Shown here: one piece after another, positions 1 to 64,000 of the stretch
Layout of the letters: every line of letters begins with the position of its first letter
Numbering within the stretch: the stretch's first letter is position 1
DNA from: Citreicella sp. C3M06
GTDB taxonomy: Bacteria > Pseudomonadota > Alphaproteobacteria > Rhodobacterales > Rhodobacteraceae
Assembly: GCF_018860705.1 (NCBI RefSeq)
Contig: NZ_JAHKQA010000002.1
Span: 62,001 to 126,000, forward strand
Reading direction: 5' to 3'
Length of the DNA stretch: 64,000 nucleotides
Notes under the pieces: generated by a model
What the model was told of the DNA's origin: nothing
Seen by the model: the letters and a program-made list of their open reading frames with translations, nothing else
The model's database searches: none
Made by a program: the position numbers and the translations under genes

Positions 1-273
1 TCGGTGCAGATGCACAGCCACAATTGCGACGAGCAGATCATCATCCTGCAGGGGCAGGCCGAGGCCGAATTCAACGGCGCCCGCCACCCCATAGGCCCGA
101 TGGAGGTGGCGTTCATCCCCAAGGATACCGTGCATTGCTTTCACAACGTCGGTGATCTGCCGGTGCTGATGCTGTTCGTCTATGACGCGGGCAAGGTCAC
201 CCGGACCTTTGCTGCATCCGGGGAAACCGTGGAACACCTGTCCGAGAGCGATCTGGCGCAGCCGCGCAGCTGA
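1..273 (+). CDS. Cupin-domain protein, 5' truncated by window edge
   Basis: The open frame is already running at base 1, so the true start lies upstream. The visible 90 residues form a cupin core: motif 1 is HSHNCDE followed six residues later by Gly (the HxH...E metal ligands), and motif 2 has the Pro...His-x3-Asn arrangement (PKDTVHCFHN). Such small cupins bind a divalent metal and serve as isomerases, dioxygenases or sugar/ligand-binding proteins; the specific role is not visible. It ends 17 bases before the convergent TetR gene. Its nearness to an LLM oxidoreductase and TRAP transporter suggests a part in the same catabolic locus, which is inference. Confidence 0.8.
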   Translation, partial: SVQMHSHNCDEQIIILQGQAEAEFNGARHPIGPMEVAFIPKDTVHCFHNVGDLPVLMLFVYDAGKVTRTFAASGETVEHLSESDLAQPRS

Positions 274-290
274 TCGGTCCGCCGCGCCAG

Positions 291-953
291 TTACCCGGCG
301 TCTGGCGCGGATTGCTGAAGGAACAGGTTCAGCGCCTTGCGGATGACGGCCGGGCGATCAGGGCTGTCGCCCCGGTTGCCCGCCTGCCCCGCGAGCTGGC
401 GCAGTCCGTGGTTCAACAGTCCCCCGTGCAGCAGCCACGGCACGTCGAGCTCGTCGACGGTGACCGCAAAGGCATCCCCCTGCCCCAGTTCAGCCCGGCG
501 TTCGCGCACCATCGGCTTGAGGATCTGCTCCTGCACAACCTCGCGATACCACGCATGTACCTGCGCATCGCGCAGCAGGGCGTAATACCATAGCCGCAGC
601 CAAACCGGCTGAAAGACGATCTCGGTATAAGCCTCGTAGAAGGACTGGAACCGGTCCACCACCGGGCGGCTGCGATCTTGCAGCAGCGCATCCCAGGCCG
701 GGTCCCAGGTTTCGAGAAACACCCGGCTGTAGGCGGCTTCGATCAGGCTTTGTTTGTCGGGAAAGTAGCGATAGAGCAGCGGCTGGGTGATCCCAGCCCG
801 GCGCGCAACCTCGCGGGTGCTGCCATCGAAACCCGTTTCGGCAAACAGATCAACCGCAGCTTGCACGATCTCGGCCCGCCGCGCCGCTGGCGACAACCGT
901 TTGCGAACCGGGGCGGCGCCCTTGTCGCGCTGGCTTTGCTGTCCTTTGGGCAC
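291..953 (-). CDS. TetR/AcrR family transcriptional regulator
   Basis: This 220-residue protein has a TetR helix-turn-helix at about residues 24-72 (a segment ending with TQPLLYRYFPDKQSL) and an all-helical ligand-binding C-terminus without family-specific marks. The start is GTG, chosen because GGAG sits five bases upstream and the residues before the HTH are a typical basic tail. Inverted repeats at 963-983 and 1005-1021 and an ATCGACTGAT element at 1019-1038 lie just upstream, and a near copy of the last lies between the divergent TRAP genes, so it probably represses itself and the TRAP operons. Ligand unknown. Confidence 0.88.
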   Translation of the reverse strand: MPKGQQSQRDKGAAPVRKRLSPAARRAEIVQAAVDLFAETGFDGSTREVARRAGITQPLLYRYFPDKQSLIEAAYSRVFLETWDPAWDALLQDRSRPVVDRFQSFYEAYTEIVFQPVWLRLWYYALLRDAQVHAWYREVVQEQILKPMVRERRAELGQGDAFAVTVDELDVPWLLHGGLLNHGLRQLAGQAGNRGDSPDRPAVIRKALNLFLQQSAPDAG

Positions 954-962
954 TTGAACTCC

Positions 963-983
963 GGCAGGTGGGATATACCTGCC
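963..983. promoter_or_regulatory. Inverted repeat upstream of TetR gene
   Basis: Perfect 7-base arms GGCAGGT / ACCTGCC with a 7-base spacer, ten bases upstream of the GTG start of the TetR gene. Arm and spacer length fit a regulator operator; it could equally be a 5' leader hairpin. Confidence 0.4.
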
Positions 984-1004
984 TTACCAGATAGCGCGCC
1001 CGGC

Positions 1005-1038
1005 AATCAATGTCATTGATTATCGACTGATCAATAAA
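1005..1038. promoter_or_regulatory. Candidate TetR operator region (two elements)
   Basis: A perfect 17-base palindrome, AATCAATG-T-CATTGATT, at 1005-1021 runs directly into ATTATCGACTGATCAATAAA at 1019-1038. The second element is closely matched by ATTTATCGAGTGATAAACAAA at 3153-3173 in the divergent TRAP promoter. The position between the TetR gene and the decayed LLM gene fits autoregulation. Confidence 0.5.
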
Positions 1039-1050
1039 GACGCGATGCCG

Positions 1051-1836
1051 TCACTGCCAGCCTGACACCATCTGACGGTCGGAATACCCGAAACACTGCT
1101 GGATCACATCTTCGAGCAGGATCATCGAGCGCAGCGCCCGCGCGACATCAGCCCAAGGGTGATCGGCCAGCACCAACGTGCCAAACACCGCCGTGGCGCG
1201 GGTGATCTGCAACAGCTTGTCGGCAACCGCGCCCGGATCGCCGTAAAGCACACAAGCGTCGATCGCCTCGTCGATGCGGGCCTTGCGGGCGTCTGGGCCC
1301 AGAATGTCGCGAAAATAGCTCCGACAGGGGCTGGCGGGCGCCATCACCATGTCGCGGGCCGTGGCGGCATCGTCAGCGATCAGCACCGAGCGCGCCACAC
1401 GCCAGTCGCCGGGATGGGCACAGCGACCGGCCCGTGTGCAGCCGGTGACATGGGCGCTCCAGTGCCGCGACAGGGTTTCGGTATCGGCCCAACTGACGGA
1501 AAACGGGGCCCGGCGTGGGCCTGCGGCAATCGTTTGCGCGGCCTGAATCTGCGGAGAAACAAAGACGCCCTGGTCGGTTTCGCCAGTGCTCTGGGTCACT
1601 CCGCGCGTGCTGGCGAGGCGAAGCCCGGGCGGGCAGATGGCGGTGCTGCGCAGTTCGAGACAGGCTTCGCCCTCTGGTCCGCGCGGGCCGCTGCGGCGGG
1701 TTTCCGAACCCGCCACCGGGACATAGAATTCCGAAAACCCAAGCGCACGGGCGACGCTTGAGCGTCCGCAATCTTGGGCTCCGAAGCGTTCAGAGCGGTG
1801 ATGTTCGGGCGGAACGAACAGGTATCCCAGTTTCAT
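1051..1836 (-). pseudogene. Decayed LLM-class flavin-dependent oxidoreductase (internal deletion)
   Basis: The frame is open for 261 residues from an ATG with GGGAGGAGG upstream, but members of this family, including the intact paralogue at 5248-6357, are about 370 residues. The first ~40 residues match the start of the paralogue (MKL...; LGFSEFY versus LGFAEAY). The last ~140 residues match its C-terminal half (DWRVARSVLIADD versus DWRVAKNICVADD; GDPGAVADKLLQI versus GDAQSVADQILAL). The intervening barrel with the conserved GISPGG region is replaced by a short Arg/Pro-rich stretch that looks out of frame. I read this as an internally deleted, probably non-functional copy. The alternative is a true short variant, which I consider unlikely. 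Confidence 0.65.
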
Positions 1837-1972
1837 TGCGGCCTCCTCCCAAAGGCGAGGGCCCCGGCGCGGCCCCTGCCCGTGATGATACGGGCAGGGC
1901 AGTGCGCTTTTGAAATGACATCTGCAGACGAAAGGCATCAGGAAACCTGATACCCTCCGCGTCGTGCCTGCG

Positions 1973-3052
1973 TCAGTTCAGGACGTATTCCACCGGCCAG
2001 TGATGCCCGCCATCGCGCGCCGCATCGATGAAATCCTGCAATACCTTGGTTCCGGGCATCCCGCGCGAATCCGCCTCGGCGGCGCTTTTGCGCGGCAGCT
2101 CCGATAGGCTGCTGGCCCATTGTGCGCGCACGTCCTCGGGCAACTCGTTGATGATCGCGCCGTTTTCGCGCAGCGCCGCCAGCCCCGCAGCCTGACTGTC
2201 ATCCATCGCCTTGCCATTGCTGGCTTCCCAGGCCCGGCCCACCTCTTCGATGATGACGCGCAGATCGTCGGGCAGCGCCTCCATCTTGCGCTGGTTAGCG
2301 GTCATCACCACCACCGGCATCGCGCCATATCCGATCAGCGTGTAATAGGGCGCCGGTTCGTAATACTTGAAGCCATTGTAGCCCGCCGGGGTCATCAGCC
2401 AGCCGTCGTAAACGCCGGTCTTCATTGCCATGTAGCCTTCGGGCAAGCTGGATTGCACCGGCACCGCTCCGGCGTATTCCAGCCACGGCAGGTTCGGACC
2501 CGCGCCGCCGATCTTGACCCCCTTGAGATCCTCGACCGTTTTCCATTCATCGACAGTGCCCAGATGGTAATTGTCCCATGCGCCGAGGCCCAGCAGCACC
2601 TGACCGAATTCCTTTTCGAACTGTTCCGACAGCCATGGGTTCTTGTCATAGACCACCCGCACCGCCGAAATCGCATCCGATGTTGCCTGCGGGCCGAACG
2701 GTTCGAAATACGGGAAATTGTGCAGGTACAGGTTCGACGGCTCGAAGCACACGCAATAGCCGCCAAAATCCAGCAGGCCGGTCTGCACCGCCTCAAGCGT
2801 TTCGGACACGCCCGCGATGCCGCCCCCGTAGGATTCGATGAAATTGACCTTGTGCTCGGTCTCTTCGGCGGCGCGACGTTTGACCTCGGTGACGAAGAAA
2901 TCCGACATCGTGGTCACGTAGGGCGCTGGCCCCTTGGGGTGACCCGAGCCGATGCGGAATGTGAAACTGTCGGCCTGCGCCGCCGATGCCGCGCATGTAA
3001 GCGCCAGTGCGGTGCCGACGACAGCCGTCGAATGCCTGTGTGTGAAGCGCAT
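1973..3052 (-). CDS. dctP: TRAP transporter solute-binding protein (DctP family)
   Basis: This 359-residue protein has a clear Sec signal peptide (about residues 1-27, ending AAQA) and a DctP fold (the GVSETLEAVQTGLLDFGGYC segment and the later GLKIGG-like DLKGVKIGG segment). It delivers a periplasmic ligand, usually an organic acid, to the membrane subunits. It is transcribed away from its partners DctQ and DctM (3235 and 3743, plus strand), with the shared promoter region between 3053 and 3234. The start is ATG with GGGGAGGAG upstream. The ligand is unknown; the nearby LLM oxidoreductase hints at a substrate oxidised after uptake. Confidence 0.92.
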   Translation of the reverse strand: MRFTHRHSTAVVGTALALTCAASAAQADSFTFRIGSGHPKGPAPYVTTMSDFFVTEVKRRAAEETEHKVNFIESYGGGIAGVSETLEAVQTGLLDFGGYCVCFEPSNLYLHNFPYFEPFGPQATSDAISAVRVVYDKNPWLSEQFEKEFGQVLLGLGAWDNYHLGTVDEWKTVEDLKGVKIGGAGPNLPWLEYAGAVPVQSSLPEGYMAMKTGVYDGWLMTPAGYNGFKYYEPAPYYTLIGYGAMPVVVMTANQRKMEALPDDLRVIIEEVGRAWEASNGKAMDDSQAAGLAALRENGAIINELPEDVRAQWASSLSELPRKSAAEADSRGMPGTKVLQDFIDAARDGGHHWPVEYVLN

Positions 3053-3152
3053 GAAAATTCTCCTCCCCTTCGATCCGTGGCGCGATTGGCCGGACCGTCT
3101 GGCGGGATATGCACCCGCCGCCTGCCCCGCGCCTTGCAGGAGTGTTACACTA

Positions 3153-3173
3153 ATTTATCGAGTGATAAACAAA
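3153..3173. promoter_or_regulatory. Candidate operator in divergent TRAP promoter
   Basis: TTTATC-GAGT-GATAAA forms an inverted repeat inside ATTTATCGAGTGATAAACAAA, about 100 bases upstream of dctP and 60 bases upstream of dctQ. It matches the element at 1019-1038 upstream of the TetR gene, so both are proposed binding sites of that regulator. Confidence 0.5.
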
Positions 3174-3234
3174 AATCTTGTGGCGAGGCGTCCCTGACCA
3201 TAGGCTCTGCCCGATATCGAAGGTGGAGGAAAAA

Positions 3235-3741
3235 ATGAAATTTCAGACAGCCGTCGCTCGCTGGGCGCATATACTGTCGGCGGGCTGGGTGTTTCTTCTG
3301 GCGTTGCTGATCATCGCGGATGTGGTCGGGCGCACGCTGTTCCTGCACCCCATCGCGGGCACCAAGGAAATCTTGCAGAACTCTGTCATCGCGGTGACCT
3401 TCCTGCAATTGCCGCTGGCGATTCTCACCGGATCGATGCTGCGCACGACGGCGCTGGTGGATGCGCTGGGGCCACGCAGCCGGATGATGATGCGCTGTTT
3501 CGCCTGGACGCTCGGCGCGCTGCTGTTCGCGGCCATCGCCTATGCCTCGCTGCCTGCCGCCTTTGCCGCGGTCCGCCTTGGTGAATACGAAGGCGAAGGC
3601 GCGATGCGCATCTACACATGGCCGGTGCGGTTCCTGCTGATCGTCACCAGCGCGCTTGCCGCCCTTGCCTATCTGTCGACGATGATCGCCGATCTGCGCG
3701 GCGGCGGCGAAGACACCCCCTACTCAACCGTGCGGAACTGA
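3235..3741 (+). CDS. dctQ: TRAP transporter small permease (DctQ family)
   Basis: This 168-residue protein has four hydrophobic segments (about residues 12-35, 50-70, 88-108 and 128-150), the usual DctQ layout. It forms the small membrane subunit that partners DctM at 3743. The start is an ATG preceded by GGTGGAGGA. It ends two bases before dctM, so the two are translationally linked. Confidence 0.9.
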   Translation: MKFQTAVARWAHILSAGWVFLLALLIIADVVGRTLFLHPIAGTKEILQNSVIAVTFLQLPLAILTGSMLRTTALVDALGPRSRMMMRCFAWTLGALLFAAIAYASLPAAFAAVRLGEYEGEGAMRIYTWPVRFLLIVTSALAALAYLSTMIADLRGGGEDTPYSTVRN

Positions 3742-3742
3742 C

Positions 3743-5059
3743 ATGACATTGATGATTTTCGGGGTCCTCGGCCTCTTGATGCTGTTCATCCTGATGGGCG
3801 TGCCGCTGGCGGTGGCGCTGGGTTCGGTCAGCTTTGTCGGGGTCTACTGGATGCTCGGCAGCCTCGACATTGCCCTGTCGATCCTGAGTTCCACCGCCTA
3901 CGAAGCGCTGCGCAAGGATATCTTCATCATCATCCCGCTGTTCGTGCTGATGGGCGATTTCGTCAGCCGGTCGGGATCGGCCAGCGATCTTTACAGCCTG
4001 TGCAACCGCGCGTTTCGCCGCCTGCCCGGCTGCCTTGGCGTCGCGACCGTGATGGGCAACGCCATCTTTGCCGCGATCACCGGCGTGTCTATTGCCGCCG
4101 CGGCGACGTTTTCGCGCATCGCCTATCCCGAGATGATCGCGCTGGGGTATTCCAAGCGCTTCTCGCTGGGCACGGTCGCGGGCAGCGCCTGCCTCGGGAT
4201 GCTGATCCCGCCGTCGATCCTGATGATCGTCTGGGCGGTGCTGACCGAGCAATCCATCGGGGCGCTGTTCATCGCCGGGCTGGCGCCGGGGCTGCTTTTG
4301 GCGCTGGGTTTCTGCGGCTACTGCGTGTTCTACGCGATCCGCAACCCCGACTGCGCGCCGATGCAGGCCGCCCCCGTGGCCGGTGCAGGCGATTCCGCCG
4401 CGCTGCGGCGACAGATGCTGGGCGGGCTGTCGATCCTTGGGCTGATCGCGCTGGTGATCGGCGGCATCTGGGGCGGCCTGCTGACCCCGACCGAGGCGGC
4501 CGGGTTCGGCACCATCGGGGCCCTGTTGCTGGGCATCGCCAAGGGCATGACCCGCAAGGACATCACCGAGGCCATCTACAACGCCGGGCGCACCACCGCA
4601 CCGATCCTGATCCTGCTGGTGACCGCCTCGATGTATTCGCGCTTTCTGGCGATGGGCGGGGCGACGCAGGTGATCGGCGATCTGATGTTCTCGATCAGCG
4701 AATCGCCGGCGGTGGTCGTGGCGATCATCTTTGGCGTCTGGATCCTGCTGGGCATGTTCATCGATTCGACATCGATCATCCTGCTGACGGTGCCGATCTT
4801 TGCACCGGTGGCCACCTCGCTGGGAATTGATCCGCTGGCCTTTGCGATCTTCGGCATTCTGGTGATCGAGGCGGGGCTGCTGACGCCGCCCTTCGGCATC
4901 CTCGTGTTCACGGTGAAAGCCGCAGCACCGGGGGATGACATCGCGCTTGGCGACATCTTTCGCGGTTCGGTGCCGTTCTGGATCCTGATCCTCGGCGTTG
5001 CGATCCTTGTGCTGCTGTTCCCGGCGCTGAGCACCTGGCTGCCCTACAACCTGATGTAA
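3743..5059 (+). CDS. dctM: TRAP transporter large permease (DctM family)
   Basis: This 438-residue protein has about twelve membrane segments and the family hallmarks: early FVLMGDF, TGVSIAAAATFSRI, LGMLIPPSI and the C-terminal IEAGLLTPPFGILVF. It is the ion-coupled transport subunit for the DctP-bound ligand. The length is normal. It follows dctQ directly and is followed by a 12-bp stem hairpin at 5087-5116. Confidence 0.93.
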   Translation: MTLMIFGVLGLLMLFILMGVPLAVALGSVSFVGVYWMLGSLDIALSILSSTAYEALRKDIFIIIPLFVLMGDFVSRSGSASDLYSLCNRAFRRLPGCLGVATVMGNAIFAAITGVSIAAAATFSRIAYPEMIALGYSKRFSLGTVAGSACLGMLIPPSILMIVWAVLTEQSIGALFIAGLAPGLLLALGFCGYCVFYAIRNPDCAPMQAAPVAGAGDSAALRRQMLGGLSILGLIALVIGGIWGGLLTPTEAAGFGTIGALLLGIAKGMTRKDITEAIYNAGRTTAPILILLVTASMYSRFLAMGGATQVIGDLMFSISESPAVVVAIIFGVWILLGMFIDSTSIILLTVPIFAPVATSLGIDPLAFAIFGILVIEAGLLTPPFGILVFTVKAAAPGDDIALGDIFRGSVPFWILILGVAILVLLFPALSTWLPYNLM

Positions 5060-5086
5060 CGCCGGGCCTGCGGCACGGCCGCACAG

Positions 5087-5116
5087 GCGCCGGTGCCCTT
5101 GAGTGGGCACCGGCGC
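5087..5116 (+). terminator. Hairpin after dctM
   Basis: Perfect 12-bp stem GCGCCGGTGCCC / GGGCACCGGCGC with a 6-base loop, 28 bases after the dctM stop. There is no clear T-run (TGTTGCG follows), so it may act with Rho or as an attenuator before the downstream LLM gene. A weaker 7-bp hairpin follows at 5154-5172. Confidence 0.55.
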
Positions 5117-5247
5117 TGTTGCGCTGCGCGGGTCTTGGCGCGGCGCGGGCAGGCCATCTGAAAACCAGATGGAAGACTTCAGATCTTTTAGATTTTTCTG
5201 CTGCCTCCAGTCCTTCATCACTGTTGGAACACCCAAGGAGGAGCCAA

Positions 5248-6357
5248 ATGAAACTGTCATTCTTTACGATGCCGATCCACCCGCTGGGCAAGCCCTATGC
5301 CCAAAGTCTGGCCGAGGATCGCGAGGCGTTCATTCTGGCCGACAAACTGGGATTTGCCGAAGCCTATTGCGGCGAACACACCACCGATCAGGCCGAGATC
5401 ATCACCTCTTGCGTGGCGTTCCTCGCCAGCCTTGCCTATGAAACCAAAAATATCCGTCTTGGCACCGGCACGGTGAACATGCCCAATTCGCACCCTGCGC
5501 GCGTCGCCGCCGAGGTTGCGATGCTGGATCACATGCTGGAAGGGCGGCTGAATTTCGGCATCTCGCCCGGCGGGCTGATGTCGGACGCCGAGGTGTTCGG
5601 CAGCATGGACAAGGATCGCAACGCGATGTTCGTCGAATGCATCAACATGGTGCTGGATATCTGGGCCGGGGAAGCGCCCTACAATCTCAAGGGCGAGTTC
5701 TGGGAGGTGACGACCGAACGCACCATGATGCGCAACATCGGGCAGGGCGACATCATGAAGCCCTATCAGGACCCGCACCCGCCGATCATCGGCACCGCCG
5801 TGGCGCCGTTTTCCAAGGGCGTCAGCGCCATGGCGGAACGTGGCTGGCAGCCGATCTCGGCGAACTTCCTGCTGCCCAAATGGGCGGCGACCCATTGGCC
5901 GAAATTCGTCGAGGGCTGTGAAAAGGCCGGCATCGTGCCCGATTACAACGACTGGCGCGTGGCCAAGAACATCTGCGTCGCCGACGACATGGAAACCGCG
6001 CGCGCCTATGCTCGCGATCCGGGAAGCCCCTACGTGCTGTATTACAGCCAGCTGCTGACCAAGATGCGCGCCGGGGGCAGGCTCAACCTGTTCAAGGAAG
6101 ACCAGAACATGCCGGATGACGACGTCACGCTGGAATACGTTCTGGACCGGCTGGTGATCCACGGCGATGCGCAATCGGTGGCCGACCAGATCCTTGCCCT
6201 GCGCGAGGTGACCGGGCCGTTCAAGCATCTGGTCTACGCTGGCCACGACTGGACGGATTACGACCTTGGCCGCAAGAGCATGGTGCTCATGGCGGAAAAG
6301 GTCATGCCGCTGCTGACGGACGCGACCAAGAGCGAGCCGATCACCGCCGCCGCCTAA
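5248..6357 (+). CDS. LLM-class flavin-dependent oxidoreductase
   Basis: This 369-residue TIM-barrel flavoprotein belongs to the luciferase-like/limonene-monooxygenase group, which uses reduced FMN from a separate reductase to oxygenate small organics. Visible marks are the N-terminal MPIHP, the GTGTVNMPNSHPARVAAE segment, LDHMLEGRLNFGISPGG and the C-terminal VIHGDAQSVADQILAL. The start is the ATG preceded by AAGGAGGAG, ruling out longer upstream starts. It lies downstream of dctQM in the same direction, suggesting it acts on the TRAP substrate. A decayed relative is at 1051-1836. No reductase gene is visible nearby. Exact substrate not deducible. Confidence 0.88.
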   Translation: MKLSFFTMPIHPLGKPYAQSLAEDREAFILADKLGFAEAYCGEHTTDQAEIITSCVAFLASLAYETKNIRLGTGTVNMPNSHPARVAAEVAMLDHMLEGRLNFGISPGGLMSDAEVFGSMDKDRNAMFVECINMVLDIWAGEAPYNLKGEFWEVTTERTMMRNIGQGDIMKPYQDPHPPIIGTAVAPFSKGVSAMAERGWQPISANFLLPKWAATHWPKFVEGCEKAGIVPDYNDWRVAKNICVADDMETARAYARDPGSPYVLYYSQLLTKMRAGGRLNLFKEDQNMPDDDVTLEYVLDRLVIHGDAQSVADQILALREVTGPFKHLVYAGHDWTDYDLGRKSMVLMAEKVMPLLTDATKSEPITAAA

Positions 6358-6363
6358 GGCAAT

Positions 6364-6391
6364 GGCCCGCGGCGATGCCATGCCGCGGGCC
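6364..6391. terminator. Bidirectional hairpin between convergent genes
   Basis: Perfect 10-bp stem GGCCCGCGGC / GCCGCGGGCC with an 8-base loop, between the convergent LLM gene and the M19 gene. It is placed to end transcription from both sides. Confidence 0.6.
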
Positions 6392-6461
6392 TTCCTGCGC
6401 TGGCTTGTGCGTTGCCCAGCCGCGAACGGCAGCGGAGGGGTTGGCGCAAAAGCCCCCTGCC

Positions 6462-7430
6462 CTACCAGACGCGATCGAGCAGGCTCAGCCAGTTTTCGCC
6501 CATCACCCGGCGGATCTTGGTTTCGGACCAGCCCGCGCGTTGCATCGCTGCGGTCAGGTTGGGGAAATCGGCGATGCTTTCCAGCCCGTCGGGAAATTCG
6601 ACCTGCCAGATCTCGGTCAGCTGACGGGCATAGCCCTTGTCGCGGTTGAGGTATTCGAAGAACTTCGCGCCGTATCCCATGGTGAAATCGGTGCCAAAAC
6701 CCACCCGCTCCTCGCCCACGAGGTTCACGATATAATCGATGGCGGCGACGTAATCATCCACCGTCGCGCCGTTGCCAGCGGCAAGAAACGGCGGGAACAT
6801 GGTCACCCCGACAAAGCCGTCATGCTCGGCGATGAACCGCAGCTGCTCGTCGGATTTGTTGCGCGGATGCGCCTTGAGACCGGCGGGCAGGCAGTGGGAA
6901 TAGGCCACCGGCTTCTTTGACGCGAGGATCACGTCGCGCGAGGTCTTCGGCCCGACGTGGCTGAGATCGCAAAGCATCCCGACCCGGTTCATCTCGGCCA
7001 CCACCTCGTGGCCGAAATCCGACAGACCGCTGTCGGTGCTCTCGTAGCAGCCCGACCCGACGAGGTTCTGGGTGTTGTAGGTCATCTGCACGATGCCGAC
7101 GCCCTGCTCCTTGAACAGTTCGATGAACTCGAGCCGGTCTTCGAAGGCGGTGGTGTTCTGGAAGCCGAGCACGATGCCGGTCTTGCCTGCCGCCTTGGCG
7201 GCGCGGATGTCGGCGGTGCTGCGCGCCTTGACGATCAGGTCGCCATGCTGCTGGAACTGGCGGTTCCACGCGCCGATGTTCAACATCGTGTCACGGAACC
7301 CCTCCCAGACCGAGCAGGTACAGTTGGCCGCCGTCAGCCCGCCGGCCGACATGCTTTCGAACACCGGACGGCCCCAGTCCGAGATGATGAGACCGTCAAA
7401 GACGATGAGATCGTCGTGCAGCGTGGTCAT
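6462..7430 (-). CDS. M19 (renal dipeptidase-like) amidohydrolase, atypical metal site
   Basis: This 322-residue protein of the microsomal dipeptidase family has recognisable later motifs: CDLSHVG, YSHCLPAG, HPRNKSDEQL and GTDF. Classical M19 enzymes begin with a zinc-binding HxD in a DGHxD context; here the equivalent segment (residues 12-18) reads DGLIISD, without the His. The usual bridging Glu position, in the GFQNTTAFED stretch, also looks altered. It may use one metal or a different chemistry. The start is an ATG preceded by GAAGGACCTGAAC, chosen because a longer frame would overlap livF. As last gene of the Liv operon it probably hydrolyses the imported peptide or amide. Confidence 0.8.
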   Translation of the reverse strand: MTTLHDDLIVFDGLIISDWGRPVFESMSAGGLTAANCTCSVWEGFRDTMLNIGAWNRQFQQHGDLIVKARSTADIRAAKAAGKTGIVLGFQNTTAFEDRLEFIELFKEQGVGIVQMTYNTQNLVGSGCYESTDSGLSDFGHEVVAEMNRVGMLCDLSHVGPKTSRDVILASKKPVAYSHCLPAGLKAHPRNKSDEQLRFIAEHDGFVGVTMFPPFLAAGNGATVDDYVAAIDYIVNLVGEERVGFGTDFTMGYGAKFFEYLNRDKGYARQLTEIWQVEFPDGLESIADFPNLTAAMQRAGWSETKIRRVMGENWLSLLDRVW

Positions 7431-7449
7431 GTGTTCAGGTCCTTCAAGG

Positions 7450-8163
7450 TCAGAGATAGATATTGCGCACGATGGCGTCGTGATCGCCCGCCATGGCGCG
7501 GACGTCGCCGCCATCGACCACCTGCCCGTCGCGCAGGACGATGAAGCGGTCGGCGGCGCGAAAGGCGAGGTTGAGGTTCTGCTCGACCATGAGCAGCGTC
7601 ACCCCTTCACTCTTGAGCCGGTCGATGATCTGGGCGATCTCTTCGCAGAACTGCGGCGACAGGCCCCCAGACGGCTCGTCGAGCAGCAAGAGACGCGGGC
7701 GGGACATCAGCGCCCGGCCAATGGCGACCATCTGCTGTTCGCCGCCCGACAGGGTGCGCGTGGCCTGACGGCGGCGCTCTTTCAGGCGCGGGAAGCGCTC
7801 GTAGATGTCGGACAGGGTTTGCGCCTGCTGCTTGCCGCCCCGGCGCATGGCGCCAAGCCGCAGGTTGTCTTCGACCGACAGGTCCGGGAACAGATCCCGC
7901 GCCTGGCTGACCTGCGCGATGCCATGGGCAAAGATCTTGTGCGGCGGCAGGCCGGCGGTCTCGATCCCGTCCAGCATCACCGACCCCGAGGTCGGCGTCA
8001 CGAAGCCGCAGACGGCGTTGAGCGAGGTCGATTTGCCCGACCCGTTCGCCCCCAGCAGCGTCAGGCATTCGCCAGGGTGCACATCGTAGCTTGCGCCGCG
8101 CAGGATCGGTTTCTTGCCGTAGCCCACGTGCAGATCACGGATTTTCAGAAGCGGTTCAGGCAT
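7450..8163 (-). CDS. livF: Branched-chain-type ABC transporter ATP-binding protein
   Basis: This 237-residue ATPase has Walker A LGANGSGKST, signature LSGGEQQMV and Walker B LLLLDEPSGGLSP, with the compact length of LivF. It energises the LivHM permease with LivG. The start ATG at 8163 overlaps the end of livG by eight bases, which fits coupled translation. The neighbouring dipeptidase-like gene suggests that the substrate may be a peptide or modified amino acid rather than leucine itself. Confidence 0.9.
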   Translation of the reverse strand: MPEPLLKIRDLHVGYGKKPILRGASYDVHPGECLTLLGANGSGKSTSLNAVCGFVTPTSGSVMLDGIETAGLPPHKIFAHGIAQVSQARDLFPDLSVEDNLRLGAMRRGGKQQAQTLSDIYERFPRLKERRRQATRTLSGGEQQMVAIGRALMSRPRLLLLDEPSGGLSPQFCEEIAQIIDRLKSEGVTLLMVEQNLNLAFRAADRFIVLRDGQVVDGGDVRAMAGDHDAIVRNIYL

Positions 8164-8917
8164 GTCCAAGGTAGGCCTCCAGCACGGCGCGGTCTTCGCG
8201 GATCTCATCCGGGGTGCCTTCGGCGATGCGCGCGCCCGCCGCCATCACGAGGATGCGGTCGGCGGCGGCCATCACCAGTTCCACCGCGTGTTCGATCAGC
8301 AGGATGCCCACGCCCTTTTCTCCGGCGAGGCGGCGGATGATCTCCATCATCTGATCGCGCGCCACCGGCGACAGGCCCACGGCGGGTTCGTCCAGCAGCA
8401 GCACCGGCGGGTCCGAGGCGACGGTGCGCACGATCTCGACAATCCGTTGCTGCCCGCCCGAAAGGTCCCCGGCGCGGGTGTCGGCCATATGCTCCATCGA
8501 CATAAGCTTGAGCAACTCGCGGGCGCGGTGGATGTTGTCCGCCTCGGATTTCAGCGCGGCGCTGCGCCCCAGAAGAATGTCGAGAAACGAGCCTTCGGTC
8601 TGCGCATGCAGACCCGTCAGCACGTTTTCCAGCACCGTGAGCGCCGGGAACAGCCCGCCGTTCTGAAAGGTGCGGCGCACGCCCTGTTCGGCGATCTCGT
8701 GCGGGGAAAGCTGCGTCAGCTCTGCCCCATTTAGAAATACCGTCCCGCTGGTCGGCGTGACATAGCCCGAGATGGCGTTGAACAGCGTCGACTTTCCCGC
8801 GCCATTGGGGCCGATAACAGCGCGGACATTGCCCTGCATCAGGGTGAAGGACACATCGTCAAGCGCGGTCAGCCCGGAAAAGCGGACCGACAGACCGTTT
8901 ACATCGAGCAGGGTCAT
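8156..8917 (-). CDS. livG: Branched-chain-type ABC transporter ATP-binding protein
   Basis: This 253-residue ATPase has Walker A IGPNGAGKST, signature LSGGQQRIV, Walker B LLLDEPAVGLSP and the LivG-specific C-terminal tail (EGTPDEIRED...VLEAYLG). The frame is open further upstream, but the ATG at 8917 overlaps the end of livM and gives the normal length. It is the second ATPase of the importer. Confidence 0.9.
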   Translation of the reverse strand: MTLLDVNGLSVRFSGLTALDDVSFTLMQGNVRAVIGPNGAGKSTLFNAISGYVTPTSGTVFLNGAELTQLSPHEIAEQGVRRTFQNGGLFPALTVLENVLTGLHAQTEGSFLDILLGRSAALKSEADNIHRARELLKLMSMEHMADTRAGDLSGGQQRIVEIVRTVASDPPVLLLDEPAVGLSPVARDQMMEIIRRLAGEKGVGILLIEHAVELVMAAADRILVMAAGARIAEGTPDEIREDRAVLEAYLGHA

Positions 8918-9897
8918 GGGGCCTCCCGGTAGTGACGTTCGACAAAGATCGGCGACAAGCGGCGCAGCAGCGAGGCAAGCCCCATCGGCATCAGCACCAG
9001 AACCCCGGCAACGATCAGGCCAAAGAACAGCTCTTCCATGCCCGGAAAGGCGCGCAGGTATTCCGGCAGCGCCGTCAGCAGCACCGCCCCGAGCACAGAG
9101 CCCAGCACCGAGCCGAGGCCGCCGACCAGCACCATGGCAAAGGAGGCGATCAAGTGCAGCATGCCAAAGCTTTCGGGAAAGACATGCCCGACATGGCGGG
9201 CGAACAGCGCTCCGGCGCAGCCCACCACGAAACCCGACCACATGAAGGTCACAAGGATCACCCGCGACGTGGGAATAGCAAGCGATGCAGTTGCGATCTC
9301 GTTTTCGCGTACCGCCATGACCGCCCGGCCAAAGCGCGAGCGCAGCAGGTTCAGCGTGCCCTTCACCAGCAGTACCGTCACCCCGAGGAAGACGTAGAAT
9401 TTCAGCGTGTCATCGGTAAGCGAGATGCCGAAGAGCGTTTCGCGCGGCATCGGCGTGCCATCGGTGCCGCCGGTCAGGGGCGAGAAATGAGTGTAGCCCC
9501 AGCGCATGAGCTCCCCGAAAGCCAGCGTAATGATGGCAAGGTAATAGCTGCGGATGCCTCTCAGCGCCGCAGCGGACGCAAGGAAGCCGCCAAGCGCCCC
9601 GAAGGCGCCAGCCAGCGGGATGGTCAGCAGCCACGGCACCCCCAGCTTGGCGGCAAGAATGGCCGAGGCATAGGCCCCGATCCCAAAGAAGGCGGTGTTG
9701 GCAAAGGCAAGCTGCCCGAGGTTGCCGATGGTCAGCGTAAAGCCAAGCGTCACCAGCACCGACACCAGCATGCCGTTGGCGATGAACTGCGTGTAGGGAT
9801 TGGTGGCCAGCGGCAGCAGCAGCAAAAGCACGGGCACGGCCCAGAAGATCCATGTGCGCAGGCGGCGTTGGCGGGCAGAAGGCATGGTCTGGCTCAT
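8914..9897 (-). CDS. livM: Branched-chain-type ABC transporter permease
   Basis: This 327-residue integral membrane protein has about nine hydrophobic segments and the LivM landmarks: GNLGQLAFANTAFFGIGAYASAIL and the GLGSVLGSVLGAVLLTALPE loop. It pairs with LivH at 9902-10771, four bases away. Starts at ATG. Confidence 0.9.
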   Translation of the reverse strand: MSQTMPSARQRRLRTWIFWAVPVLLLLLPLATNPYTQFIANGMLVSVLVTLGFTLTIGNLGQLAFANTAFFGIGAYASAILAAKLGVPWLLTIPLAGAFGALGGFLASAAALRGIRSYYLAIITLAFGELMRWGYTHFSPLTGGTDGTPMPRETLFGISLTDDTLKFYVFLGVTVLLVKGTLNLLRSRFGRAVMAVRENEIATASLAIPTSRVILVTFMWSGFVVGCAGALFARHVGHVFPESFGMLHLIASFAMVLVGGLGSVLGSVLGAVLLTALPEYLRAFPGMEELFFGLIVAGVLVLMPMGLASLLRRLSPIFVERHYREAP

Positions 9898-9901
9898 GAT
9901 C

Positions 9902-10771
9902 TTACACCTTCACCACGGCCTTGCGACCGAACAGGCCCTGCGGGCGGATGAACAGCACGGCGACGATGACCACATAGGCGGTGATCTCGATCAGCGCGCT
10001 GTCGATGTAGGCACCCGCGTATTGCTCGGCGACGCCCAGAAGCACACCCCCCAGCACCGCGCCCCCCAGCGAGCCAAAGCCGCCCAGCGTCATCGCGGCA
10101 AAGCCCTTGATCAGGAAACTCGCGCCAAGGTCCGGGTGCAGCAGCGACACCGGCGCCACGAGGATGCCCCCGAGCGCCCCCAACGCCGCGCCGATGCCCC
10201 ATGAAAAGTCGTTGAACCGATCGACATTCAACCCGATGAGCCGGGCGCCGCGCGGGCTCTGGTAGACCGCCTGCACCATCTTGCCGAGATCGGTCATCGC
10301 CAGCAGGCCAAAGAAGATCAGCAAGAGCACCAGCACCGTGCCGATGATGAACACCGCGTCCCCGGTGATCACCAGATCACCGACGAAAATCGGCGCCATG
10401 TCGAACACCGGCGGCATCGGCAGCACCTCGCGGCCCCAGACCATGCGGGCGATGCCGCGCAGCAGGTAGCCCGCAGCGATGCACATCAGCGCAAGCCCGA
10501 TATGCGGCCCGCCGCGGATCGGCCGGATCAGGCCGCGGTTGAACATCACGCCCAGCACGAACATGGCCGCCATCGCCAGCACTGCCGCCGGAACAAAGGC
10601 CACGCCCAGCAGCACGACCAACACGTAGGACAGGAACGCCCCGGCCATGACGAAATCGCCGTGGCCGAAATTCACCACCGTGGTGGATCGGTAGACCACC
10701 GTCAGCGACAGCGCGATCAGCGCATAGATCATGCCTTGGGAGAGACCTCCCAAAGTCAGCTGCATCAACAT
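9902..10771 (-). CDS. livH: Branched-chain-type ABC transporter permease
   Basis: This 289-residue permease has the family pattern: early GLSQGMIYALIALSLTVVYR, NFGHGDFVMAGAFLSY, and GGFGSLGGAVLGGVLLGVAEQY. The start is taken as the ATG at 10771 because the upstream extension is not hydrophobic and overlaps the hairpin region. A hairpin with a T-run separates it from the binding-protein gene. Confidence 0.9.
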   Translation of the reverse strand: MLMQLTLGGLSQGMIYALIALSLTVVYRSTTVVNFGHGDFVMAGAFLSYVLVVLLGVAFVPAAVLAMAAMFVLGVMFNRGLIRPIRGGPHIGLALMCIAAGYLLRGIARMVWGREVLPMPPVFDMAPIFVGDLVITGDAVFIIGTVLVLLLIFFGLLAMTDLGKMVQAVYQSPRGARLIGLNVDRFNDFSWGIGAALGALGGILVAPVSLLHPDLGASFLIKGFAAMTLGGFGSLGGAVLGGVLLGVAEQYAGAYIDSALIEITAYVVIVAVLFIRPQGLFGRKAVVKV

Positions 10772-10800
10772 CTTGTCGGCTCCTTCAATGTCCCCGAAAA

Positions 10801-10829
10801 AGGCCGGGCGCAGCGCCGCCGCGCCCGGC
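10801..10829 (-). terminator. Intrinsic terminator or attenuator between binding protein and livH
   Basis: Read on the minus strand, GCCGGGCGC / GCGCCCGGC (9-bp stem) is followed directly by CTTTTTC. It sits ten bases after the binding-protein stop and before livH. Such partial terminators commonly let the periplasmic protein be made in excess over the membrane subunits. Confidence 0.65.
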
Positions 10830-10838
10830 AGTCGGGGA

Positions 10839-12011
10839 TCAGTAGGGCTGGCCCCAGGCGCGCAGCACCGTGGGTTCGCCATCGACAAAGCCCGCCACGG
10901 CCGAGCCCTTGACCCCTTGGTGGTCTTCGGGGGTCCAAGTGATCGGGTCAGACAGAATGCCGGTGTCGAAATCGCGCACCTCTTCCAGCGCCGCCATCAG
11001 CTTGGAGCGCGTCAGGTCCGGCCCGACCGCCTCGAGCGCCGAGACCAGCGCCTCGGCGGAACCGATCGACACGAAGGAGAACGTGGAAAGCTCTTCATCC
11101 GGGTTGTACTTGTGGATCATCTCGCCCCACTGCTGCATCAGCGGCCCGTCGAGATTGTCCACATAAGAATGGATGACGTAGTAATTCTGCACCGTCTCGA
11201 AATCGCCAGTGCGCTTGAGCGTGTTCTCAAGGTCCGTGCCGGCGGTGCCCATCACCGGCACATCGCCCATGCCGTATTTCACCAGATCGCGCAGGAAGAT
11301 CGCGGTTTCCGCCTCGTAAAGCGCGGCGATGATGAAGTCGGGCTTTTCCTGCCGCAGCTTGAGCACCTGCGCGGTGGCATCGGTCTGCCCGCGCTCCATG
11401 GTCAGCTCAAGGCTGGGCGAGACGCCGTTTTCTTCGAGATAATCGCGGGCAGGGTTGGAATAGCTGTGCGCCCAGTCGTTGGAATGCTCGATGATCGCGA
11501 CATTGCTGGTGTCGGGCTTGGACAGAACAAAGGCAGCCATGGCCCGACCGTTGGCACCACCCGTGGGCACACCGTGAAAGATGTTCTTGGCAAGCGGGTC
11601 CGAGATGCTGTCGCTGACCGCGTGGGCGACGATCCACGGCAGGCCGGCTTCCTCGATGGTCGGCCGCAGCGCCAGCGCCACGCCCGAGCAGGAATTGCCC
11701 TGAAGCATGAACACCTTGTCCTGCGAGATCAGCTTCTTGGCCGCGGCGAGCCCCTTGGCGCTGTCGCAAGCGGTGTCTTCCTGTACGGCGATCAGCTTGC
11801 GGCCATGCACGCCGCCCTCTTCATTGACCTTGTCGTAATAGGCCATCATGCCCACCAGCGCCTTGCTGTAGGACGAGGCATTGCCGGAAAACGGGCCCAT
11901 GACGCCGATGGTGATGGCGTCCTCGCTCAGCCCTTCGGTTTCCCAGTCCTGCGCCAGCAGCGGCGTCGCGGCAAGCGCGGCGGCGGCCAGCATCGAAGTG
12001 AAGGTCTTCAT
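10839..12011 (-). CDS. ABC transporter substrate-binding protein (LivK-like, periplasmic binding fold type I)
   Basis: This 390-residue protein has a signal peptide (about residues 1-20, cleaved after LLA) and a receptor-family ligand-binding fold: ITIGVMGPFSGNASSYSKALVGM near the N-terminus, EDTACDSAKGLAAAKKLI and the NVAIIEHSNDWAHSY segment. It captures an amino acid, peptide or amide for LivHMGF. It is the first structural gene of the operon, 127 bases downstream of the TetR gene, with a candidate operator between. Confidence 0.9.
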   Translation of the reverse strand: MKTFTSMLAAAALAATPLLAQDWETEGLSEDAITIGVMGPFSGNASSYSKALVGMMAYYDKVNEEGGVHGRKLIAVQEDTACDSAKGLAAAKKLISQDKVFMLQGNSCSGVALALRPTIEEAGLPWIVAHAVSDSISDPLAKNIFHGVPTGGANGRAMAAFVLSKPDTSNVAIIEHSNDWAHSYSNPARDYLEENGVSPSLELTMERGQTDATAQVLKLRQEKPDFIIAALYEAETAIFLRDLVKYGMGDVPVMGTAGTDLENTLKRTGDFETVQNYYVIHSYVDNLDGPLMQQWGEMIHKYNPDEELSTFSFVSIGSAEALVSALEAVGPDLTRSKLMAALEEVRDFDTGILSDPITWTPEDHQGVKGSAVAGFVDGEPTVLRAWGQPY

Positions 12012-12084
12012 CTGTCTCTCCTGTCGGATGTCTGTTGGATGGTCGGCGGCTGTACCGCTCTGGTTGGAGGCTGATGCCTCATGT

Positions 12085-12106
12085 TAAATACCGACTGTCT
12101 GGTTTT
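12085..12106. promoter_or_regulatory. Candidate TetR operator upstream of Liv operon
   Basis: TAAATACCGACTGTCTGGTTTT; its reverse complement aligns with the element at 12774-12795 upstream of the TetR gene itself (shared AAAAC, CAGT and the A/T-rich flanks). Both have partly palindromic outer arms. It is proposed as the binding site of the TetR protein encoded between them. Confidence 0.4.
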
Positions 12107-12138
12107 TAAGTTTCGGAGGTCGTTCCAGTCGGTTGCTG

Positions 12139-12759
12139 TCAGTCGGATATGACGGGGCGGACGTGAACGGCGATGATCGCCTTCAGTGCGCCCAGCATCT
12201 CGGTGAAATAGCTTTCGTCGCGGCGCAGGACCGCCTGTACCGCCATGCCTCGAAACACGTTCATCACGAGGTTCAGCGCCACGCGCGAGGTCACCACCTT
12301 GGGATCGACTGCCACGAAGGTCTGCGACCAAGTGCGTTCGAACTGCTCATGCAGATCGAGGATCAGCGGCGACAGGTGGCGACGCAGATCCTCGTCCCCC
12401 CGCGCCGCAACGATGATTTCAAGCGACGAATAGAACCAGTCGCCATTGAGAACCCCGTCATAGATCGCGTCGAAAAAGCCATCATAGCTCAGGCGACCTG
12501 CCCGAAGCTCTGCGCCAAGGGTTTCGAGTTCATTGGCAAAGTTTGAGAACATCTCTTCGGTGGCGGCAACGATCAGATCCCGCTTGCCGGGGTAGTGGTG
12601 GGTTTGCGCACCCCGCGACACCCCTGCCCGCTTGGCGATGCCTGCGGTGCTCGTGTTGGCATAGCCCACCTCCATCAGCGACTGCGTCGTTGCGCGCAGC
12701 AACAGGGCCCGCGTCTGGGCGCTGCGCTGATCCTGTGTGCGTCGTGTCGTGACAGTCAT
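12139..12759 (-). CDS. TetR/AcrR family transcriptional regulator
   Basis: This 206-residue protein has an N-terminal TetR HTH at about residues 14-62 (TSTAGIAKRAGVSRGAQTHHYPGKRDLI) and a helical C-terminal domain. It is encoded upstream of and in the same direction as the Liv-type operon, with similar sequence elements in front of each, so it is likely the local repressor. The inducer would be the transported compound or a product. Starts at ATG. Confidence 0.87.
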   Translation of the reverse strand: MTVTTRRTQDQRSAQTRALLLRATTQSLMEVGYANTSTAGIAKRAGVSRGAQTHHYPGKRDLIVAATEEMFSNFANELETLGAELRAGRLSYDGFFDAIYDGVLNGDWFYSSLEIIVAARGDEDLRRHLSPLILDLHEQFERTWSQTFVAVDPKVVTSRVALNLVMNVFRGMAVQAVLRRDESYFTEMLGALKAIIAVHVRPVISD

Positions 12760-12773
12760 GTGCTCTCCATTTG

Positions 12774-12795
12774 AAAACAGGTCAGTTTGTTTTTA
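12774..12795. promoter_or_regulatory. Candidate autoregulatory TetR operator
   Basis: An element with inverted arms AAAACA / TGTTTT (AAAACA-GGTCAGTT-TGTTTT), about 15 bases upstream of the TetR start. It resembles the element at 12085-12106 in reverse orientation. Confidence 0.45.
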
Positions 12796-12963
12796 TATTT
12801 CTGTCAACAAGTTTTCCAACTGCGCATTGGCATTGATAGGGTCCATTGCGTCACTTGCCGAAAATTGACGCAACAGCCCCCCGCGAGAATCTCCAGTCTG
12901 ATGGAAACTCTGCTCAACCGTGATGGAGCAGGCGAATGAGCAAGAGCCGTTCCACTGATTTAG

Positions 12964-13475
12964 AGGACCGTAGCCCAGAGATCCGCGAGGAGATGTAGCA
13001 GAGCGCAGCGAAGCGGCGCCGGTTCGGTTGTCGCCGGAACGGTATCCTGCTCGGGCGCAAGGGCATGCTTATGAACCACGAGAAGCTTTATCGCCTCGAC
13101 CGAGAAGAGGGACTGTCGGAGAAGCGACGGCGCGGGCGCAAGCAGGTCCGTGGGTCACGCACGCCGATGCCAGAGGCGGCGCATCCCAATGCCCGCAACT
13201 CGCCAGACTTTCTGGGCGACAGCTTCGGCGCCTCGCGCACGTTCCGCATTCTGGCGGTGATCGACGATGGCTGCCGGAAGACCCCGTGCCTGACCGCCGA
13301 CACCAGCATCTCGGGCGCCGTCGCCATGCTCGCTCAGGGCAATGGCGACCGCCCGCGAGTTGGATGCGCTGGTGCGGATCTACGGCAAACCCGCATGCAT
13401 CGTCAGCGATAACGGCACCGAGTTCACGAGCCACGCCATTCTGGACTGGGCCGGCAAAGAACCGGTTGGCCATTT
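12964..13475 (+). mobile_element. IS3-family transposase (OrfB) remnant, stop codon and frameshift
   Basis: Conceptual translation gives IREEM-stop-...RRRFGCRR..., then MNHEKLYRLDREEGL and FRILAVIDDGCRK (the frame read from 13065), then, in another frame from 13342, ARELDALVRIYGKP and SDNGTEFTSHAIL. These match in order the OrfB/DDE integrase core of IS3-family elements (YRRL..., LYREEGL, FRILAVVDD, IVSDNGTEF). An in-frame stop near 12996, a frame change near 13340, and loss of everything after the second catalytic Asp region show that it is dead. No terminal inverted repeats or target duplication were found. The bases from 13476 to 13678 are not assignable. Confidence 0.8.
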
Positions 13476-13678
13476 TCAGGACATCCCTTTCCTCTTGGGG
13501 AATGCCGGTCTCGCGCCCAAGCCGGTCAGACTTCTGCGCGAGGCTCAAATCCTCTTTCGCAACCACATCGGTGCCCCGGGATTCATTTGTTCCGCGTCGA
13601 AAAGCCCACGCCTAGATCATCAGCAACGCCTTGCCCCACCAGCAAAATCATCGACACGTCGAAACCTGCGATCGAGCG

Positions 13679-14983
13679 TCATTCCGGGCGCACCGAGTCA
13701 AAGAACCGCGAGAACATGTCCTCGCCGTCAACCGGGCGCGAGGCCGCCGCAAGCGCGATGCCCAGCCCGATGGCCGATGAGGTGGGATTGTGCCGCTCGG
13801 CACCTTCGCCCGCGTTGAGGTTCATCACCAGAGTCGGCGACAGGAACAACCCGCTGCGAACGATCTCTTCCCAATCTTCGGGCAGGAGCCCCTGCGCCTT
13901 GAGATGTGCCAGCCATGGTTTCCAGAAGGTCTCGGCCTTGGACTCCAGCAGCGCCAGCCGCGCAGGTGTGGGATGCCAGTCGGTCTCGAAAGACAGAACA
14001 CCTTCGGATAACGTCACCCTGGCCTCGAACCGTTCCGCCGCCATTTCGGGATTATAGAGCCAGAACGGATGGGCGAAGATATTGTGGAAGGTCGATTTGA
14101 CCTCGGCCAGAAGCCCCGGCACCTTATTGCCCGCAAACGCCGGATCGAAGAAAGAGAGCCGGTCCTGATCTTCGCCGCGTTCGTACCAGACATTGGCGTT
14201 ATGCGCATCGCCATGGGCCACGATCCCGCCGGCACTGGCGGTGTTCAGCGGTGCGTAGCGTGTGAGCGCGTCGTCGAACGCCTGTCGCAGGCTCGACCCA
14301 TAGCGGATGCCATTGACCCGAACGGTGGCATCGGCGATCTCGTCCCAATCGAGCGACACCCCGCCCGGGAACGCGAACCGCTTGCCAACGTAGAATTTTG
14401 CCAGACGCCCGCCGGGATAGCTGCCTGCGGGCAGATCGATGAGGCGCTCATAGAACAGGCGGTGTATCGGTTCCGCAGCGGCCTGCGCGGGAGAGATCGC
14501 CTGCAGCGTCTCTTTGGCGACGGACAGAATGTGGGCGTTGAGATCGGCCTCGGCCGCACGGGCGCGGGCGGTGGCCCTCGCATCCGGCGCTTGATCCAGC
14601 TCGAACAGAACATCCGAGAAGCGCGGATCAGAGCGGCGTCGATAAATGAGCACCTGCTCGCCCGCCAGCGTCGACATGTGCACCGGTTGATCGACGGGCA
14701 AACCCGCCGAGGACAGGATATCGGCACGGTAGTATTCGCCGGTCATATCCTCTTCGCCGTCTTCCTGATGGAATTTGAAAAAGAACGCCTGATCGCCGGA
14801 CTCGAAAAACCCGTTGAGGGAATTGAGTGAGTACTGATCCTGATTGATCCTGAGATCGCTCACCGGAATGTCGAACAGCCCGGAAATGAACTCCTCAAGC
14901 ATGGTCTGCGCCCGTGGGATGTCTTTGCGCGCCACCGCCCGAATTTCGGCGGTGCGGGACGGCGTTGGGGTATCAGTGGCCAT
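13679..14983 (-). CDS. APH/choline-kinase-fold phosphotransferase
   Basis: This 434-residue protein has the aminoglycoside-phosphotransferase-like active site HGDAHNAN (residues 257-264; catalytic Asp259) and a following metal-binding FFDPAF (Asp280), with FFFKF (Lys70) as the candidate nucleotide-binding lysine. Family members phosphorylate hydroxyl or amino groups of small molecules; many act in metabolism rather than resistance. It is the last gene of the Pot-type ABC/HisD-like/alcohol dehydrogenase operon, overlapping the upstream gene by 11 bases, so a metabolic kinase is more likely. The start ATG at 14983 has GGAGGTG upstream; the longer frame lacks one. Confidence 0.72.
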   Translation of the reverse strand: MATDTPTPSRTAEIRAVARKDIPRAQTMLEEFISGLFDIPVSDLRINQDQYSLNSLNGFFESGDQAFFFKFHQEDGEEDMTGEYYRADILSSAGLPVDQPVHMSTLAGEQVLIYRRRSDPRFSDVLFELDQAPDARATARARAAEADLNAHILSVAKETLQAISPAQAAAEPIHRLFYERLIDLPAGSYPGGRLAKFYVGKRFAFPGGVSLDWDEIADATVRVNGIRYGSSLRQAFDDALTRYAPLNTASAGGIVAHGDAHNANVWYERGEDQDRLSFFDPAFAGNKVPGLLAEVKSTFHNIFAHPFWLYNPEMAAERFEARVTLSEGVLSFETDWHPTPARLALLESKAETFWKPWLAHLKAQGLLPEDWEEIVRSGLFLSPTLVMNLNAGEGAERHNPTSSAIGLGIALAAASRPVDGEDMFSRFFDSVRPE

Positions 14984-15977
14984 GATCACCTCCGATTTGA
15001 ATGAGAGTTTTGATCCCGCCGGTGTCGCCCGCGAGCAGCCTGTCATAGGCTGCCGGGACCTCGGCGAGAGGAAGAATATCCGCAATGAACGGATCGAGAT
15101 ACGGCGCGAGCGCAGGCAACATGTCATTGATGCTCGCCAACTCGTCTTCAAAGGCGTGACAGCCGATCAGGGCAATCTCGCGCTCGACCAGTTGCACCGG
15201 ATCGATGATCTTGGCCGCGCTGCCGATCCCCACAAGACCCAGACGGCTTGCGCCGGCGATGATGTCCAGAAGGCGAGAGATCACATCGGCATTTCCGGTT
15301 GTGTCGATGGCATATCGGAAGTGTCGATCCGCGAGCGTGTCGAGATCCGTGGCGATGGCGCCGGTGGCCTTTGACAGCAATCCGCTGCGCGCCGCGTTGC
15401 GATCCAGAATGCAAACCGGATGGCCCGCGCGGGTCGCAAGAAGCGTGACCAAAGCGCCAATCGGGCCGCAACCCGCCACGACGAGCTCGGCTCCGCCCGG
15501 CAGCGCCATGAGGTTGAGCGCATGCAGGGCCACTGCCAGCGGCTCGGCCATGGCAAGATGGCGATCCGCCACATCCGCCGGGGCTTTCAGCACGTTCCTT
15601 GCGGGCAAGGTCACCTGCTGGGCAAAGCCGCCATCGATCACCTCGCCCAGAAACCCGAGCTTTGCGCAGACCTGACCGACGCCGTCGCGACAGGACGGGC
15701 AAACGCCGCAGGTCCAGCGGCTGTCGACGACGACACGATCGCCCACCGCCACATGAGAGACCTCTGCGCCCAGCTCTGTCACCGTCCCGGTAAATTCGTG
15801 ACCGGCGATCGACCGGGCACGGCTGATCCATGCTCCGGTTCGGTAATTGTGCAGATCAGAGCCACAGATGCCCGCGACAGAAACGGTGAGCGTGACCTCT
15901 CCCGCCGCGGGAGCGGCGGGGCCGGGAACCCTCTCGAAACGAAGATCCCCGATCCCATGGAGGCGAACCGCGTCCAT
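14973..15977 (-). CDS. Zinc-dependent alcohol dehydrogenase (MDR family)
   Basis: This 334-residue medium-chain dehydrogenase has catalytic-zinc residues in GICGSDLHNY and AGHEFTG, a structural-zinc set TCGVCPSCRDGVGQVC (CxxCxxC...C) and a Rossmann segment VVAGCGPIGALVTLLA. It oxidises a primary or secondary alcohol with NAD(P). The ATG at 15977 overlaps the stop of the HisD-like gene (TGATG); an in-frame GTG one codon upstream is also possible. The operon context suggests it handles an alcohol derived from the imported compound. Confidence 0.88.
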   Translation of the reverse strand: MDAVRLHGIGDLRFERVPGPAAPAAGEVTLTVSVAGICGSDLHNYRTGAWISRARSIAGHEFTGTVTELGAEVSHVAVGDRVVVDSRWTCGVCPSCRDGVGQVCAKLGFLGEVIDGGFAQQVTLPARNVLKAPADVADRHLAMAEPLAVALHALNLMALPGGAELVVAGCGPIGALVTLLATRAGHPVCILDRNAARSGLLSKATGAIATDLDTLADRHFRYAIDTTGNADVISRLLDIIAGASRLGLVGIGSAAKIIDPVQLVEREIALIGCHAFEDELASINDMLPALAPYLDPFIADILPLAEVPAAYDRLLAGDTGGIKTLIQIGGDHGH

Positions 15978-17305
15978 CACTCCGGCTTCAGGTAGGCGTT
16001 GCGAAGCTCGCTGACAGCGTTGGCGTGCGACGAGAAGCCCTCGTATTCCGCGAGGGTTTTCGCGGCTGCCGCCATTTCCGGATAGCCTTTCTCGGTGACA
16101 TAGCCGACCGAGCTGCGGCGGATGAAATCGGTGACCGAGAGCGGCCCGTAGGTGTTGGCGCCTTTCGAGGTCGGCAACACCGCGTTCGGCCCCAGCGCAA
16201 AATTCGCGATCGAGACCGGCGTATGGGTGCCGAGCAGAATTTCCGAAGCCTCGGTAATGTCACCAAGATAGTCGAAGGGCTTGGTCGACAGGATTTCAAG
16301 GTGCTCGGGCGCGTATTCGTTCACAAAGGCACAGGCATCCGCCATATCCTTTGCAAGGATGATACCGCCCGACGCGCCGGTCAGGACGGTGCGCGAGAAT
16401 TCGACACGGGTCTCGGTCATCTTGCCCCAAAGCTCGGGCAGAGCGGCCAGCGCCTCTTCGACGACGCGCTCGGAGGGCGTCACCAGCCATGCGGAACTGT
16501 CGGGGCCGTGCTCGGCCTCGATCAGAAGGTCCATCGCCGCAAGGCCGCCCGACACGGTGTGATCGGCAAGGATCATCCCTTCCGACGGACCGGCAGGCAG
16601 GCCCGGATCGATGATCCCGGCCAGCAGGCGCTTTGCCGCGACCACCCAGGGGCTGCCCGGTCCGACAATCTTTTGGGCTTTCTTGACGGTTTCGGTGCCG
16701 AAGGCTGCCGCCGCCACGGCCTGAGCGCCGCCGCATTTATAGATGGTCTCTACGCCCGCGATCCGCGCCGCGACCAAGGTCGCCGCATCAACCTTGCCGT
16801 CCGGCCCCGGAGGGGTGAAAATGGCGAGGTTCGGCACCTTTGCGACCACGCCCGGCACCGAGGTCATCATCGTGACCGAGGGGAACGATCCCTTGCCACG
16901 CGGCACATAGAGCGCGACCGAATTGATCGGCAGGTAGCGATCGCCCGCAAAGGCACCCGGGCGGATTTCCTTGAGAAACATCGGTTCCGGCGCCTGCTCC
17001 TCGTGGAAGGAGCGGATGTTCTCGATGCCGTAGCGGATCGCCTCGATCACCTTGTCATCCACCAGCTTGAAGGCTTCGTCGAACTCTGCCTCGGACACCT
17101 GAAGCGTCTCTGCCGTCAGCGGCGTCGCCTTGTCGAAATCACGCCCGAACCGAACCAGCGCGGCGTCACCTTCGGTTTTCACCGCATCGATGATCGGCTG
17201 CACCTTGTCGAGGAAGAAGGACAGATCGGCTTCGGACCGGCGGATGAGCGCGGCGCGTTCGACTTTTCCCAGACCAGCGAGTTTTTGCACGTTGACGTCA
17301 GACAT
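15977..17305 (-). CDS. HisD-like dehydrogenase (catabolic paralogue, altered zinc-ligand positions)
   Basis: This 442-residue protein covers the whole histidinol dehydrogenase fold, with the catalytic pair in YAPEHLEI (Glu334, His335) and the ligand helix IEAEHGPDS. Compared with biosynthetic HisD, the Gln zinc ligand is Glu263 and the Asp ligand is Asn368 (ANFALGPNAVLPT), while His266 and His427 remain. Such changes mark HisD-like paralogues, of which HpsN, a dihydroxypropanesulfonate dehydrogenase, is the characterised example known to me. No other his genes are adjacent. It lies in an operon with an ABC importer, preceded by a hut-type operator. Likely an NAD-dependent four-electron oxidation of an amino alcohol or diol; histidinol is an attractive but unproven substrate. 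Confidence 0.8.
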   Translation of the reverse strand: MSDVNVQKLAGLGKVERAALIRRSEADLSFFLDKVQPIIDAVKTEGDAALVRFGRDFDKATPLTAETLQVSEAEFDEAFKLVDDKVIEAIRYGIENIRSFHEEQAPEPMFLKEIRPGAFAGDRYLPINSVALYVPRGKGSFPSVTMMTSVPGVVAKVPNLAIFTPPGPDGKVDAATLVAARIAGVETIYKCGGAQAVAAAAFGTETVKKAQKIVGPGSPWVVAAKRLLAGIIDPGLPAGPSEGMILADHTVSGGLAAMDLLIEAEHGPDSSAWLVTPSERVVEEALAALPELWGKMTETRVEFSRTVLTGASGGIILAKDMADACAFVNEYAPEHLEILSTKPFDYLGDITEASEILLGTHTPVSIANFALGPNAVLPTSKGANTYGPLSVTDFIRRSSVGYVTEKGYPEMAAAAKTLAEYEGFSSHANAVSELRNAYLKPE

Positions 17306-17362
17306 GACGGATCCTTTCGTATGATCGTTCGAGACGCCGCGACCGCGAGGGTCGGGCCATCA

Positions 17363-18160
17363 TCATTTTGATTTCAAGAAGATTTCGAGCCCGACGAGGC
17401 GGTCGAGCAGCCACACCGCGAGCAGCGCGATCACCACGAAGACAGAGGAAACCGCCGCCAGATCGGGCGTGATGATCGAGCGAATATTGTTATAAATCTG
17501 CACCGGCAGGGTCACGGTCCGCGCATCGGTCAGAAGCAGCGAGACGAGGAACTCGCTCATTGCCAGCACGAACATCAAAAGGCCCCCGGTGATGACCCCC
17601 GGCATGACCCCCGGCAAGGTCACGAACCAGAAGGTCTCGAAGCGCCCTGCCCCGCAGCTCGATGCGGCCAGTTCAAGATCGCCATCAAGCGCGCCGGCGG
17701 AAGAGGACACCGACCAGATGATGAACGGGAGGTTGATCACGGCAAGCGCCACGCCAACCGGCCAGAGGCTTCCCAGAACACGCCATTCGCCAAAGACCAG
17801 CATCATGCCGATGCCAGAGCCGATCAGCGGCACGGTGAACGGCAAAAGCAGGTAGATCTGGATCGCATTGGCAAAGCGCAGCTTGAACCGCGACAGCGCA
17901 AGACCGGCCAGCGTGCCGACGGGCACAGAGGCGATGAGACAGACTGTAGAGACGATCAACGAGCGCACGAAGGCCTGCTGCAGATCGCGCGCGAGGGCGA
18001 TCTTCCCGTACCATTTGAGCGTGAAGCCTTCGGGCGGGAAAGAGATCATGTTGGCGGTGGTGAAGGACGCACCGACAACGATGACCGTGGGCACCGAGAG
18101 GATGAGGATACAGAACCAGACAAGCGCCCAGAACAGAATGCGTTGCGATCTTGCGGTCAT
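17363..18160 (-). CDS. ABC transporter permease (PotC type)
   Basis: This 265-residue permease has six membrane segments and the EAA-like loop ELAASSCGAGRFETFWFVTLPGVMPG split over about residues 162-190. It pairs with the PotB-type permease, whose gene it overlaps by four bases (ATGA). This is the spermidine/putrescine-type importer family, which also carries amines and other small organics. Confidence 0.88.
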   Translation of the reverse strand: MTARSQRILFWALVWFCILILSVPTVIVVGASFTTANMISFPPEGFTLKWYGKIALARDLQQAFVRSLIVSTVCLIASVPVGTLAGLALSRFKLRFANAIQIYLLLPFTVPLIGSGIGMMLVFGEWRVLGSLWPVGVALAVINLPFIIWSVSSSAGALDGDLELAASSCGAGRFETFWFVTLPGVMPGVITGGLLMFVLAMSEFLVSLLLTDARTVTLPVQIYNNIRSIITPDLAAVSSVFVVIALLAVWLLDRLVGLEIFLKSK

Positions 18161-19122
18161 TTCTTGCTTCCCATGCCAAGTGTCCCGGCGCCGAAAAGCG
18201 CGATGACCACACCGACAATGACCGACCCGAGCACCACGAGCAGCAATGCGAGCGCGGCCCCGAGACCCTGATCCGCAGTGCGGAAGAACTGATCATAGAT
18301 CGCGTTGGCGATGAAATCCTGCGAGCCGCCCCCCAGCATGGCGGGCATCGCGAAATCGGTCAGCGACAGCGTTCCAACCACCAGCCCCGCACCGATCAGG
18401 CCCGGCTTGGCCATGGGAAGGACGATGTGGCGAAAGCTTTGCAGCCAGTTGGCCCCCAGAGACGACGCCGCGGTTTCGGTTTCGCGCGGGATTGCCGTCA
18501 GGGCGGGAGCAAGCATCAGAACCGCAAAGGGCAGCATGTATTGCACCAGACCAAAGACCACGGCCGGGAAGTTGAACAGCAGGCGGATCGGCTCGATCCC
18601 GACAAGACCAAGCGCGTTATTGGCGACGCCGTTGGTGCCAAGAATGATCAGAAGCCCGTATGCCCGCACCACCTGACCGATGAAGAACGGCAGGAAGAGC
18701 GTGACCAGAAGCGCCTTGCGCACAGCCGAACGTGTCGTGCGCACCATGATATAGGCATAGGGCAGCGCGAGCAGCAGCGTGAAGAAAACCGTCAGCCCGG
18801 CGGCGAAGACGGATCGCATCACCACACGGCCATAGGTCGCGCTTTCCATCACCGCTTGGTAGTTCTCAAGCGTGTAGGCCTCTGACGGCCGAAAGATCGC
18901 ACGGTCGAGCGTATGAAGCGAGCTGTCCGCCATTTCGAACAGGCCGAGCACCAGAATCCCCACCAGCAAAAGCGCAGGCATGATCAGCGCCCATCCGGTG
19001 TAGGGTGACATGCGGGCCGGCCAGAACCGGTCCAGACCATAGTTCAATGCGTCCATGATCCGCCAGCGCAACGGGTATCTGAACGTGGTTTGAGGATCGT
19101 CCGTGGACGGGATCTGGGGCAT
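18157..19122 (-). CDS. ABC transporter permease (PotB type)
   Basis: This 321-residue permease has six membrane segments following an N-terminal cytoplasmic tail of about 45 residues, and the EAA loop ETAASSLGANWLQSFRHIVLP. It partners the PotC-type subunit encoded immediately downstream. A hairpin near 19194-19220 lies between the binding-protein stop and this gene. Confidence 0.88.
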   Translation of the reverse strand: MPQIPSTDDPQTTFRYPLRWRIMDALNYGLDRFWPARMSPYTGWALIMPALLLVGILVLGLFEMADSSLHTLDRAIFRPSEAYTLENYQAVMESATYGRVVMRSVFAAGLTVFFTLLLALPYAYIMVRTTRSAVRKALLVTLFLPFFIGQVVRAYGLLIILGTNGVANNALGLVGIEPIRLLFNFPAVVFGLVQYMLPFAVLMLAPALTAIPRETETAASSLGANWLQSFRHIVLPMAKPGLIGAGLVVGTLSLTDFAMPAMLGGGSQDFIANAIYDQFFRTADQGLGAALALLLVVLGSVIVGVVIALFGAGTLGMGSKK

Positions 19123-19193
19123 TGCGGCGTTCCGGGGTCACGATGGGGGTGGCTGGCTGCGCATGGCCCCCAAAGGCGCGGCGCGACCATGAA

Positions 19194-19220
19194 CAGGACC
19201 GGGAGAGTATCCCGATCCTG
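19194..19220 (-). terminator. Attenuator-like hairpin before PotB-type permease
   Basis: CAGGACCGGGA / TCCCGATCCTG with one mismatch and a 5-base loop, 14 bases after the binding-protein stop. No T-run. It probably stabilises the upstream mRNA or reduces readthrough. Confidence 0.4.
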
Positions 19221-19234
19221 ACGTGCATGTGGGC

Positions 19235-20332
19235 TCAGCCCTGCATGATTTCCTTGAACTTGGCGAACCAGTCGCTTTCGTTCTGAACCTGAACCGCCGA
19301 CGAAACCCGGATCAGATGTTCGAAATCTTCCGGCTCGGTCGGGTAGGACGGATCGCCCGCAAGCCCTGCCGGCGGGGTAAGACCCTCGATGACGCCCGGA
19401 AGCCCGAGACCGTCGAGCCAGATCTGCTGGCTTTCCTGCGACAAGGCCAGATTGATGTACTGCTTGGCCCAGTAAAGCTCGTTCTCCGGAAGGCCCTTGG
19501 GAATCCACAGACAATCGGTGTCGAACTTACAGCCCTCTTCCGGCACGGTCCATGCCAGCTCGACGCCGTTTTTCTTGGCCGCAAGCGCGTTGGTCGAGAT
19601 GGTGCAGGCCGCATCGATTTCACCATTCTGGAACCATGTGGTGAAATCCGGATCCTCACCCAGAAGCGGGTTCTGCTCTTTCATCTCGCGGACGAAGTCC
19701 CAGCAGGCATCCATGTTGTCGGGGATATCCTCAAGGCTGCCACCGCCCGCGACCTGCGCGGGGAAATGGAAGCCGATGCCGTCGTTGTAGAGCGCGATAC
19801 GGCCCTTGAACTTGGGATCGAGCAGATCACGCCAGGACTTGGGCGGACCATCCGGGAACGCATCGGGGCGATAGGCCAGCACATAGACATAGCCATAGGT
19901 GTTGACCATCGGATAGCCGTCCAGCCCGACCGGCTTGGCCAGTTCGGTGGTGTTGGCAAGGTTGGTGAGATCGGAGATATCCTCGGTCACACCGCGCAGC
20001 GCCGATTTCGTCGCATTGGTGGTGGTGTCCCAGTTGATGTGGATCGGCGGCACCCGGTTCTGCGCCACGGCGGCCCAGACCTTGGGCTGGATCTCATTGT
20101 CTTCGGTCAGATCGTGACGCACGGCGATGCCGGTCATCTCGGTAAAGCGGTCGGAAACGCCCTTCTTCAGCGATTCAACCCATTCGCCGCCCCAGGCGCG
20201 GACGATGATCTCGGACGGCTTTTCGGGTTCCTGCGCAAACAGGCGGCTGGCGGGCAAGGCGGTGAGCAGAGCTGCTCCGCTGGTCGCCAGACCGGCTCGC
20301 AGAATGTTCCGGCGGGAGTATTTGATGGACAT
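19235..20332 (-). CDS. ABC transporter substrate-binding protein (PotD-like), Tat signal
   Basis: This 365-residue periplasmic binding protein has a twin-arginine signal (SRRNILRAGLATSG, residues 5-18) followed by a hydrophobic stretch and AQEPEKPSEI. The bacterial extracellular solute-binding fold typical of PotD relatives is visible (WGGEWVESLKKGVSDRFTEMTG). It delivers the ligand to the PotBC-type permeases. Tat export implies folding before export. It is the second gene of the operon, 36 bases after the ATPase. The ligand is probably a cationic or imidazole amine, from operon content only. Confidence 0.87.
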   Translation of the reverse strand: MSIKYSRRNILRAGLATSGAALLTALPASRLFAQEPEKPSEIIVRAWGGEWVESLKKGVSDRFTEMTGIAVRHDLTEDNEIQPKVWAAVAQNRVPPIHINWDTTTNATKSALRGVTEDISDLTNLANTTELAKPVGLDGYPMVNTYGYVYVLAYRPDAFPDGPPKSWRDLLDPKFKGRIALYNDGIGFHFPAQVAGGGSLEDIPDNMDACWDFVREMKEQNPLLGEDPDFTTWFQNGEIDAACTISTNALAAKKNGVELAWTVPEEGCKFDTDCLWIPKGLPENELYWAKQYINLALSQESQQIWLDGLGLPGVIEGLTPPAGLAGDPSYPTEPEDFEHLIRVSSAVQVQNESDWFAKFKEIMQG

Positions 20333-20368
20333 TCGGTAGTTTCCTCTGTTGGTAAGCGGCGTTTTTTC

Positions 20369-21499
20369 TTATGCCGCTGGGCTGAATATCTTCAGATCGC
20401 GACGGTTCCAACCAAGCGCGACGGGGTCACCAACGCGGAACAGGCCGAAACTGTCAGGATCGTGGTGATAGACGCGGAAAGTCGCGCCGCAAAGCGCCCC
20501 GATCTCGACGACATACATCTGGCGCTCGCCCTCGAAGATCGTGTCACACACGCGCCCCTCCAGTGTCATGTCGCAGGCCGCAAGCGCCTCGCGCGTTCCT
20601 GCAAGGCGGATCTGTTCGGCGCGGATCGCCGCCACCACCGGCGCCCCGGTTTCGAACCTGCGCGCGGCTGTCCCCTGCACCACAAGATCCCCAACCTTCA
20701 GATTGCCATCCGCGGTGGCCGTCCCCTCGACAAAAGAGGACAGACCGAGGAACCCCGCGACAAACGGATTTGCCGGGGCGCGGTACAGCGCCACAGGGTC
20801 GGCCTGCTGCTGGATGCGGCCCCCATCCATGACGATGACATTGTCGGAAACGACGAGCGCCTCGCGCTGATCATGGGTCACGTTGATGGTGGTGACGCCC
20901 AACTCATGCTGAATGCGACGGAATTCCAGCTGCATTTCCTCGCGCAGCTTGACATCGAGCGCGGCGAGCGGCTCGTCGAGCAGCAGAAGATCCGGCTCGA
21001 AGACCAAGGCGCGGGCGATGGCGACGCGTTGCTGTTGCCCGCCGGAAAGCTCGTTGATCCGGCGGTCGCCATACCCACCAAGTTTGACAAGATCGAGAAA
21101 CTGGTCCACGCGCCCTGCGATCTGGCGCGGATTGAACCGCCGCATCTTGAGCGGGAAGGCCACGTTCTCGGCCGCAGTCATATGGGGGAACAGGGCGAGC
21201 TTCTGGAACACCATCCCGACAGAGCGACGATGCGGCGGGGCGGCATCGACGGCCTTGCCATTGATGGTGATTTCGCCTGCGGTCTGCTTTTGAAACCCGG
21301 CGATCATGCGCAACAGGGTTGTCTTACCAGAACCCGACGGACCAAGGATCGTCAGGAAGCGCCCCTTCTCCAGCTCGAAACTCGCATCGTCAACCGCAAG
21401 CGCACCGCTACCAAAATCCATCGACACATGACTTGCGCGCACGGCGACCTCGCGGGCCGCTTGGGTGGCATCTGCTTTCGCGGCGATCTGAACTGTCAT
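20369..21499 (-). CDS. ABC transporter ATP-binding protein (PotA type)
   Basis: This 376-residue ATPase has Walker A LGPSGSGKTT, signature LSGGQQQRV, Walker B LLLLDEPLAALD, the H-loop VTHDQ and a C-terminal TOBE domain (after about residue 270). It is the first gene of the seven-gene ABC/HisD-like/ADH/kinase operon. The ATG at 21499 is preferred over a frame extending to 21679, which would run through the operator at 21551. That palindrome, 52 bases upstream, matches those in the hut promoters. Confidence 0.9.
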   Translation of the reverse strand: MTVQIAAKADATQAAREVAVRASHVSMDFGSGALAVDDASFELEKGRFLTILGPSGSGKTTLLRMIAGFQKQTAGEITINGKAVDAAPPHRRSVGMVFQKLALFPHMTAAENVAFPLKMRRFNPRQIAGRVDQFLDLVKLGGYGDRRINELSGGQQQRVAIARALVFEPDLLLLDEPLAALDVKLREEMQLEFRRIQHELGVTTINVTHDQREALVVSDNVIVMDGGRIQQQADPVALYRAPANPFVAGFLGLSSFVEGTATADGNLKVGDLVVQGTAARRFETGAPVVAAIRAEQIRLAGTREALAACDMTLEGRVCDTIFEGERQMYVVEIGALCGATFRVYHHDPDSFGLFRVGDPVALGWNRRDLKIFSPAA

Positions 21500-21550
21500 C
21501 GTTGCCCCTGTGATCTGCTTTGGAGGGTAAGTAAGCACTCTTGAAATTAA

Positions 21551-21562
21551 AAGTATATACTT
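21551..21562. promoter_or_regulatory. HutC-type operator, ABC/HisD-like operon
   Basis: Perfect 12-base palindrome AAGTATATACTT, 52 bases upstream of the PotA-type start. Exactly the same 12-mer occurs upstream of hutC (31676-31687), and the core GTATATAC also occurs at 22404-22417 and 25017-25024. A/T-only palindromes of this kind are very unlikely by chance in such GC-rich DNA. Confidence 0.75.
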
Positions 21563-21605
21563 ATGTCCGAACCAACTGGCAGTTTGGCCAGAAGTGGATA
21601 TCTGC

Positions 21606-22382
21606 CTAAATTTTGGCCAGATATCCACCATCGATGACGATACAGTGACCAAAAATATAGTTGGCGCCACTTGATGCAAGAAACCGCACCGCTGCCGTCA
21701 GGTCGGGCAGATCGCCCATACGGCCTGCGGGGATATTGGCGATCATCTTCGCAACCCAGTCCTTGTCTTCGTAGAAGACGCTGGTCAAATCGGTCTCGAA
21801 ATATCCCGGCGCGATGGCGTTGACGCGGATGCCCTTTGGCGCCCATTCGGCGGCCATGGCGCGGGTCATGCCGAGAACGCCGCTTTTCGATGCGCTGTAG
21901 GGCACAGCGCCCGGTACCCCAACATAAGAGGTCAGCGAGGCCAGATTGATGATGGATCCGCGTTGTGCCTCTGCCATTTTGGCTGCAACGGCCTGCGCGA
22001 CAAAAAACGCCCCTTTGAGATTGGTGTCGACAATCTTGTCCCAAAGCGCCTCGTCGACATCGAGAGAATCGCGGACCGCCTCCACGCCAGCATTGTTGAC
22101 AAGCACGTCGATCGGGCCAAGCGGTGCAATCTGAGAGCGGATCGCCCCCAGATCCCGTTGATCGAGACCAAGACAGACCGCTTCGCCCCCCATGTCGCGG
22201 ATCTCTGCGGCGACGGACGCCAAGGCTTCGATGCTCCGCGCACTCAGGATCAGGCTTGCGCCATCGCGTGCAAACGCAAGGGCAATCTCGCGCCCGATGC
22301 CGCGGCTCGCGCCGGTGACAAACACGGTCTTGCCCGTGAAGTCGAACCTGACATCGGTCGCGATGCTATTTTCATCTTGCAT
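21606..22382 (-). CDS. Short-chain dehydrogenase/reductase (SDR)
   Basis: This 258-residue classical SDR has the cofactor motif TGASRGIG, NNAG at about residue 91, a catalytic Ser in INLASLTSYVG and YSASK (Tyr and Lys). It oxidises or reduces an alcohol/ketone with NAD(P). It is divergent from the HisC-like gene; the two share a 75-base promoter with a perfect GTATATAC palindrome. The context suggests that it handles an intermediate of the same imidazole-linked pathway. Confidence 0.88.
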   Translation of the reverse strand: MQDENSIATDVRFDFTGKTVFVTGASRGIGREIALAFARDGASLILSARSIEALASVAAEIRDMGGEAVCLGLDQRDLGAIRSQIAPLGPIDVLVNNAGVEAVRDSLDVDEALWDKIVDTNLKGAFFVAQAVAAKMAEAQRGSIINLASLTSYVGVPGAVPYSASKSGVLGMTRAMAAEWAPKGIRVNAIAPGYFETDLTSVFYEDKDWVAKMIANIPAGRMGDLPDLTAAVRFLASSGANYIFGHCIVIDGGYLAKI

Positions 22383-22403
22383 TCGTCCTCGGTCCCATAA
22401 TTG

Positions 22404-22417
22404 TATGTATATACATA
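22404..22417. promoter_or_regulatory. HutC-type operator, divergent SDR / HisC-like promoter
   Basis: Perfect 14-base palindrome TATGTATATACATA containing the core GTATATAC, centred between the SDR start (22382) and the HisC-like start (22458). It can control both directions. Confidence 0.72.
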
Positions 22418-22457
22418 TGTGTGGTAAATCGCCACGCTTGAGTCAACGGAGATTATC

Positions 22458-23561
22458 ATGACGCCCCCCAGGTTTCCCGCCAGACCGGAGCTTGCCTCTC
22501 TCAAGCCGTACAATTCCGGGCTGACAGTTACTGACGTTGCGAGCCGTGCCAAGGGGCATCCCATTGCAAAGCTGGCCTCGAACGAAAATCCGCACGGCCC
22601 CAACGCCGCAATTCAGGCGGCGATGCGCGATGCGATCGCGCGCCCCTTTGTTTATCCCGATCCTTCCGCCCGTGCGCTTGCCGATACAATCGCACTGCTG
22701 ACCGGCGCCGACAAAGACCGGGTCATCCTCGGAGACGGATCGGAAGACTTGCTCAACGTTCTGGCCCGTGCCGTGTTGAACCCGGGCGATGAGGTGGTGA
22801 CCCTGTTCCCCTCCTTCCCGCTTCACGAGGATTACGCCATCATGATGGGGGCCAAAGTGACCCGCATCGGCCTGACCCCGTCGTACCAGATCGATATGGA
22901 CGCGCTTCTGGACGCCGCCGCGCGGCCGGTGCGCCTTACGCTTCTTGCCAACCCGATGAACCCCGCGGGGCTCTGGCTTGGCCCCGAAGAGCTCGACGCA
23001 TTGCTGGCGGCGCAAAACCCCGGGAGCCTGCTGTGCCTTGATGAAGCCTATGTCGAATATGCCGCCGGTCCGGATTATGCCTCGGCAACGGAACGTCTCG
23101 CCAAGCATGACAAGCCGCTATTGATCCTGCGCACCTTTTCCAAGGCCTATGGGCTGGCCGGATTGCGCATCGGCTATGGCATCTCCAACAGCGATGACGT
23201 GATCGATGCGATGAACCTTGTCCGAACGCCTTTCAACACCAATGCCGTGGCGCAAGCCGCAGCGCTCGCGGCGTTGACCCACACCGAAGAGATGGCGCAG
23301 GCCGTGTCCCACACACTGCGCGAACGGGCGCGGATGGCCGAGCGCCTGACCGCTCTGGGCCTGCGCGTTTTGCCATCCAAGGGGAACTTCCTGTTCGTGG
23401 ATTGCGGGCAGACCTCTTGCGATGTCGCGGATCGGCTCATCGGCTTCGGCGTGATCGTGAAACCGTGGAAACAGGAAGGCTTTGAGAGCTTTCTGCGCGT
23501 CTCGGTTGGTCTCGACTGGGAAAATGACCAGTTTCTGGAGGCAATGGCCCGGGTTCTTTGA
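22458..23561 (+). CDS. HisC-like pyridoxal-phosphate aminotransferase
   Basis: This 367-residue class I/II aminotransferase of the histidinol-phosphate aminotransferase family has the substrate-side ASNENPHGP motif (residues 40-48), DEAYVEY (195-201) and the PLP lysine in RTFSKAYGLAGLRIGY (Lys229). HisC enzymes interconvert imidazole-acetol phosphate and histidinol phosphate, but the family also covers aromatic and tyrosine aminotransferases. There are no biosynthetic his genes here, and a hut-type operator lies 41 bases upstream, so a catabolic role on an imidazole compound is inferred. RBS CGGAG. A hairpin covers its stop codon. Confidence 0.82.
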   Translation: MTPPRFPARPELASLKPYNSGLTVTDVASRAKGHPIAKLASNENPHGPNAAIQAAMRDAIARPFVYPDPSARALADTIALLTGADKDRVILGDGSEDLLNVLARAVLNPGDEVVTLFPSFPLHEDYAIMMGAKVTRIGLTPSYQIDMDALLDAAARPVRLTLLANPMNPAGLWLGPEELDALLAAQNPGSLLCLDEAYVEYAAGPDYASATERLAKHDKPLLILRTFSKAYGLAGLRIGYGISNSDDVIDAMNLVRTPFNTNAVAQAAALAALTHTEEMAQAVSHTLRERARMAERLTALGLRVLPSKGNFLFVDCGQTSCDVADRLIGFGVIVKPWKQEGFESFLRVSVGLDWENDQFLEAMARVL

Positions 23562-23568
23562 CCCGGGC
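23547..23568. terminator. Hairpin between convergent HisC-like gene and hutF
   Basis: Perfect 8-bp stem GCCCGGGT / ACCCGGGC with loop TCTTTG, overlapping the stop codon of the HisC-like gene; hutF ends at 23599 on the other strand. No T-run. Confidence 0.45.
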
Positions 23569-23598
23569 ACCTCGCCTGTCCGTGGATTGCGGCGCGGC

Positions 23599-24933
23599 TC
23601 AGGTGAGCACGTGCCGCAAGACGTCGGCAAACCGAGCCTGCACGGCATCGCGGTGAATGTGCCGCCCCGCGCGCACCACATGCGCCCCGGCTGCCCAGAC
23701 ATCGCTCACGGCGACATCGCGCCCGAAAATCCACCGATCGAGCAGCGCGTCGCCCTGCCCCAGCCCCAGCGGATCGGCCAGCGCAACCAGATCTGCCGGC
23801 GCACCGGAAGCGATGAGCGGAGCAGGCGCATCAAGCGCCTGCGCCCCGCCCGCAAGCGACGCATCGAACAGGTGACGCCCCGTCGATCCGCCTTCGGGGG
23901 CCAGCACATTTCGAGCACGGGTGTGCAGGCGCTGACCATATTCGAGAACCCGCAATTCCTCCGCGACATCGATCCGCACATTTGAATCCGTGCCGATGGC
24001 GACCCTGCCGTCAGCCGCAAGGAATTCCGGCGCCGGAAACAGACCATCGCCGAGGTTGGCTTCGGTCACGGGACACAGGCCTGCGACAGCCTTAGACGCC
24101 GCGATGCGCTGCATCTCGGATGCGGTCAGATGGGTGGCGTGGATCAGGCACCAATCGGCATTCACCTCGGCATGATCGAACAACCAGTCGACCGGACGCT
24201 GGCCGTAAAAGGCCAGACAGTCCTCGACCTCTTTGACCTGCTCCGAAATATGAGTATGGATTTTCCGTCCCGGAAGCGCGCCGCAAAGTGCCGACAGCTC
24301 CTCGTGGCTCGTGGCGCGCAGCGAATGCGGCGCGAACCCGACACGGTCTTGCGGGCGCGACAGACGCGCCTCGCAGCGCGCGACCAGATCGACAAACCGA
24401 TCTACAGAATGAATAAAGCGGCGCTGCCCGTCGCCCGGCGCCTGCGGGCCAAACCCTCCATGGGCGTAAAATACCGGCAGATGAGTCAGCGCGATCCCGG
24501 TCTGCTCTGCCGCCGCGAAAATACGGTCCGACAACTCGGCAGGATTGTCGTAGGGGGTGCCATCTTTGCCGTGGTGCAGGTAGTGGAATTCCCCAACGCG
24601 GGTGTATCCGGCTTCGAGCATCTCGACATAGGCCATTTCGGCCAGAGCGCCGACATCCTCCGGGCTGACGCAGAGCGCGAAGCGATACATCATCTCCCGC
24701 CACGTCCAGAAACTTTCGCGCCCGGCGCTCCTGACCTCTGTCAATCCCGAATGGCCGCGCTGGAACGCATGGCTATGCACATTGGGCATGCCAGGGATCA
24801 ACGTGGCGACGCGGGCATCGCCCGAACGTTGCGTGGCGCCAATTTCGACCGATCCGATGTGCCCGTCCGCAATATCGAGCCGAACATTGTTTTCCCACCC
24901 TGTCGCCAAGAGGGCCTTGTGCGCAAAAATCAT
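23599..24933 (-). CDS. hutF: Formimidoylglutamate deiminase
   Basis: This 444-residue amidohydrolase-superfamily enzyme converts N-formimidoyl-L-glutamate to N-formyl-L-glutamate and ammonia, the fourth step of the five-step histidine pathway. It has the metal-binding [10 protein letters not shown] near residue 60, the family-typical GHSGLTE and [13 protein letters not shown] segments, HTHISEQ, and IGTDSNV late in the protein. The ATG at 24933 has GGAG upstream. It is divergent from hutI, with a GTATATAC operator between them. Pairing with hutG confirms the formylglutamate route. Confidence 0.92.
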
Positions 24934-25012
24934 GTCTCGCTGCTCCGTTTTTGTCGGCACATCTCTGTAGACGCGTGAAAAGACATAGAATCGTCTTCCT
25001 TAGTGACTTTTA

Positions 25013-25028
25013 TTATGTATATACTTAT
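25013..25028. promoter_or_regulatory. HutC-type operator, hutF / hutI promoter
   Basis: TTATGTATATACTTAT with core GTATATAC at 25017-25024. It lies 84 bases upstream of hutF and 62 bases upstream of hutI in their shared divergent promoter. Confidence 0.72.
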
Positions 25029-25085
25029 AAAATCACAGCGCAAAGACCAAATCCCCGCAACCCCAACGGCGCACACAGGGAACTC

Positions 25086-26270
25086 ATGTCCGACCCGATC
25101 CTTCTTTCAAACGCTCGCCTCTCCGACGATGCCGCCGGTCTTGTCGATATTTCCATGCGAGACGGTCGCATCACTGCAATCGGTGCCGGGCTTGCACAGG
25201 ACGGCCACGAGGTTCTCGATTGCGAGGGACGGCTGGTCACGCCCGGACTGATCGATTGCCACACGCATATCATTCACGGCGGCGACCGAAGCGGCGAATT
25301 CGAAATGCGTCTAGAAGGCGCGACCTATCAGGACATCGCGCGGGCGGGCGGCGGGATCGTCTCCTCCGTCGCGGCCACCCGCGCGCTCGACCCCGAGGCG
25401 CTGGTTGCGGCCTCTCTGCCGCGCATTGACGCCCTGCTCTCGGAAGGCGTGACGACGCTCGAGATCAAATCGGGGTACGGGCTGTCGATCGCCTCCGAAC
25501 TCAACATGCTGCGCGCCGCCCGCCGCGTCGAGGCGCTGCGCCCGGTCCGTGTCACCACCACATGGCTCGCGGCCCATTCCATGCCGAAGGATTTCGAGGG
25601 CAGCAAAACCGACTACATCCATGACGTCGCCATCGCCGGGCTGATCGAGGCCCATGCCGAAGGGCTGGTCGATGCCGTGGACGCCTTTTGCGAATCCATC
25701 GCGTTCTCTGCCGAAGACATCCGCCCCCTGTTCGACAAGGCGCGCGAGCTGGGCCTTCCCGTCAAGCTGCACACTGAACAGCTCACCCGCTCGGGCGGCA
25801 CGGCGCTTGCCGCCGAGTTCGGCGCGCTCTCCGTCGATCATTTCGAATATGCCGACGAGACAGACGTCGCCCAGATTGCCGCCTCCGGCAGCGTCGCGGT
25901 GTTGCTGCCCGGCGCCTATTACATGCTCAACGAAACGCAGAAACCGCCTGTCGCGGCGCTGCGCGAGGCCGGTGTGCCCATGGCATTGGCAACCGATTGC
26001 AACCCGGGAACTTCGCCGCTCTCATCGCTTCTGACCACCATGAACATGGGCGCGGTGCTGTTCGGGCTGACGGTGCGCGAATGTCTGGATGCGGTCACGG
26101 CTCACGCGGCTCAGGCCCTCGGTCGCGCGGGCGACATCGGCGTTCTGGCGCCCGGCGCATCTGCGGATCTGGCGATCTGGAACGTCGAACGCCCCGCGCA
26201 GCTTGTCGCGCGTCTTGGCCACCACCCCCTTCACAAACGTATCTTCAAAGGAGCCGTCGTTCATGGCTGA
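25086..26270 (+). CDS. hutI: Imidazolonepropionase
   Basis: This 394-residue amidohydrolase hydrolyses 4-imidazolone-5-propionate to N-formimidoyl-glutamate (third hut step). Metal ligands are visible in [10 protein letters not shown] (near residue 60), KLHTEQ and [10 protein letters not shown], with the family [11 protein letters not shown]-type segment present as [10 protein letters not shown]. The ATG at 25086 is preferred because the 45 upstream codons read through the operator. Its end overlaps the hutH start by eight bases. Confidence 0.95.
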
Positions 26271-27792
26271 AGTGCTTATTCCCGGGCAGGTGTCTTTGCG
26301 GACCCTGGCCGACATCTATTGGAACGCGACCGATGTGGTACTCTGCGACTCCGCCTATCCCGGCATCGAGCGCGCCGCGGCGCGCATCGCCGAAGTGGCC
26401 GCGGGAAACGCACCGGTTTACGGCGTCAACACCGGTTTCGGCAAGCTGGCCTCGATCCGGATCGAAAGCGCGGATGTGGCGACGCTTCAGCGCAACCTGA
26501 TCCTCAGCCATTGTTGCGGGGTCGGGACACCGCTCTCGCCCGAAGTCGTGCGCCTCGTCATGGTGCTGAAACTCATGTCGCTCGGGCGCGGCGCATCGGG
26601 GGTTCGCAGCGACATCATCGACATCATGCAGGCGATGCTCGCCGCAGGGGTCCTTCCTGTCATCCCGGAAAAAGGCTCTGTCGGGGCCTCCGGAGACCTC
26701 GCCCCGCTGTCACATATGGCCGCGGCGATGATCGGAGAAGGCGAAGCCTTTTATCAAGGCGAGCGTCTTGCCGCCCGCGATGCGTTGACGCGCTGCGGCC
26801 TTTCGCCCGTGACCCTCTCGGCCAAGGAAGGACTCGCGCTGATCAACGGCACGCAGGTCTCCACGGCGCTGGCGCTCGCCGGACTGTTCCGCGCCGAGCG
26901 CGCGCTGCAAGGCTCGATCGTGACGGGGGCGCTGTCGACCGATGCCGCCATGGGCTCCACGGCGCCGTTTGCCGAAGAAATCCACACCCTGCGCGGTCAT
27001 CGCGGTCAGATCGAAGTTGCGGCGACCCTGCGCAATCTTCTGGCGCAGTCTGAAATCCGCGCCAGCCACGCCGACAATGACGAACGTGTTCAGGACCCTT
27101 ATTGCCTGCGCTGCCATCCGCAGGTTTCGGGCGCCTGCCTTGACCTTCTGCGCCAAGCGGCAAGCACGCTTGAGATTGAAGCCAACGCCGCCACCGACAA
27201 CCCGCTGGTGCTGTCCAATGGCGATGTGGTTTCCGGCGGCAACTTCCATGCCGAGCCAGTCGCCTTTGCCGCCGATATGATCGCCCTCGCCGTGGCCGAG
27301 ATCGGCTCCATCGCACAACGTAGGATTGCCATGCTGGTCGATCCAGCGCTGAGCTTTGGTCTGCCGGCCTTCCTGTCGCCCAAACCCGGACTCAACTCCG
27401 GGTTGATGATTGCCGAAGTGACCTCTGCCGCGCTTATGAGCGAGAACAAGCAGCTCTCGCATCCGGCCTCGGTCGACTCGACCCCGACATCGGCCAATCA
27501 GGAAGACCATGTGTCCATGGCCTGCCACGGCGCCCGCCGCCTGCTGCAGATGACGCAGAACCTGTTCCACATCATCGGAATCGAGGCGTTGACCGGCGCG
27601 CAGGGCGTCGAATTGCGTGGCCCGCTAACCACCTCCGCGCCGCTTTGCGCCGCGATCACCGTCCTGCGCGAAGACGTCGCCGCCATCGTCAACGATCGGC
27701 TCATGGCGCCCGACCTTGAAGCGGCGGCCGAGCTGGTTCACTCGGGCAAGCTGGCCCGCTCGGTCTACGACCTGCTGCCCGAGGTGTTCTGA
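26263..27792 (+). CDS. hutH: Histidine ammonia-lyase
   Basis: This 509-residue MIO-dependent lyase converts L-histidine to urocanate and ammonia (first step). The self-cyclising Ala-Ser-Gly triad is in [16 protein letters not shown] (about residues 140-155), and the active-site [11 protein letters not shown] lies near residue 53; the length is typical. The start ATG overlaps hutI, and the stop overlaps the hutG start (TGATG), fitting one operon. Confidence 0.97.
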
Positions 27793-28604
27793 TGGATCCA
27801 GTCCGGATTACACGTGGCAACAGCCCGCTTGTGCTAAGCTCGCCCCATACCGGCACTTTTGTGCCCGATGACATCCGGGCCAAGCTCAACGACGAGGGAC
27901 AGCGCCTGCGCGACACCGATTGGCATATCGAAGAACTCTATGCGGGGCTGATCCCCGATGCGACATGCGTGCAAGCCACCTTTCATCGCTATGTCATCGA
28001 CGCCAACCGCGACCCGTCGGGGCAATCGCTCTATCCGGGGCAGACGACCACGGGTCTGGTGCCGCTAACCACCTTCGACAACACACCGATCTGGCGGGAG
28101 GGCGACGAGCCAAACGCCGCCGAGGTTGCCCGCCGCACGGCGCAATTCCATGCCCCATATCATGCCGCGCTCGCGGCCGAACTGGCGCGGGTAAAGGCGA
28201 TCCATGGCTATGCGGTGCTTTATGATTGCCACTCGATCCGATCAGTCATTCCATGGCTCTTCGAGGGCACCCTGCCCGATTTTAACATCGGCACCGATGG
28301 CGGGCGCACCTGCGACCCCCGGATCGAGGCAGCCGCCCATGCGGGCACACAGGCGACAAGGCGCACAGAGGTGCTGAACGGTCGTTTCCGCGGCGGCTGG
28401 ACCACCCGCCACTACGGCCAGCCATCTCAAGGGATCCACGCGATCCAGATGGAACTGGCGCAGGCCTCACATCTGGCGAGCGAAGAGCCCCCATTCGCCC
28501 TGAGCGAGGCGAAATGCACAATTCTGCGCCCGCAGCTCACCGATATTCTGACCCGAATCCTGCACGCCGCGGCCGAGGCCGCAAGACATGCCCCCCAGCA
28601 CTGA
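27792..28604 (+). CDS. hutG: N-formylglutamate deformylase
   Basis: This 270-residue member of the N-formylglutamate amidohydrolase family has SPHTGTFVP near the N-terminus and YDCHSIRS around residue 145, both family metal/substrate motifs. It releases formate and L-glutamate in the fifth hut step. It overlaps hutH by one base and is followed 13 bases later by hutU. Confidence 0.93.
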
Positions 28605-28617
28605 AAGGCCCGAAAAG

Positions 28618-30315
28618 ATGACCAATCCCCGTCACAATCAACGCGACATCTTCCCGCCCACCGGGACCGAGCTCAACGCGAAAAGCTGGCTCACCGAGGC
28701 GCCGCTGCGGATGCTGATGAACAACCTGCATCCCGATGTGGCCGAGAACCCGCATGAGCTTGTCGTCTATGGCGGCATCGGGCGCGCCGCGCGCACATGG
28801 GAAGACTTCGACGCCATCGTCGCGGCGCTCAAGGATCTTGAGGCCGACGAGACCCTGCTCGTGCAATCGGGCAAACCCATTTCCATCGTGCGCACCCATC
28901 CCGATGCGCCGCGCGTTCTGATCGCCAATTCGAACCTCGTGCCGAACTGGGCCAATTGGGAGCATTTCAACGAATTGGATAAAAAAGGCCTGATGATGTA
29001 CGGCCAGATGACCGCCGGGTCGTGGATCTACATCGGCGCGCAGGGCATCGTTCAGGGCACCTATGAAACCTTCGCCGAAGCGGGCCGTCAGCATTATGGC
29101 GGCGACCTGACCGGCAAGTGGATCCTGACCGGCGGGCTGGGCGGCATGGGCGGCGCGCAGCCGCTGGCCGCTGTCATGGCCGGGGCCTGCTGCCTTGCTG
29201 TCGAATGCGACGAGACCCGCGCCGATTTCCGCATCCGCACCCGCTATTGCGATGAAAAGACCCATGATCTTGACGAAGCGCTGGCGATGATCGAACGCTG
29301 GACCAAGGCGGGCGAGGCGAAATCCGTGGCGCTGATCGGCAATGCCGCCGATGTCTTCCCCGAGATCCTGCGCCGCATGCAGGCGGGCGAAGCGCTCCCC
29401 AATGCGCGCCCCGATATCGTCACCGACCAGACCTCTGCCCATGACCCGTTCCACGGCTATCTGCCGAGCGGCTGGAGCGTCGCCGAATGGCGCGAGAAAC
29501 AGGAAAGCGATCCGGAAGCGGTGAACCGCGCCGCGCGGGCGTCGATGAAGGATCACGTCGAAGCCATGGTCGGTTTCTGGAACGCCGGTGTGCCGACCCT
29601 CGATTATGGCAACAACATTCGCCAGATGGCGCAGGAAGAAGGGCTCGAAAACGCCTTTGCCTTCCCCGGCTTCGTGCCCGCCTATATCCGTCCGCTGTTT
29701 TGCAAAGGCATCGGGCCGTTCCGCTGGGCGGCGCTGTCGGGCGATCCCGAAGATATCTACAAGACCGATCAGGCGATGAAGGAGCTGTTCCCCGAGAACG
29801 AGCATCTGCACCGCTGGCTGGACATGGCGCGCGAGCGCATCGCCTTTCAGGGGCTTCCCGCGCGGATCTGCTGGATCGGCCTTGGCGATCGTCACCGGGC
29901 TGGCCTCAAGTTCAACGAGATGGTCGCCAGTGGCGAGCTGAAAGCCCCGGTGGTGATCGGGCGCGATCATCTGGATTCCGGCTCTGTCGCCTCGCCCAAC
30001 CGCGAAACCGAATCCATGCGCGACGGCTCCGATGCGGTTTCCGACTGGCCGCTGCTCAACGCGCTGACCAACACCGCCTCTGGCGCGACATGGGTGTCGA
30101 TCCACCATGGCGGCGGCGTCGGCATGGGCTTCTCGCAGCACTCCGGCGTGGTGATCTGCGCCGACGGCACGCCCGAGGCCGCCAAGCGGCTGGAACGCGT
30201 GCTGTGGAACGATCCGGCCTCGGGCGTCTGGCGCCATGCCGATGCGGGCTACCCCGAGGCGATTGAATGTGCAAAGGCACATGGCCTGCGCCTGCCGCGG
30301 ATCCTTGGATCATGA
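28618..30315 (+). CDS. hutU: Urocanate hydratase (urocanase)
   Basis: This 565-residue NAD-dependent enzyme converts urocanate to 4-imidazolone-5-propionate (second step). Diagnostic segments include [12 protein letters not shown], the NAD-binding [15 protein letters not shown], and the C-terminal [20 protein letters not shown] region split over about residues 488-510. The ATG at 28618 is preferred over a 10-codon extension overlapping hutG. Overlaps hutD by four bases (ATGA). Confidence 0.96.
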
Positions 30316-30848
30316 GCAAGATCTACCCGGGGGTGGAGCGTCGCTTCACCCCTTGGAAAAACGGCGGCGGCGAGACCGCCGAGATCCTCTGCAAGCCAGA
30401 GGGCTCCGGGTTCGACAATTTCGACTGGCGGATCAGCACTGCGAAGGTCGGCCAATCCGGCCCCTTCTCGACCTTTCCCGGCATCAACCGGGTGCTCACG
30501 GTGATCGAGGGCGGTGCGATGCGCCTCACCTTTGCCGATGGCCAGATCATCGATTGCCAGCCGGACGGGGTGCCGCATTGCTTTTCGGGGGAGACGCTCT
30601 GTGTCGCCGAGCTACGCGGCGCAGAGCTGCTCGATCTGAACCTGATGGTGCGCGCGCCCCTGCTCGGCGCGGTCTATCAAAGCGGCGCGCACGTCCCGGG
30701 CGACGATCTATTGGCCTGTTATCTTTTTGCGTTGGATGACATGCCCTGTTTCGGGCTGAACCGGCACGATCTTCGCGACCTGCCGCTTGCCAGCGTCACT
30801 GTGCCTGACAACGCGCTTGTCCTGACGATCCGGCGCGGGAACGGCTGA
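30312..30848 (+). CDS. hutD: HutD family protein
   Basis: This 178-residue bicupin-fold protein is encoded with hut genes in many proteobacteria. Family marks are [15 protein letters not shown] near residue 12 and [16 protein letters not shown]. HutD has been proposed to limit or tune hut expression, possibly by binding urocanate or formylglutamate; no catalysis is established to my knowledge. It is the last gene of the hutIHGUD operon and converges on hutC with a two-base gap. Confidence 0.9.
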
Positions 30849-30850
30849 GC

Positions 30851-31585
30851 TCAGACGCCGAACTTCCCGTCGAACTCAGCGATCAGCTGATGCGCTTCAC
30901 CGGGATAGAGCAATCGCGCGCAGGTCACCCAATGGGCATCGATCTGCGTGCGACGCAGCATTTCGAGACAGGCCGCGCCCACCGGCAGCTCCAGTAGCGT
31001 CGCGTCGCGCCCCGATACATTAAGCGCCCGCACATGGTGCCGCGCCTTGGTCCACGGGATGGTTTTCAAAAGCCAGGATCCCGGCACTTCCTTGTTGAAA
31101 TCGACGCTCATGGCATCGGGCACCAACGTGGTATTGATCACCCGCGTTTCGAGACAGAAGGGTTCATCGTTCGAATAATGCAGCCCCTGAAGGAACAGCG
31201 CTTTGTCCTGTGCCTCGTCTTCGTTCAAGCTTAGAAGACGACGGTCTTGGGCATTTCCGGCGCGGCTTTCGCAGGACTGCAGAGACCATTTGTACCGCCG
31301 CCCAAGCGCAGCGACCTCCTCTGCGATATTGTTGATCGCAAGCACGGCGGATTCCGCGCGCGGCTGCGCCACGACCGTGCCGATACGCTTGCGCCGGATC
31401 ACGTAGCCTTCCGAGGCAAGGCGGATCATCACCTTGTTCATGGTCATGCGAGAGACGCCATATTGCTCTGCAAGCTCGGTCTCTTTGGGAAGCAGGAAGC
31501 CCGGCGGCCAAGTGCCATCGATGATCTTACGAGAAAATTCGTTCAGAATTCGGCCATGCAGCGTTTCCGACTTTTCTCTTGCCAT
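30851..31585 (-). CDS. hutC: Histidine utilisation repressor, GntR/HutC family
   Basis: This 244-residue regulator has an N-terminal GntR winged helix (LPKETELAEQYGVSRMTMNKVMIRLASEGY, about residues 32-61) and a C-terminal UTRA ligand domain, which binds urocanate in HutC proteins. ATG at 31585 with GAGAAG upstream is chosen; a TTG seven codons earlier is possible. The exact 12-base operator AAGTATATACTT lies about 90 bases upstream, implying autoregulation. It is the natural candidate to bind all four GTATATAC sites in the window. Confidence 0.9.
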   Translation of the reverse strand: MAREKSETLHGRILNEFSRKIIDGTWPPGFLLPKETELAEQYGVSRMTMNKVMIRLASEGYVIRRKRIGTVVAQPRAESAVLAINNIAEEVAALGRRYKWSLQSCESRAGNAQDRRLLSLNEDEAQDKALFLQGLHYSNDEPFCLETRVINTTLVPDAMSVDFNKEVPGSWLLKTIPWTKARHHVRALNVSGRDATLLELPVGAACLEMLRRTQIDAHWVTCARLLYPGEAHQLIAEFDGKFGV

Positions 31586-31675
31586 TCGACTTCTCGTCTT
31601 ACTCAACGGTTTCGTACGTCCCCGTCATAGAAGAGAACATGACCTCTCTTATCCAGATACCTTGGCAGGGTGCCC

Positions 31676-31687
31676 AAGTATATACTT
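31676..31687. promoter_or_regulatory. HutC-type operator upstream of hutC
   Basis: Perfect palindrome AAGTATATACTT, identical to the site at 21551-21562 upstream of the PotA-type gene. The position fits autorepression of hutC; no clear gene lies on the plus strand to its right until the convergent creatininase-family gene. Confidence 0.75.
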
Positions 31688-31699
31688 CGATTATTTCCG

Positions 31700-32029
31700 A
31701 CGCCGCGGAACCGGCGGCTGCAATGGCACGTGCTGAATTCTACAGGCGCTGTAAATTATACCGGCCATGCGCAGGCTCAGGGGAGACCGGAATGTCAGCC
31801 AGACGGCATCGGCAATCACGCCGTGCAGGAAGTGGTGGCGGCGATAGTGGCGGGCGTTGGTCATGCCATCGTTTACGCGGCCAGCCGCATTCACTTTACG
31901 GTCCCGCGGAACGGGATCGCCATTCGCCGCCCCCGCTTGGGTGCCATTCGCGTTCAAGCAAAGCAGCCCTTTATCGATCAGTGCCGTTCCCGGGGCAACG
32001 GCCGAGCTTCACGCGAGATCTTCGCGATA
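31700..32029. other. Unassigned intergenic stretch
   Basis: Between the hutC promoter and the creatininase-family gene. Open frames exist on both strands, but none has a convincing ribosome site, conserved motif or sensible composition, and I recognise no family. It could hold a decayed gene once driven by the operator at 31676. Confidence 0.4.
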
Positions 32030-32056
32030 CCGGGTGGGAAGGCCACTCCCACCCGG
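32030..32056 (-). terminator. Hairpin downstream of creatininase-family operon
   Basis: Perfect 10-bp stem CCGGGTGGGA / TCCCACCCGG with a 7-base loop, 28 bases beyond the stop of the last gene of the reverse operon. No T-run. Confidence 0.5.
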
Positions 32057-32084
32057 GTGGATCATATCGAATGACGGGCGGTGT

Positions 32085-32921
32085 CTACCCCCATTCAGGC
32101 GCGTTCGCGAGCTGGGAAAGCGGGACGCGGGCAATGTCCTCGAAGGCTTCCAGAATGCGCTCGACGGCGTGGTCAAGCGTCGCTTCGCCCTTTTCTGCGG
32201 TCGCGAGCGAGGCATTCCCGCAGGCGCCGCCCGGATTCATGTCCTGCACCTGCCACGCGGGTTTGATCGCGCTCTGCAGGCCCATGTTGCGATAGTTTGC
32301 GTCCCAGTCCTGCGCGGTGGACCTGAAGTCGCGCGCCTTTTCCATGACGACATTTTCCGGGTCGAGGGCGAGCATGACAGAGGTTTCCATGTCGCCGGCA
32401 TGGATGCCGTAGCGCCGTTCGCTGTCGGTATAGAGCCCCTCGGGCATGCCGAAACCGGACCACGCCATGCAAAAGACCAGCATATCGCAGCGAACGCGCA
32501 GTTCGCGCGCGACGATATCCATGACGCTGATGTTGCCGCCGTGGCTGTTGAGCAGGACCATCTTGCGCACCCCAGAGCGGGCGACGCTTTCGCCGATCTC
32601 GATCCACATGGCGATCAGCGTCGCGGCGGAATGGGTCAGCGTGCCCGGATAGCGCAGATGCTCGTTGCTCTTGCCGATGGCCTGAAAGGGCAGGAACAGA
32701 ACCGGGCTGTCCTCGGGCAGTCGCTCGGCGAGGCGGGCAACGATCCCCGAACCGATCGTGGTGTCGACCGAAATCGGCAGGTGCGGGCCGTGCTGTTCCG
32801 TGGCGCCCACCGGCAGCACCGCGATGAGCTTGTCATGGTCCAGCTTTGCAAAGGCTTCGCTGGTGTAATCCGACCAGTAATGTTTCAACGGTGTTCTCCA
32901 GAATTGGGCGTCAGGGGCCAT
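32085..32921 (-). CDS. Creatininase family protein
   Basis: This 278-residue protein has the family metal-site motifs PVGATEQHGPHLP (about residues 37-49), NSHGGN and IHAGDMETS. Creatininase-family enzymes are binuclear-metal amidohydrolases acting on cyclic or formamide compounds such as creatinine and formylaminopyrimidines. It follows a polyamine-type ABC importer, pointing to hydrolysis of the imported amide. The ATG at 32921 is the longest start; a TTG at 32888 with GGAG at ideal spacing (giving LKHYWSDY...) may be the true one. Confidence 0.85.
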   Translation of the reverse strand: MAPDAQFWRTPLKHYWSDYTSEAFAKLDHDKLIAVLPVGATEQHGPHLPISVDTTIGSGIVARLAERLPEDSPVLFLPFQAIGKSNEHLRYPGTLTHSAATLIAMWIEIGESVARSGVRKMVLLNSHGGNISVMDIVARELRVRCDMLVFCMAWSGFGMPEGLYTDSERRYGIHAGDMETSVMLALDPENVVMEKARDFRSTAQDWDANYRNMGLQSAIKPAWQVQDMNPGGACGNASLATAEKGEATLDHAVERILEAFEDIARVPLSQLANAPEWG

Positions 32922-32942
32922 GCCCCCGACGCGCTGGTTTGC

Positions 32943-34631
32943 TTAGCGGGCGTAAAGCCTGTCGAGCCGGATCAGCCGCCCCACGATGCCGAGCGTCGCG
33001 ATGGTCAGCACGATCAGGATGGCCGAGATCGCATGCGCCGTCGGTTCGAGCGCGAAGGTCGCCTCTGAATAGATGCGGACCGGCAGCGTCGTCGTCCGGG
33101 CGGTGGTCAGGAAGCTGGTGACGGTGACCTCGCCGAAACTCATCAGGAAGCCGACGATCCCGGCGGCGAAGAAACCGGGGGCCAGACCGGGCAAGACAAC
33201 CAGAAGGAACTGGCGCACCGGGCCTGCGCCCAAGCTGCTTGCGGCCTCTTCCTGTGCGCGGTCCAGTTGCAGGACCGACGCGGTCAAAAGCGTGATCACG
33301 AAGGGCAGCATCACCACCACGTGGATGGCGACCATGCCAAGGAAGGGCGGGATCATGTAATAGACCTGCAGCAGCTTCAGCATGCCGACCCCGACTGCGA
33401 TATGCGGCAGCGACAGCGGCAGCAGCCAGAACGCCAGCAGACCGCTTCGCCCGCGAAACGGGTATCTGGCCAGAGCAAAGGCGGCAGGCAGAGCAAGCGA
33501 CACGGCGATCACCGTGGCCACCACCGCAAGCTTGACCGAGACCATGAAGGCGGCGGTGTAATTGCCGTTGAACAGGACCGCCTCGTACCATTTCAGGGTA
33601 AAACCCTTGAACCCGGCAGCGGTGGCCAGCGGCACGTCGTTGAAGCTCTGGATGCAGACCAGCGCAAGCGGCAGCAGCAGCAGGCCGAGACTTGCCGCCA
33701 GCAGCAGCCGCGCAAGGGTCGGGCCGACGATCTCCGCGACACAGATCAGCCAGTGCGGAAGCGCAATCGGCTCGCTGGGTTTGCCCGAGGTCCAGGGCAT
33801 CATGCGATTGAGCGCCAGTGTGCAAAGCCCGGCGAAGGCCAGTCCAAGCACGGTCATGGTCAACGCGAGGGCCGAGGCCATGGGAGCGTTGAGGTTCGAG
33901 ATCGCCTCTTTCAGAACCAGCATACCGATGGTCCAGACCTTGCTGCCGCCCAGCAGGGTGGCGGACACATAGGCGGTGGTCGACATCAGGAAGACCATGA
34001 TCACCCCGGCGCGCAGCCCGGGAAGCGACAACGGAAGATCGACGGTAAGAAACCGCACCACCGGCGAGGCGCCAAGGCTTTCGGCGGCCTCATGCACGCG
34101 GGGCGAAGTGCTTTGCATCGTGTCGTAAAGCGCAAGCACGAGGAAGGGCATGAAGACCTGAGCCAGTCCTATGGCGACGGCACCGTGGGTAAAGAGCATG
34201 GTGCGCGCCTGCGGCAGCCCCAGAAAATCCAGAATGACGTTGATCAGCCCGTCCGGAGACAGCAGCAGCATGATCCCGAGCGAGCGCACCACGACGTTGG
34301 TCAGCAGCGGGATCAGGATCACCCCAAAGGCCAGCGCCCGCCATTTGCCGGGCATCCGCGTCAGCCAGAAGGCCAGTGGATAGCCCAGAAGCGCGGAGAG
34401 CACGGTGACTCCAGCGCCCAGCAGCACGGTTTCCAGAATGACCCCGAGGTAAAAGCCATCCCCCAGCACCAGCGCGAATTGCGCAAGGGAGGGCGGCTGG
34501 ATCAGCGGGCCGAACGGGTCCGGCACCGCGTGCAGCGACAGCAGCACAACGGCGATCACCGGCGCGGCGAAGGCCAGCAGCAGCCACAGAGTGACCGGCG
34601 CTGCTAGCGCCGGTCCCATCCATTTGTTCAT
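32943..34631 (-). CDS. Fused ABC transporter permease (two permease domains)
   Basis: This 562-residue protein joins two binding-protein-dependent permease domains. The first (about residues 1-280) is PotB-like, with EAA loop EAAESLGASPVVRFLTVDLP. The second (about 300-562) is PotC-like, with EEAASSLGAGPVRQFLLVVLP. Around twelve membrane segments are visible. One polypeptide therefore replaces the usual heterodimer, as in FbpB-type and some polyamine-type importers. It overlaps the binding-protein gene by four bases. Confidence 0.9.
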   Translation of the reverse strand: MNKWMGPALAAPVTLWLLLAFAAPVIAVVLLSLHAVPDPFGPLIQPPSLAQFALVLGDGFYLGVILETVLLGAGVTVLSALLGYPLAFWLTRMPGKWRALAFGVILIPLLTNVVVRSLGIMLLLSPDGLINVILDFLGLPQARTMLFTHGAVAIGLAQVFMPFLVLALYDTMQSTSPRVHEAAESLGASPVVRFLTVDLPLSLPGLRAGVIMVFLMSTTAYVSATLLGGSKVWTIGMLVLKEAISNLNAPMASALALTMTVLGLAFAGLCTLALNRMMPWTSGKPSEPIALPHWLICVAEIVGPTLARLLLAASLGLLLLPLALVCIQSFNDVPLATAAGFKGFTLKWYEAVLFNGNYTAAFMVSVKLAVVATVIAVSLALPAAFALARYPFRGRSGLLAFWLLPLSLPHIAVGVGMLKLLQVYYMIPPFLGMVAIHVVVMLPFVITLLTASVLQLDRAQEEAASSLGAGPVRQFLLVVLPGLAPGFFAAGIVGFLMSFGEVTVTSFLTTARTTTLPVRIYSEATFALEPTAHAISAILIVLTIATLGIVGRLIRLDRLYAR

Positions 34632-35671
34632 CCTGCGATTTCCCGGTCAAACTTCGACTGCCAAGCCGACCGGTTGGCATTGATGTAGTCCCAGTCAAAA
34701 TCGTTCATCTGCGCGACCTCTTCCGGCCCCATGACCTTGCCCTTCAGCTCTTCGGGGATGGTCACGTTGCTGACGGTGGGCGAATAATATGTCTCGCGCG
34801 CATAGGCCAGCATGCAGGGCTCGGAGAGATGCAGGTTGATCCACTCTTCGGCAAGCACCTGATTTTTCGTGCCCTCGGTGATGCAGGCAACGTTCATGGC
34901 CATGGCTGTGCCCTCGATCGGCTCGGCGATGGCGATGTTCGGGTTGCGGCTTTCCTGATACTTGCGGGTAAAGCTCGCGAACTCGACGGACAGATCGCAG
35001 ATGCCCTGATCGAACATCTCGAAAAGCTGCGCCTGACTGGACTGGATCGCGGCCAGCGGCTTTAGCTCCGCCACCTTGGCGATCACCTTGTCATAGTCCT
35101 TTTCGGTCCAGCCAAAGGCCTTGGCGGTCATCATCAGCGCCGACACCCCCTCGGCCCCCAGACCCTGCGGCCAGGCGATGCGGCCCTGCCATTCGGGGTT
35201 CCAGATATCCTTCCACGAGGTGATCGGCGCGCTGGCCTTGGTCTTGTCATAGACGATGGTGCAGGGGTTGAAGGCAACGCCGTAGCCGCCCAGCTTGGCC
35301 GCATCATAAAGGTTTTCGTATTGCGGCACGGCAGAGGTCGGGGCCTGCGTGACCTTGTCCTTCACCGCCTGACGGCTCTCGTAGATGTTGAGGTAGAGGA
35401 TATCAAAGCTGGGGCGCCCGCGCTCGGCATAGGCGCGGGCGCGACGGTCGACGGTGCCGCCAAGCACGTAGCTGACCTTGCAGCCGTATTTCTCGACCAG
35501 CGGCTTTTCGCAATATTCCTTGACCAGCTTCTCCTGAGTGCCGCCCCAGATGCCGACGACAAGCTCGTCGCCGGGCTTGGGCTGTGCCGAGGCGCTGCGC
35601 ACGAAATGAAACGGTGCGACAACACCCGCGCCAAGGGCGAGCTTGCCGAAGGTCCGTCTGGAAAATGTCAT
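34628..35671 (-). CDS. ABC transporter substrate-binding protein, Tat signal
   Basis: This 347-residue periplasmic protein has a twin-arginine signal (SRRTFGKLALGAG, residues 4-16) and a PotD/Fbp-like solute-binding fold (VVGIWGGTQEKLVKEYCEKP; SWKDIWNPEWQGRIAWP). The frame is open upstream, but the ATG at 35671 gives the correct signal and has AGGAGACTCCCC upstream. It serves the fused permease and the ATPase at 35685. Confidence 0.87.
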   Translation of the reverse strand: MTFSRRTFGKLALGAGVVAPFHFVRSASAQPKPGDELVVGIWGGTQEKLVKEYCEKPLVEKYGCKVSYVLGGTVDRRARAYAERGRPSFDILYLNIYESRQAVKDKVTQAPTSAVPQYENLYDAAKLGGYGVAFNPCTIVYDKTKASAPITSWKDIWNPEWQGRIAWPQGLGAEGVSALMMTAKAFGWTEKDYDKVIAKVAELKPLAAIQSSQAQLFEMFDQGICDLSVEFASFTRKYQESRNPNIAIAEPIEGTAMAMNVACITEGTKNQVLAEEWINLHLSEPCMLAYARETYYSPTVSNVTIPEELKGKVMGPEEVAQMNDFDWDYINANRSAWQSKFDREIAG

Positions 35672-35684
35672 GGGGAGTCTCCTG

Positions 35685-36713
35685 TCAGATGAAAGTGGTG
35701 GCACCGGGCAGCGCGGTGATGCTGCAGGTGGTGCCAACGGGGGGTGGGGTGAGGTCGGAAGGGGTAATCACGCGGATCATCCCCGAGAGCGTCTCGATTT
35801 CGGTCTCGAAGGTCTCGCCAAGGTAGGCGACACTCTTCAGCTCGCCCAGAACAGCCAGCGGACCGCCCGGCGCCCCGCTCAGGCGCAGACGCGCCGCGCG
35901 CAGCACGATAGAGGTGGCACCCTCGGGCGCGCCCTGACAGCTAAGGCCCGGCGCGGTGAACACGCCGTTCTTGACCGTGCCCTTCACCACCGTGCGCGCG
36001 CCAAGGAATTCGGCCGAAAACGCCGATGTCGGGGCATCGCAAAGCTGGCGCGGCGCGCCAAGTTCGCGGATCAGCCCGCCTTCCATCACCGCGACCCGGT
36101 CCGACATCGCCAGCGCTTCCTGCTGATCATGGGTCACGAAGATGGTGGTGATCCCAAGACGCTGCTGAAGCGATCGGATCTCGTCGCGCATCTCGCCGCG
36201 CAGATTGGCATCCAGATTGGACAGCGGCTCATCGAGCAAAAGCAATTCCGGTTCGACAACCAGCGCGCGGGCAAGCGCGACCCGCTGTTGCTGCCCCCCC
36301 GACAGCTGCGCGGGATACCGGTCGGCAAAGGCACCAAGGCCGACGGTTTCAAGCCCGGCTCTGGCCTTGTCGCGGCAATCAGCCTTGGAGAAATGCCGCA
36401 TCCTGAGCCCGAACCCGACATTGCCGAGCACCGTGAGGTGGGGAAACAGCGCGTAGGATTGAAAGACCACGCCGATGTTGCGCTGGTGAGGCGGTTTGCG
36501 GGTGATGTCCTTGCCGCCTAGCAGGACCGAGCCTTCGCTGGGGGGAACAAATCCGGCAATCATCCGCAGGGTGGTGGATTTGCCGCATCCGGACGGGCCG
36601 AGCAGCGACAGCAATTCGCCCTTGGGTATTTCAAGACTGAGACGATCCACCGCGCGGGTCTGGCCATAGGTCGCGGTCAGCCCGCTCAGGACAAGGTGGG
36701 GGTTGTTTTGCAT
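35685..36713 (-). CDS. ABC transporter ATP-binding protein (PotA/FbpC type)
   Basis: This 342-residue ATPase has Walker A LGPSGCGKST, signature LSGGQQQRV, Walker B LLLLDEPLSNLD, VTHDQQEAL and a C-terminal TOBE region. It is the first gene of the four-gene reverse operon (ATPase, binding protein, fused permease, creatininase-family enzyme), downstream of the LysR gene in the same direction. Confidence 0.9.
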   Translation of the reverse strand: MQNNPHLVLSGLTATYGQTRAVDRLSLEIPKGELLSLLGPSGCGKSTTLRMIAGFVPPSEGSVLLGGKDITRKPPHQRNIGVVFQSYALFPHLTVLGNVGFGLRMRHFSKADCRDKARAGLETVGLGAFADRYPAQLSGGQQQRVALARALVVEPELLLLDEPLSNLDANLRGEMRDEIRSLQQRLGITTIFVTHDQQEALAMSDRVAVMEGGLIRELGAPRQLCDAPTSAFSAEFLGARTVVKGTVKNGVFTAPGLSCQGAPEGATSIVLRAARLRLSGAPGGPLAVLGELKSVAYLGETFETEIETLSGMIRVITPSDLTPPPVGTTCSITALPGATTFI

Positions 36714-37200
36714 TGAAAGCTGCGCTCCTGAGGCGTGACGTTCCGGGGGTGGCCGACGGTGCGGGGCTGACCGCTCTGCGAGCGCGGCCCGGCATCGCGG
36801 CGAATTGGGCCGGTGGTCGGCGATTGGCGCCCAACGGGGGCGAAGAGGTTTTTGAGCCTGCGCCCAAGGTTTAGGCGGACTTGCTCATTTAATTGGCAGC
36901 ACAGGAAGAGCTTGGGGCGCGACACGCCCCATGATCTGGCTCGAATCGGGCCGATGTCCGGACAACCCACATCGCGTTTCACGCCGATCCCGCCCAGCCC
37001 GCGACCGAGATGCGAGCATCGACGCCAAGACCGCCCGGCCCAGCCACCCAAAGCTTTCTGCGGGCCAAATGCTGGAAAACAGGGGGGATGCGCGGCATTC
37101 TGATCTCGCTTGTCGGCCGGACAGAACACCGTGTCCTGTGCAGATGCGGCGAGAATGCGCCCGGACAGACAGCGGAACAACGCAGGCAAGGCTTATGTCT
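36714..37200. other. Intergenic region upstream of ABC operon
   Basis: About 490 bases between the LysR gene and the ATPase. It should contain the operon promoter and LysR binding site. A few long frames on both strands look like shadow frames without ribosome sites or motifs, so no gene is called. Confidence 0.4.
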
Positions 37201-37222
37201 GGTATAAGGCTGGCCTTATACC
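37201..37222. promoter_or_regulatory. Perfect inverted repeat overlapping the LysR stop
   Basis: GGTATAAGGC-TG-GCCTTATACC, a 22-base near-continuous palindrome covering the TAA stop of the LysR gene. The two-base spacer is too small for a good RNA hairpin and there is no T-run, so a protein-binding site is as likely as a terminator. Confidence 0.45.
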
Positions 37223-38211
37223 CCCAGTGCAGACCCGGCATTTTCAGCGCAGGTTTCGGCCTCGGCGGACAGCATGTGCCTGTCAGCCTGCCGCGCGACA
37301 TCTCGAACCAGTTGGCGCAGCCACCGGTGCTGCTCTCCGTTTTGCACACGCTCGTGCCAGAGCATGTGAACCTGCATCTGCTCCAGTTCGACCGGGGCTT
37401 TGAAAACGCGAAGCTTGCCGTCGCCGAATGCCTCCGCGATATAAGTCGCGTAGGGCGTGCCGGTCGTGAAAACGAGATCGCTGCTTTTCAGAAGCTCTGG
37501 GATCTGGGCATATTCCGGGACAGACATCATCACGCGGCGGCGGACACCGACCTTTGCCAATCTGCTGTCGATCGGGCTGTAAAGCGCATTGGTGATCGGC
37601 GTGGGTGAGACATGATCGCAGTCGACGTAATCCTTCATTGTCAGCCCCTTGCGGCGCGCAAACGGATGCTGCGTTCGCATCAGGCAAGAGATGCCACACT
37701 GCAAGAGCGGCGCAGATCGCAGGCTGCCCCTCGGGGCGGGCCAGCTGGAAATCACCAGATCGACGCCCTGCTCTAGCTCCTTCGCAAGATCGGCGTTTTC
37801 CGACGGGGCAAAGAAATCCACCGCCAATCCCGGGGCTTCCGCCCGAAGTCTTGCGCCGATCGCAGGAACGAGAAATCCGCCAAAGCAATTCACCACGAGG
37901 ATCCGGATCCGCCCCTCGGCTCGAAACGGATCGAACCTGTCCTCGCTTCCGACCAGCTCGGCCAGTTTTTCAAGCGTCTCGGCGATCAGATCGGCAACCT
38001 GTTCGCCCCGCACCGTCGGCACGAGGCTTTGCCCGGACCGTACCAGAAGCGCATCGGCGAAAACCACGCGGGCTTTCTTCAGGCTTGCGCTCACGGCGGG
38101 CTGGCTGTGCCCCAGCATCATTGCGACCCGCGACACGTTTCTTTCGCGCAGCAGAAGCAAGGTCGTGCGCAACAGCCGCACGTCAATCCCGTTGATCAGA
38201 CCTTGGTCCAT
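37216..38211 (-). CDS. LysR family transcriptional regulator
   Basis: This 331-residue protein has an N-terminal winged HTH (NVSRVAMMLGHSQPAVSASLKKARVVF at about residues 20-46) and a LysR substrate-binding domain. The ATG at 38211 is preceded by AAAGG and gives the normal length; a 99-codon extension reads through non-coding DNA. It is encoded upstream of the reverse ABC/creatininase operon and is its likely regulator. The co-inducer is unknown. Confidence 0.87.
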   Translation of the reverse strand: MDQGLINGIDVRLLRTTLLLLRERNVSRVAMMLGHSQPAVSASLKKARVVFADALLVRSGQSLVPTVRGEQVADLIAETLEKLAELVGSEDRFDPFRAEGRIRILVVNCFGGFLVPAIGARLRAEAPGLAVDFFAPSENADLAKELEQGVDLVISSWPAPRGSLRSAPLLQCGISCLMRTQHPFARRKGLTMKDYVDCDHVSPTPITNALYSPIDSRLAKVGVRRRVMMSVPEYAQIPELLKSSDLVFTTGTPYATYIAEAFGDGKLRVFKAPVELEQMQVHMLWHERVQNGEQHRWLRQLVRDVARQADRHMLSAEAETCAENAGSALGV

Positions 38212-38862
38212 TTCATTGCCTTTGATGCCGATGCATGGGGGTATGCCCAAGAGTTTCGATGGCAAGGCAAAGCTCCGAAGGACGACGAGACGGTCGTTCA
38301 ATGTAAGCTCAGCTTGCAGACCGCCAGATAGCCGAGGCTCAGGCCTGTGTGCAAATCGTGCAGGCACCGGCAGTTTGCGAACCGGGCGGCGCCGGATGCT
38401 CTGCCCTGCTGGCAAGCGAGGCGAACGAAGATGCCCCAAACAGAACTGCGCCTGCGCGACACAGCGCGTATTGCACAGGCCACCAACCGGCATCGCTTTG
38501 CCGTCCATCGCAGGATCAGGCGCGACATTTTCCCAGACGACGTGCAGCTAGATCCGACCGGCGCGCCCCGTCAGCGACGGCGATAATGGCGCCAAGACAG
38601 CGGTGCATGCGCTGGAATGGCCCGCAATGCCTGTCGGCTATGCACTCTGCCCGGCTATTGCGACCGCTGGCCCAAACCATGGCGCGCAGCCCATTGCCCA
38701 CAGCCAGACGGCGGTTTTATACGCAACCCGCCAGTCTTTGGCCAAACCGAAGCCGCCGCCGGATCCGTACACGTTAATTTATATTGCCGCGAGGCGTCGT
38801 CACATTCATTCTGCGCGGGGAATAGGCGACGTTCCTGCCTCGGTACCCACCCGGAGACAGCC
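38212..38862. other. Unassigned intergenic region
   Basis: About 650 bases between the divergent LysR and RND adaptor genes. Several overlapping short frames exist without family resemblance or ribosome sites. It should hold both promoters; the A/T-rich segment near 38770-38785 is the likeliest promoter area for the efflux genes. Confidence 0.4.
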
Positions 38863-39930
38863 ATGAAAGCCTTGCGTATCCTGTTTGCCATCGTCCTGAT
38901 CGCAGCGGCCAGCCTTGGCGGCTTTGTGCTCACCGGCGATATGGTCGCGGCGACCGACAGCGCCGGCGACGCGCGCGGCCGTGGTCCGACCGCCGTGCGC
39001 ACCGCCCCGGCCCAGACCTTGCGCTTTGCCGAAACCGTCGAGGCGGTCGGCACCGCCCGCGCCCGCGAGGCCGTGGTGCTGCACCCGCTGGCGGCGGGCC
39101 GCGTTACCGAGATTGCCTTTGCCCCCGGCCAGCCGGTCGCAACGGGCGATGTGCTGCTGCGGCTCGACGATGCCGAGGCCCGCGCCAACCTCACCGCCGC
39201 CGAGGCGACGCTGGCCGAAACCCGGGGCAACTACGCCCGTCTGCAAGGGCTGGCCCGCAGCGGCAGCGCCACCGAGGCCAATCTCGAAGCCGCCCGCGCC
39301 GCCATGCTGCGCGCCGAGGCGGCACAGGCGCTGGCGCAAAAGACGCTCGAAGACCGCAGCCTGACCGCGCCCTTTGCCGGGGTCGTCGGCTTTACCGATC
39401 TTGCCCGTGGGCAGCTGGTCGACAGCGCCTCGGTGGTGACCACGCTCGACGATCTGTCGGTGATCGAGGTCGCCTTTTCGGTGCCCGAACGCTATCTGTC
39501 GCGGCTGCAACCCGGGCTCGAGGTGCGGCTGACCTCTGCCGCCTGGCCGGATCGCAGCTTTACCGGCACCATCTCGGGCATCGACACCCGCATCGACGAG
39601 ACGACGCGCTCGATCGCGCTGCGTGCAAAGGTGCCCAATGACGACCGGTTGCTGACCGCGGGTATGTTCCTGCGCGCCGCGCTGGTGCTTGATGAGCGCG
39701 ACGCCCCTGCCGTGCCGGAACGCGCGCTGAGCGTGTCCGGGGCGCAGACCTTTGTGCATCTGAACGAGGGCGGCATCGCGCGGCGCCTCAGCGTCACCAC
39801 CGGGCGCCTGGTCGCAGGCATGATCGAGATCACCAGCGCCTTGCCCGAGGGCGCGCAGGTGATCACCAGCAACCTTTCAAACCTGTCGGACGGCGCGCCG
39901 GTGCAAGCAACAGCGGAGATCGACGGATGA
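38863..39930 (+). CDS. RND efflux periplasmic adaptor (membrane fusion protein)
   Basis: This 355-residue protein has an N-terminal signal/anchor (about residues 5-25), a lipoyl/barrel-sandwich half (EAVVLHPLAAGRVTEIAF; LTAPFAGVVGFTDLARGQLV) flanking a helical hairpin (about 100-150), and a beta-barrel domain. It bridges the RND pump to an outer membrane channel. The ATG at 38863 gives the signal peptide. Its stop overlaps the pump start (ATGA). Confidence 0.9.
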   Translation: MKALRILFAIVLIAAASLGGFVLTGDMVAATDSAGDARGRGPTAVRTAPAQTLRFAETVEAVGTARAREAVVLHPLAAGRVTEIAFAPGQPVATGDVLLRLDDAEARANLTAAEATLAETRGNYARLQGLARSGSATEANLEAARAAMLRAEAAQALAQKTLEDRSLTAPFAGVVGFTDLARGQLVDSASVVTTLDDLSVIEVAFSVPERYLSRLQPGLEVRLTSAAWPDRSFTGTISGIDTRIDETTRSIALRAKVPNDDRLLTAGMFLRAALVLDERDAPAVPERALSVSGAQTFVHLNEGGIARRLSVTTGRLVAGMIEITSALPEGAQVITSNLSNLSDGAPVQATAEIDG

Positions 39931-42900
39931 GCCTTCCCGATCTGTCGATCCGCCGGCCGGTGCTGGCGACGGTGCTCAACCTGCTGATCGTGCTGATCGG
40001 GGTGGTGGCGATTTCGCGGCTGCCGGTGCGCGAGCTGCCATCGACCGATACCGCGCGGGTGACCGTCAGCGTCGATTACACCGGCGCCGCGCCGGATGTG
40101 GTCGACACCCAGATCGCCGCGGTGATCGAAGGGGCGCTGGCGGGGATCTCGGGGCTGCAGAGCATGGAGACCGAGAGCGAGCGGGGCCGCGCCCGCACCG
40201 TGCTGATCTTTGACAGCGCCGTGGACATCGACAGCGCCACCAACGATGTGCGCACCGCCCTGGATCGCGCGGCGCGCGATCTGCCCGATGCCGCCGACGC
40301 GCCGCAGGTGCGCAAGAACGACAGCGAAAGCGACCCGGTGGTGCGCCTGTCGCTGGCTTCAAGCGAGATGTCGGCGCTTGAGCTATCCGATTACGCCAAC
40401 CGCTTCATCATCGACCGGCTGGCGCGGCTGCCCGGGGTTGCCAATGCCTCTGTCTACGGCGAGCGCGCCCCCGCCATGCGGATCTGGCTGGATGCCGGGC
40501 TGATGGCGGCGCATGGCGTGACCACCGGCGACATCATCTCGGCGCTGGATGCCAACAACGTCGAATTGCCCGCGGGCGAGATCGAGACCGGCGCCCGCCA
40601 GCTGTCGCTTCTGGCGCGTACCAGGTTCTCCGGCCCCGAGGAATTTGCCAATCTTGCTGTGCGCGACGATGGCGCCCGCCCGCTGCGTCTTGGCGATGTG
40701 GCGCGCATCGAAGAGGCGCCAGAGGCATCGGAAAGCCTGTTCCGCTCCGATGGGGCGACGGGGCTGGGGCTGGGCATCCAGCCGCAGGCACAGGCCAACA
40801 CCGTGGCGATCAGCCGCGCGATCAAGGCCGAGCTGGACCTGATCCGCCCCGGCCTGCCCAGCGGCATGTCGTTGACCATCACCACCGACGAGGCGCTGTT
40901 CATCCAGACCACGCTGAACGAGGTCAAGGACGTGTTCATCGAAGCGGTGCTTCTGGTGACGGCGGTGATCTTCCTGTTCCTTGGCTCGGCGCGGCTCAGC
41001 CTTGTGCCTATCGTCACCATCCCGGTGTCGATCCTTGGCGCAGGTCTGGCGATGCTGCTTCTGGGCTTTACCATCAATATCATAACGCTGTTTGCGATGA
41101 TCCTCGCCATTGGCCTTGTGGTCGATGACGCCATCGTGGTGCTGGAAAACATCCAGCGCCACCGGGCGATGGGCTATTCCCCGCGCGAGGCGGCGCGGGC
41201 CGGGGCCAATCAGGTCAATTTCGCGGTGATCGCCACCACGGCGGTGCTGATCGCGGTGTTCCTGCCGGTCAGCTTCATGGACGGCGAGATCGGCCAGATC
41301 TTTGGCGAATTCGGCATCGTGCTGGCGGTGGCGGTGGTGGTGTCGGGCTTTACCGCGCTGACCCTGTCGCCGGTGCTGGCGGCGCGGCTGATGCCTGCCG
41401 AAGACAAGCCCAACCTGCTGACCCGCGCGGTCAACGCGGTGATCCGGGTGGTGGAGCGCGGCTATCGGCGCGGGCTGGGCGCGATGCTGAAACTGCCAGA
41501 GCTGCTGCTTGGCGGCACCGCCTTTGCCGTGGCGGCCTGCGCGGCGCTGTACCTTTCCCTGCCGCAGGAAGTGACGCCGAAAGAGGATCGCGGCCAGTTC
41601 CGCATCTATGTCACCGCGCCGCAGGGATCGTCGCTGGAGGTCACCGATGCCGCCGCCCGGCAGGTCGAAGCGGCGCTGCAGCCGCTGCGCGACCGCGGCG
41701 CGGTCAGCAACGTCACCACCATCGTCGGCATGTGGGGAGAGCTGCGCCGCGCCATGCTGTTCGTCAATCTCGTGCCATGGGACGAGCGCGACATCTCGGT
41801 GCAGGACGCCATGGCCGGCCTGCGCGCACCGCTGGCCGGGATCACCGACGTGCAGACATGGATGCGCCCGTCGGGTGGGCTTGGCATCGGTAGCGGTCGC
41901 GGCGGCTTGCAGTTCTTTCTTGGCGGGCCGGATATCGACACCGCCGCCGATTGGGCGAATTCACTGGCGGCGCTGCTCGAAGACGATCCCGACCTCAGCG
42001 GCGTCGAAGTCGGCCATGCCGCCAACCAGCCCGGCGCGACGCTAAGCGTTGATCGGCTGCGGGCGCAGGATCTGGGGCTGGATGCGCAGACGGTATCAAG
42101 CACGCTTCAAGTGCTGATCGCCTCGCACACGGTCGGCGAGTTCAGCCGCGACGGGCGGCAATACCCGGTGGTGCTTCAGGCCGCACCCGAGGATCGCGAC
42201 GCGCCAGAGGATCTGATGTCGATCCTGCTGCGCAACGATCGCGGCGCGCTGATTCCACTGTCGGCCTTTGCCAGTCTTGAAACCGCCGCCACGGTGCCGT
42301 CGATCACCCGCTATGACCGGGTGCATTCCGTCGGGGTCGAATCCGACATGACCACCGGCGCCGATCTGGCGCAGGTCATGGCGCGGGTGCAGGCGGCGGT
42401 GGCCGATCTGCCCGCCGGGGCGACGCTGGCATGGGATGGGCAGGCGGCGGATTACCTGAAAAGCTCGGGCGACATGGGGATGGTCTTCGCCATGGCCATG
42501 GCCATCGTGTTTCTGGTGCTGGCGGCGCAGTTCGAAAGCTTCCGCACGCCGCTGACCATCCTGCTGACCGTGCCGCTTGGTCTTGGCGGGGCGGTGCTGA
42601 CGCTGTGGCTGACCGGGCAGAGCATCAACATCTTCAGCCAGATCGGGCTGGTGCTGCTGGTCGGGCTGATGGCCAAGAACGGCATCCTGATGGTCGAGTT
42701 CAGCAACCAGCTGCGCGAAGAAGGCATGGCCCTGCGCGCCGCCGCCATCGAAGGCGCGGTGACCCGGCTACGCCCGGTCACCATGACCACCGTTGCCACC
42801 ATCCTTGGCGCGGTGCCGCTGGCCACTGCGACCGGAGCGGGGGCGGAAAGCCGTGTCGCCATCGGCATGGTGATCACCGGCGGGCTGGCGCTGGCCTTTG

Positions 42901-42995
42901 TGCTGACCCTGTTCGTCACCCCGGTGATCTATGTGATCGTCGAGGGCATCCTGCCCCGGCGCGATCCCGAACCGGACCCCGTTCCGGCTCAATGA
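39927..42995 (+). CDS. RND family multidrug efflux permease (HAE1 type)
   Basis: This 1022-residue inner membrane pump has twelve membrane segments and two large periplasmic loops. The proton-relay acidic pair is in GLVVDDAIVVLEN (TM4), and the N-terminal SIRRPVLATVLNLLIVLIG is typical. It exports hydrophobic or amphipathic compounds with proton drive. It is coupled to the adaptor by overlap. No outer membrane channel gene is adjacent, so a TolC-like protein elsewhere is presumed. No dedicated regulator is adjacent. Confidence 0.94.
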   Translation: MSLPDLSIRRPVLATVLNLLIVLIGVVAISRLPVRELPSTDTARVTVSVDYTGAAPDVVDTQIAAVIEGALAGISGLQSMETESERGRARTVLIFDSAVDIDSATNDVRTALDRAARDLPDAADAPQVRKNDSESDPVVRLSLASSEMSALELSDYANRFIIDRLARLPGVANASVYGERAPAMRIWLDAGLMAAHGVTTGDIISALDANNVELPAGEIETGARQLSLLARTRFSGPEEFANLAVRDDGARPLRLGDVARIEEAPEASESLFRSDGATGLGLGIQPQAQANTVAISRAIKAELDLIRPGLPSGMSLTITTDEALFIQTTLNEVKDVFIEAVLLVTAVIFLFLGSARLSLVPIVTIPVSILGAGLAMLLLGFTINIITLFAMILAIGLVVDDAIVVLENIQRHRAMGYSPREAARAGANQVNFAVIATTAVLIAVFLPVSFMDGEIGQIFGEFGIVLAVAVVVSGFTALTLSPVLAARLMPAEDKPNLLTRAVNAVIRVVERGYRRGLGAMLKLPELLLGGTAFAVAACAALYLSLPQEVTPKEDRGQFRIYVTAPQGSSLEVTDAAARQVEAALQPLRDRGAVSNVTTIVGMWGELRRAMLFVNLVPWDERDISVQDAMAGLRAPLAGITDVQTWMRPSGGLGIGSGRGGLQFFLGGPDIDTAADWANSLAALLEDDPDLSGVEVGHAANQPGATLSVDRLRAQDLGLDAQTVSSTLQVLIASHTVGEFSRDGRQYPVVLQAAPEDRDAPEDLMSILLRNDRGALIPLSAFASLETAATVPSITRYDRVHSVGVESDMTTGADLAQVMARVQAAVADLPAGATLAWDGQAADYLKSSGDMGMVFAMAMAIVFLVLAAQFESFRTPLTILLTVPLGLGGAVLTLWLTGQSINIFSQIGLVLLVGLMAKNGILMVEFSNQLREEGMALRAAAIEGAVTRLRPVTMTTVATILGAVPLATATGAGAESRVAIGMVITGGLALAFVLTLFVTPVIYVIVEGILPRRDPEPDPVPAQ

Positions 42996-43007
42996 GGAGG
43001 AGAGACC

Positions 43008-43895
43008 ATGACCAAGCGCATGACAGCCAAGGATTTCGCCCCGGAACTGCTCGAGCTTTATGATTTCTACGCCCACGGGCTGATCTCGCGGCGCGATTTT
43101 CTCGACCGGGCGGGCAAGTATACCGTGGCGGGAATGACGGCGGCGGCGGTGCTGGGCATGATGTCGCCCGATTACGCCATGGCCGAGCAGGTCAGCTTCA
43201 ATGACCCGGACATCACCCCCGAGTGGATCACCTATCCCTCGCCCAACGGGCATGGCGAGATGCGCGCCTATATGGTGCGGCCAAACGGCATGGACACCGC
43301 GCCGGGAGTGGTGGTGGTTCATGAGAACCGCGGGCTTAACCCCTATATTCAGGATGTGGCGCGGCGGTTGGCCAAGGCAGGGTTCATCGCCATGGCTCCG
43401 GACGGGCTGACGCCGATGGGCGGCTATCCGGGCAATGACGAAGACGGCCGCGCCTTGCAGCAGCAGGTCGACCCCGAAAAGCTGATGAACGATTTCTTCG
43501 CCGCCATCGAATATCTGGCGGCGCAACCCGAGGTGAGCGGCAAGGTCGGCATCACCGGCTTTTGCTACGGCGGCGGCGTGGCGAACGCGGCGGCGGTGGC
43601 CTACCCCGAGCTTGGCGCGGCGGTGCCATTCTATGGTCGCCAGCCCGATGCGGCGGACGTGCCGAAAATCGAAGCGCCGATCCTGCTGCAGTACGGCGCG
43701 CTTGACGAGCGGGTGAACGCGGGCTGGCCGGCCTATCGCGAGGCGCTCGAGGCCAATGACAAGACCTATGAGGCCTATATCTACGAGGGCGCAAACCACG
43801 GGTTCCACAACGATTCCACCCCGCGATACGATGCCGAAGCCGCAGAGTTGGCCTGGTCGCGCACCATCGCGTGGTTCCGCAAATATCTGGTCTGA
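43008..43895 (+). CDS. Dienelactone hydrolase family protein with Tat-like signal
   Basis: This 295-residue alpha/beta hydrolase has a Cys nucleophile in ITGFCYGGGVANAA, a plausible acid in GALDERV and His in EGANHGFHND, matching dienelactone hydrolase and YghX-like proteins. The N-terminus carries SRRDFLDRAGKYTVAG (from about residue 28) and a hydrophobic stretch, suggesting twin-arginine export after a short cytoplasmic lead. It starts 12 bases after the RND pump with a strong GAGGAGGAG site, so it is probably co-transcribed. Substrate unknown. Confidence 0.85.
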   Translation: MTKRMTAKDFAPELLELYDFYAHGLISRRDFLDRAGKYTVAGMTAAAVLGMMSPDYAMAEQVSFNDPDITPEWITYPSPNGHGEMRAYMVRPNGMDTAPGVVVVHENRGLNPYIQDVARRLAKAGFIAMAPDGLTPMGGYPGNDEDGRALQQQVDPEKLMNDFFAAIEYLAAQPEVSGKVGITGFCYGGGVANAAAVAYPELGAAVPFYGRQPDAADVPKIEAPILLQYGALDERVNAGWPAYREALEANDKTYEAYIYEGANHGFHNDSTPRYDAEAAELAWSRTIAWFRKYLV

Positions 43896-43933
43896 CGCTG
43901 TCTGCGACCTTTGCGCTTGCCCGCAAGGCGGCT

Positions 43934-43996
43934 GGGGGCGCTGCCCCCGTCTTTTTGCAAAGACTCCCCCGGGATATTTAGGGCCAGAAGAAGCCC
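43934..43996. repeat. Rhodobacterales-type intergenic double-hairpin repeat
   Basis: Stem GGGGGC-GCT-GCCCCC (43934-43948) is followed immediately by GTCTTT-TTGC-AAAGAC (43949-43964), then CTCCCCCGGGATATTT and a CCAGAAGAAG tail. From memory, this arrangement is widespread downstream of genes in Rhodobacterales genomes. It probably acts as a terminator or mRNA-end structure for the RND operon. Confidence 0.6.
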
Positions 43997-44491
43997 GGGG
44001 CGGTGCGCGGCTTGGATAACCGCTGATGCTCAAGCCTTCGGCACGCAGCATAACGCAGGGCGGGCAAATCGAGGCTCTCGTCGTATTGGTCGGTTGTCCT
44101 TTTGATATGGTCGAGATGCGCAAGCCTAAAGCTGGGGCGCGAACAGGTAGCGCTGCCGCGCAGCCAGCATCTTCCTGCCAGGCTCACGCCCCGAGGATTG
44201 CGCGATCATTCGGCATTCTCTAGCTGGCGCACCCCGTCAGGTCGTAGGACTGTTTCTTGAACCGCTCTGGGTTGAAATAGTGCCAGTCATTCTCCGTCTG
44301 CAAGGGCGTGTTTCTGCCCCGGATCTGATTGTGGGCATTGCTGGCTTCAGGTCTGGAGAGGGCGGTGGGGCTTGGCCGCCAAGTCTTTGCCAGATTGGGA
44401 GTTGTGGCTTTGCAGCACCTTCCTGATGCGAGCCTTGAGCCGCCCAATTGCCCGGCGATGGGTTCCTGCGAACCATGAGTATCCGTTTTGG
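43997..44491. other. Gene-poor stretch
   Basis: No frame here has a ribosome site plus recognisable motifs. Base composition is less GC-biased than in neighbouring genes, consistent with insertion-sequence debris next to the IS110-type remnant at 44492. Confidence 0.4.
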
Positions 44492-44800
44492 TCAAGTTGG
44501 GTTCTGGGTCCATTTGCGTTGATCGCGGAGAAGGGCATATGCTGTGACAATCAGCTTGCGTATCACGGCCACGATAACCAACTGCTTGTATTTTCCGGCT
44601 GATACCAGCTGGTCATATTTCGCCTTCATGTCCGGGTTGAAGCGCGTTGTCACGATTGCAAATAGATCGCCCGCGCTAAAGACGCTCCCTGCCACGCCAG
44701 TTTCCCGATTTCCGCAACGCTGACGCGAGTCCCGCCAGCGCCGCGGCCTGCTTGCTGCTCAGATACCCAAATTCATGTAGATCCGTGAGGATTGCCGGAC
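44492..44800 (-). mobile_element. IS110-family transposase C-terminal remnant
   Basis: Minus-strand translation gives, across a frame change, LHEFGYLSSKQAAALAGLA then TRFNPDMKAKYDQLVSAGK and AVIRKLIVTAYALLRDQRKW. This is the order seen at the end of IS110/IS1111-type transposases (ELG...RQIAALAGLAP, ASRFNPDLKAFYxRLxxAGK, ...RKLLxxxNALLRD). The RuvC-like N-terminal half is absent and a frameshift near 44690 separates the parts, so it is dead. Confidence 0.75.
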
Positions 44801-45157
44801 CCGAACGCCAAAGGTCTTTCTGCCGATACGATCACGCGGCTGAAATCCGACTGAGGGACCACTTGCGAGGCTGGCAGAAACGTGACCTTCGCGCTTGTTC
44901 TGTATCTGGGCTGACGGGGGCAGCCTCAATCCACGCATATCCAAGGACAAACAATGTGTTCTGGTGAACACTGAGGCTGGGGGCTACAGTCGCAAGAAGC
45001 GGCTGTCTCTGGTCGGCGGCCTCCGTGAAAGTACCCAGAGAGGCTATTGGATCTCAAGCGGCGCGGCCTGACGCAAGATCCCAATCTGGGCGCAGACGAT
45101 GGGGGCTATGGGTGTCTGAATGGCCCTGCGAGAGATCTTTGCCAGAACCAGCCGTGC
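44801..45157. other. Unassigned stretch before M24 gene
   Basis: About 350 bases between the IS110 remnant and the end of the M24 hydrolase gene. Short frames only; no recognised motif. Probably decayed insertion-sequence DNA. Confidence 0.35.
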
Positions 45158-46333
45158 TCAGTATTGGTAGGGCGAGCGCGTCAGGAGTTCGTTGCCGTCT
45201 CGACCGATGATGAGGATATCCTCGACGAACGCCGAGCCTGTTTCATCATCTGCAAGAAAGGCCTCCACCCCGAACACCATGCTCTCGCGCACCACATCCT
45301 CGGGTTCGGACATCACAGTGGAGATCCGCGGTTGCTCGAATGACAGACCGATGCCGTGACCGTAAAAGGGGAAATTCTTCATGAGGGTGCTTTCACTGCC
45401 GCCGAAGGCCTGCGTGAGGCGATCCCCTTCGGCCGCGACATCGAGCAGGCGCACGCCCGGACGCATCATTGCTGACAGCCGCTGCACGATATCGGCCGTG
45501 GCCTCGATCAGTCGGCGCTGCCGGGGGCTCGGTTTTCCAAAGACCGAGGTTCGCCCGGGATCGAGGTAGTAGCCTTGCTGAAAGGCCGCATGCACCGTCC
45601 CCCGGACCAGATCGCCGGGGGCGGGCGCATCATCGGCCGACCCGGTCAGGGGGAAGCGATAATCGGCATCGATCGTATCGCCGTGGTTGGTTCCGATCGC
45701 CTGAATCCTGCCGCCGCGGGCGACCACCACACGCGCCGCATCGCCCGCAGCCTCGCGTTCGAGTTTTCCCATCGTGAGACCCTGCATCAGCACGTCGGTC
45801 GCCTCGGTCGCAGCCACGCCCGCGATACGATAAACGTCAAGCTCGCGCGGGCTCTTGATCGCGCGGACCCGGCGTATGAGGTCATCCGCATCGACCCACT
45901 CGATATCGGGCGTGGCATCCCGAAGCTGGCGCCAGTACGTCACCGGCATGAACCACGCACCGCAAAAGGCCACCCGGCCGGTGATGCCGCGTTCTTTGAG
46001 ACGGCGCGCAATCGACAGGAAGGGATGGTTGTCGCAATAGACATCCGCGACACTGATCAGGTCGCGGCGCGGCTCGGGTTCATCGATATGAAGCTCTGGC
46101 TCGTGGCCCTTCTGCAGGATGATGCCCGAAAACGAACGCGCCGACCAGATACGCGAGTCCATACCGCCGCTGACCGAATAGTGGTTGCTCAGATAAAGCA
46201 CATCGCCGCAGTTGTCGGTGGTGCCGCCGCCGCGGCTCACGACGACAGCGGCCTCGAAATTATCTTCGGCCATGACCTGCTGCACACGGGCCCAGCGGGC
46301 TTGGTATTCTTCGATCGGAAAGTGACGCAGCAT
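45158..46333 (-). CDS. M24 (pita-bread fold) hydrolase, creatinase/prolidase-like, incomplete metal set
   Basis: This 391-residue protein has a creatinase N-terminal domain (to about residue 165) and a pita-bread C-terminal domain. Of the five metal ligands of prolidases, the second Asp (YYLDPGRTS, Asp258), His (YGHGIGL, His326) and both Glu (FGVEAFL, Glu357; FVEDILI, Glu371) are present, but the first Asp aligns with Thr246. It may therefore be metal-free like creatinase, or bind a single metal. It is the last gene of the polar amino acid ABC operon, so it probably hydrolyses the imported compound or a derivative. Starts at ATG. Confidence 0.82.
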   Translation of the reverse strand: MLRHFPIEEYQARWARVQQVMAEDNFEAAVVVSRGGGTTDNCGDVLYLSNHYSVSGGMDSRIWSARSFSGIILQKGHEPELHIDEPEPRRDLISVADVYCDNHPFLSIARRLKERGITGRVAFCGAWFMPVTYWRQLRDATPDIEWVDADDLIRRVRAIKSPRELDVYRIAGVAATEATDVLMQGLTMGKLEREAAGDAARVVVARGGRIQAIGTNHGDTIDADYRFPLTGSADDAPAPGDLVRGTVHAAFQQGYYLDPGRTSVFGKPSPRQRRLIEATADIVQRLSAMMRPGVRLLDVAAEGDRLTQAFGGSESTLMKNFPFYGHGIGLSFEQPRISTVMSEPEDVVRESMVFGVEAFLADDETGSAFVEDILIIGRDGNELLTRSPYQY

Positions 46334-46375
46334 TCGAAACAGCTTTCAGGGGTTGCGGGCGACACGCCCCGAAAC

Positions 46376-46397
46376 GAGGCCGCCGCGAAGCGGCCTC
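46376..46397 (-). terminator. Attenuator-like hairpin between binding protein and M24 gene
   Basis: Perfect 8-bp stem GAGGCCGC / GCGGCCTC with loop CGCGAA, between the binding-protein stop and the M24 start. No T-run. It probably protects the binding-protein mRNA or lowers M24 expression. Confidence 0.45.
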
Positions 46398-46416
46398 GCA
46401 GATCGGGACGCAAGGA

Positions 46417-47223
46417 TCAGTTGGTGGCGAAAATGGTCCGGATCGGCTCTGCGGGGGTCGGATCGAAGCCGATCAGATCGCTGGTCAGCTCGGCATAGGT
46501 GCCGTCCGCGACCATGTCGGCAAGGGCCGCATTCACCGCCCGGGCGAGGTTGGGCTTGCCCATCTTGATGGCAAATCCCTTCTGGATCGAGGACACCGGC
46601 TCTTCGAGAAGTTGCAGGGGCAGGCTGGATTTCTCGATCGCATAGGCGGCTGCGACCGCATCGGTGATGATGGCATCGACCTGACCGTTCGCGAGATCCT
46701 GCATGGCATCGGATTCCGCCTTGTAGGATTTCACCTCCGCTCCCAGCTCTTCGGCAATCGTGGTCCAGTTGGATGCAACGAGGCCACCAACGGTTCGGCC
46801 CTTCACATCTGCGGGCTGCGTGATATCGCTCCCGGTCTGCACGACGACCCGGCCACCGGACTCGAGCCAGCCATCCGAGAACAGCACCTTCTTCTGGCGC
46901 TCTTCGGTGATGTCCATCGCGACCGAGACGATATCGTACTGATCGGCCTCAAGACCGATCAGCACGGATTCCCACTTCACCAGCACGGGTTCGTAGTCCA
47001 GCCCGAGGCGATTGGCGATCTCACGCATGACGCGGATCTCGAGACCGTCCAGCGCGCCATCCGGTGCGCGCATCGAGAACGGAGGATAGGTGCCCTCGGT
47101 CGCAGCAGAGAGCACGCCCGGCTCCAGCAACTCCAGCTCTTGCGCGTCCTGCGCCTTGAGCTCAGCCGCCAGCGGCAGCAGCAGTGCGGTCGCAATTGCC
47201 GCAATCTTGATCTTGAAGGTCAT
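46417..47223 (-). CDS. Polar amino acid-type ABC transporter substrate-binding protein
   Basis: This 268-residue periplasmic protein has a signal peptide (about residues 1-25, ending LKAQD) and the type II amino-acid-binding fold: GVLSAATEGTYPPFSM, GLEIRVMREIANRLGL and the hinge segment DVKGRTVGGLVASNW. The ATG at 47223 gives a proper signal; the longer frame does not. It serves the permease at 47316 and the ATPase at 47972. Confidence 0.9.
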   Translation of the reverse strand: MTFKIKIAAIATALLLPLAAELKAQDAQELELLEPGVLSAATEGTYPPFSMRAPDGALDGLEIRVMREIANRLGLDYEPVLVKWESVLIGLEADQYDIVSVAMDITEERQKKVLFSDGWLESGGRVVVQTGSDITQPADVKGRTVGGLVASNWTTIAEELGAEVKSYKAESDAMQDLANGQVDAIITDAVAAAYAIEKSSLPLQLLEEPVSSIQKGFAIKMGKPNLARAVNAALADMVADGTYAELTSDLIGFDPTPAEPIRTIFATN

Positions 47224-47315
47224 TGGGGGAACTCCCTGTCTGGTTTTTTCTGTTTGGCCCGGTTTTCCGGTGTTGTTGGAGCGCGGCGCACAAGCTGGCG
47301 CGCCCATTCGGCAGA

Positions 47316-47972
47316 TCAGTACAATCGAGCAAAGCGGCGCTCGAAAAAGGCCGCCAACTGCGTCAACAGGGTGGTGAGCGCCAGATATATGAGCGCAACC
47401 GCGATGTAGAAATCGAAGGGGCGGAACGTGGCCGAAATCAGCGTCTGGGCGTAGAGCGTCAGTTCCACAACCGTGATCGTGGACAGCAGCGAGGTGTTCT
47501 TGAGCGTGGAAAGCGCCTCATTCGTCACCGCCGGCAGGATGATCCGCACAACTTGCGGCAGGATGATCGTGCGCATGGTTTCGGCGCGACTGAACCCCAG
47601 CGCCAATGAGGATTCGGTCTGGCCCTTGGGGATCGCCTGCAAGCCGGATCGCACGATTTCAGCCACATAGGCGCCCGAGTTGATGCCCAGTGCCAGCACG
47701 CCAGCCATATAGGGCGACATTCGGACCCCGAGCTGCGGCATTCCGAAATAGACGATGAAGATCTGGATCAGCGCGGGCGTGCCCCGGATGAACCATATGT
47801 AAAAGGCGGCAGCCCCCCTCACCGAGGTGAGATCGGACCGTTGCCCGAGCGCCGCCGCCAGACCAAAGACCCAGCTCAGCACGATCGTCAGCACGGTCAG
47901 CCAGAGCACCGTCCAGGCGGCTGTCAGGAAACCGGGACCGTAGACAGAGATGTCGTTTGCAAGCGCCTGCAT
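47316..47972 (-). CDS. Polar amino acid-type ABC transporter permease
   Basis: This 218-residue permease of the His/Glu/Gln/Arg/opine type has four to five membrane segments and an EAA-type loop ESSLALGFSRAETMRTIILPQ. Only one permease gene is present, so a homodimer is expected. It overlaps the ATPase stop by three bases. Confidence 0.9.
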   Translation of the reverse strand: MQALANDISVYGPGFLTAAWTVLWLTVLTIVLSWVFGLAAALGQRSDLTSVRGAAAFYIWFIRGTPALIQIFIVYFGMPQLGVRMSPYMAGVLALGINSGAYVAEIVRSGLQAIPKGQTESSLALGFSRAETMRTIILPQVVRIILPAVTNEALSTLKNTSLLSTITVVELTLYAQTLISATFRPFDFYIAVALIYLALTTLLTQLAAFFERRFARLY

Positions 47973-48781
47973 CAGACCAGCCCTCCGGCTTTCGCCTGAC
48001 TAAGATCGTCATGGAGGATCGAGTGCAGGAACTGACGCAGACGCGGGCTCTGTGGATCGCGCAGCATCTTGCCGGGAGGCCCCTGCTCGCCGATGACGCC
48101 GTCCTCGAAAAACAGCACGCGCGAAGACACATCGCGGGCGAAAGACATCTCATGTGTCACCAGCAGCATGGTCATGCCGTCTGCGGCAAGCGACGCCATC
48201 AGCATCAGGACTTCGTGGACAAGCTCGGGATCGAGCGCCGAAGTCACTTCGTCGAAAAGCATCAAGCGCGGGGTCATGGCGAGGGCGCGAGCAATGGCGA
48301 CGCGCTGCTGCTGCCCGCCTGAAAGGCGCTGCGGTGAGGTGTGGCGCTTATCGTAAAGCCCGATCCTATCGAGCAGCCCCTCGGCCATTTCCGTCGCCTC
48401 CGCCCGGGATTTTCCGAGGATTCGCACCGGGGCGTGGGTGACATTCTCGAGCACGGTCTTGTGCGGCCAGAGGTTGTAGCTCTGAAAGACCATCCCGATC
48501 CGGGACCGCAGCGCCTGAAGGTCGCGCTCCGAGGGGTGCTGACCGCTGGTGCTGTCGAAGTCGAAGGTCTTGTCATCGAACGCCATCGTCCCGCTGTCTG
48601 CCGGTTCGATGGCGTTGATCGTCCGAAGGAAGGTGCTCTTGCCGGACCCGCTGGCACCGATAATCGACACCACCTCTCCTGCGGCCACATCGAGGTCGAT
48701 GCCTTTCAGCACCTCGAGCTTTCCGAAGCTTTTGCGAATGTCGCGCAGCTTGAGAAGTGACCCTCCAAGGTCCGTCGTCAT
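47972..48781 (-). CDS. Polar amino acid-type ABC transporter ATP-binding protein
   Basis: This 269-residue ATPase has Walker A IGASGSGKST, the N-terminal HisP/GlnQ-like KSFGKLEVLKGIDLDV, signature LSGGQQQRV and Walker B LMLFDEVTSALDPE. It is the first gene of the operon ATPase-permease-binding protein-M24. The ATG at 48781 is preferred over a 20-codon extension. A TGGTATACTGAA box lies 75 bases upstream. Confidence 0.9.
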   Translation of the reverse strand: MTTDLGGSLLKLRDIRKSFGKLEVLKGIDLDVAAGEVVSIIGASGSGKSTFLRTINAIEPADSGTMAFDDKTFDFDSTSGQHPSERDLQALRSRIGMVFQSYNLWPHKTVLENVTHAPVRILGKSRAEATEMAEGLLDRIGLYDKRHTSPQRLSGGQQQRVAIARALAMTPRLMLFDEVTSALDPELVHEVLMLMASLAADGMTMLLVTHEMSFARDVSSRVLFFEDGVIGEQGPPGKMLRDPQSPRLRQFLHSILHDDLSQAKAGGLV

Positions 48782-48855
48782 GGCTTTATCCTGTTTCGGC
48801 GGCCCGGCCTCATCGCTGAGGCGTGAGTCGATCTTCCGCAATTTGGTAATTCCGC

Positions 48856-48867
48856 TGGTATACTGAA
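48856..48867 (+). promoter_or_regulatory. TGGTATACTGAA box 1
   Basis: Exact TGGTATACTGAA with GTATAC palindromic core, 75 bases upstream of the ABC ATPase start. Three more exact copies occur at 49112, 50084 and 59982 (reverse). Confidence 0.7.
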
Positions 48868-49111
48868 AATCTAAGCCTGAAACTCGAAACTTGCTTTTGG
48901 CGACAATGCCCTCCGCCGGCGGATTAGAATTTGCGCATTATGCGTTCGTATTGAGCATATTAGCGACGCTTCGCAGTAGCGTTCCGCCTAGCCTGTGCAG
49001 CTGTGCCATCATTGCGGCACCAGAGCGTGAGCGTGCCGACGCCATTCAAACGCCCCTTCAATGCGACAGTCAGCAAGATCTGCCGGCATTTGCTCGTGCA
49101 GGGCGTGCAAT

Positions 49112-49123
49112 TGGTATACTGAA
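49112..49123 (+). promoter_or_regulatory. TGGTATACTGAA box 2
   Basis: Exact TGGTATACTGAA, 37 bases upstream of the FCD-GntR start at 49161; the position fits autoregulation. Confidence 0.7.
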
Positions 49124-49160
49124 TACTCTCAAGACCACGTTGAAGAGGCGGATCGCCACG

Positions 49161-49856
49161 ATGCATACAGGATCATTCAGGCCAAGGCTGATGGACCCCG
49201 GCAAAGGCCAAAGCCACGCCGCGACGAACCGCACGCTTGCTCATGACGCGCACCGGAAAATCATGGCGATGATCCTCGACGGCAGGCTGCAGCCGGGCGA
49301 TCTCTTGCAACCGGCGATGCTTGGCGAGGCACTGTCGATGTCGCTGACGCCCATCCGCGAAGCGATCCGTCAGGTTCAGGCAGACGGGCTTGCCGAGATC
49401 CATGGCCGTTTCATGCGGGTGCGGCGCCTGTCCGAAGCGGAAGTGGTGGAAATCTTCTTCATCCGCCTGTCGCTCGAGCCGTATTTTGCCGCCAACGCGC
49501 GTGTTCCGGACAAGGCGCTTGACGCTATGGAGGCCCGAATCATGGCGCTTATGCGGCAAGGGCCGTCGAACGAGAGCGATGCTCGGGCCGTTGACGCTGA
49601 TTTCCACCAGATGATCGCGCTATCCCATGGCAACCAGCCGGCGGCGCAGGTCGTCGCAAAGCTGCACCGGCGGACCGCCATCTTCGACCATACGCAAGTG
49701 CCCGCGCGATTCCTGACAGGCTGCGCCGAGCATCTCGACCTGATTGACGCTCTGCGCGAGCGCGATGCACAGCGTGTAGAGCACGCGATGATCCATCACC
49801 TCGAAGGCGCGCGCGATGCCATCCTGCGCAGGTTGCGCCGCAGCCACGCCCCCTAG
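49161..49856 (+). CDS. GntR family regulator, FCD type
   Basis: This 231-residue protein has a GntR winged helix (residues 25-85; MSLTPIREAIRQVQADGLAEI) and an all-helical FCD ligand domain with metal-binding-type residues (DFHQMIA, EHLDLIDAL, HHLEGARDAI). It is closely similar to the regulator at 57471-58136, sharing GRFMRVRR, EIFF-R--LEP and IFDH--VP-RF--GC-EHL. The start ATG has AGGCGG upstream. It lies between the ABC and TRAP operons, each preceded by the same box. Confidence 0.9.
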   Translation: MHTGSFRPRLMDPGKGQSHAATNRTLAHDAHRKIMAMILDGRLQPGDLLQPAMLGEALSMSLTPIREAIRQVQADGLAEIHGRFMRVRRLSEAEVVEIFFIRLSLEPYFAANARVPDKALDAMEARIMALMRQGPSNESDARAVDADFHQMIALSHGNQPAAQVVAKLHRRTAIFDHTQVPARFLTGCAEHLDLIDALRERDAQRVEHAMIHHLEGARDAILRRLRRSHAP

Positions 49857-50149
49857 GCAGCCCAACGCCGTTTGGGTGAGCGCCGCCGCAAAGAGCCCGG
49901 ACTGCCGCGCAGACCGGACGGGCGCGATTCCATGTCCGGACTCCTCCCGCCGGGTCGCTGGCGCTGAAGACGTCCCAAACTTGCTCAATTTTCACACACG
50001 GCCCTCGAAATATCATCCAATTAACAGGCATTTACTGCCTGGCCACGGGTTCTTGCCCCAGGCCTATTTTCATGGGATACAGGTGGTATACTGAAATCAC
50101 ATGGATCGCTGCGCGCGATCTTTTTGATAACGCCAACAGGGGTCGACAC
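49857..50149. promoter_or_regulatory. TRAP operon promoter region with box 3 (50084-50095)
   Basis: This 293-base intergenic region contains TGGTATACTGAA at 50084-50095, 55 bases before the DctP start. The flanks also match the pxp operon site: GGATACA, one variable base, then the box preceded by G and followed by A, found here and in reverse complement at 59980-60003. No gene seen. Confidence 0.65.
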
Positions 50150-51133
50150 ATGAAATACGGAATAGGAATGGGCATTGCCACGCTGGGCGTCGCTCTTGGC
50201 TCGGCGGTTGCGGCGCAGACAAGCTGGGACATGTCGGTGGTCTGGCCGGAGGGCAACTTCCACACCAAGAACGCCATGACCTTCGCCGAGCAGGTCGCCG
50301 AGGCCACCGATGGCGAGGTGCAGATCACCGTGCATTCGGGCGGCGCGCTTGGCATCAAGGGCCCCGAAGGCATGGCCGCCGTGCGCGACGGGCTGGTGCC
50401 GATCGCCGACATCCTGATGAGCCAGCAGGTCGGCGAAAACCCGGCGCTGGGGGTCGAGACCCTGCCCTATCTCGCCCCGACGCTTCCCGACCTCGCGCTG
50501 CTGCACAAGTTCTACCGCCCGATGATCGAAGACATCGCCGAGGAGATGAACCAGAAGCTGCTCTACATGACGCCCTGGCCCGGACAGGCAGTCTATTCCC
50601 CGAACAAGATCGAAACGCTCGCCGATCTCGAGGGGCTGACCATCCGCGTCGTCGACGCCAATGGCGACAGCTTCTTCAACGCGATCGGCGCCGCGCCGCT
50701 GCAAATGCCGTGGGGCGAGGTCGTTCCGTCGCTGGCCGCTGGCACCATCAAGGGCGTCACCACGTCTTCGTCATCGGGCGTCGATGGCGCGTTCTGGGAG
50801 TTCATGGACAACATGAGCACCTTCAACTGGCAGGCCTCGTCGAACATCGTCACCGTCAATCTCGACGCATGGAACGCCCTTGATGCCGAAGACCAGAACG
50901 CCATCGAGGCGGTCGCCGACGCGCTTGAAGGCGATTTCTGGCTCAACTCCGCGATGGAAGACGCCAGCAAGATCGCGACGCTGGAAGAGAACGGCATGAC
51001 CGTCTCGGCGCCGTCGGCAGAGCTGAAGGCCGATCTCATCGATGCCGCGCGCCCGCTGTGGGATGCCTTCAAGGAGCGCGTGCCCGAGGTCGCCCCGGTG
51101 ATCGACAACTACCTCTCCGTGCGCGGAGAGTGA
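50150..51133 (+). CDS. dctP: TRAP transporter solute-binding protein (DctP family)
   Basis: This 327-residue protein has a signal peptide (residues 1-23, ending AVAAQ) and a DctP fold (MSVVWPEGNFHTKNAMTFAEQ; LEGLTIRVVDANGDSFFNAI; the PLQMPWGEVVPSLAAGTIKG selector region). It binds a small anionic or zwitterionic ligand. It is the first gene of a TRAP operon controlled by box 3; by context its ligand may be the cyclic amide or lactam processed by the neighbouring genes. The ATG at 50150 is chosen because the upstream codons read through the operator. Confidence 0.92.
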   Translation: MKYGIGMGIATLGVALGSAVAAQTSWDMSVVWPEGNFHTKNAMTFAEQVAEATDGEVQITVHSGGALGIKGPEGMAAVRDGLVPIADILMSQQVGENPALGVETLPYLAPTLPDLALLHKFYRPMIEDIAEEMNQKLLYMTPWPGQAVYSPNKIETLADLEGLTIRVVDANGDSFFNAIGAAPLQMPWGEVVPSLAAGTIKGVTTSSSSGVDGAFWEFMDNMSTFNWQASSNIVTVNLDAWNALDAEDQNAIEAVADALEGDFWLNSAMEDASKIATLEENGMTVSAPSAELKADLIDAARPLWDAFKERVPEVAPVIDNYLSVRGE

Positions 51134-51142
51134 TCTGCCGGA

Positions 51143-51167
51143 CCGGGCCTCTGCGACAGGGGCCCGG
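51143..51167 (+). terminator. Attenuator-like hairpin between dctP and dctQ
   Basis: CCGGGCC / GGCCCGG 7-bp stem with an 11-base loop, ten bases after the dctP stop. It could favour binding-protein expression over the permeases. Confidence 0.45.
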
Positions 51168-51201
51168 CCCTTCATTTACAACCCGTTGGAAGGTAGCAAG
51201 G

Positions 51202-51771
51202 ATGGTGTCAGCCATGGACCACAGCCCGGACCCGAGCCCCGCGCCAATGCCCTCGCGGCGGTTTGGCGCGATCATCGCCCCGATCGATGCCGTGACGCGG
51301 GCGGGCAGCCTGATCGCCGGGCTTGCCCTGCTGGCGATCCTTGGGATGATCACCGCCGAGATCGTCTCGCGCAACTTGTTCGGACGCTCGCTGCCGTTCT
51401 CATGGGACTATTCCGCCTATGCCATGGGCACCGCCTTCATGATGGGGGCCGCGGATGCGCTACGCCGGGGCGCGCATGTGCGCGTCACCGCGGTGCTGGA
51501 AGCGGTGCCGCATCGGCTGTCGCGGGTGATCGAATTCGGCGCCTGCCTCGCCGGGCTGGCCGCCTGCGCCGCCTTGGCATGGGCCTTGAGCGAAATGGCC
51601 TTGCTGTCGCTTCAGCGCGGCTCGACCTCTGCCACCGTGATGCGCACGCCGCTGGTCTGGCCGCAGAGCCTTGTCGCGCTTGGTGCCATCATCCTGACGC
51701 TGCAATGCGCGGCGCAACTGCTGCGGCTGAGCCGCGGCGAACGCCTCGCCGAAGGCGCCGCGATCGAATGA
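51202..51771 (+). CDS. dctQ: TRAP transporter small permease (DctQ family)
   Basis: This 189-residue protein has about 30 Pro-rich cytoplasmic residues followed by four membrane segments, including the family SLPFSWDYSAYAMGTAFMMGAADALRRGAHVRV region split over about residues 64-96. It partners DctM at 51884. The start is ATG with GGAAGG upstream. It is separated from dctM by 112 bases holding an 18-base tandem repeat, which is unusual for TRAP operons. Confidence 0.9.
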   Translation: MVSAMDHSPDPSPAPMPSRRFGAIIAPIDAVTRAGSLIAGLALLAILGMITAEIVSRNLFGRSLPFSWDYSAYAMGTAFMMGAADALRRGAHVRVTAVLEAVPHRLSRVIEFGACLAGLAACAALAWALSEMALLSLQRGSTSATVMRTPLVWPQSLVALGAIILTLQCAAQLLRLSRGERLAEGAAIE

Positions 51772-51782
51772 GCCGCGCCACT

Positions 51783-51863
51783 GCCTGCAAGACGCCCCCC
51801 GCCCGCAAGACGCCCCCCGCCTGCATAACGCCCTCTGCCTGCATAACGCCCCCCGCCCCCAAG
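51783..51863 (+). repeat. 18-base tandem repeat between dctQ and dctM
   Basis: Four full units, GCCTGCAAGACGCCCCCC and variants, at 51783, 51801, 51819 and 51837, followed by a half unit. Differences are limited to a few positions (C/T in base 4, AAG/ATA, terminal CCC/TCT). It starts 11 bases after the dctQ stop and ends 20 bases before dctM. Confidence 0.85.
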
Positions 51864-51883
51864 ATTTCCCGAAAGGCGCCGCG

Positions 51884-53182
51884 ATGACGCAAATTGCTAC
51901 TTCTCTGGTGGGGATCATGGTCCTGCTGCTGGGCTCCGGCCTGTGGATCGGCCTTGGCCTTGTCGCCACCGGCGCCGCGATGCTGGCGCTGTTTCGACCG
52001 CAGATGCCCTTTGTCAAACTGCTCGCGCAGCAGTCATGGAACGTGCTCTCGTCGACCGAGCTGCTCGCCCTGCCCCTGTTCATCCTGATGGCCGAAGTGC
52101 TGTTTCGCACCAATATCTCGGCCTCGCTGTTCACCGGGCTGACGCCCTGGCTGCGGCGGATTCCGGGCCGGCTGACCCATATCAACGTGCTTGGCTGCAC
52201 GCTTTTCGCTTCGGTCTGCGGCTCCTCGGCCGCCACCACGGTGACCGTCGGGCGCATCACTGCGGGCGAGCTGCTGAAGCGCGGCTATGACCGGGATCTG
52301 GTGATCGGCTCGCTGGCCGGGGCGGGCACGCTGGGCTTTCTGATCCCGCCCTCGACGATCATGATCATCTACGGCGTCATGGCCGAGGAATCGATCCTGC
52401 GCCTGTTCATGGCGGGCATCCTGCCCGGCGCGCTGCTGGCAATCGCCTACATGGGCTACATCGGCATCCGCGCCAAGCTGTCACCGGACAAGATCGGCGA
52501 GGCCCCGCCCCCGACCAGCCTGATCGAGAAACTGCGCGCGCTGACCGACCTTGGCCCGCTGCTGCTGCTGATCCTCTTTGTCATCGGCTCGATGTATGGC
52601 GGCATCGCATCCCCCACCGAAGCCGCCGCCGCTGGCGTCCTCGGGGCTATGGTCATCGGCTTCGCGCAGCGCAAGCTCGACCTCAAGGGCCTGCTTGCCG
52701 CCTCTCGTCAGGCGGCAGAGAACAGCGCGATGATCGGCCTGATCATGGTCGGCGCGATGTTCCTGTCGACGGCGATGGGCTATCTCGGCCTGCCGCGCTA
52801 CATCGCGGGCGCGATCAATGGCTGGGGCCTGTCGCCGCTGGCGCTGATCGCGGTGCTGCTGGTCTTCTACATCCTGCTGGGGATGGTGATGGAGGGTCTT
52901 GCGATCATCGTCATGACCCTGCCGATCACCCTGCCACTGGTCGAGGCCGCAGGCTATGACAAGATCTGGTTCGGCGTCTTCATCGTGATCGTCGTCGAGA
53001 TGGCGCAGATCTCGCCCCCGGTCGGCTTCAACCTCACGGTGCTTCAGCGCCTGACGGGGGACAGCATCGGCAAGATCACCCGCGCGACGATGCCCTTCTT
53101 CCTGATCATGGCGGGATTTGTCTTTCTGATCGCGCTCTTCCCGCAGATCGTCAGCATCGTGCCGGACCTGATGCGGCAATAA
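51884..53182 (+). CDS. dctM: TRAP transporter large permease (DctM family)
   Basis: This 432-residue membrane protein has about twelve segments with DctM marks: LPLFILMAEVLFR, ASVCGSSAATTVTVGRI, LGFLIPPSTIMI and EMAQISPPVGFNL near the C-terminus. It transports the DctP ligand. The ATG at 51884 follows CGAAAGGCGCCGCG. The operon ends at a strong terminator, 53222-53251. Confidence 0.93.
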   Translation: MTQIATSLVGIMVLLLGSGLWIGLGLVATGAAMLALFRPQMPFVKLLAQQSWNVLSSTELLALPLFILMAEVLFRTNISASLFTGLTPWLRRIPGRLTHINVLGCTLFASVCGSSAATTVTVGRITAGELLKRGYDRDLVIGSLAGAGTLGFLIPPSTIMIIYGVMAEESILRLFMAGILPGALLAIAYMGYIGIRAKLSPDKIGEAPPPTSLIEKLRALTDLGPLLLLILFVIGSMYGGIASPTEAAAAGVLGAMVIGFAQRKLDLKGLLAASRQAAENSAMIGLIMVGAMFLSTAMGYLGLPRYIAGAINGWGLSPLALIAVLLVFYILLGMVMEGLAIIVMTLPITLPLVEAAGYDKIWFGVFIVIVVEMAQISPPVGFNLTVLQRLTGDSIGKITRATMPFFLIMAGFVFLIALFPQIVSIVPDLMRQ

Positions 53183-53221
53183 GGCGTGACGCCGCCCTAC
53201 ACGAACGCCTTCGGGCGTGAT

Positions 53222-53251
53222 AAAGCCCCCGGCGCTCTCGCCGGGGGCTTT
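53222..53251. terminator. Strong intrinsic terminator between convergent operons
   Basis: Perfect 13-bp stem AAAGCCCCCGGCG / CGCCGGGGGCTTT with a 4-base loop, followed by TGCTGTTTTC. Because the stem begins with AAA and ends with TTT, it can work in both directions, ending the TRAP operon and the reverse pxp operon. Confidence 0.85.
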
Positions 53252-53420
53252 GCTGTTTTCCGGGGGTCGAAAAGAACATCCCTCGCGGCTTGTCCTCGAA
53301 GCGGATCACCGGCGGGATGTCAAAGGCGATGCCTTTTCCTCAAGCCCCGTCGCAGCGTCGCAGCACCCTGCGATCGCCGAGCTCGCCGCTGCGACTTTAT
53401 GGTGCGTTGCCGGGTGAAGC

Positions 53421-54599
53421 TCAGCGAAGAGTGATCTGGCGCGGCAAGGACGACAGCGGCTCGGCTCCGGTCGCGGTGACAATCACCGTTTCCGACACGC
53501 CCACCGTAAAGCGGCCGTAGTCGCGCAGGGTAATGGGCAGGTGAAACACCATGCCGGGCTCGAGCGCCGTGTCGACACCGGTAAAAAGCGACAGGATCGC
53601 GCCCTCGCCCCAGTCCGGCGCAAAGGCTGCGCCCATCGAGTAACCGGCGCGCTTGCGGAAGGCGGCGGTGAAGCCGGCGGCGTCGATGACTTGCTGCGCT
53701 GCCTCGTGCGGGGCGCAGCAGGGGCGGCCCGGCAGCATTGCCGCAAGCGCCGCGTCAAGCGCGCGCAGGCTGGTGTCCATCATGCGCTGCGCAGTCTGCG
53801 GCGGTGTACCCATCCAGACCGAACGCATCAGCGCCGCGTGATAGCGATCATGGCTTGCGGCCAGTTCGAGAAACACGCCGTCGCCCTCTGCAAGCAAGCG
53901 CCGCCGCCAAGTGGCGTGCGGGATGCCCGAACGCGGACCCGAGCTGACCAGCGGCTCCATCGCCATCGCTTCCGATCCGGCATTGATCGCGGCGGCAGTC
54001 ATCGCGGCGGCGACGGCGTTCTCGCTGACCCCGTCACGGCAGGCATCGATCGCAGCGGCCATACCGGCCTCGGCGTAGCCTGCCGCCAGCCGCAGCGCCG
54101 CCAGTTCGCGTGGCGATTTCACCGCGCGCAGCGTCTCTGTCCAGCCCGAGCCGTCGAGCAGGCAAATTCCGGCAAGCGTGGTCTCGATCCGGGTCATCAT
54201 GTCGGGGCTAACGAACCAGCCCGTGCGCTCGACGGCAAGGCGCTGCACGCCCTGCGCGCGCACCAGCGCCGCCAGCGCCGTCGCCGGATCCTCGCCATCC
54301 TGCCAAGTGCGGATGTCGTCGAACCAGACATCGGCGCGGGCTCCGGTTTCCTCCAGCTGGCGGACCAGCAGCACCGGCGCGCCTTCGGCAGGCACAAGCA
54401 GCGCCTGAAAGGCGAAATAGCCTGCGGTCTGGCGCCCGGCCGCCCAGAAGATATTTTCGGGGCCGGTGAGCAGCAGCGCATCGGCGCCCTCTGCCCGGAT
54501 GCGCGATTGCAGCGCTGCGGCGCGGGCGCGGAATTCTTCGGCGGGAAAGACGGCGGCGCTGCCCGCAAGCGGGGCGGCGGGGGAAAGGATCTGGGTCAT
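53421..54599 (-). CDS. M24-fold hydrolase lacking the metal site (ectoine-hydrolase-like)
   Basis: This 392-residue protein has a creatinase N-domain (about 20-160) and pita-bread C-domain, but the prolidase metal ligands are gone: the first Asp aligns with Glu245, the second falls in HAALMRS, GHG is replaced by GYSMGAAFAPDWGEG (319-333), and the first Glu region reads MVFHLPI (His353). Only the final Glu remains (VSET, Glu370). The GYS...PDWGE and MVFHL features resemble ectoine hydrolases (DoeA/EutD) as I recall them. It is the last gene of the pxp operon and probably opens or cleaves an amide. No other ectoine-pathway genes are visible. Confidence 0.8.
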   Translation of the reverse strand: MTQILSPAAPLAGSAAVFPAEEFRARAAALQSRIRAEGADALLLTGPENIFWAAGRQTAGYFAFQALLVPAEGAPVLLVRQLEETGARADVWFDDIRTWQDGEDPATALAALVRAQGVQRLAVERTGWFVSPDMMTRIETTLAGICLLDGSGWTETLRAVKSPRELAALRLAAGYAEAGMAAAIDACRDGVSENAVAAAMTAAAINAGSEAMAMEPLVSSGPRSGIPHATWRRRLLAEGDGVFLELAASHDRYHAALMRSVWMGTPPQTAQRMMDTSLRALDAALAAMLPGRPCCAPHEAAQQVIDAAGFTAAFRKRAGYSMGAAFAPDWGEGAILSLFTGVDTALEPGMVFHLPITLRDYGRFTVGVSETVIVTATGAEPLSSLPRQITLR

Positions 54600-54605
54600 G
54601 GGGCC

Positions 54606-55241
54606 TCAGGAAGTGTTGAACGTGCCGAGGAAACGCGCCCGGACGTGATCGAAATGCCCGGCCATCCGGGCCGCGGCGCGCTCTGCGTCATGCGCAGCGA
54701 CGGCGTCGATGATGTCGACATGCTCGCGCGCCTGATCGACGAAGGTATCATAGGTGCGGGTCAAAGAGCAGCGCCGGGCAATGCCGCGCTGCTCGTCAAG
54801 GATCGCTGGCAGCAGCTCGAGCCGGGCCGCCCGGGCGATGGCGCGGTGAAAGGCGCCGTCTGCCTCCCAGAAATCATCGAAGCTGACCGGTGCGCCGTCG
54901 ACGATGGCCTGCATCTGCGCCCGGATCTCGAGCAGCTCGCGGGTGGCGCCAAATCCGGCGGCACGGCCTGCGGCGGCGGCTTCAAGCTTCTGGCGCAGCT
55001 GCACGATCTGCAACAACTGCTCGACCGTGACAGAGCGCACCAGCACCACGCCATTGCTGAGCCGGTCGACCATCCCCTCGCTTTCGAGCCGGGAAATCGC
55101 CGCTCGCAGCGGCGTGCGAGACAGGCCGAGCGTTTCGGTCAAGGCGCGCTCCGAGAGCACCGTTTCGGCGGGAATGCGGCCCGAGACGATGTCGCCGCGC
55201 AGCCGGGCATAAGCGGTTTCGGCAAGCGTCGCGCCGCTCAT
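54606..55241 (-). CDS. GntR family regulator, FCD type
   Basis: This 211-residue protein has a GntR winged helix (LGLSRTPLRAAISRLESEGM, residues about 39-58) and an FCD domain. It is more diverged from the other two GntR proteins in this region and lacks their GRFMRVRR segment. It is embedded in the pxp operon, overlapping the amidase gene by four bases, and may respond to a different intermediate. Confidence 0.88.
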   Translation of the reverse strand: MSGATLAETAYARLRGDIVSGRIPAETVLSERALTETLGLSRTPLRAAISRLESEGMVDRLSNGVVLVRSVTVEQLLQIVQLRQKLEAAAAGRAAGFGATRELLEIRAQMQAIVDGAPVSFDDFWEADGAFHRAIARAARLELLPAILDEQRGIARRCSLTRTYDTFVDQAREHVDIIDAVAAHDAERAAARMAGHFDHVRARFLGTFNTS

Positions 55242-56515
55242 TCGCTGCTCTCCTTTGCGATGGCGAGGAACACCGCCGCCACGGCGCGGGCAAGATCGGC
55301 CTCGTCCATCGCCTCCTCCGGGCAGTGGCTGCCGTTCCAGTTGCGGATAAAAACCATCACGCTGTCCCAGCCAGCGGCCCCGAAGGCGGCGGCGTCATGG
55401 CCACCGCCCGACAGCATGCGTCGCGGGCTGTCACCCTGCGCCTGCGCGCCGCCAGCGACAAACTCGGCCATCCTCTGCGACAGGCTTGCCGGGGCCGAAC
55501 GGCTTTGTGCGCCAAGATTGAAGCGGATGCCCGGACGGGCGGCCTCGATGCGGGCGATCTCGGCCTTCAGCGCCGCATCGGCCTCTGCCAGCGTCGCCAC
55601 CTCGTCCGAGCGCAGGTCAAGGCAGAAGCCCGCCTGCCCCGGCACCTTTGCCATGGCGTGCTGCGGCGAGGCCGCGTCGAGCTTGCCGAAGGTGACGGTC
55701 AGGTCATGGCCCGCCTCGAGCATCCGCGCCCAGACGGCATCCATCGCGAGGATCAGCTCGGCGATGGCCACCACCGCATCGGCGCGGCTGGCGCGCGGCG
55801 CGCCGCCCGAATGCGCCCAGATGCCATGCAGCTGCGCATCGCGATAGCGCAGCCCCCCGCGCACCGCATCGACGATGGCATAGGGCTCGCCTGCGTCGTG
55901 CAGCACCGGGCCCTGCTCGATGTGGAATTCGAGGAAGCGGGCCGGAGCGGGCGCCGCCAACCTGCGGACAGCCTCGGGGTCGAAGCCCTCCATCGTCATA
56001 TGCTCGGCCAGCGTCAGGCCGGTGTCAGAACGTCTGGCGTCGAAATCCTCGGGGTTGAGACGGCCCAGACCGGCGCGCGATCCGGCGTAAGAGACCGGGA
56101 ACCAGACGCTTTCCTCGGCGCGGGTCACCGTGAGGACGATATCGCAGGCCGGAGTGATGCCCTCGGCGCGCAGCGCGGCGATCACCGCCAGCGCGCCGAT
56201 GACGCCCGCCTGACCGTCGTAAGCGCCGCCTTGGCTGACCGTGTCGAGATGCGAGCCGATATAGAGCGGCGTGGCGTGACGCGCGCCCCCCGGCAGCGTG
56301 GCGAACAGATTGCCCGCCGCGTCGCGCCGGATGTCGCACCCCAGCGCGCGGGCTTCTTCCTCGATCACCGCATGCGCAGCGCTTTCTAGCGCGCTGTAAG
56401 AGGGCCGGGTCCAGCCCGGGCCGTCTTCGGTGATCGCATTCACGCGGGCAAGCACGCGCGAAATGATGTCGGCAATGAGCGCGCGCGGCGGGGTCAGGGT
56501 CAGGGTCTCGCTCAT
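55238..56515 (-). CDS. M20-family amidase (hydantoinase/carbamoylase type)
   Basis: This 425-residue zinc amidohydrolase has ligands in IGSHLDTVSQGG, YDGQAGV, TRAEES, EFHIEQGPVL and the C-terminal NGSHCPEEA. This subgroup includes N-carbamoyl-L-amino acid hydrolase, allantoate amidohydrolase and beta-ureidopropionase. It hydrolyses an N-carbamoyl, formyl or similar amide of an amino acid. It overlaps neighbours on both sides by four bases in the pxp operon, supporting a role after lactam or hydantoin-like ring opening. Confidence 0.9.
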   Translation of the reverse strand: MSETLTLTPPRALIADIISRVLARVNAITEDGPGWTRPSYSALESAAHAVIEEEARALGCDIRRDAAGNLFATLPGGARHATPLYIGSHLDTVSQGGAYDGQAGVIGALAVIAALRAEGITPACDIVLTVTRAEESVWFPVSYAGSRAGLGRLNPEDFDARRSDTGLTLAEHMTMEGFDPEAVRRLAAPAPARFLEFHIEQGPVLHDAGEPYAIVDAVRGGLRYRDAQLHGIWAHSGGAPRASRADAVVAIAELILAMDAVWARMLEAGHDLTVTFGKLDAASPQHAMAKVPGQAGFCLDLRSDEVATLAEADAALKAEIARIEAARPGIRFNLGAQSRSAPASLSQRMAEFVAGGAQAQGDSPRRMLSGGGHDAAAFGAAGWDSVMVFIRNWNGSHCPEEAMDEADLARAVAAVFLAIAKESSE

Positions 56516-57474
56516 GCGCGGGCCTCCGTCGCCTGTTCGGGACCGACCGGGGTCAGGACGGTCTCGGGCACGCCGCCGGTCAGCGCGGTGATGACATGGC
56601 CCGCCGCGCCAAGGGCGACCCGGCGCAGGGCCTCTTCGGTGGTGCCGCCAAGGTGCGGCGTGAAGATCACGTTGGAGAACGCCGCCAGCGGACCGGTGCC
56701 CGCCCCATGGCTGTAGACGTCAAGCGCCGCGCCGCCACATTGGCCACTGGCCAGCGCCGCAGCAAGCGCGGCCTCGTCCACCAGCTCGGCGCGCGCCACG
56801 TTGACCAGCTGCGCGCCGGGCTTCATCGCATCGAAGCGCGCGGCGTTGAACATGTGATGGGTTTCGGGGCGCAGCGGCGTGTGCAGCGTCACGAGGTCGA
56901 CCTGCGCCAGCCCGTCCTCGAGCCTGTCGACGCGGGCGAAGCTGCTGACGTTTCGCGCGCGCGGCGAATGCACCAGAACCTTCATGCCGAAGGCGGCGGC
57001 GGCCATCTGCCCGAAGCGGCTGCCGATGCTGCCCCAGCCGACGACCAGCGCGGTCTTGCCCGAGAGTTCGCGGAAGCGCGCCGACTCGCGAAAGCCCGGC
57101 GTCCCGGCACGTTCCGAGCGATCGGCAGCGTTCACCCCGCGTGCCAGCGCCAGCGCAAGGCCAAGCGTCAGCTCGGCCACCGATTGCGCGTTGGCGCCGG
57201 GGGTGTTGGCAACCATCACGCCGCGTTCGATCGCGGCGTCCTTGTCGACGGCATTGTGCCCGGTGCCATGCACCACCACGGCGCGCAACCGGTCGGCCGC
57301 TTCGAAGGCCGCGCGCGGGAATCCGGCATCGCGGGTGATCGCGGCATCGCAGCCCTGCACCGAGCGGGCGATGCTGGCGGCATCGGTGCCACTGCAGGGA
57401 ACCGGCTCGATGCCATGGCTGCGCAGGAGGGCGAGCCCGGCGTCATGCACGGGCTGAACGATGAGGCATTTCAT
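56512..57474 (-). CDS. D-isomer 2-hydroxyacid dehydrogenase family protein
   Basis: This 320-residue NAD-dependent dehydrogenase has the Rossmann motif GWGSIG (146-151), catalytic Arg in VNVARAEL (Arg228) and catalytic His in PHLGGTT (His274). The usual catalytic Glu after the LDV motif is missing: residues 251-258 read LDVYSHGA where DVFxxEP is typical. Activity may be altered. It would interconvert a 2-hydroxyacid and a 2-oxoacid, the latter being a natural product of the nearby aminotransferases. Confidence 0.86.
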   Translation of the reverse strand: MKCLIVQPVHDAGLALLRSHGIEPVPCSGTDAASIARSVQGCDAAITRDAGFPRAAFEAADRLRAVVVHGTGHNAVDKDAAIERGVMVANTPGANAQSVAELTLGLALALARGVNAADRSERAGTPGFRESARFRELSGKTALVVGWGSIGSRFGQMAAAAFGMKVLVHSPRARNVSSFARVDRLEDGLAQVDLVTLHTPLRPETHHMFNAARFDAMKPGAQLVNVARAELVDEAALAAALASGQCGGAALDVYSHGAGTGPLAAFSNVIFTPHLGGTTEEALRRVALGAAGHVITALTGGVPETVLTPVGPEQATEARA

Positions 57475-58136
57475 GTCCGGAGGGCCTTTTCAGTGGGGGC
57501 GGGCAGCACCTTGTCAAGATGCGCAAAGATGGCGTCGCGGGCGTGGTCGAGATGCGCGCCCATCAGCGCGGCGGCCTCGTCGCGCTGGCCCGAACGCAGT
57601 GCCGAAAGCAGGGCGAGGTGCTCCTCGCAGCCACGGGCAAAACGCTCGGGCACGACGCGGTGATCGAAGATGCAGGTGCGCATGTGCAGGTCCTGAATGA
57701 CCTTGGCGGCGGCGGCATTGCCGGCGGCCACCGCGATCGCCATGTGAAAGCTCTGGTCGACATGCCATTGCAGGTCGTCCTCATGCGGGCCCTTTTGCAT
57801 CAGCGCCCGCACCTCGGCTTCAAGCGTATCGATCTGCTGCGATGTCAGCCGCCCGGTGGCCGCGCGCACCGCATCTGGTTCAAGGGTGCGGCGCAGGAAG
57901 AAGATCTCATCGATTTCCTCTGGATTGATCCGCCGCACCCGCATGAAACGGCCCGCCTGCTCGGCCAGCCCCTCGCTGCGGATCCGGGCGATGGCCTCGC
58001 GCACGGGGGTGCGGGACATATCGAGATCGGCACAAAGCCGGGTTTCCTGCAGCGTATCGCCGGGCTTCAACGCGCCTTCGAGAATACGCTTGATCAGCTC
58101 GCGATACGCGGTCGCCGCAAGGGTCTTGCCGCTCAT
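57471..58136 (-). CDS. GntR family regulator, FCD type, paralogue of 49161 gene
   Basis: This 221-residue protein has a GntR winged helix (MSRTPVREAIARIRSEGLAEQ, about 37-57, with GRFMRVRR right after) and an FCD domain with the same distinctive stretches as the 49161-49856 regulator. The pair likely recognise the same or similar operators, and both genes sit in units preceded by TGGTATACTGAA. It overlaps both neighbours by four bases. Confidence 0.9.
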   Translation of the reverse strand: MSGKTLAATAYRELIKRILEGALKPGDTLQETRLCADLDMSRTPVREAIARIRSEGLAEQAGRFMRVRRINPEEIDEIFFLRRTLEPDAVRAATGRLTSQQIDTLEAEVRALMQKGPHEDDLQWHVDQSFHMAIAVAAGNAAAAKVIQDLHMRTCIFDHRVVPERFARGCEEHLALLSALRSGQRDEAAALMGAHLDHARDAIFAHLDKVLPAPTEKALRT

Positions 58137-59197
58137 TGCGCCATATCCTTTGAAGGTTCCAGATCGCGGCCCATCACCGCCTCGGGCTCGACGATACTGC
58201 CTGCCAGATTGCACGACAGCAAAAACCCCGAGCTGAGCGTCATCCCCGTGGCGGGAACCAGCGATGCCAGAACCTCGCGCAGCCGTGCCCGTTCGGCAAG
58301 CAGGATATCCTCGGCCTCATCGCGGCTCACCACTTCGAATCGCAGGTCGGCCCCGGTCGGCAGCTGCGCGAGACGCGGCAGATCGGCCGTGGTCACCGTG
58401 GCGATCTTGGGATAGCCGCCGGTGGTCTGCGCGTCGGCCATCAGCACCATCGGCTGGCCCGAGGCGGGCACCTGAATGGCCCCCGACACGATGCCATCCG
58501 AGACAATGTCATGGCCGCGCATGGCGGGCAGGCTCGGGCCGTCCAGCACCATGGCCATGCGGTCACGCTGAGCCGAGATGCGAAAGCGGGCAGTTTCGAG
58601 CTGCGCGAGAACTTTGGCCGAGAAGTAATCGTCCTGCGGGCCAAGCACGACGCGGATCGCACGCTCGGGGGCGTTCGGGCCGGGGCGGCTCGCCGGGTCG
58701 CGCGGACGCAGGCAGGGGGCAGTTTCGTCCGCGTCGCCAAGCGGCAGTTGGTCAGCGGCCCGCAGCGCGCGGCCCTCGAGCCCGCCGAGCGCAAAGCGCA
58801 GATGCGTGGCGCGGGCCCCCAGCACTTCGGGCACGGCGATGCCGCCAGAAACCGCGATGTAGCCCCATGTCGCGCCCTTGAGCGCGCCGATTTTCACCAC
58901 CTCGCCCGCCTCGACCGCATGGCTCTGGCCTGCGGACAGCAAGCGCTCGCCGATGCGGATATCACAGTCGCCGCCCGTCACCGCGAGGCGCAGCGCGCGG
59001 CCCGCCCGGAAGCTGCCGCCGATGGCGGTGAATTCCAGCGCCGCAGCAGACAGGGGATTGCCGCAAAGCGCGTTGGCAAGGTCCATCGCCGGGCGGTCCA
59101 TCGCCCCGGCAGCAGGCACGCCAAAGCGCTTGCGCCCGTGGCGACCGTGGTCCTGCACCGAGAGCATCGGGCCGGCACTGAGAATTTCCAGACTCAT
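58133..59197 (-). CDS. pxpC: 5-oxoprolinase subunit C-like (biotin-dependent carboxyltransferase family)
   Basis: This 354-residue protein of the KipA/PxpC family has the N-terminal SVQDHGRHGRKRFGVP and GAMDRPAMDLAN motifs, and GGYPKIATV late in the protein. With PxpA and PxpB it forms an ATP-dependent 5-oxoprolinase that opens the lactam of pyroglutamate. It overlaps pxpB by four bases. In this cluster the substrate might be 5-oxoproline or a related ring. Confidence 0.92.
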   Translation of the reverse strand: MSLEILSAGPMLSVQDHGRHGRKRFGVPAAGAMDRPAMDLANALCGNPLSAAALEFTAIGGSFRAGRALRLAVTGGDCDIRIGERLLSAGQSHAVEAGEVVKIGALKGATWGYIAVSGGIAVPEVLGARATHLRFALGGLEGRALRAADQLPLGDADETAPCLRPRDPASRPGPNAPERAIRVVLGPQDDYFSAKVLAQLETARFRISAQRDRMAMVLDGPSLPAMRGHDIVSDGIVSGAIQVPASGQPMVLMADAQTTGGYPKIATVTTADLPRLAQLPTGADLRFEVVSRDEAEDILLAERARLREVLASLVPATGMTLSSGFLLSCNLAGSIVEPEAVMGRDLEPSKDMAQ

Positions 59198-59952
59198 GGC
59201 GCGGCCTCCGGCATTGGCATGCTCTCGCCCGACGCGATCGCGGCCGCGATCTCGGCGCCTTCGGCGGCACTCACAGGCACAAAGTTCAGCCGATCCCCCG
59301 CGGCAAACAGAAAGGGCTCGGCGCGGGCGGGATCAAAGGCCCGCCACGGCGTCCACCCGACAAAGCGCCAGCCCGAAGGGCCGGTCACCGAGTTGATACT
59401 ACCCTGCTGGCCGCCGATGCCGACGGCCCCCGCCGGGATCGACTGGCGCGGCTTGGGCAGGCGCGGCGTGTGCAGCGCCTTGGGCAGCCCTCCAAGATAG
59501 GCGAAGCCCGGCGCGAAGCCGATCATGTAGACCCGGAACTCTGCGGCGCTGTGTATCTGTATAAGCTCATTCGGCGTGAGCTGCTTTTCGCGGGCGAGAT
59601 CTTCGAGATCAAGCCCGACCTCGCCGCCATAGACCACCGGCACGCGCCAGTGGCGGGCCGACCCTGCGCTTACCTTTAGCTGCGCGATACGCTCCGCCAG
59701 CGCCGCTTCCAGCGCCGCTCCACGCAGCAGCGCCGGATCATAGCTCACCAGCAGCGAGCGGTATGTCGGCACACATTCCAGCACGCCCTGAATTGGGAAA
59801 TCAGACAGGCTTTCGGCAAGCGCGATGACCCGGCGATTCACGTCCGCGTCGATGACATCCCCGAATTGCACCGCCAGCGCGCAATCGCCAACGCTCAGGA
59901 AAGCCGGGACGATTTCGGGCCCGCCGAGGCCGTGCTGCGCGCGCTTGCTCAT
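59194..59952 (-). CDS. pxpB: 5-oxoprolinase subunit B-like
   Basis: This 252-residue KipI/PxpB-family protein has SVGDCALAVQFGD near residue 20, PTYRSLLVSYDP, and the family motif GFAPGFAYLGGLP followed by IPAGAVGIGGQQ. It is the first gene of the seven-gene reverse operon. Its promoter carries a reverse TGGTATACTGAA box at 59982-59993, about 30 bases upstream of the ATG. Confidence 0.93.
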   Translation of the reverse strand: MSKRAQHGLGGPEIVPAFLSVGDCALAVQFGDVIDADVNRRVIALAESLSDFPIQGVLECVPTYRSLLVSYDPALLRGAALEAALAERIAQLKVSAGSARHWRVPVVYGGEVGLDLEDLAREKQLTPNELIQIHSAAEFRVYMIGFAPGFAYLGGLPKALHTPRLPKPRQSIPAGAVGIGGQQGSINSVTGPSGWRFVGWTPWRAFDPARAEPFLFAAGDRLNFVPVSAAEGAEIAAAIASGESMPMPEAAP

Positions 59953-60091
59953 TGAAAAACCTGTTCTGCCTTGCTTGCCTTTTCAGTATACCACTTGTAT
60001 CCGTAGTGCAATCGGGCAAACGACCACCCCGACCCGGCGGCTCTGACACGCCGCACGACAAGACCCACGAACACACCCCGGGAGGAAGCGA
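59953..60091. promoter_or_regulatory. Divergent pxpB / pxpA promoter with box 4 (59982-59993)
   Basis: TTCAGTATACCA at 59982-59993 is the exact reverse complement of TGGTATACTGAA. The sequence beyond it (CTTGTATCC) matches the TRAP site flank. It lies 30 bases from pxpB and about 100 bases from pxpA, so it can control both directions. Confidence 0.7.
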
Positions 60092-60871
60092 ATGACGGTC
60101 ACCTTGGACCTCAACTGCGACATGGGCGAGAGCTTTGGCGCCTATTCCATCGGCGACGACGCCAAGATGCTCGAAACGGTGACAACCGCGAATGTCGCCT
60201 GCGGCTTTCACGCCGGGGATCCGGTGGTCATGCGCCGCACCATCCAGCTTGCAAAGGCGGCGGGCGTGGCGGTTGGTGCGCATCCCTCGTTCATGGATCT
60301 TTACGGCTTTGGCCGGCGGCGAATCTCGGGCGAGCGGCCCGAGGATCTCGAGGCGCAGCTGATCTACCAGATCGCCGCGATGCAGGGCATGGCCGCAGCC
60401 GAAGGCCATGCGATGACCCATGTGAAGACCCATGGCGCGCTTGGCAACATGGCCGCGACCGATCCGGAACTGGCCGCCATCTGCGCGCGCGCCGTCGCCG
60501 CGGTGGACCGCTCGCTGGTCTATGTCTCGCTGCCCTATTCGGAAACCTACACGGCCGCCGAAAAGGCCGGGCTCCGTGTCGCCTGCGAGATCTACGCCGA
60601 CCGCAGCTACACCGATACCGGTGAGCTGACCCCGCGCAGCCAGCCCGGCGCGGTGATCCATGACATCGCGCAAAGCACCGAGCAGGTGCTCGAGATGGTG
60701 CTGAACAAGCGCATCCCCACCACCGGCGGCAAGCGCCTGCCGGTCGAACCAGCGACCCTGTGCATTCACGGAGACACCGACGGCGCGCCGCAGATCGCCG
60801 CCGCGCTGCGCAAGTCGCTGGAAGAAAACGGCGTCACCATCGCCCCCTTTGCCGCCCCCGGAAGAGCCTGA
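60092..60871 (+). CDS. pxpA: 5-oxoprolinase subunit A (LamB/YcsF family)
   Basis: This 259-residue protein has the family signature LNCDMGESFGAY at residue 6, NVACGFHAGDP, GAHPSFMDLYGFGRR and HVKTHGALGN. PxpA works with PxpBC to hydrolyse 5-oxoproline to glutamate with ATP. Unusually, pxpA is divergent from pxpBC, sharing a promoter. RBS GGGAGGAAG. It is followed three bases later by an aminotransferase. Confidence 0.94.
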   Translation: MTVTLDLNCDMGESFGAYSIGDDAKMLETVTTANVACGFHAGDPVVMRRTIQLAKAAGVAVGAHPSFMDLYGFGRRRISGERPEDLEAQLIYQIAAMQGMAAAEGHAMTHVKTHGALGNMAATDPELAAICARAVAAVDRSLVYVSLPYSETYTAAEKAGLRVACEIYADRSYTDTGELTPRSQPGAVIHDIAQSTEQVLEMVLNKRIPTTGGKRLPVEPATLCIHGDTDGAPQIAAALRKSLEENGVTIAPFAAPGRA

Positions 60872-60874
60872 CCC

Positions 60875-61741
60875 ATGTCCAGAATTGTCTACCTGAATGG
60901 CCAGTGGCTGCCCGAAGACGAGGCCAAGGTGTCGATCTTCGACCGCGCCTTTCTTATGGGCGATGCCATTTACGAGGTCACCTGCGTGCTCGACGGCGCG
61001 CTGCTCGACTACGCGGGCCACGCCGCGCGCCTGCGCCGCTCGGCGGCCGAGCTTGGCCTTGTGCTGCCGCTTGACGATGACGCCCTGCTGGCGGCGCATC
61101 ACGAGATCGTCGCCCGCAACGACCTGCAAAGCGGCATGATCTACCTGCAGCTCAGCCGGGGTGTCGCCGAGCGCGACTTTGCCTTCCCGCCCGAGGGCAC
61201 CGAGCCGACGCTGGTGATGTTCACCCAGGCCAAGGACGTGCTGGTCAACCGCGCCGCCGAGACCGGCATTTCCGTCGCCCTGCTGCCCGATCTGCGCTGG
61301 GGCCGCCGCGACATCAAGACGGTGCAACTGCTCTACCCGTCGATGGCGAAGATGGAGGCCAAGGCGCGCGGCGCCGATGATGCATGGCTCGTCGAGGACG
61401 GCTTCGTCACCGAGGCCAGCGCCGCCACCGCGCATATCGTCACAGCAGAGGGCAAGCTCGTCACCCGCGCGCTGTCGCATGCGCTGCTGCCCGGCGTGAC
61501 CCGCGCCGCGATCCTCGCCCTTGCCGCCCGGCACGGCGTGGAGATCGAGGAACGCGCCTTCACCCCCGACGAGGCGCGCAAGGCCCGCGAAGCCTTTATC
61601 ACTTCGGCGACCAATTTCGTGGTTCCGGTGGTGCGCATCGACGGCGAGGTGATTGGAGACGGCGCCCCCGGCGCGTTGACCCGCGAGCTGCGCGCGCAAT
61701 ATATCGCCTCCCGCCGCGCCACCGCGCTCGCCCCCGCCTGA
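60875..61741 (+). CDS. Class IV aminotransferase, D-amino acid transaminase-like
   Basis: This 288-residue fold-type IV PLP enzyme has the N-terminal VYLNGQWLPEDEAKVSIFDRAF, the PLP lysine in RRDIKTVQLL (Lys148) and the Glu of VTEASAAT. The DIK context and length resemble D-amino acid aminotransferase more than branched-chain or aminodeoxychorismate-lyase members. It would convert an amino acid released upstream to a 2-oxoacid, perhaps the D-isomer. Three bases downstream of pxpA. Confidence 0.88.
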   Translation: MSRIVYLNGQWLPEDEAKVSIFDRAFLMGDAIYEVTCVLDGALLDYAGHAARLRRSAAELGLVLPLDDDALLAAHHEIVARNDLQSGMIYLQLSRGVAERDFAFPPEGTEPTLVMFTQAKDVLVNRAAETGISVALLPDLRWGRRDIKTVQLLYPSMAKMEAKARGADDAWLVEDGFVTEASAATAHIVTAEGKLVTRALSHALLPGVTRAAILALAARHGVEIEERAFTPDEARKAREAFITSATNFVVPVVRIDGEVIGDGAPGALTRELRAQYIASRRATALAPA

Positions 61742-61819
61742 TCTCCCGTTCAGCCCCTGCCGCAGCGATGGCCGGGGCTGTTTGCAACGGCCCGACACGG
61801 CCAATCCAGGACTTTTCCC

Positions 61820-63034
61820 ATGAGCCAGTACCTTGCCAGCCGCATGGCGGCCGTGCGCCCCTCTCCGACCATCGAGCTTGCGCTGAAGCTGCAGCAGATG
61901 AAGGCCGAGGGCCATGACATCATCAGCCTCGGACAGGGCGAACTCGACTTCGCCACGCCCGAGCATATCTGCGACGCTGGCATCGCCGCGATCCGTGGCG
62001 GCCAGACCAAGTATACCGCCAGTTCGGGCACCCCGGAGCTGAAGGCCGCGATTGCCGCCAAGTTCCAGCGCGACAACGGTCTGACCTTCACGCCCGCGCA
62101 GATCATCGCTGGCAACGGCGCCAAGCAGCTGGTGTTCAACGCGCTGATGGCGACGCTGGACGCGGGCGACGAGGTGATCATCCCCGCGCCCTACTGGGTC
62201 AGCTACCCAGACATGGTCAGCCTCGCCGGGGGCACGCCGGTGATCGCGCCCTGCACTGCCGCGCATGGCTGGAAGCTTACCCCCGAAACGCTGGCCGCCG
62301 CGCTGAGCCCAAAGACCAAATGGGTGCTGCTGAACTCGCCGAACAATCCCACCGGCGCGCTCTATTCCGAGGCCGACATCGCCGCTCTCTGCGAGGTTCT
62401 GGCCGATCACCACACGCTGATCATGGCCGATGACATCTACGAACTGGTGGTGCACAAGGGCAGCTTTGCCACGCCCGCCAAGGTCGCGCCGGCGCTGGCC
62501 GATCGCATCCTGACGGTGAACGGCGTCTCTAAGGGCTACGCGATGACCGGTTGGCGCCTCGGCTATGCCGCCGGGCCGGACTGGCTGGTCCGGGCGATGG
62601 ACATTCTGCAATCGCAGAGCACCTCGAACCCTTCTGCGATCTCGCAGGCGGCCACCGTCGCCGCGCTGAGCGCCCCCGCAGATTTCCTGCCCGAGCGCAA
62701 CGCCCGGCTGAAAGCGCGCCGCGACAGGGTGATGGCCGCCATCGACAAGATGCCCGGCATCTCCTGTGCAACCCCGCCCGCCAGCTTCTATGTCTTCCCC
62801 GATTGCTCCGGCCTGTTCGGGGCGCGCACCCCCGAGGGCAAGGTGATCGAATCCGACATGGACGTGGCCGATTTCCTGCTGACCGCGGGCCGCATCGGCG
62901 TGGTGCCCGGCTCGGCCTTCGGCACGCCGGGCTACCTGCGCATGGCCTATGCGCTCGATGACGCGCGCCTTGACGAGGCGATGGCGCGCGCCATCGCGGC
63001 GCTTGAGACCGTTCAGATGCCCATCGCGGCCTGA
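61820..63034 (+). CDS. Class I aminotransferase (aspartate aminotransferase-like)
   Basis: This 404-residue fold-type I PLP enzyme has SLGQGELDFATP near residue 37, NSPNNPTGALYS (172-183), and the PLP lysine in VNGVSKGYAMTGWRLGY (Lys238), with a C-terminal Arg region (GYLRMAYA). It resembles the subgroup Ib aspartate/prephenate aminotransferases. It probably supplies or removes the amino group between the pathway and glutamate or aspartate. Follows the class IV enzyme after 78 bases. Confidence 0.92.
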   Translation: MSQYLASRMAAVRPSPTIELALKLQQMKAEGHDIISLGQGELDFATPEHICDAGIAAIRGGQTKYTASSGTPELKAAIAAKFQRDNGLTFTPAQIIAGNGAKQLVFNALMATLDAGDEVIIPAPYWVSYPDMVSLAGGTPVIAPCTAAHGWKLTPETLAAALSPKTKWVLLNSPNNPTGALYSEADIAALCEVLADHHTLIMADDIYELVVHKGSFATPAKVAPALADRILTVNGVSKGYAMTGWRLGYAAGPDWLVRAMDILQSQSTSNPSAISQAATVAALSAPADFLPERNARLKARRDRVMAAIDKMPGISCATPPASFYVFPDCSGLFGARTPEGKVIESDMDVADFLLTAGRIGVVPGSAFGTPGYLRMAYALDDARLDEAMARAIAALETVQMPIAA

Positions 63035-63106
63035 CGCCGCCCGATACCGATTCCGGCCGCGCAGGACGCACGGCCGGCTGCCCATTTTGCACCGAGGTTC
63101 CCCGCA

Positions 63107-64000
63107 ATGCCCCTTCTCACTTCGCATGCCCGCGGCGTCTACGTGATCGCCGTCACCCCCTTCACCGAGACCGGCGAGATCGACTGGAACAGCCTCGACC
63201 GGGTGGTGGATTTCTACTTCGACAAGGGCGCCGACGGCCTCACCATCCTTGGCATGATGGGCGAGGCGCCCAAGCTGACGCAGGCCGAAAGCCGCGCCAT
63301 TGCCGAGCGCGTCATCAAGCGCGCCGAGGGCAAGCCCGTGGTGGTCGGCGTCTCGGCCCCCGGTCTTGCCGCCATCGGCGAGCTGGGCAAGGCGGTGATG
63401 GACATGGGCGCCGCTGGCTGCATGGTCACCACCCCCGGCAGCCTGAAGACCGACCCGCAGATCCACGGCTACTTTGGTCAGGTCGCCCGCACGCTTGGGG
63501 AGGGCGTGCCGATCGTGCTGCAGGATTTCCCGCTGGCGACCGGCGTGCATATCTCCGACGACGTGCTGGGCCGGATCATCGACGACGTGCCGCAGGTGGT
63601 CATGCTCAAGCACGAGGACTGGCCGGGCCTCGCCAAGATCACCAGATTGCGCAAGGCCGAGGCCGAAGGGCGCCGCCGCATCTCGATCCTTTGCGGCAAT
63701 GGCGGAGTTTTCCTGCCCGAAGAGATGGCCCGTGGCGCCGATGGCGCAATGACCGGTTTCGGCTACCCGGAGATGCTGGCAGATGTTGTGCGCCACGCCG
63801 CTGTCGGTGATATGGACAGGGCGCAGGATCTGTTCGATGCCTATCTGCCGCTGGTACGCTACGAACAGCAGCCGGGCGCCGGACTGGCGGTGCGCAAATA
63901 TGTGCTTGCCAAGCGCGGTGCCATCGGATCTGCCGCGCTGCGCGCCCCGGGTGCTGGACTGGCGCCCGAGGCCATCGCCGAGGTCGAGCAACTGCTCGCC
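63107..64000 (+). CDS. Dihydrodipicolinate synthase (DapA) family protein, 3' end beyond window
   Basis: The 298 visible codons cover almost all of a DapA-type TIM barrel: VIAVTPFTETGEIDW, GMMGEAPKLTQAE (equivalent to GTTGE) and the Schiff-base lysine in VVMLKHEDW (Lys168). The catalytic Tyr of DapA (in LYNVPGRTG) is replaced: this stretch reads VLQDFPLATG. It is therefore likely a lyase, aldolase or deaminase acting on a 2-oxoacid rather than true DapA. The ATG at 63107 follows GAGG. No stop is reached at base 64000. Confidence 0.88.
   Translation, partial: MPLLTSHARGVYVIAVTPFTETGEIDWNSLDRVVDFYFDKGADGLTILGMMGEAPKLTQAESRAIAERVIKRAEGKPVVVGVSAPGLAAIGELGKAVMDMGAAGCMVTTPGSLKTDPQIHGYFGQVARTLGEGVPIVLQDFPLATGVHISDDVLGRIIDDVPQVVMLKHEDWPGLAKITRLRKAEAEGRRRISILCGNGGVFLPEEMARGADGAMTGFGYPEMLADVVRHAAVGDMDRAQDLFDAYLPLVRYEQQPGAGLAVRKYVLAKRGAIGSAALRAPGAGLAPEAIAEVEQLLA

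Follow-up and report, generated by a model that had tools for sequence, protein, structure and literature searches.

The ectoine-degradation cluster built around EutD/DoeA and EutE combines a metal-poor, ring-opening M24 hydrolase with an N-deacylase, an aminotransferase, TRAP or ABC import and control by a GntR-superfamily regulator. These features are echoed in a block of about 20 genes in the window (the whole 64,000-nucleotide stretch analysed, from Citreicella sp. C3M06), at positions 45158 to 64000 plus a short overrun. Here, however, an M20 amidase replaces EutE, and PxpABC, a hydroxyacid dehydrogenase and a class IV transaminase are added. The pxpTABC set of C. glutamicum shares PxpABC, a dedicated importer and a GntR-type regulator with the block, but it comprises no M24, M20, aminotransferase or dehydrogenase gene (PMC13274462); import is by TRAP or ABC transporter here, and PxpABC duplicates a second PxpBCA of the genome. 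The Bordetella pyroglutamate TRAP receptors DctP6 and DctP7, which the same paper places near a eukaryotic-type oxoprolinase gene (PMC13274462), are among the closest solved relatives of the DctP receptor in our block. An M24 cluster of A. fabrum C58 (on pAt) and Pantoea has an M24 relative (51–52%) and an ABC importer, together with VOC, D-amino-acid transaminase and hydroxyacid reductase genes in A. fabrum and class I aminotransferase and DapA-family genes in Pantoea. These clusters have features of their own (an enolase-superfamily racemase-like protein, another type of M20 and a glutamine-amidotransferase-like protein), and we found no PxpABC in the fetched stretches and no operator-like site of at least 15 bits in either cluster. 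A DgcA-type racemase cluster on C45 was considered as a parallel and then left aside. Among the matches listed from the open-licence literature that we searched, we recognised no description of the gene cluster, as the original prediction of an undescribed island had anticipated.

We consider it fairly probable that the genes of the block form a single catabolic system under common control, directed at a pyroglutamate-like cyclic amide with a five-membered ring and a carboxyl group. Ectoine would not be the substrate, nor L-5-oxoproline alone; 5-oxoproline bearing a hydroxyl group or another substituent would fit, as would an equivalent hydantoin or cyclic amidine. At its left end, on the reverse strand, lie M24-A, a creatinase/prolidase-fold hydrolase matching Pfam M24 (45158..46333), and an ABC importer consisting of the amino-acid-type substrate-binding protein SBP3 (46417..47307), a permease (47316..47972) and an ATPase (47972..48841). 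On the forward strand follow the regulator GntR1 (49161..49856; start re-assigned from the sequence, probably 49161), which is 49% identical to GntR3, and a TRAP importer with receptor DctP (50150..51133; start probably 50150), small permease DctQ (51058..51771; start uncertain) and large permease DctM (51884..53182). DctQ has no NCBIfam match and was assigned through an annotated Salipiger TRAP small permease. The reverse strand then carries the hydrolase M24-B (53421..54599), GntR2 (54606..55241), an M20 amidase of the hydantoinase/carbamoylase family (55238..56515), a dehydrogenase of the D-2-hydroxyacid family (56512..57474), GntR3 (57471..58214), PxpC (58133..59197) and PxpB (59194..59952), the last divergent from PxpA (60092..60871, forward) and a class IV aminotransferase of the D-amino-acid transaminase subfamily (60875..61741, forward). 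Every family named originally (both importers, the M24 pair, M20, the Pxp proteins, the dehydrogenase, the aminotransferases and the DapA-family enzyme) is present. All three Pxp proteins are present: PxpA scores 354 against an NCBIfam subfamily cut-off of 226 and PxpB 197 against 146, and PxpC reaches 263 on a domain model (cut-off 230) and 229 on an equivalog model that needs 500.

Using M24-B as the query, we collected 80 loci of its relatives with their flanks and scored six core genes: M24-B, the M20 amidase, the hydroxyacid dehydrogenase, PxpA, PxpB and PxpC. With the query counted, at least five of the six occur in 71 loci and all six in 55, and PxpABC is complete in 65. M20, the dehydrogenase and M24-B (the query itself) are shared as widely as PxpABC, which bears out both the expected co-occurrence in other genomes and the view that the locus is more than a plain PxpABC set. 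When 15 flanking window proteins were run in the same way as a control, 12 scored 0/80 and one 1/80; the remaining two are ABC ATPases, whose scores of 53/80 and 4/80 are due to cross-matching. Such paralogue cross-matches also enter the GntR and ABC ATPase counts over the 80 loci. Cross-matching to the cluster copies likewise explains why the PxpA and PxpC encoded elsewhere in the genome, which do not belong to the flanking control, match 69 and 67 loci. Neighbour lists were built on mechanical open reading frames, and presence in them is lower than in the direct 80-locus count. Methylobacterium keeps the partners in a different gene order, at 66–70% identity for M24-B, 50–52% for PxpA and 45–47% for M20, so the link to M24-B outlasts divergence of its partners. 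The TRAP genes of many relatives sit between PxpA and PxpB. Core genes are missing at some loci, namely five of six at L101 and four at L104 (both with full flanks) and three at three Methylobacterium loci. Mirror-tree correlations were positive; they were computed without a control and are given no weight.

An operator-like motif, trained on relatives and scanned over 78 kb (the window plus a flank), is shared by the promoters of the block. Its four strong sites lie ahead of the ABC/M24-A genes (48852..48873, reverse strand, 27.9 bits), GntR1 (49108..49129, reverse, 31.6 bits) and DctP (50080..50101, reverse, 32.8 bits), and between the divergent PxpB and PxpA (59976..59997, forward, 34.6 bits); the next best site scores 6.2 bits, and the best of three shuffles 9.9. 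An exact 13-mer of the motif has three copies in the 5-Mb genome, all three inside the cluster, as are four of the five matches with at most one mismatch. Specificity is good for exact matches only: two mismatches give 26 matches against 15 in this genome, matches with mismatches allowed number 27 against 18 for the reversed pattern in ten relatives' genomes, and one-mismatch matches apparently lie off the cluster contig in six of these ten. GntR3, GntR1 and GntR2 each track the motif, and we infer that it is a GntR operator. One or more of these regulators would govern all the promoters through the site around TTTCAGTATACCA, each of the three being a candidate. Co-conserved and under a common motif, the block looks like one regulon rather than adjacent leftovers, as the idea of a single catabolic island implied.

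The two importers, originally assigned to a single set, do share the motif, but among the 80 loci they are mostly alternatives, and neither is within reach in nine; there may therefore be two substrates or two uptake routes. The two M24 enzymes part in the same way: M24-B belongs to the core, whereas M24-A goes with the ABC importer and not with the core, SBP3 accompanying it in 32 of 35 M24-A loci. A DUF1989 protein usually joins the M24-A and ABC module in relatives, as do agmatinase-like genes. No DUF1989 protein was found in the window, and a DUF1989 partner elsewhere in the genome was rejected, as its DUF1989 proteins are only 29–32% identical to the cluster type. The receptor DctP (predicted model with a mean pLDDT of 77.7) is nearest in sequence to pyroglutamate TRAP receptors, and its ligand is predicted on that kinship: 2PFZ and 2PFY rank first and third among 99 matched solved chains, the best three having E values of 1e-35 to 8e-35 and the next match 1.8e-18. 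Pyroglutamic acid is the ligand in both crystal structures (PMC3454389). No riboswitch hinting at the substrate was found at Rfam gathering scores between 44000 and 64000.

The solved chain nearest to M24-B is the ectoine hydrolase DoeA, as expected of an M24 ring hydrolase resembling that of ectoine degradation. DoeA Glu255, which we take to be its covalent nucleophile, aligns with Glu245 of M24-B, a residue invariant in 28 of 28 rows. Both M24 metal sites had been called degraded. Applying the ligand positions that we assume for the family, this holds to different degrees: M24-B keeps only the last Glu in the alignment with DoeA, and in M24-A the first Asp alone is lost (to Thr) and Asp, His, Glu and Glu are retained, as read from an alignment covering the window protein and 12 of 36 M24-A rows. 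M24-B resembles the metal-free ectoine-hydrolase type, and its clade is a separate one.

In the pathway that we propose, the substrate would enter through the TRAP importer, or through the ABC importer with M24-A perhaps serving as the entry hydrolase. M24-B would open or trim the ring without metal, probably via a covalent ester on Glu245, the route that we assume for ectoine hydrolase and use as a model. M20 would strip off an N-acyl or N-carbamoyl group, the lactam would be opened by PxpABC at the expense of ATP, and the freed amino acid would then give up its amino group to the aminotransferase of class IV (or of class I), leaving a 2-oxo acid for the D-2-hydroxyacid dehydrogenase; the order of steps is conjectural. 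Whether this amounts to a widespread, undescribed pathway, in which a metal-free hydrolase with a Glu nucleophile that is not an ectoine hydrolase, the carbamoylase-type M20 enzyme and an ATP-dependent oxoprolinase exploit a nitrogen heterocycle so far unrecognised as a nutrient of bacteria, with two interchangeable importers and one GntR operator, we judge to be evenly balanced. Dozens of alphaproteobacteria, marine or associated with plants, carry the block. A regulon with importers, several enzyme activities and a candidate operator, in many cases plasmid-borne, suggests that the compound is common in the environment; its breakdown by bacteria is undescribed in the literature searched. As receptors, enzymes and a candidate operator are all defined, the substrate should be findable directly. 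It would further seem that M24 catalysis without metal, as in ectoine hydrolase, is of a broader type.

That M24-B is like DoeA/EutD could mean that the locus encodes a variant ectoine or hydroxyectoine pathway, a reading that we find scarcely credible and rejected on scores, tree and neighbourhood. M24-B falls below the EutD/DoeA cut-offs (164 against 613 bits on TIGR02993, 275 against 575 on NF038259) and forms a clade apart in a tree covering 25 of 80 loci (without L090 and L104, for which there was no row), and EutE, EutABC and the EnuR family have no NCBIfam match among the 19 cluster proteins scanned and do not figure in the list of conserved neighbours. The original statement that no other ectoine genes are seen is therefore right for the cluster but not for the genome, which encodes a true EutD elsewhere (709 bits against a cut-off of 613). 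It is very improbable, too, that unrelated operons of an accessory replicon merely adjoin one another. A plasmid-like contig, with replication and partition genes nearby, is a place where genes mix; synteny is nonetheless kept in several orders and the exact shared motif is found only here in the genome. The flanking control, the motif sites, the genome-wide 13-mer and the core co-occurrence led us to reject chance adjacency.

A hydantoin or ureide pathway deserves more attention, although we regard it as unlikely: PxpABC or M24-B would open a hydantoin-type acid (hydantoin-5-propionate or a dihydroorotate-like ureide, for example), M20 would act as an N-carbamoyl-amino-acid hydrolase and the aminotransferases would finish. 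The solved protein nearest to M20 is the N-carbamoyl-L-amino-acid hydrolase 3N5F, DUF1989 and agmatinase-like genes occur in the ABC module, and in M. radiotolerans an Asp/Glu racemase, a dihydroorotase and a second carbamoylase are annotated just beyond the cluster. Yet M20 scores only 260 bits on ErtE (N-carbamyl-L-glutamate amidohydrolase; cut-off 520) and reaches no NCBIfam equivalog cut-off, the window's cluster proteins include no hydantoinase of the cyclic-amidohydrolase type, and kin of the TRAP receptor bind pyroglutamate. Plain scavenging of L- or D-5-oxoproline, with M24-B, M20, the aminotransferase and the dehydrogenase as side branches for peptides or D-glutamate, would explain why PxpABC and a pyroglutamate-type TRAP receptor have one motif in common and why a D-amino-acid-type transaminase is present. 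We hold it to be quite unlikely. M20, the dehydrogenase and M24-B (the query) are as widespread as PxpABC, and pxpTABC is the set that C. glutamicum requires to grow on 5-oxoproline (PMC13274462). The genome, moreover, already has a second PxpBCA, of which the cluster PxpABC is a paralogue; with this and a true EutD elsewhere, neither activity alone accounts for the cluster, and we continue to favour a more complex cyclic amide of the pyroglutamate kind.

The right-hand part of the block is more variable. The class IV aminotransferase is a frequent partner (within reach in 51 of 80 loci), and the class I aminotransferase (61820..63034, forward; best NCBIfam match PRK06107, below cut-off), the QDFP-type DapA-family gene (63107..64000 and on to 64033, forward, 33 bases beyond the window end) and the SDR gene that follows it outside the window (64033–64782) are optional members, found in 8, 17 and 10 loci, respectively. 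DapA-superfamily aldolases use a Schiff-base Lys and a catalytic Tyr. The DapA-family protein retains the lysine, in LKHE, and has Gln-Asp at what we take to be the Tyr position; the window protein has this Gln, as do all 11 rows compared (ten from the 80 loci, and L017). With Gln-Asp in place of Tyr, and in an optional gene, the cleavage step originally envisaged is doubtful; instead of splitting a C–C bond, the enzyme may act as a dehydratase, and where present would dehydrate the product. A VOC-family gene remnant of 27 codons (53262..53333, reverse; 63% identity) went unnoticed at first; relatives have an intact VOC gene at this place, and another intact copy lies elsewhere in this genome. 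Also overlooked at the start were the SDR gene, the motif shared by the promoters and the relationship of the TRAP receptor to those for pyroglutamate. About 10–15 kb past the right window end are DnaA-like, ParA and ParB genes, which place the block on a plasmid-like contig.

The gene families named in the original prediction were all recovered in their places by family searches of the window proteins, and their proposed association extends to other genomes. The species-genome collection was scanned once with seven aligned M24-B proteins as query (window gene at 53421–54599, minus strand), which yielded 84 relatives; the best 80 were taken with flanks of up to 10 kb per side, and a gene was scored as present given a tblastn match of at least 35% identity and at least 50% coverage. 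Within these best 80 of 84, PxpC occurs in 73 loci, the hydroxyacid dehydrogenase in 72, PxpB in 71, the M20 amidase in 70 and PxpA in 69. At least five of the six core genes are present in 71 of the 80 loci and the full set, with the M24-B query counted, in 55. Of 15 cluster-flanking proteins put through the same count as a control, 13 were found in at most one locus (12 in none, one in a single locus); the remaining two, ABC ATPases by our assignment, reached 53 and 4 loci via paralogue matches. The nine loci with fewer than five core genes include four truncated at contig ends (L042, L092, L094 and L099) and three from Methylobacterium (L097, L098 and L105), as well as L101 and L104, which lack five and four core genes, respectively, despite full flanks.

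The loci span Rhodobacterales, Hyphomicrobiales (including Methylobacterium) and members of the Rhodospirillaceae/Azospirillaceae, and the nearest relatives of the cluster block are in Alloyangia, Salipiger, Pseudooceanicola and other Rhodobacterales. The distribution is patchy. Among 149 same-family genomes, M24-B relatives (E up to 1e-60) are encoded in five, Citreicella being one; of the other four matches, two (74–75% identity) are surrounded by the cluster and two (50–53%) fall within the M24-B sister clade. A class-wide draw of 385 genomes gave six with a relative (E up to 1e-100), namely Citreicella itself and five at 49–54% identity.

Partner genes are more variable: class IV transaminase was matched in 51 of the 80 loci, VOC in 44, SBP3 in 41, M24-A in 35, DctM in 32, DctP and DUF1989 in 31 each, the DapA family in 17, SDR in 10 and class I aminotransferase in 8. 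Relatives mostly have a TRAP or an ABC importer, one and not both (31 loci have TRAP, as DctP plus DctM, 41 have SBP3, 2 have both and 9 have neither). The TRAP genes lie between PxpA and PxpB in many TRAP-type relatives, and the ABC importer is often accompanied by DUF1989 and M24-A, with SBP3 present in 32 of the 35 M24-A loci. In the window the two modules are adjacent, as in Agrobacterium AF1/95 and B6. M24-A (45158–46333, minus strand) retains four of the five metal ligands. No DUF1989 gene was found in the window, and DUF1989 proteins elsewhere in the genome are distant from the cluster type. A 27-codon remnant of a VOC-family gene (53262–53333) marks a place where Salipiger and Agrobacterium have it intact; an intact copy with 82% identity to the Agrobacterium protein is on another Citreicella contig.

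The closest solved structure to M24-B is the ectoine hydrolase DoeA (6TWK, E 1.8e-40). Glu245 of M24-B, invariant in 28 of 28 alignment rows along with PH.TW, RYH, PDWGE and Glu370, aligns with DoeA Glu255, which we take to be the covalent nucleophile. M24-B scores under both ectoine-hydrolase cut-offs and is separate in the tree from the genome's own EutD. The likeness to ectoine catabolism, in ring opening and deacylation, is a functional analogy and not membership. Tree support for a group of all 26 Pxp-linked rows is only 53/96, and the sister clade includes clusters (A. fabrum C58, Pantoea and genome G042) in which an enolase-superfamily protein replaces PxpABC. In the loci on A. fabrum C58 pAt (L018) and a Pantoea dispersa plasmid (L019), with sister-type M24, the place of PxpABC is taken by this enolase-superfamily protein, which is racemase-like, together with an M20 enzyme of a different type and a glutamine-amidotransferase-like protein; they are a second cluster type. 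A further fetched stretch, L123 (8019–16336), encodes an EutD-like M24 protein (432 bits versus the EutD cut-off of 613); a few kb away in the same genome are a class IV transaminase and an N-acetyl-D-Glu racemase of the DgcA type, which scores 496 bits against a cut-off of 400.

The M20 protein passed the general hydantoinase/carbamoylase model and no equivalog model, and its closest structure is a carbamoylase. Cluster PxpABC has 35–46% identity to a second PxpBCA in the Citreicella genome, whereas the window's PxpA and that of Rhizobium clusters share about 70% identity. The DapA-family enzyme, whose gene ends 33 bases beyond the window with SDR next, best matches 3DZ1, named only as dihydrodipicolinate synthase (E 1.9e-99), followed by L-2-keto-3-deoxyarabonate dehydratase (E 2.5e-28). 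It has QDFP, as do all 11 relative rows (one as QDYP), at the position where we assume that aldolases have Tyr. Directly past the cluster on a Methylobacterium radiotolerans plasmid (L016, 18493–21804) are genes annotated as Asp/Glu racemase, dihydroorotase and carbamoylase, which suggests hydantoin or ureide chemistry nearby.

The closest solved chains to DctP are 2PFZ, 6WGM and 2PFY. PMC3454389 describes pyroglutamic acid bound in 2PFZ and 2PFY, and PMC11668362 and PMC13274462 give DctP7 an affinity of 0.3 µM for it. DctP and PxpABC together give moderate support for a carboxylated cyclic amide near pyroglutamate as the substrate class; we infer the order of reactions in the pathway. That the cluster is one regulon serving one substrate family is well supported.

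Words around TTTCAGTATACCA are common to two sets of intergenic regions, far in excess of shuffles: PxpA to PxpB or DctP (53 regions including the window) and M24-A to DUF1989 or ATPase (31 regions). A seed search in relatives found sites in 39 of the 52 regions of the first set and in 30 of the 31 of the second, 97 sites in total (shuffled mean 1.0), and a weight matrix was built on these with the window excluded. Scanning the window and its right flank gave exactly four strong sites (34.6, 32.8, 31.6 and 27.9 bits; next-best 6.2, maximum of three shuffles 9.9), located, in that order, between PxpA and PxpB (59976–59997, plus strand), before DctP (50080–50101, minus strand), before GntR1 (49108–49129, minus strand) and before the ABC genes (48852–48873, minus strand). 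The exact 13-mer occurs three times in the Citreicella genome, always in the cluster; with up to one mismatch, four of five occurrences are in the cluster, and with up to two there are 26, versus 15 for the reversed pattern. Ten relatives' genomes hold 13 exact matches, spread over nine of them, 12 having coordinates within the fetched cluster locus and one about 7 kb outside it on the same contig number; of their 14 one-mismatch matches, 4 are in cluster range (contig identity in both counts being from coordinates only), giving 27 in all, compared with 18 when the pattern is reversed. In a set of 86 loci, 155 sites score 15 bits or more and every one is next to a gene from a conserved neighbour family; 70 of 80 loci contain at least one such site. 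Because many of these regions had served to train the matrix, the weight rests on cases outside training: the window itself, nine loci in which the DctP promoter is away from PxpA, and DapA in locus L089. The motif core, TATACT, is like a −10 box, and the site may therefore overlap promoters. The site before the ABC genes is oriented unsuitably for a promoter of these genes, which favours reading the motif as a candidate operator.

An M24-B relative is encoded on 50 of 72,556 plasmid records (E up to 1e-40). The contig, one of the 106 that make up the 5.0-Mb genome, is 140,697 bases long, and the window covers its bases 62001–126000. It is itself plasmid-like and seems to have a DnaA-like replication module, because genes for DnaA-like protein, ParA and ParB lie to the right of the cluster (12716–16283 of the right-flank stretch L009). 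This plasmid-like contig also carries putative HutU, HutD and an ABC importer, by our assignment, plus a creatininase-family protein (window 28588–36713). An ADP-ribosylglycohydrolase-family gene next to a LacI-type regulator (L009 3184–5708) apparently belongs to a separate, unrelated neighbouring cluster.
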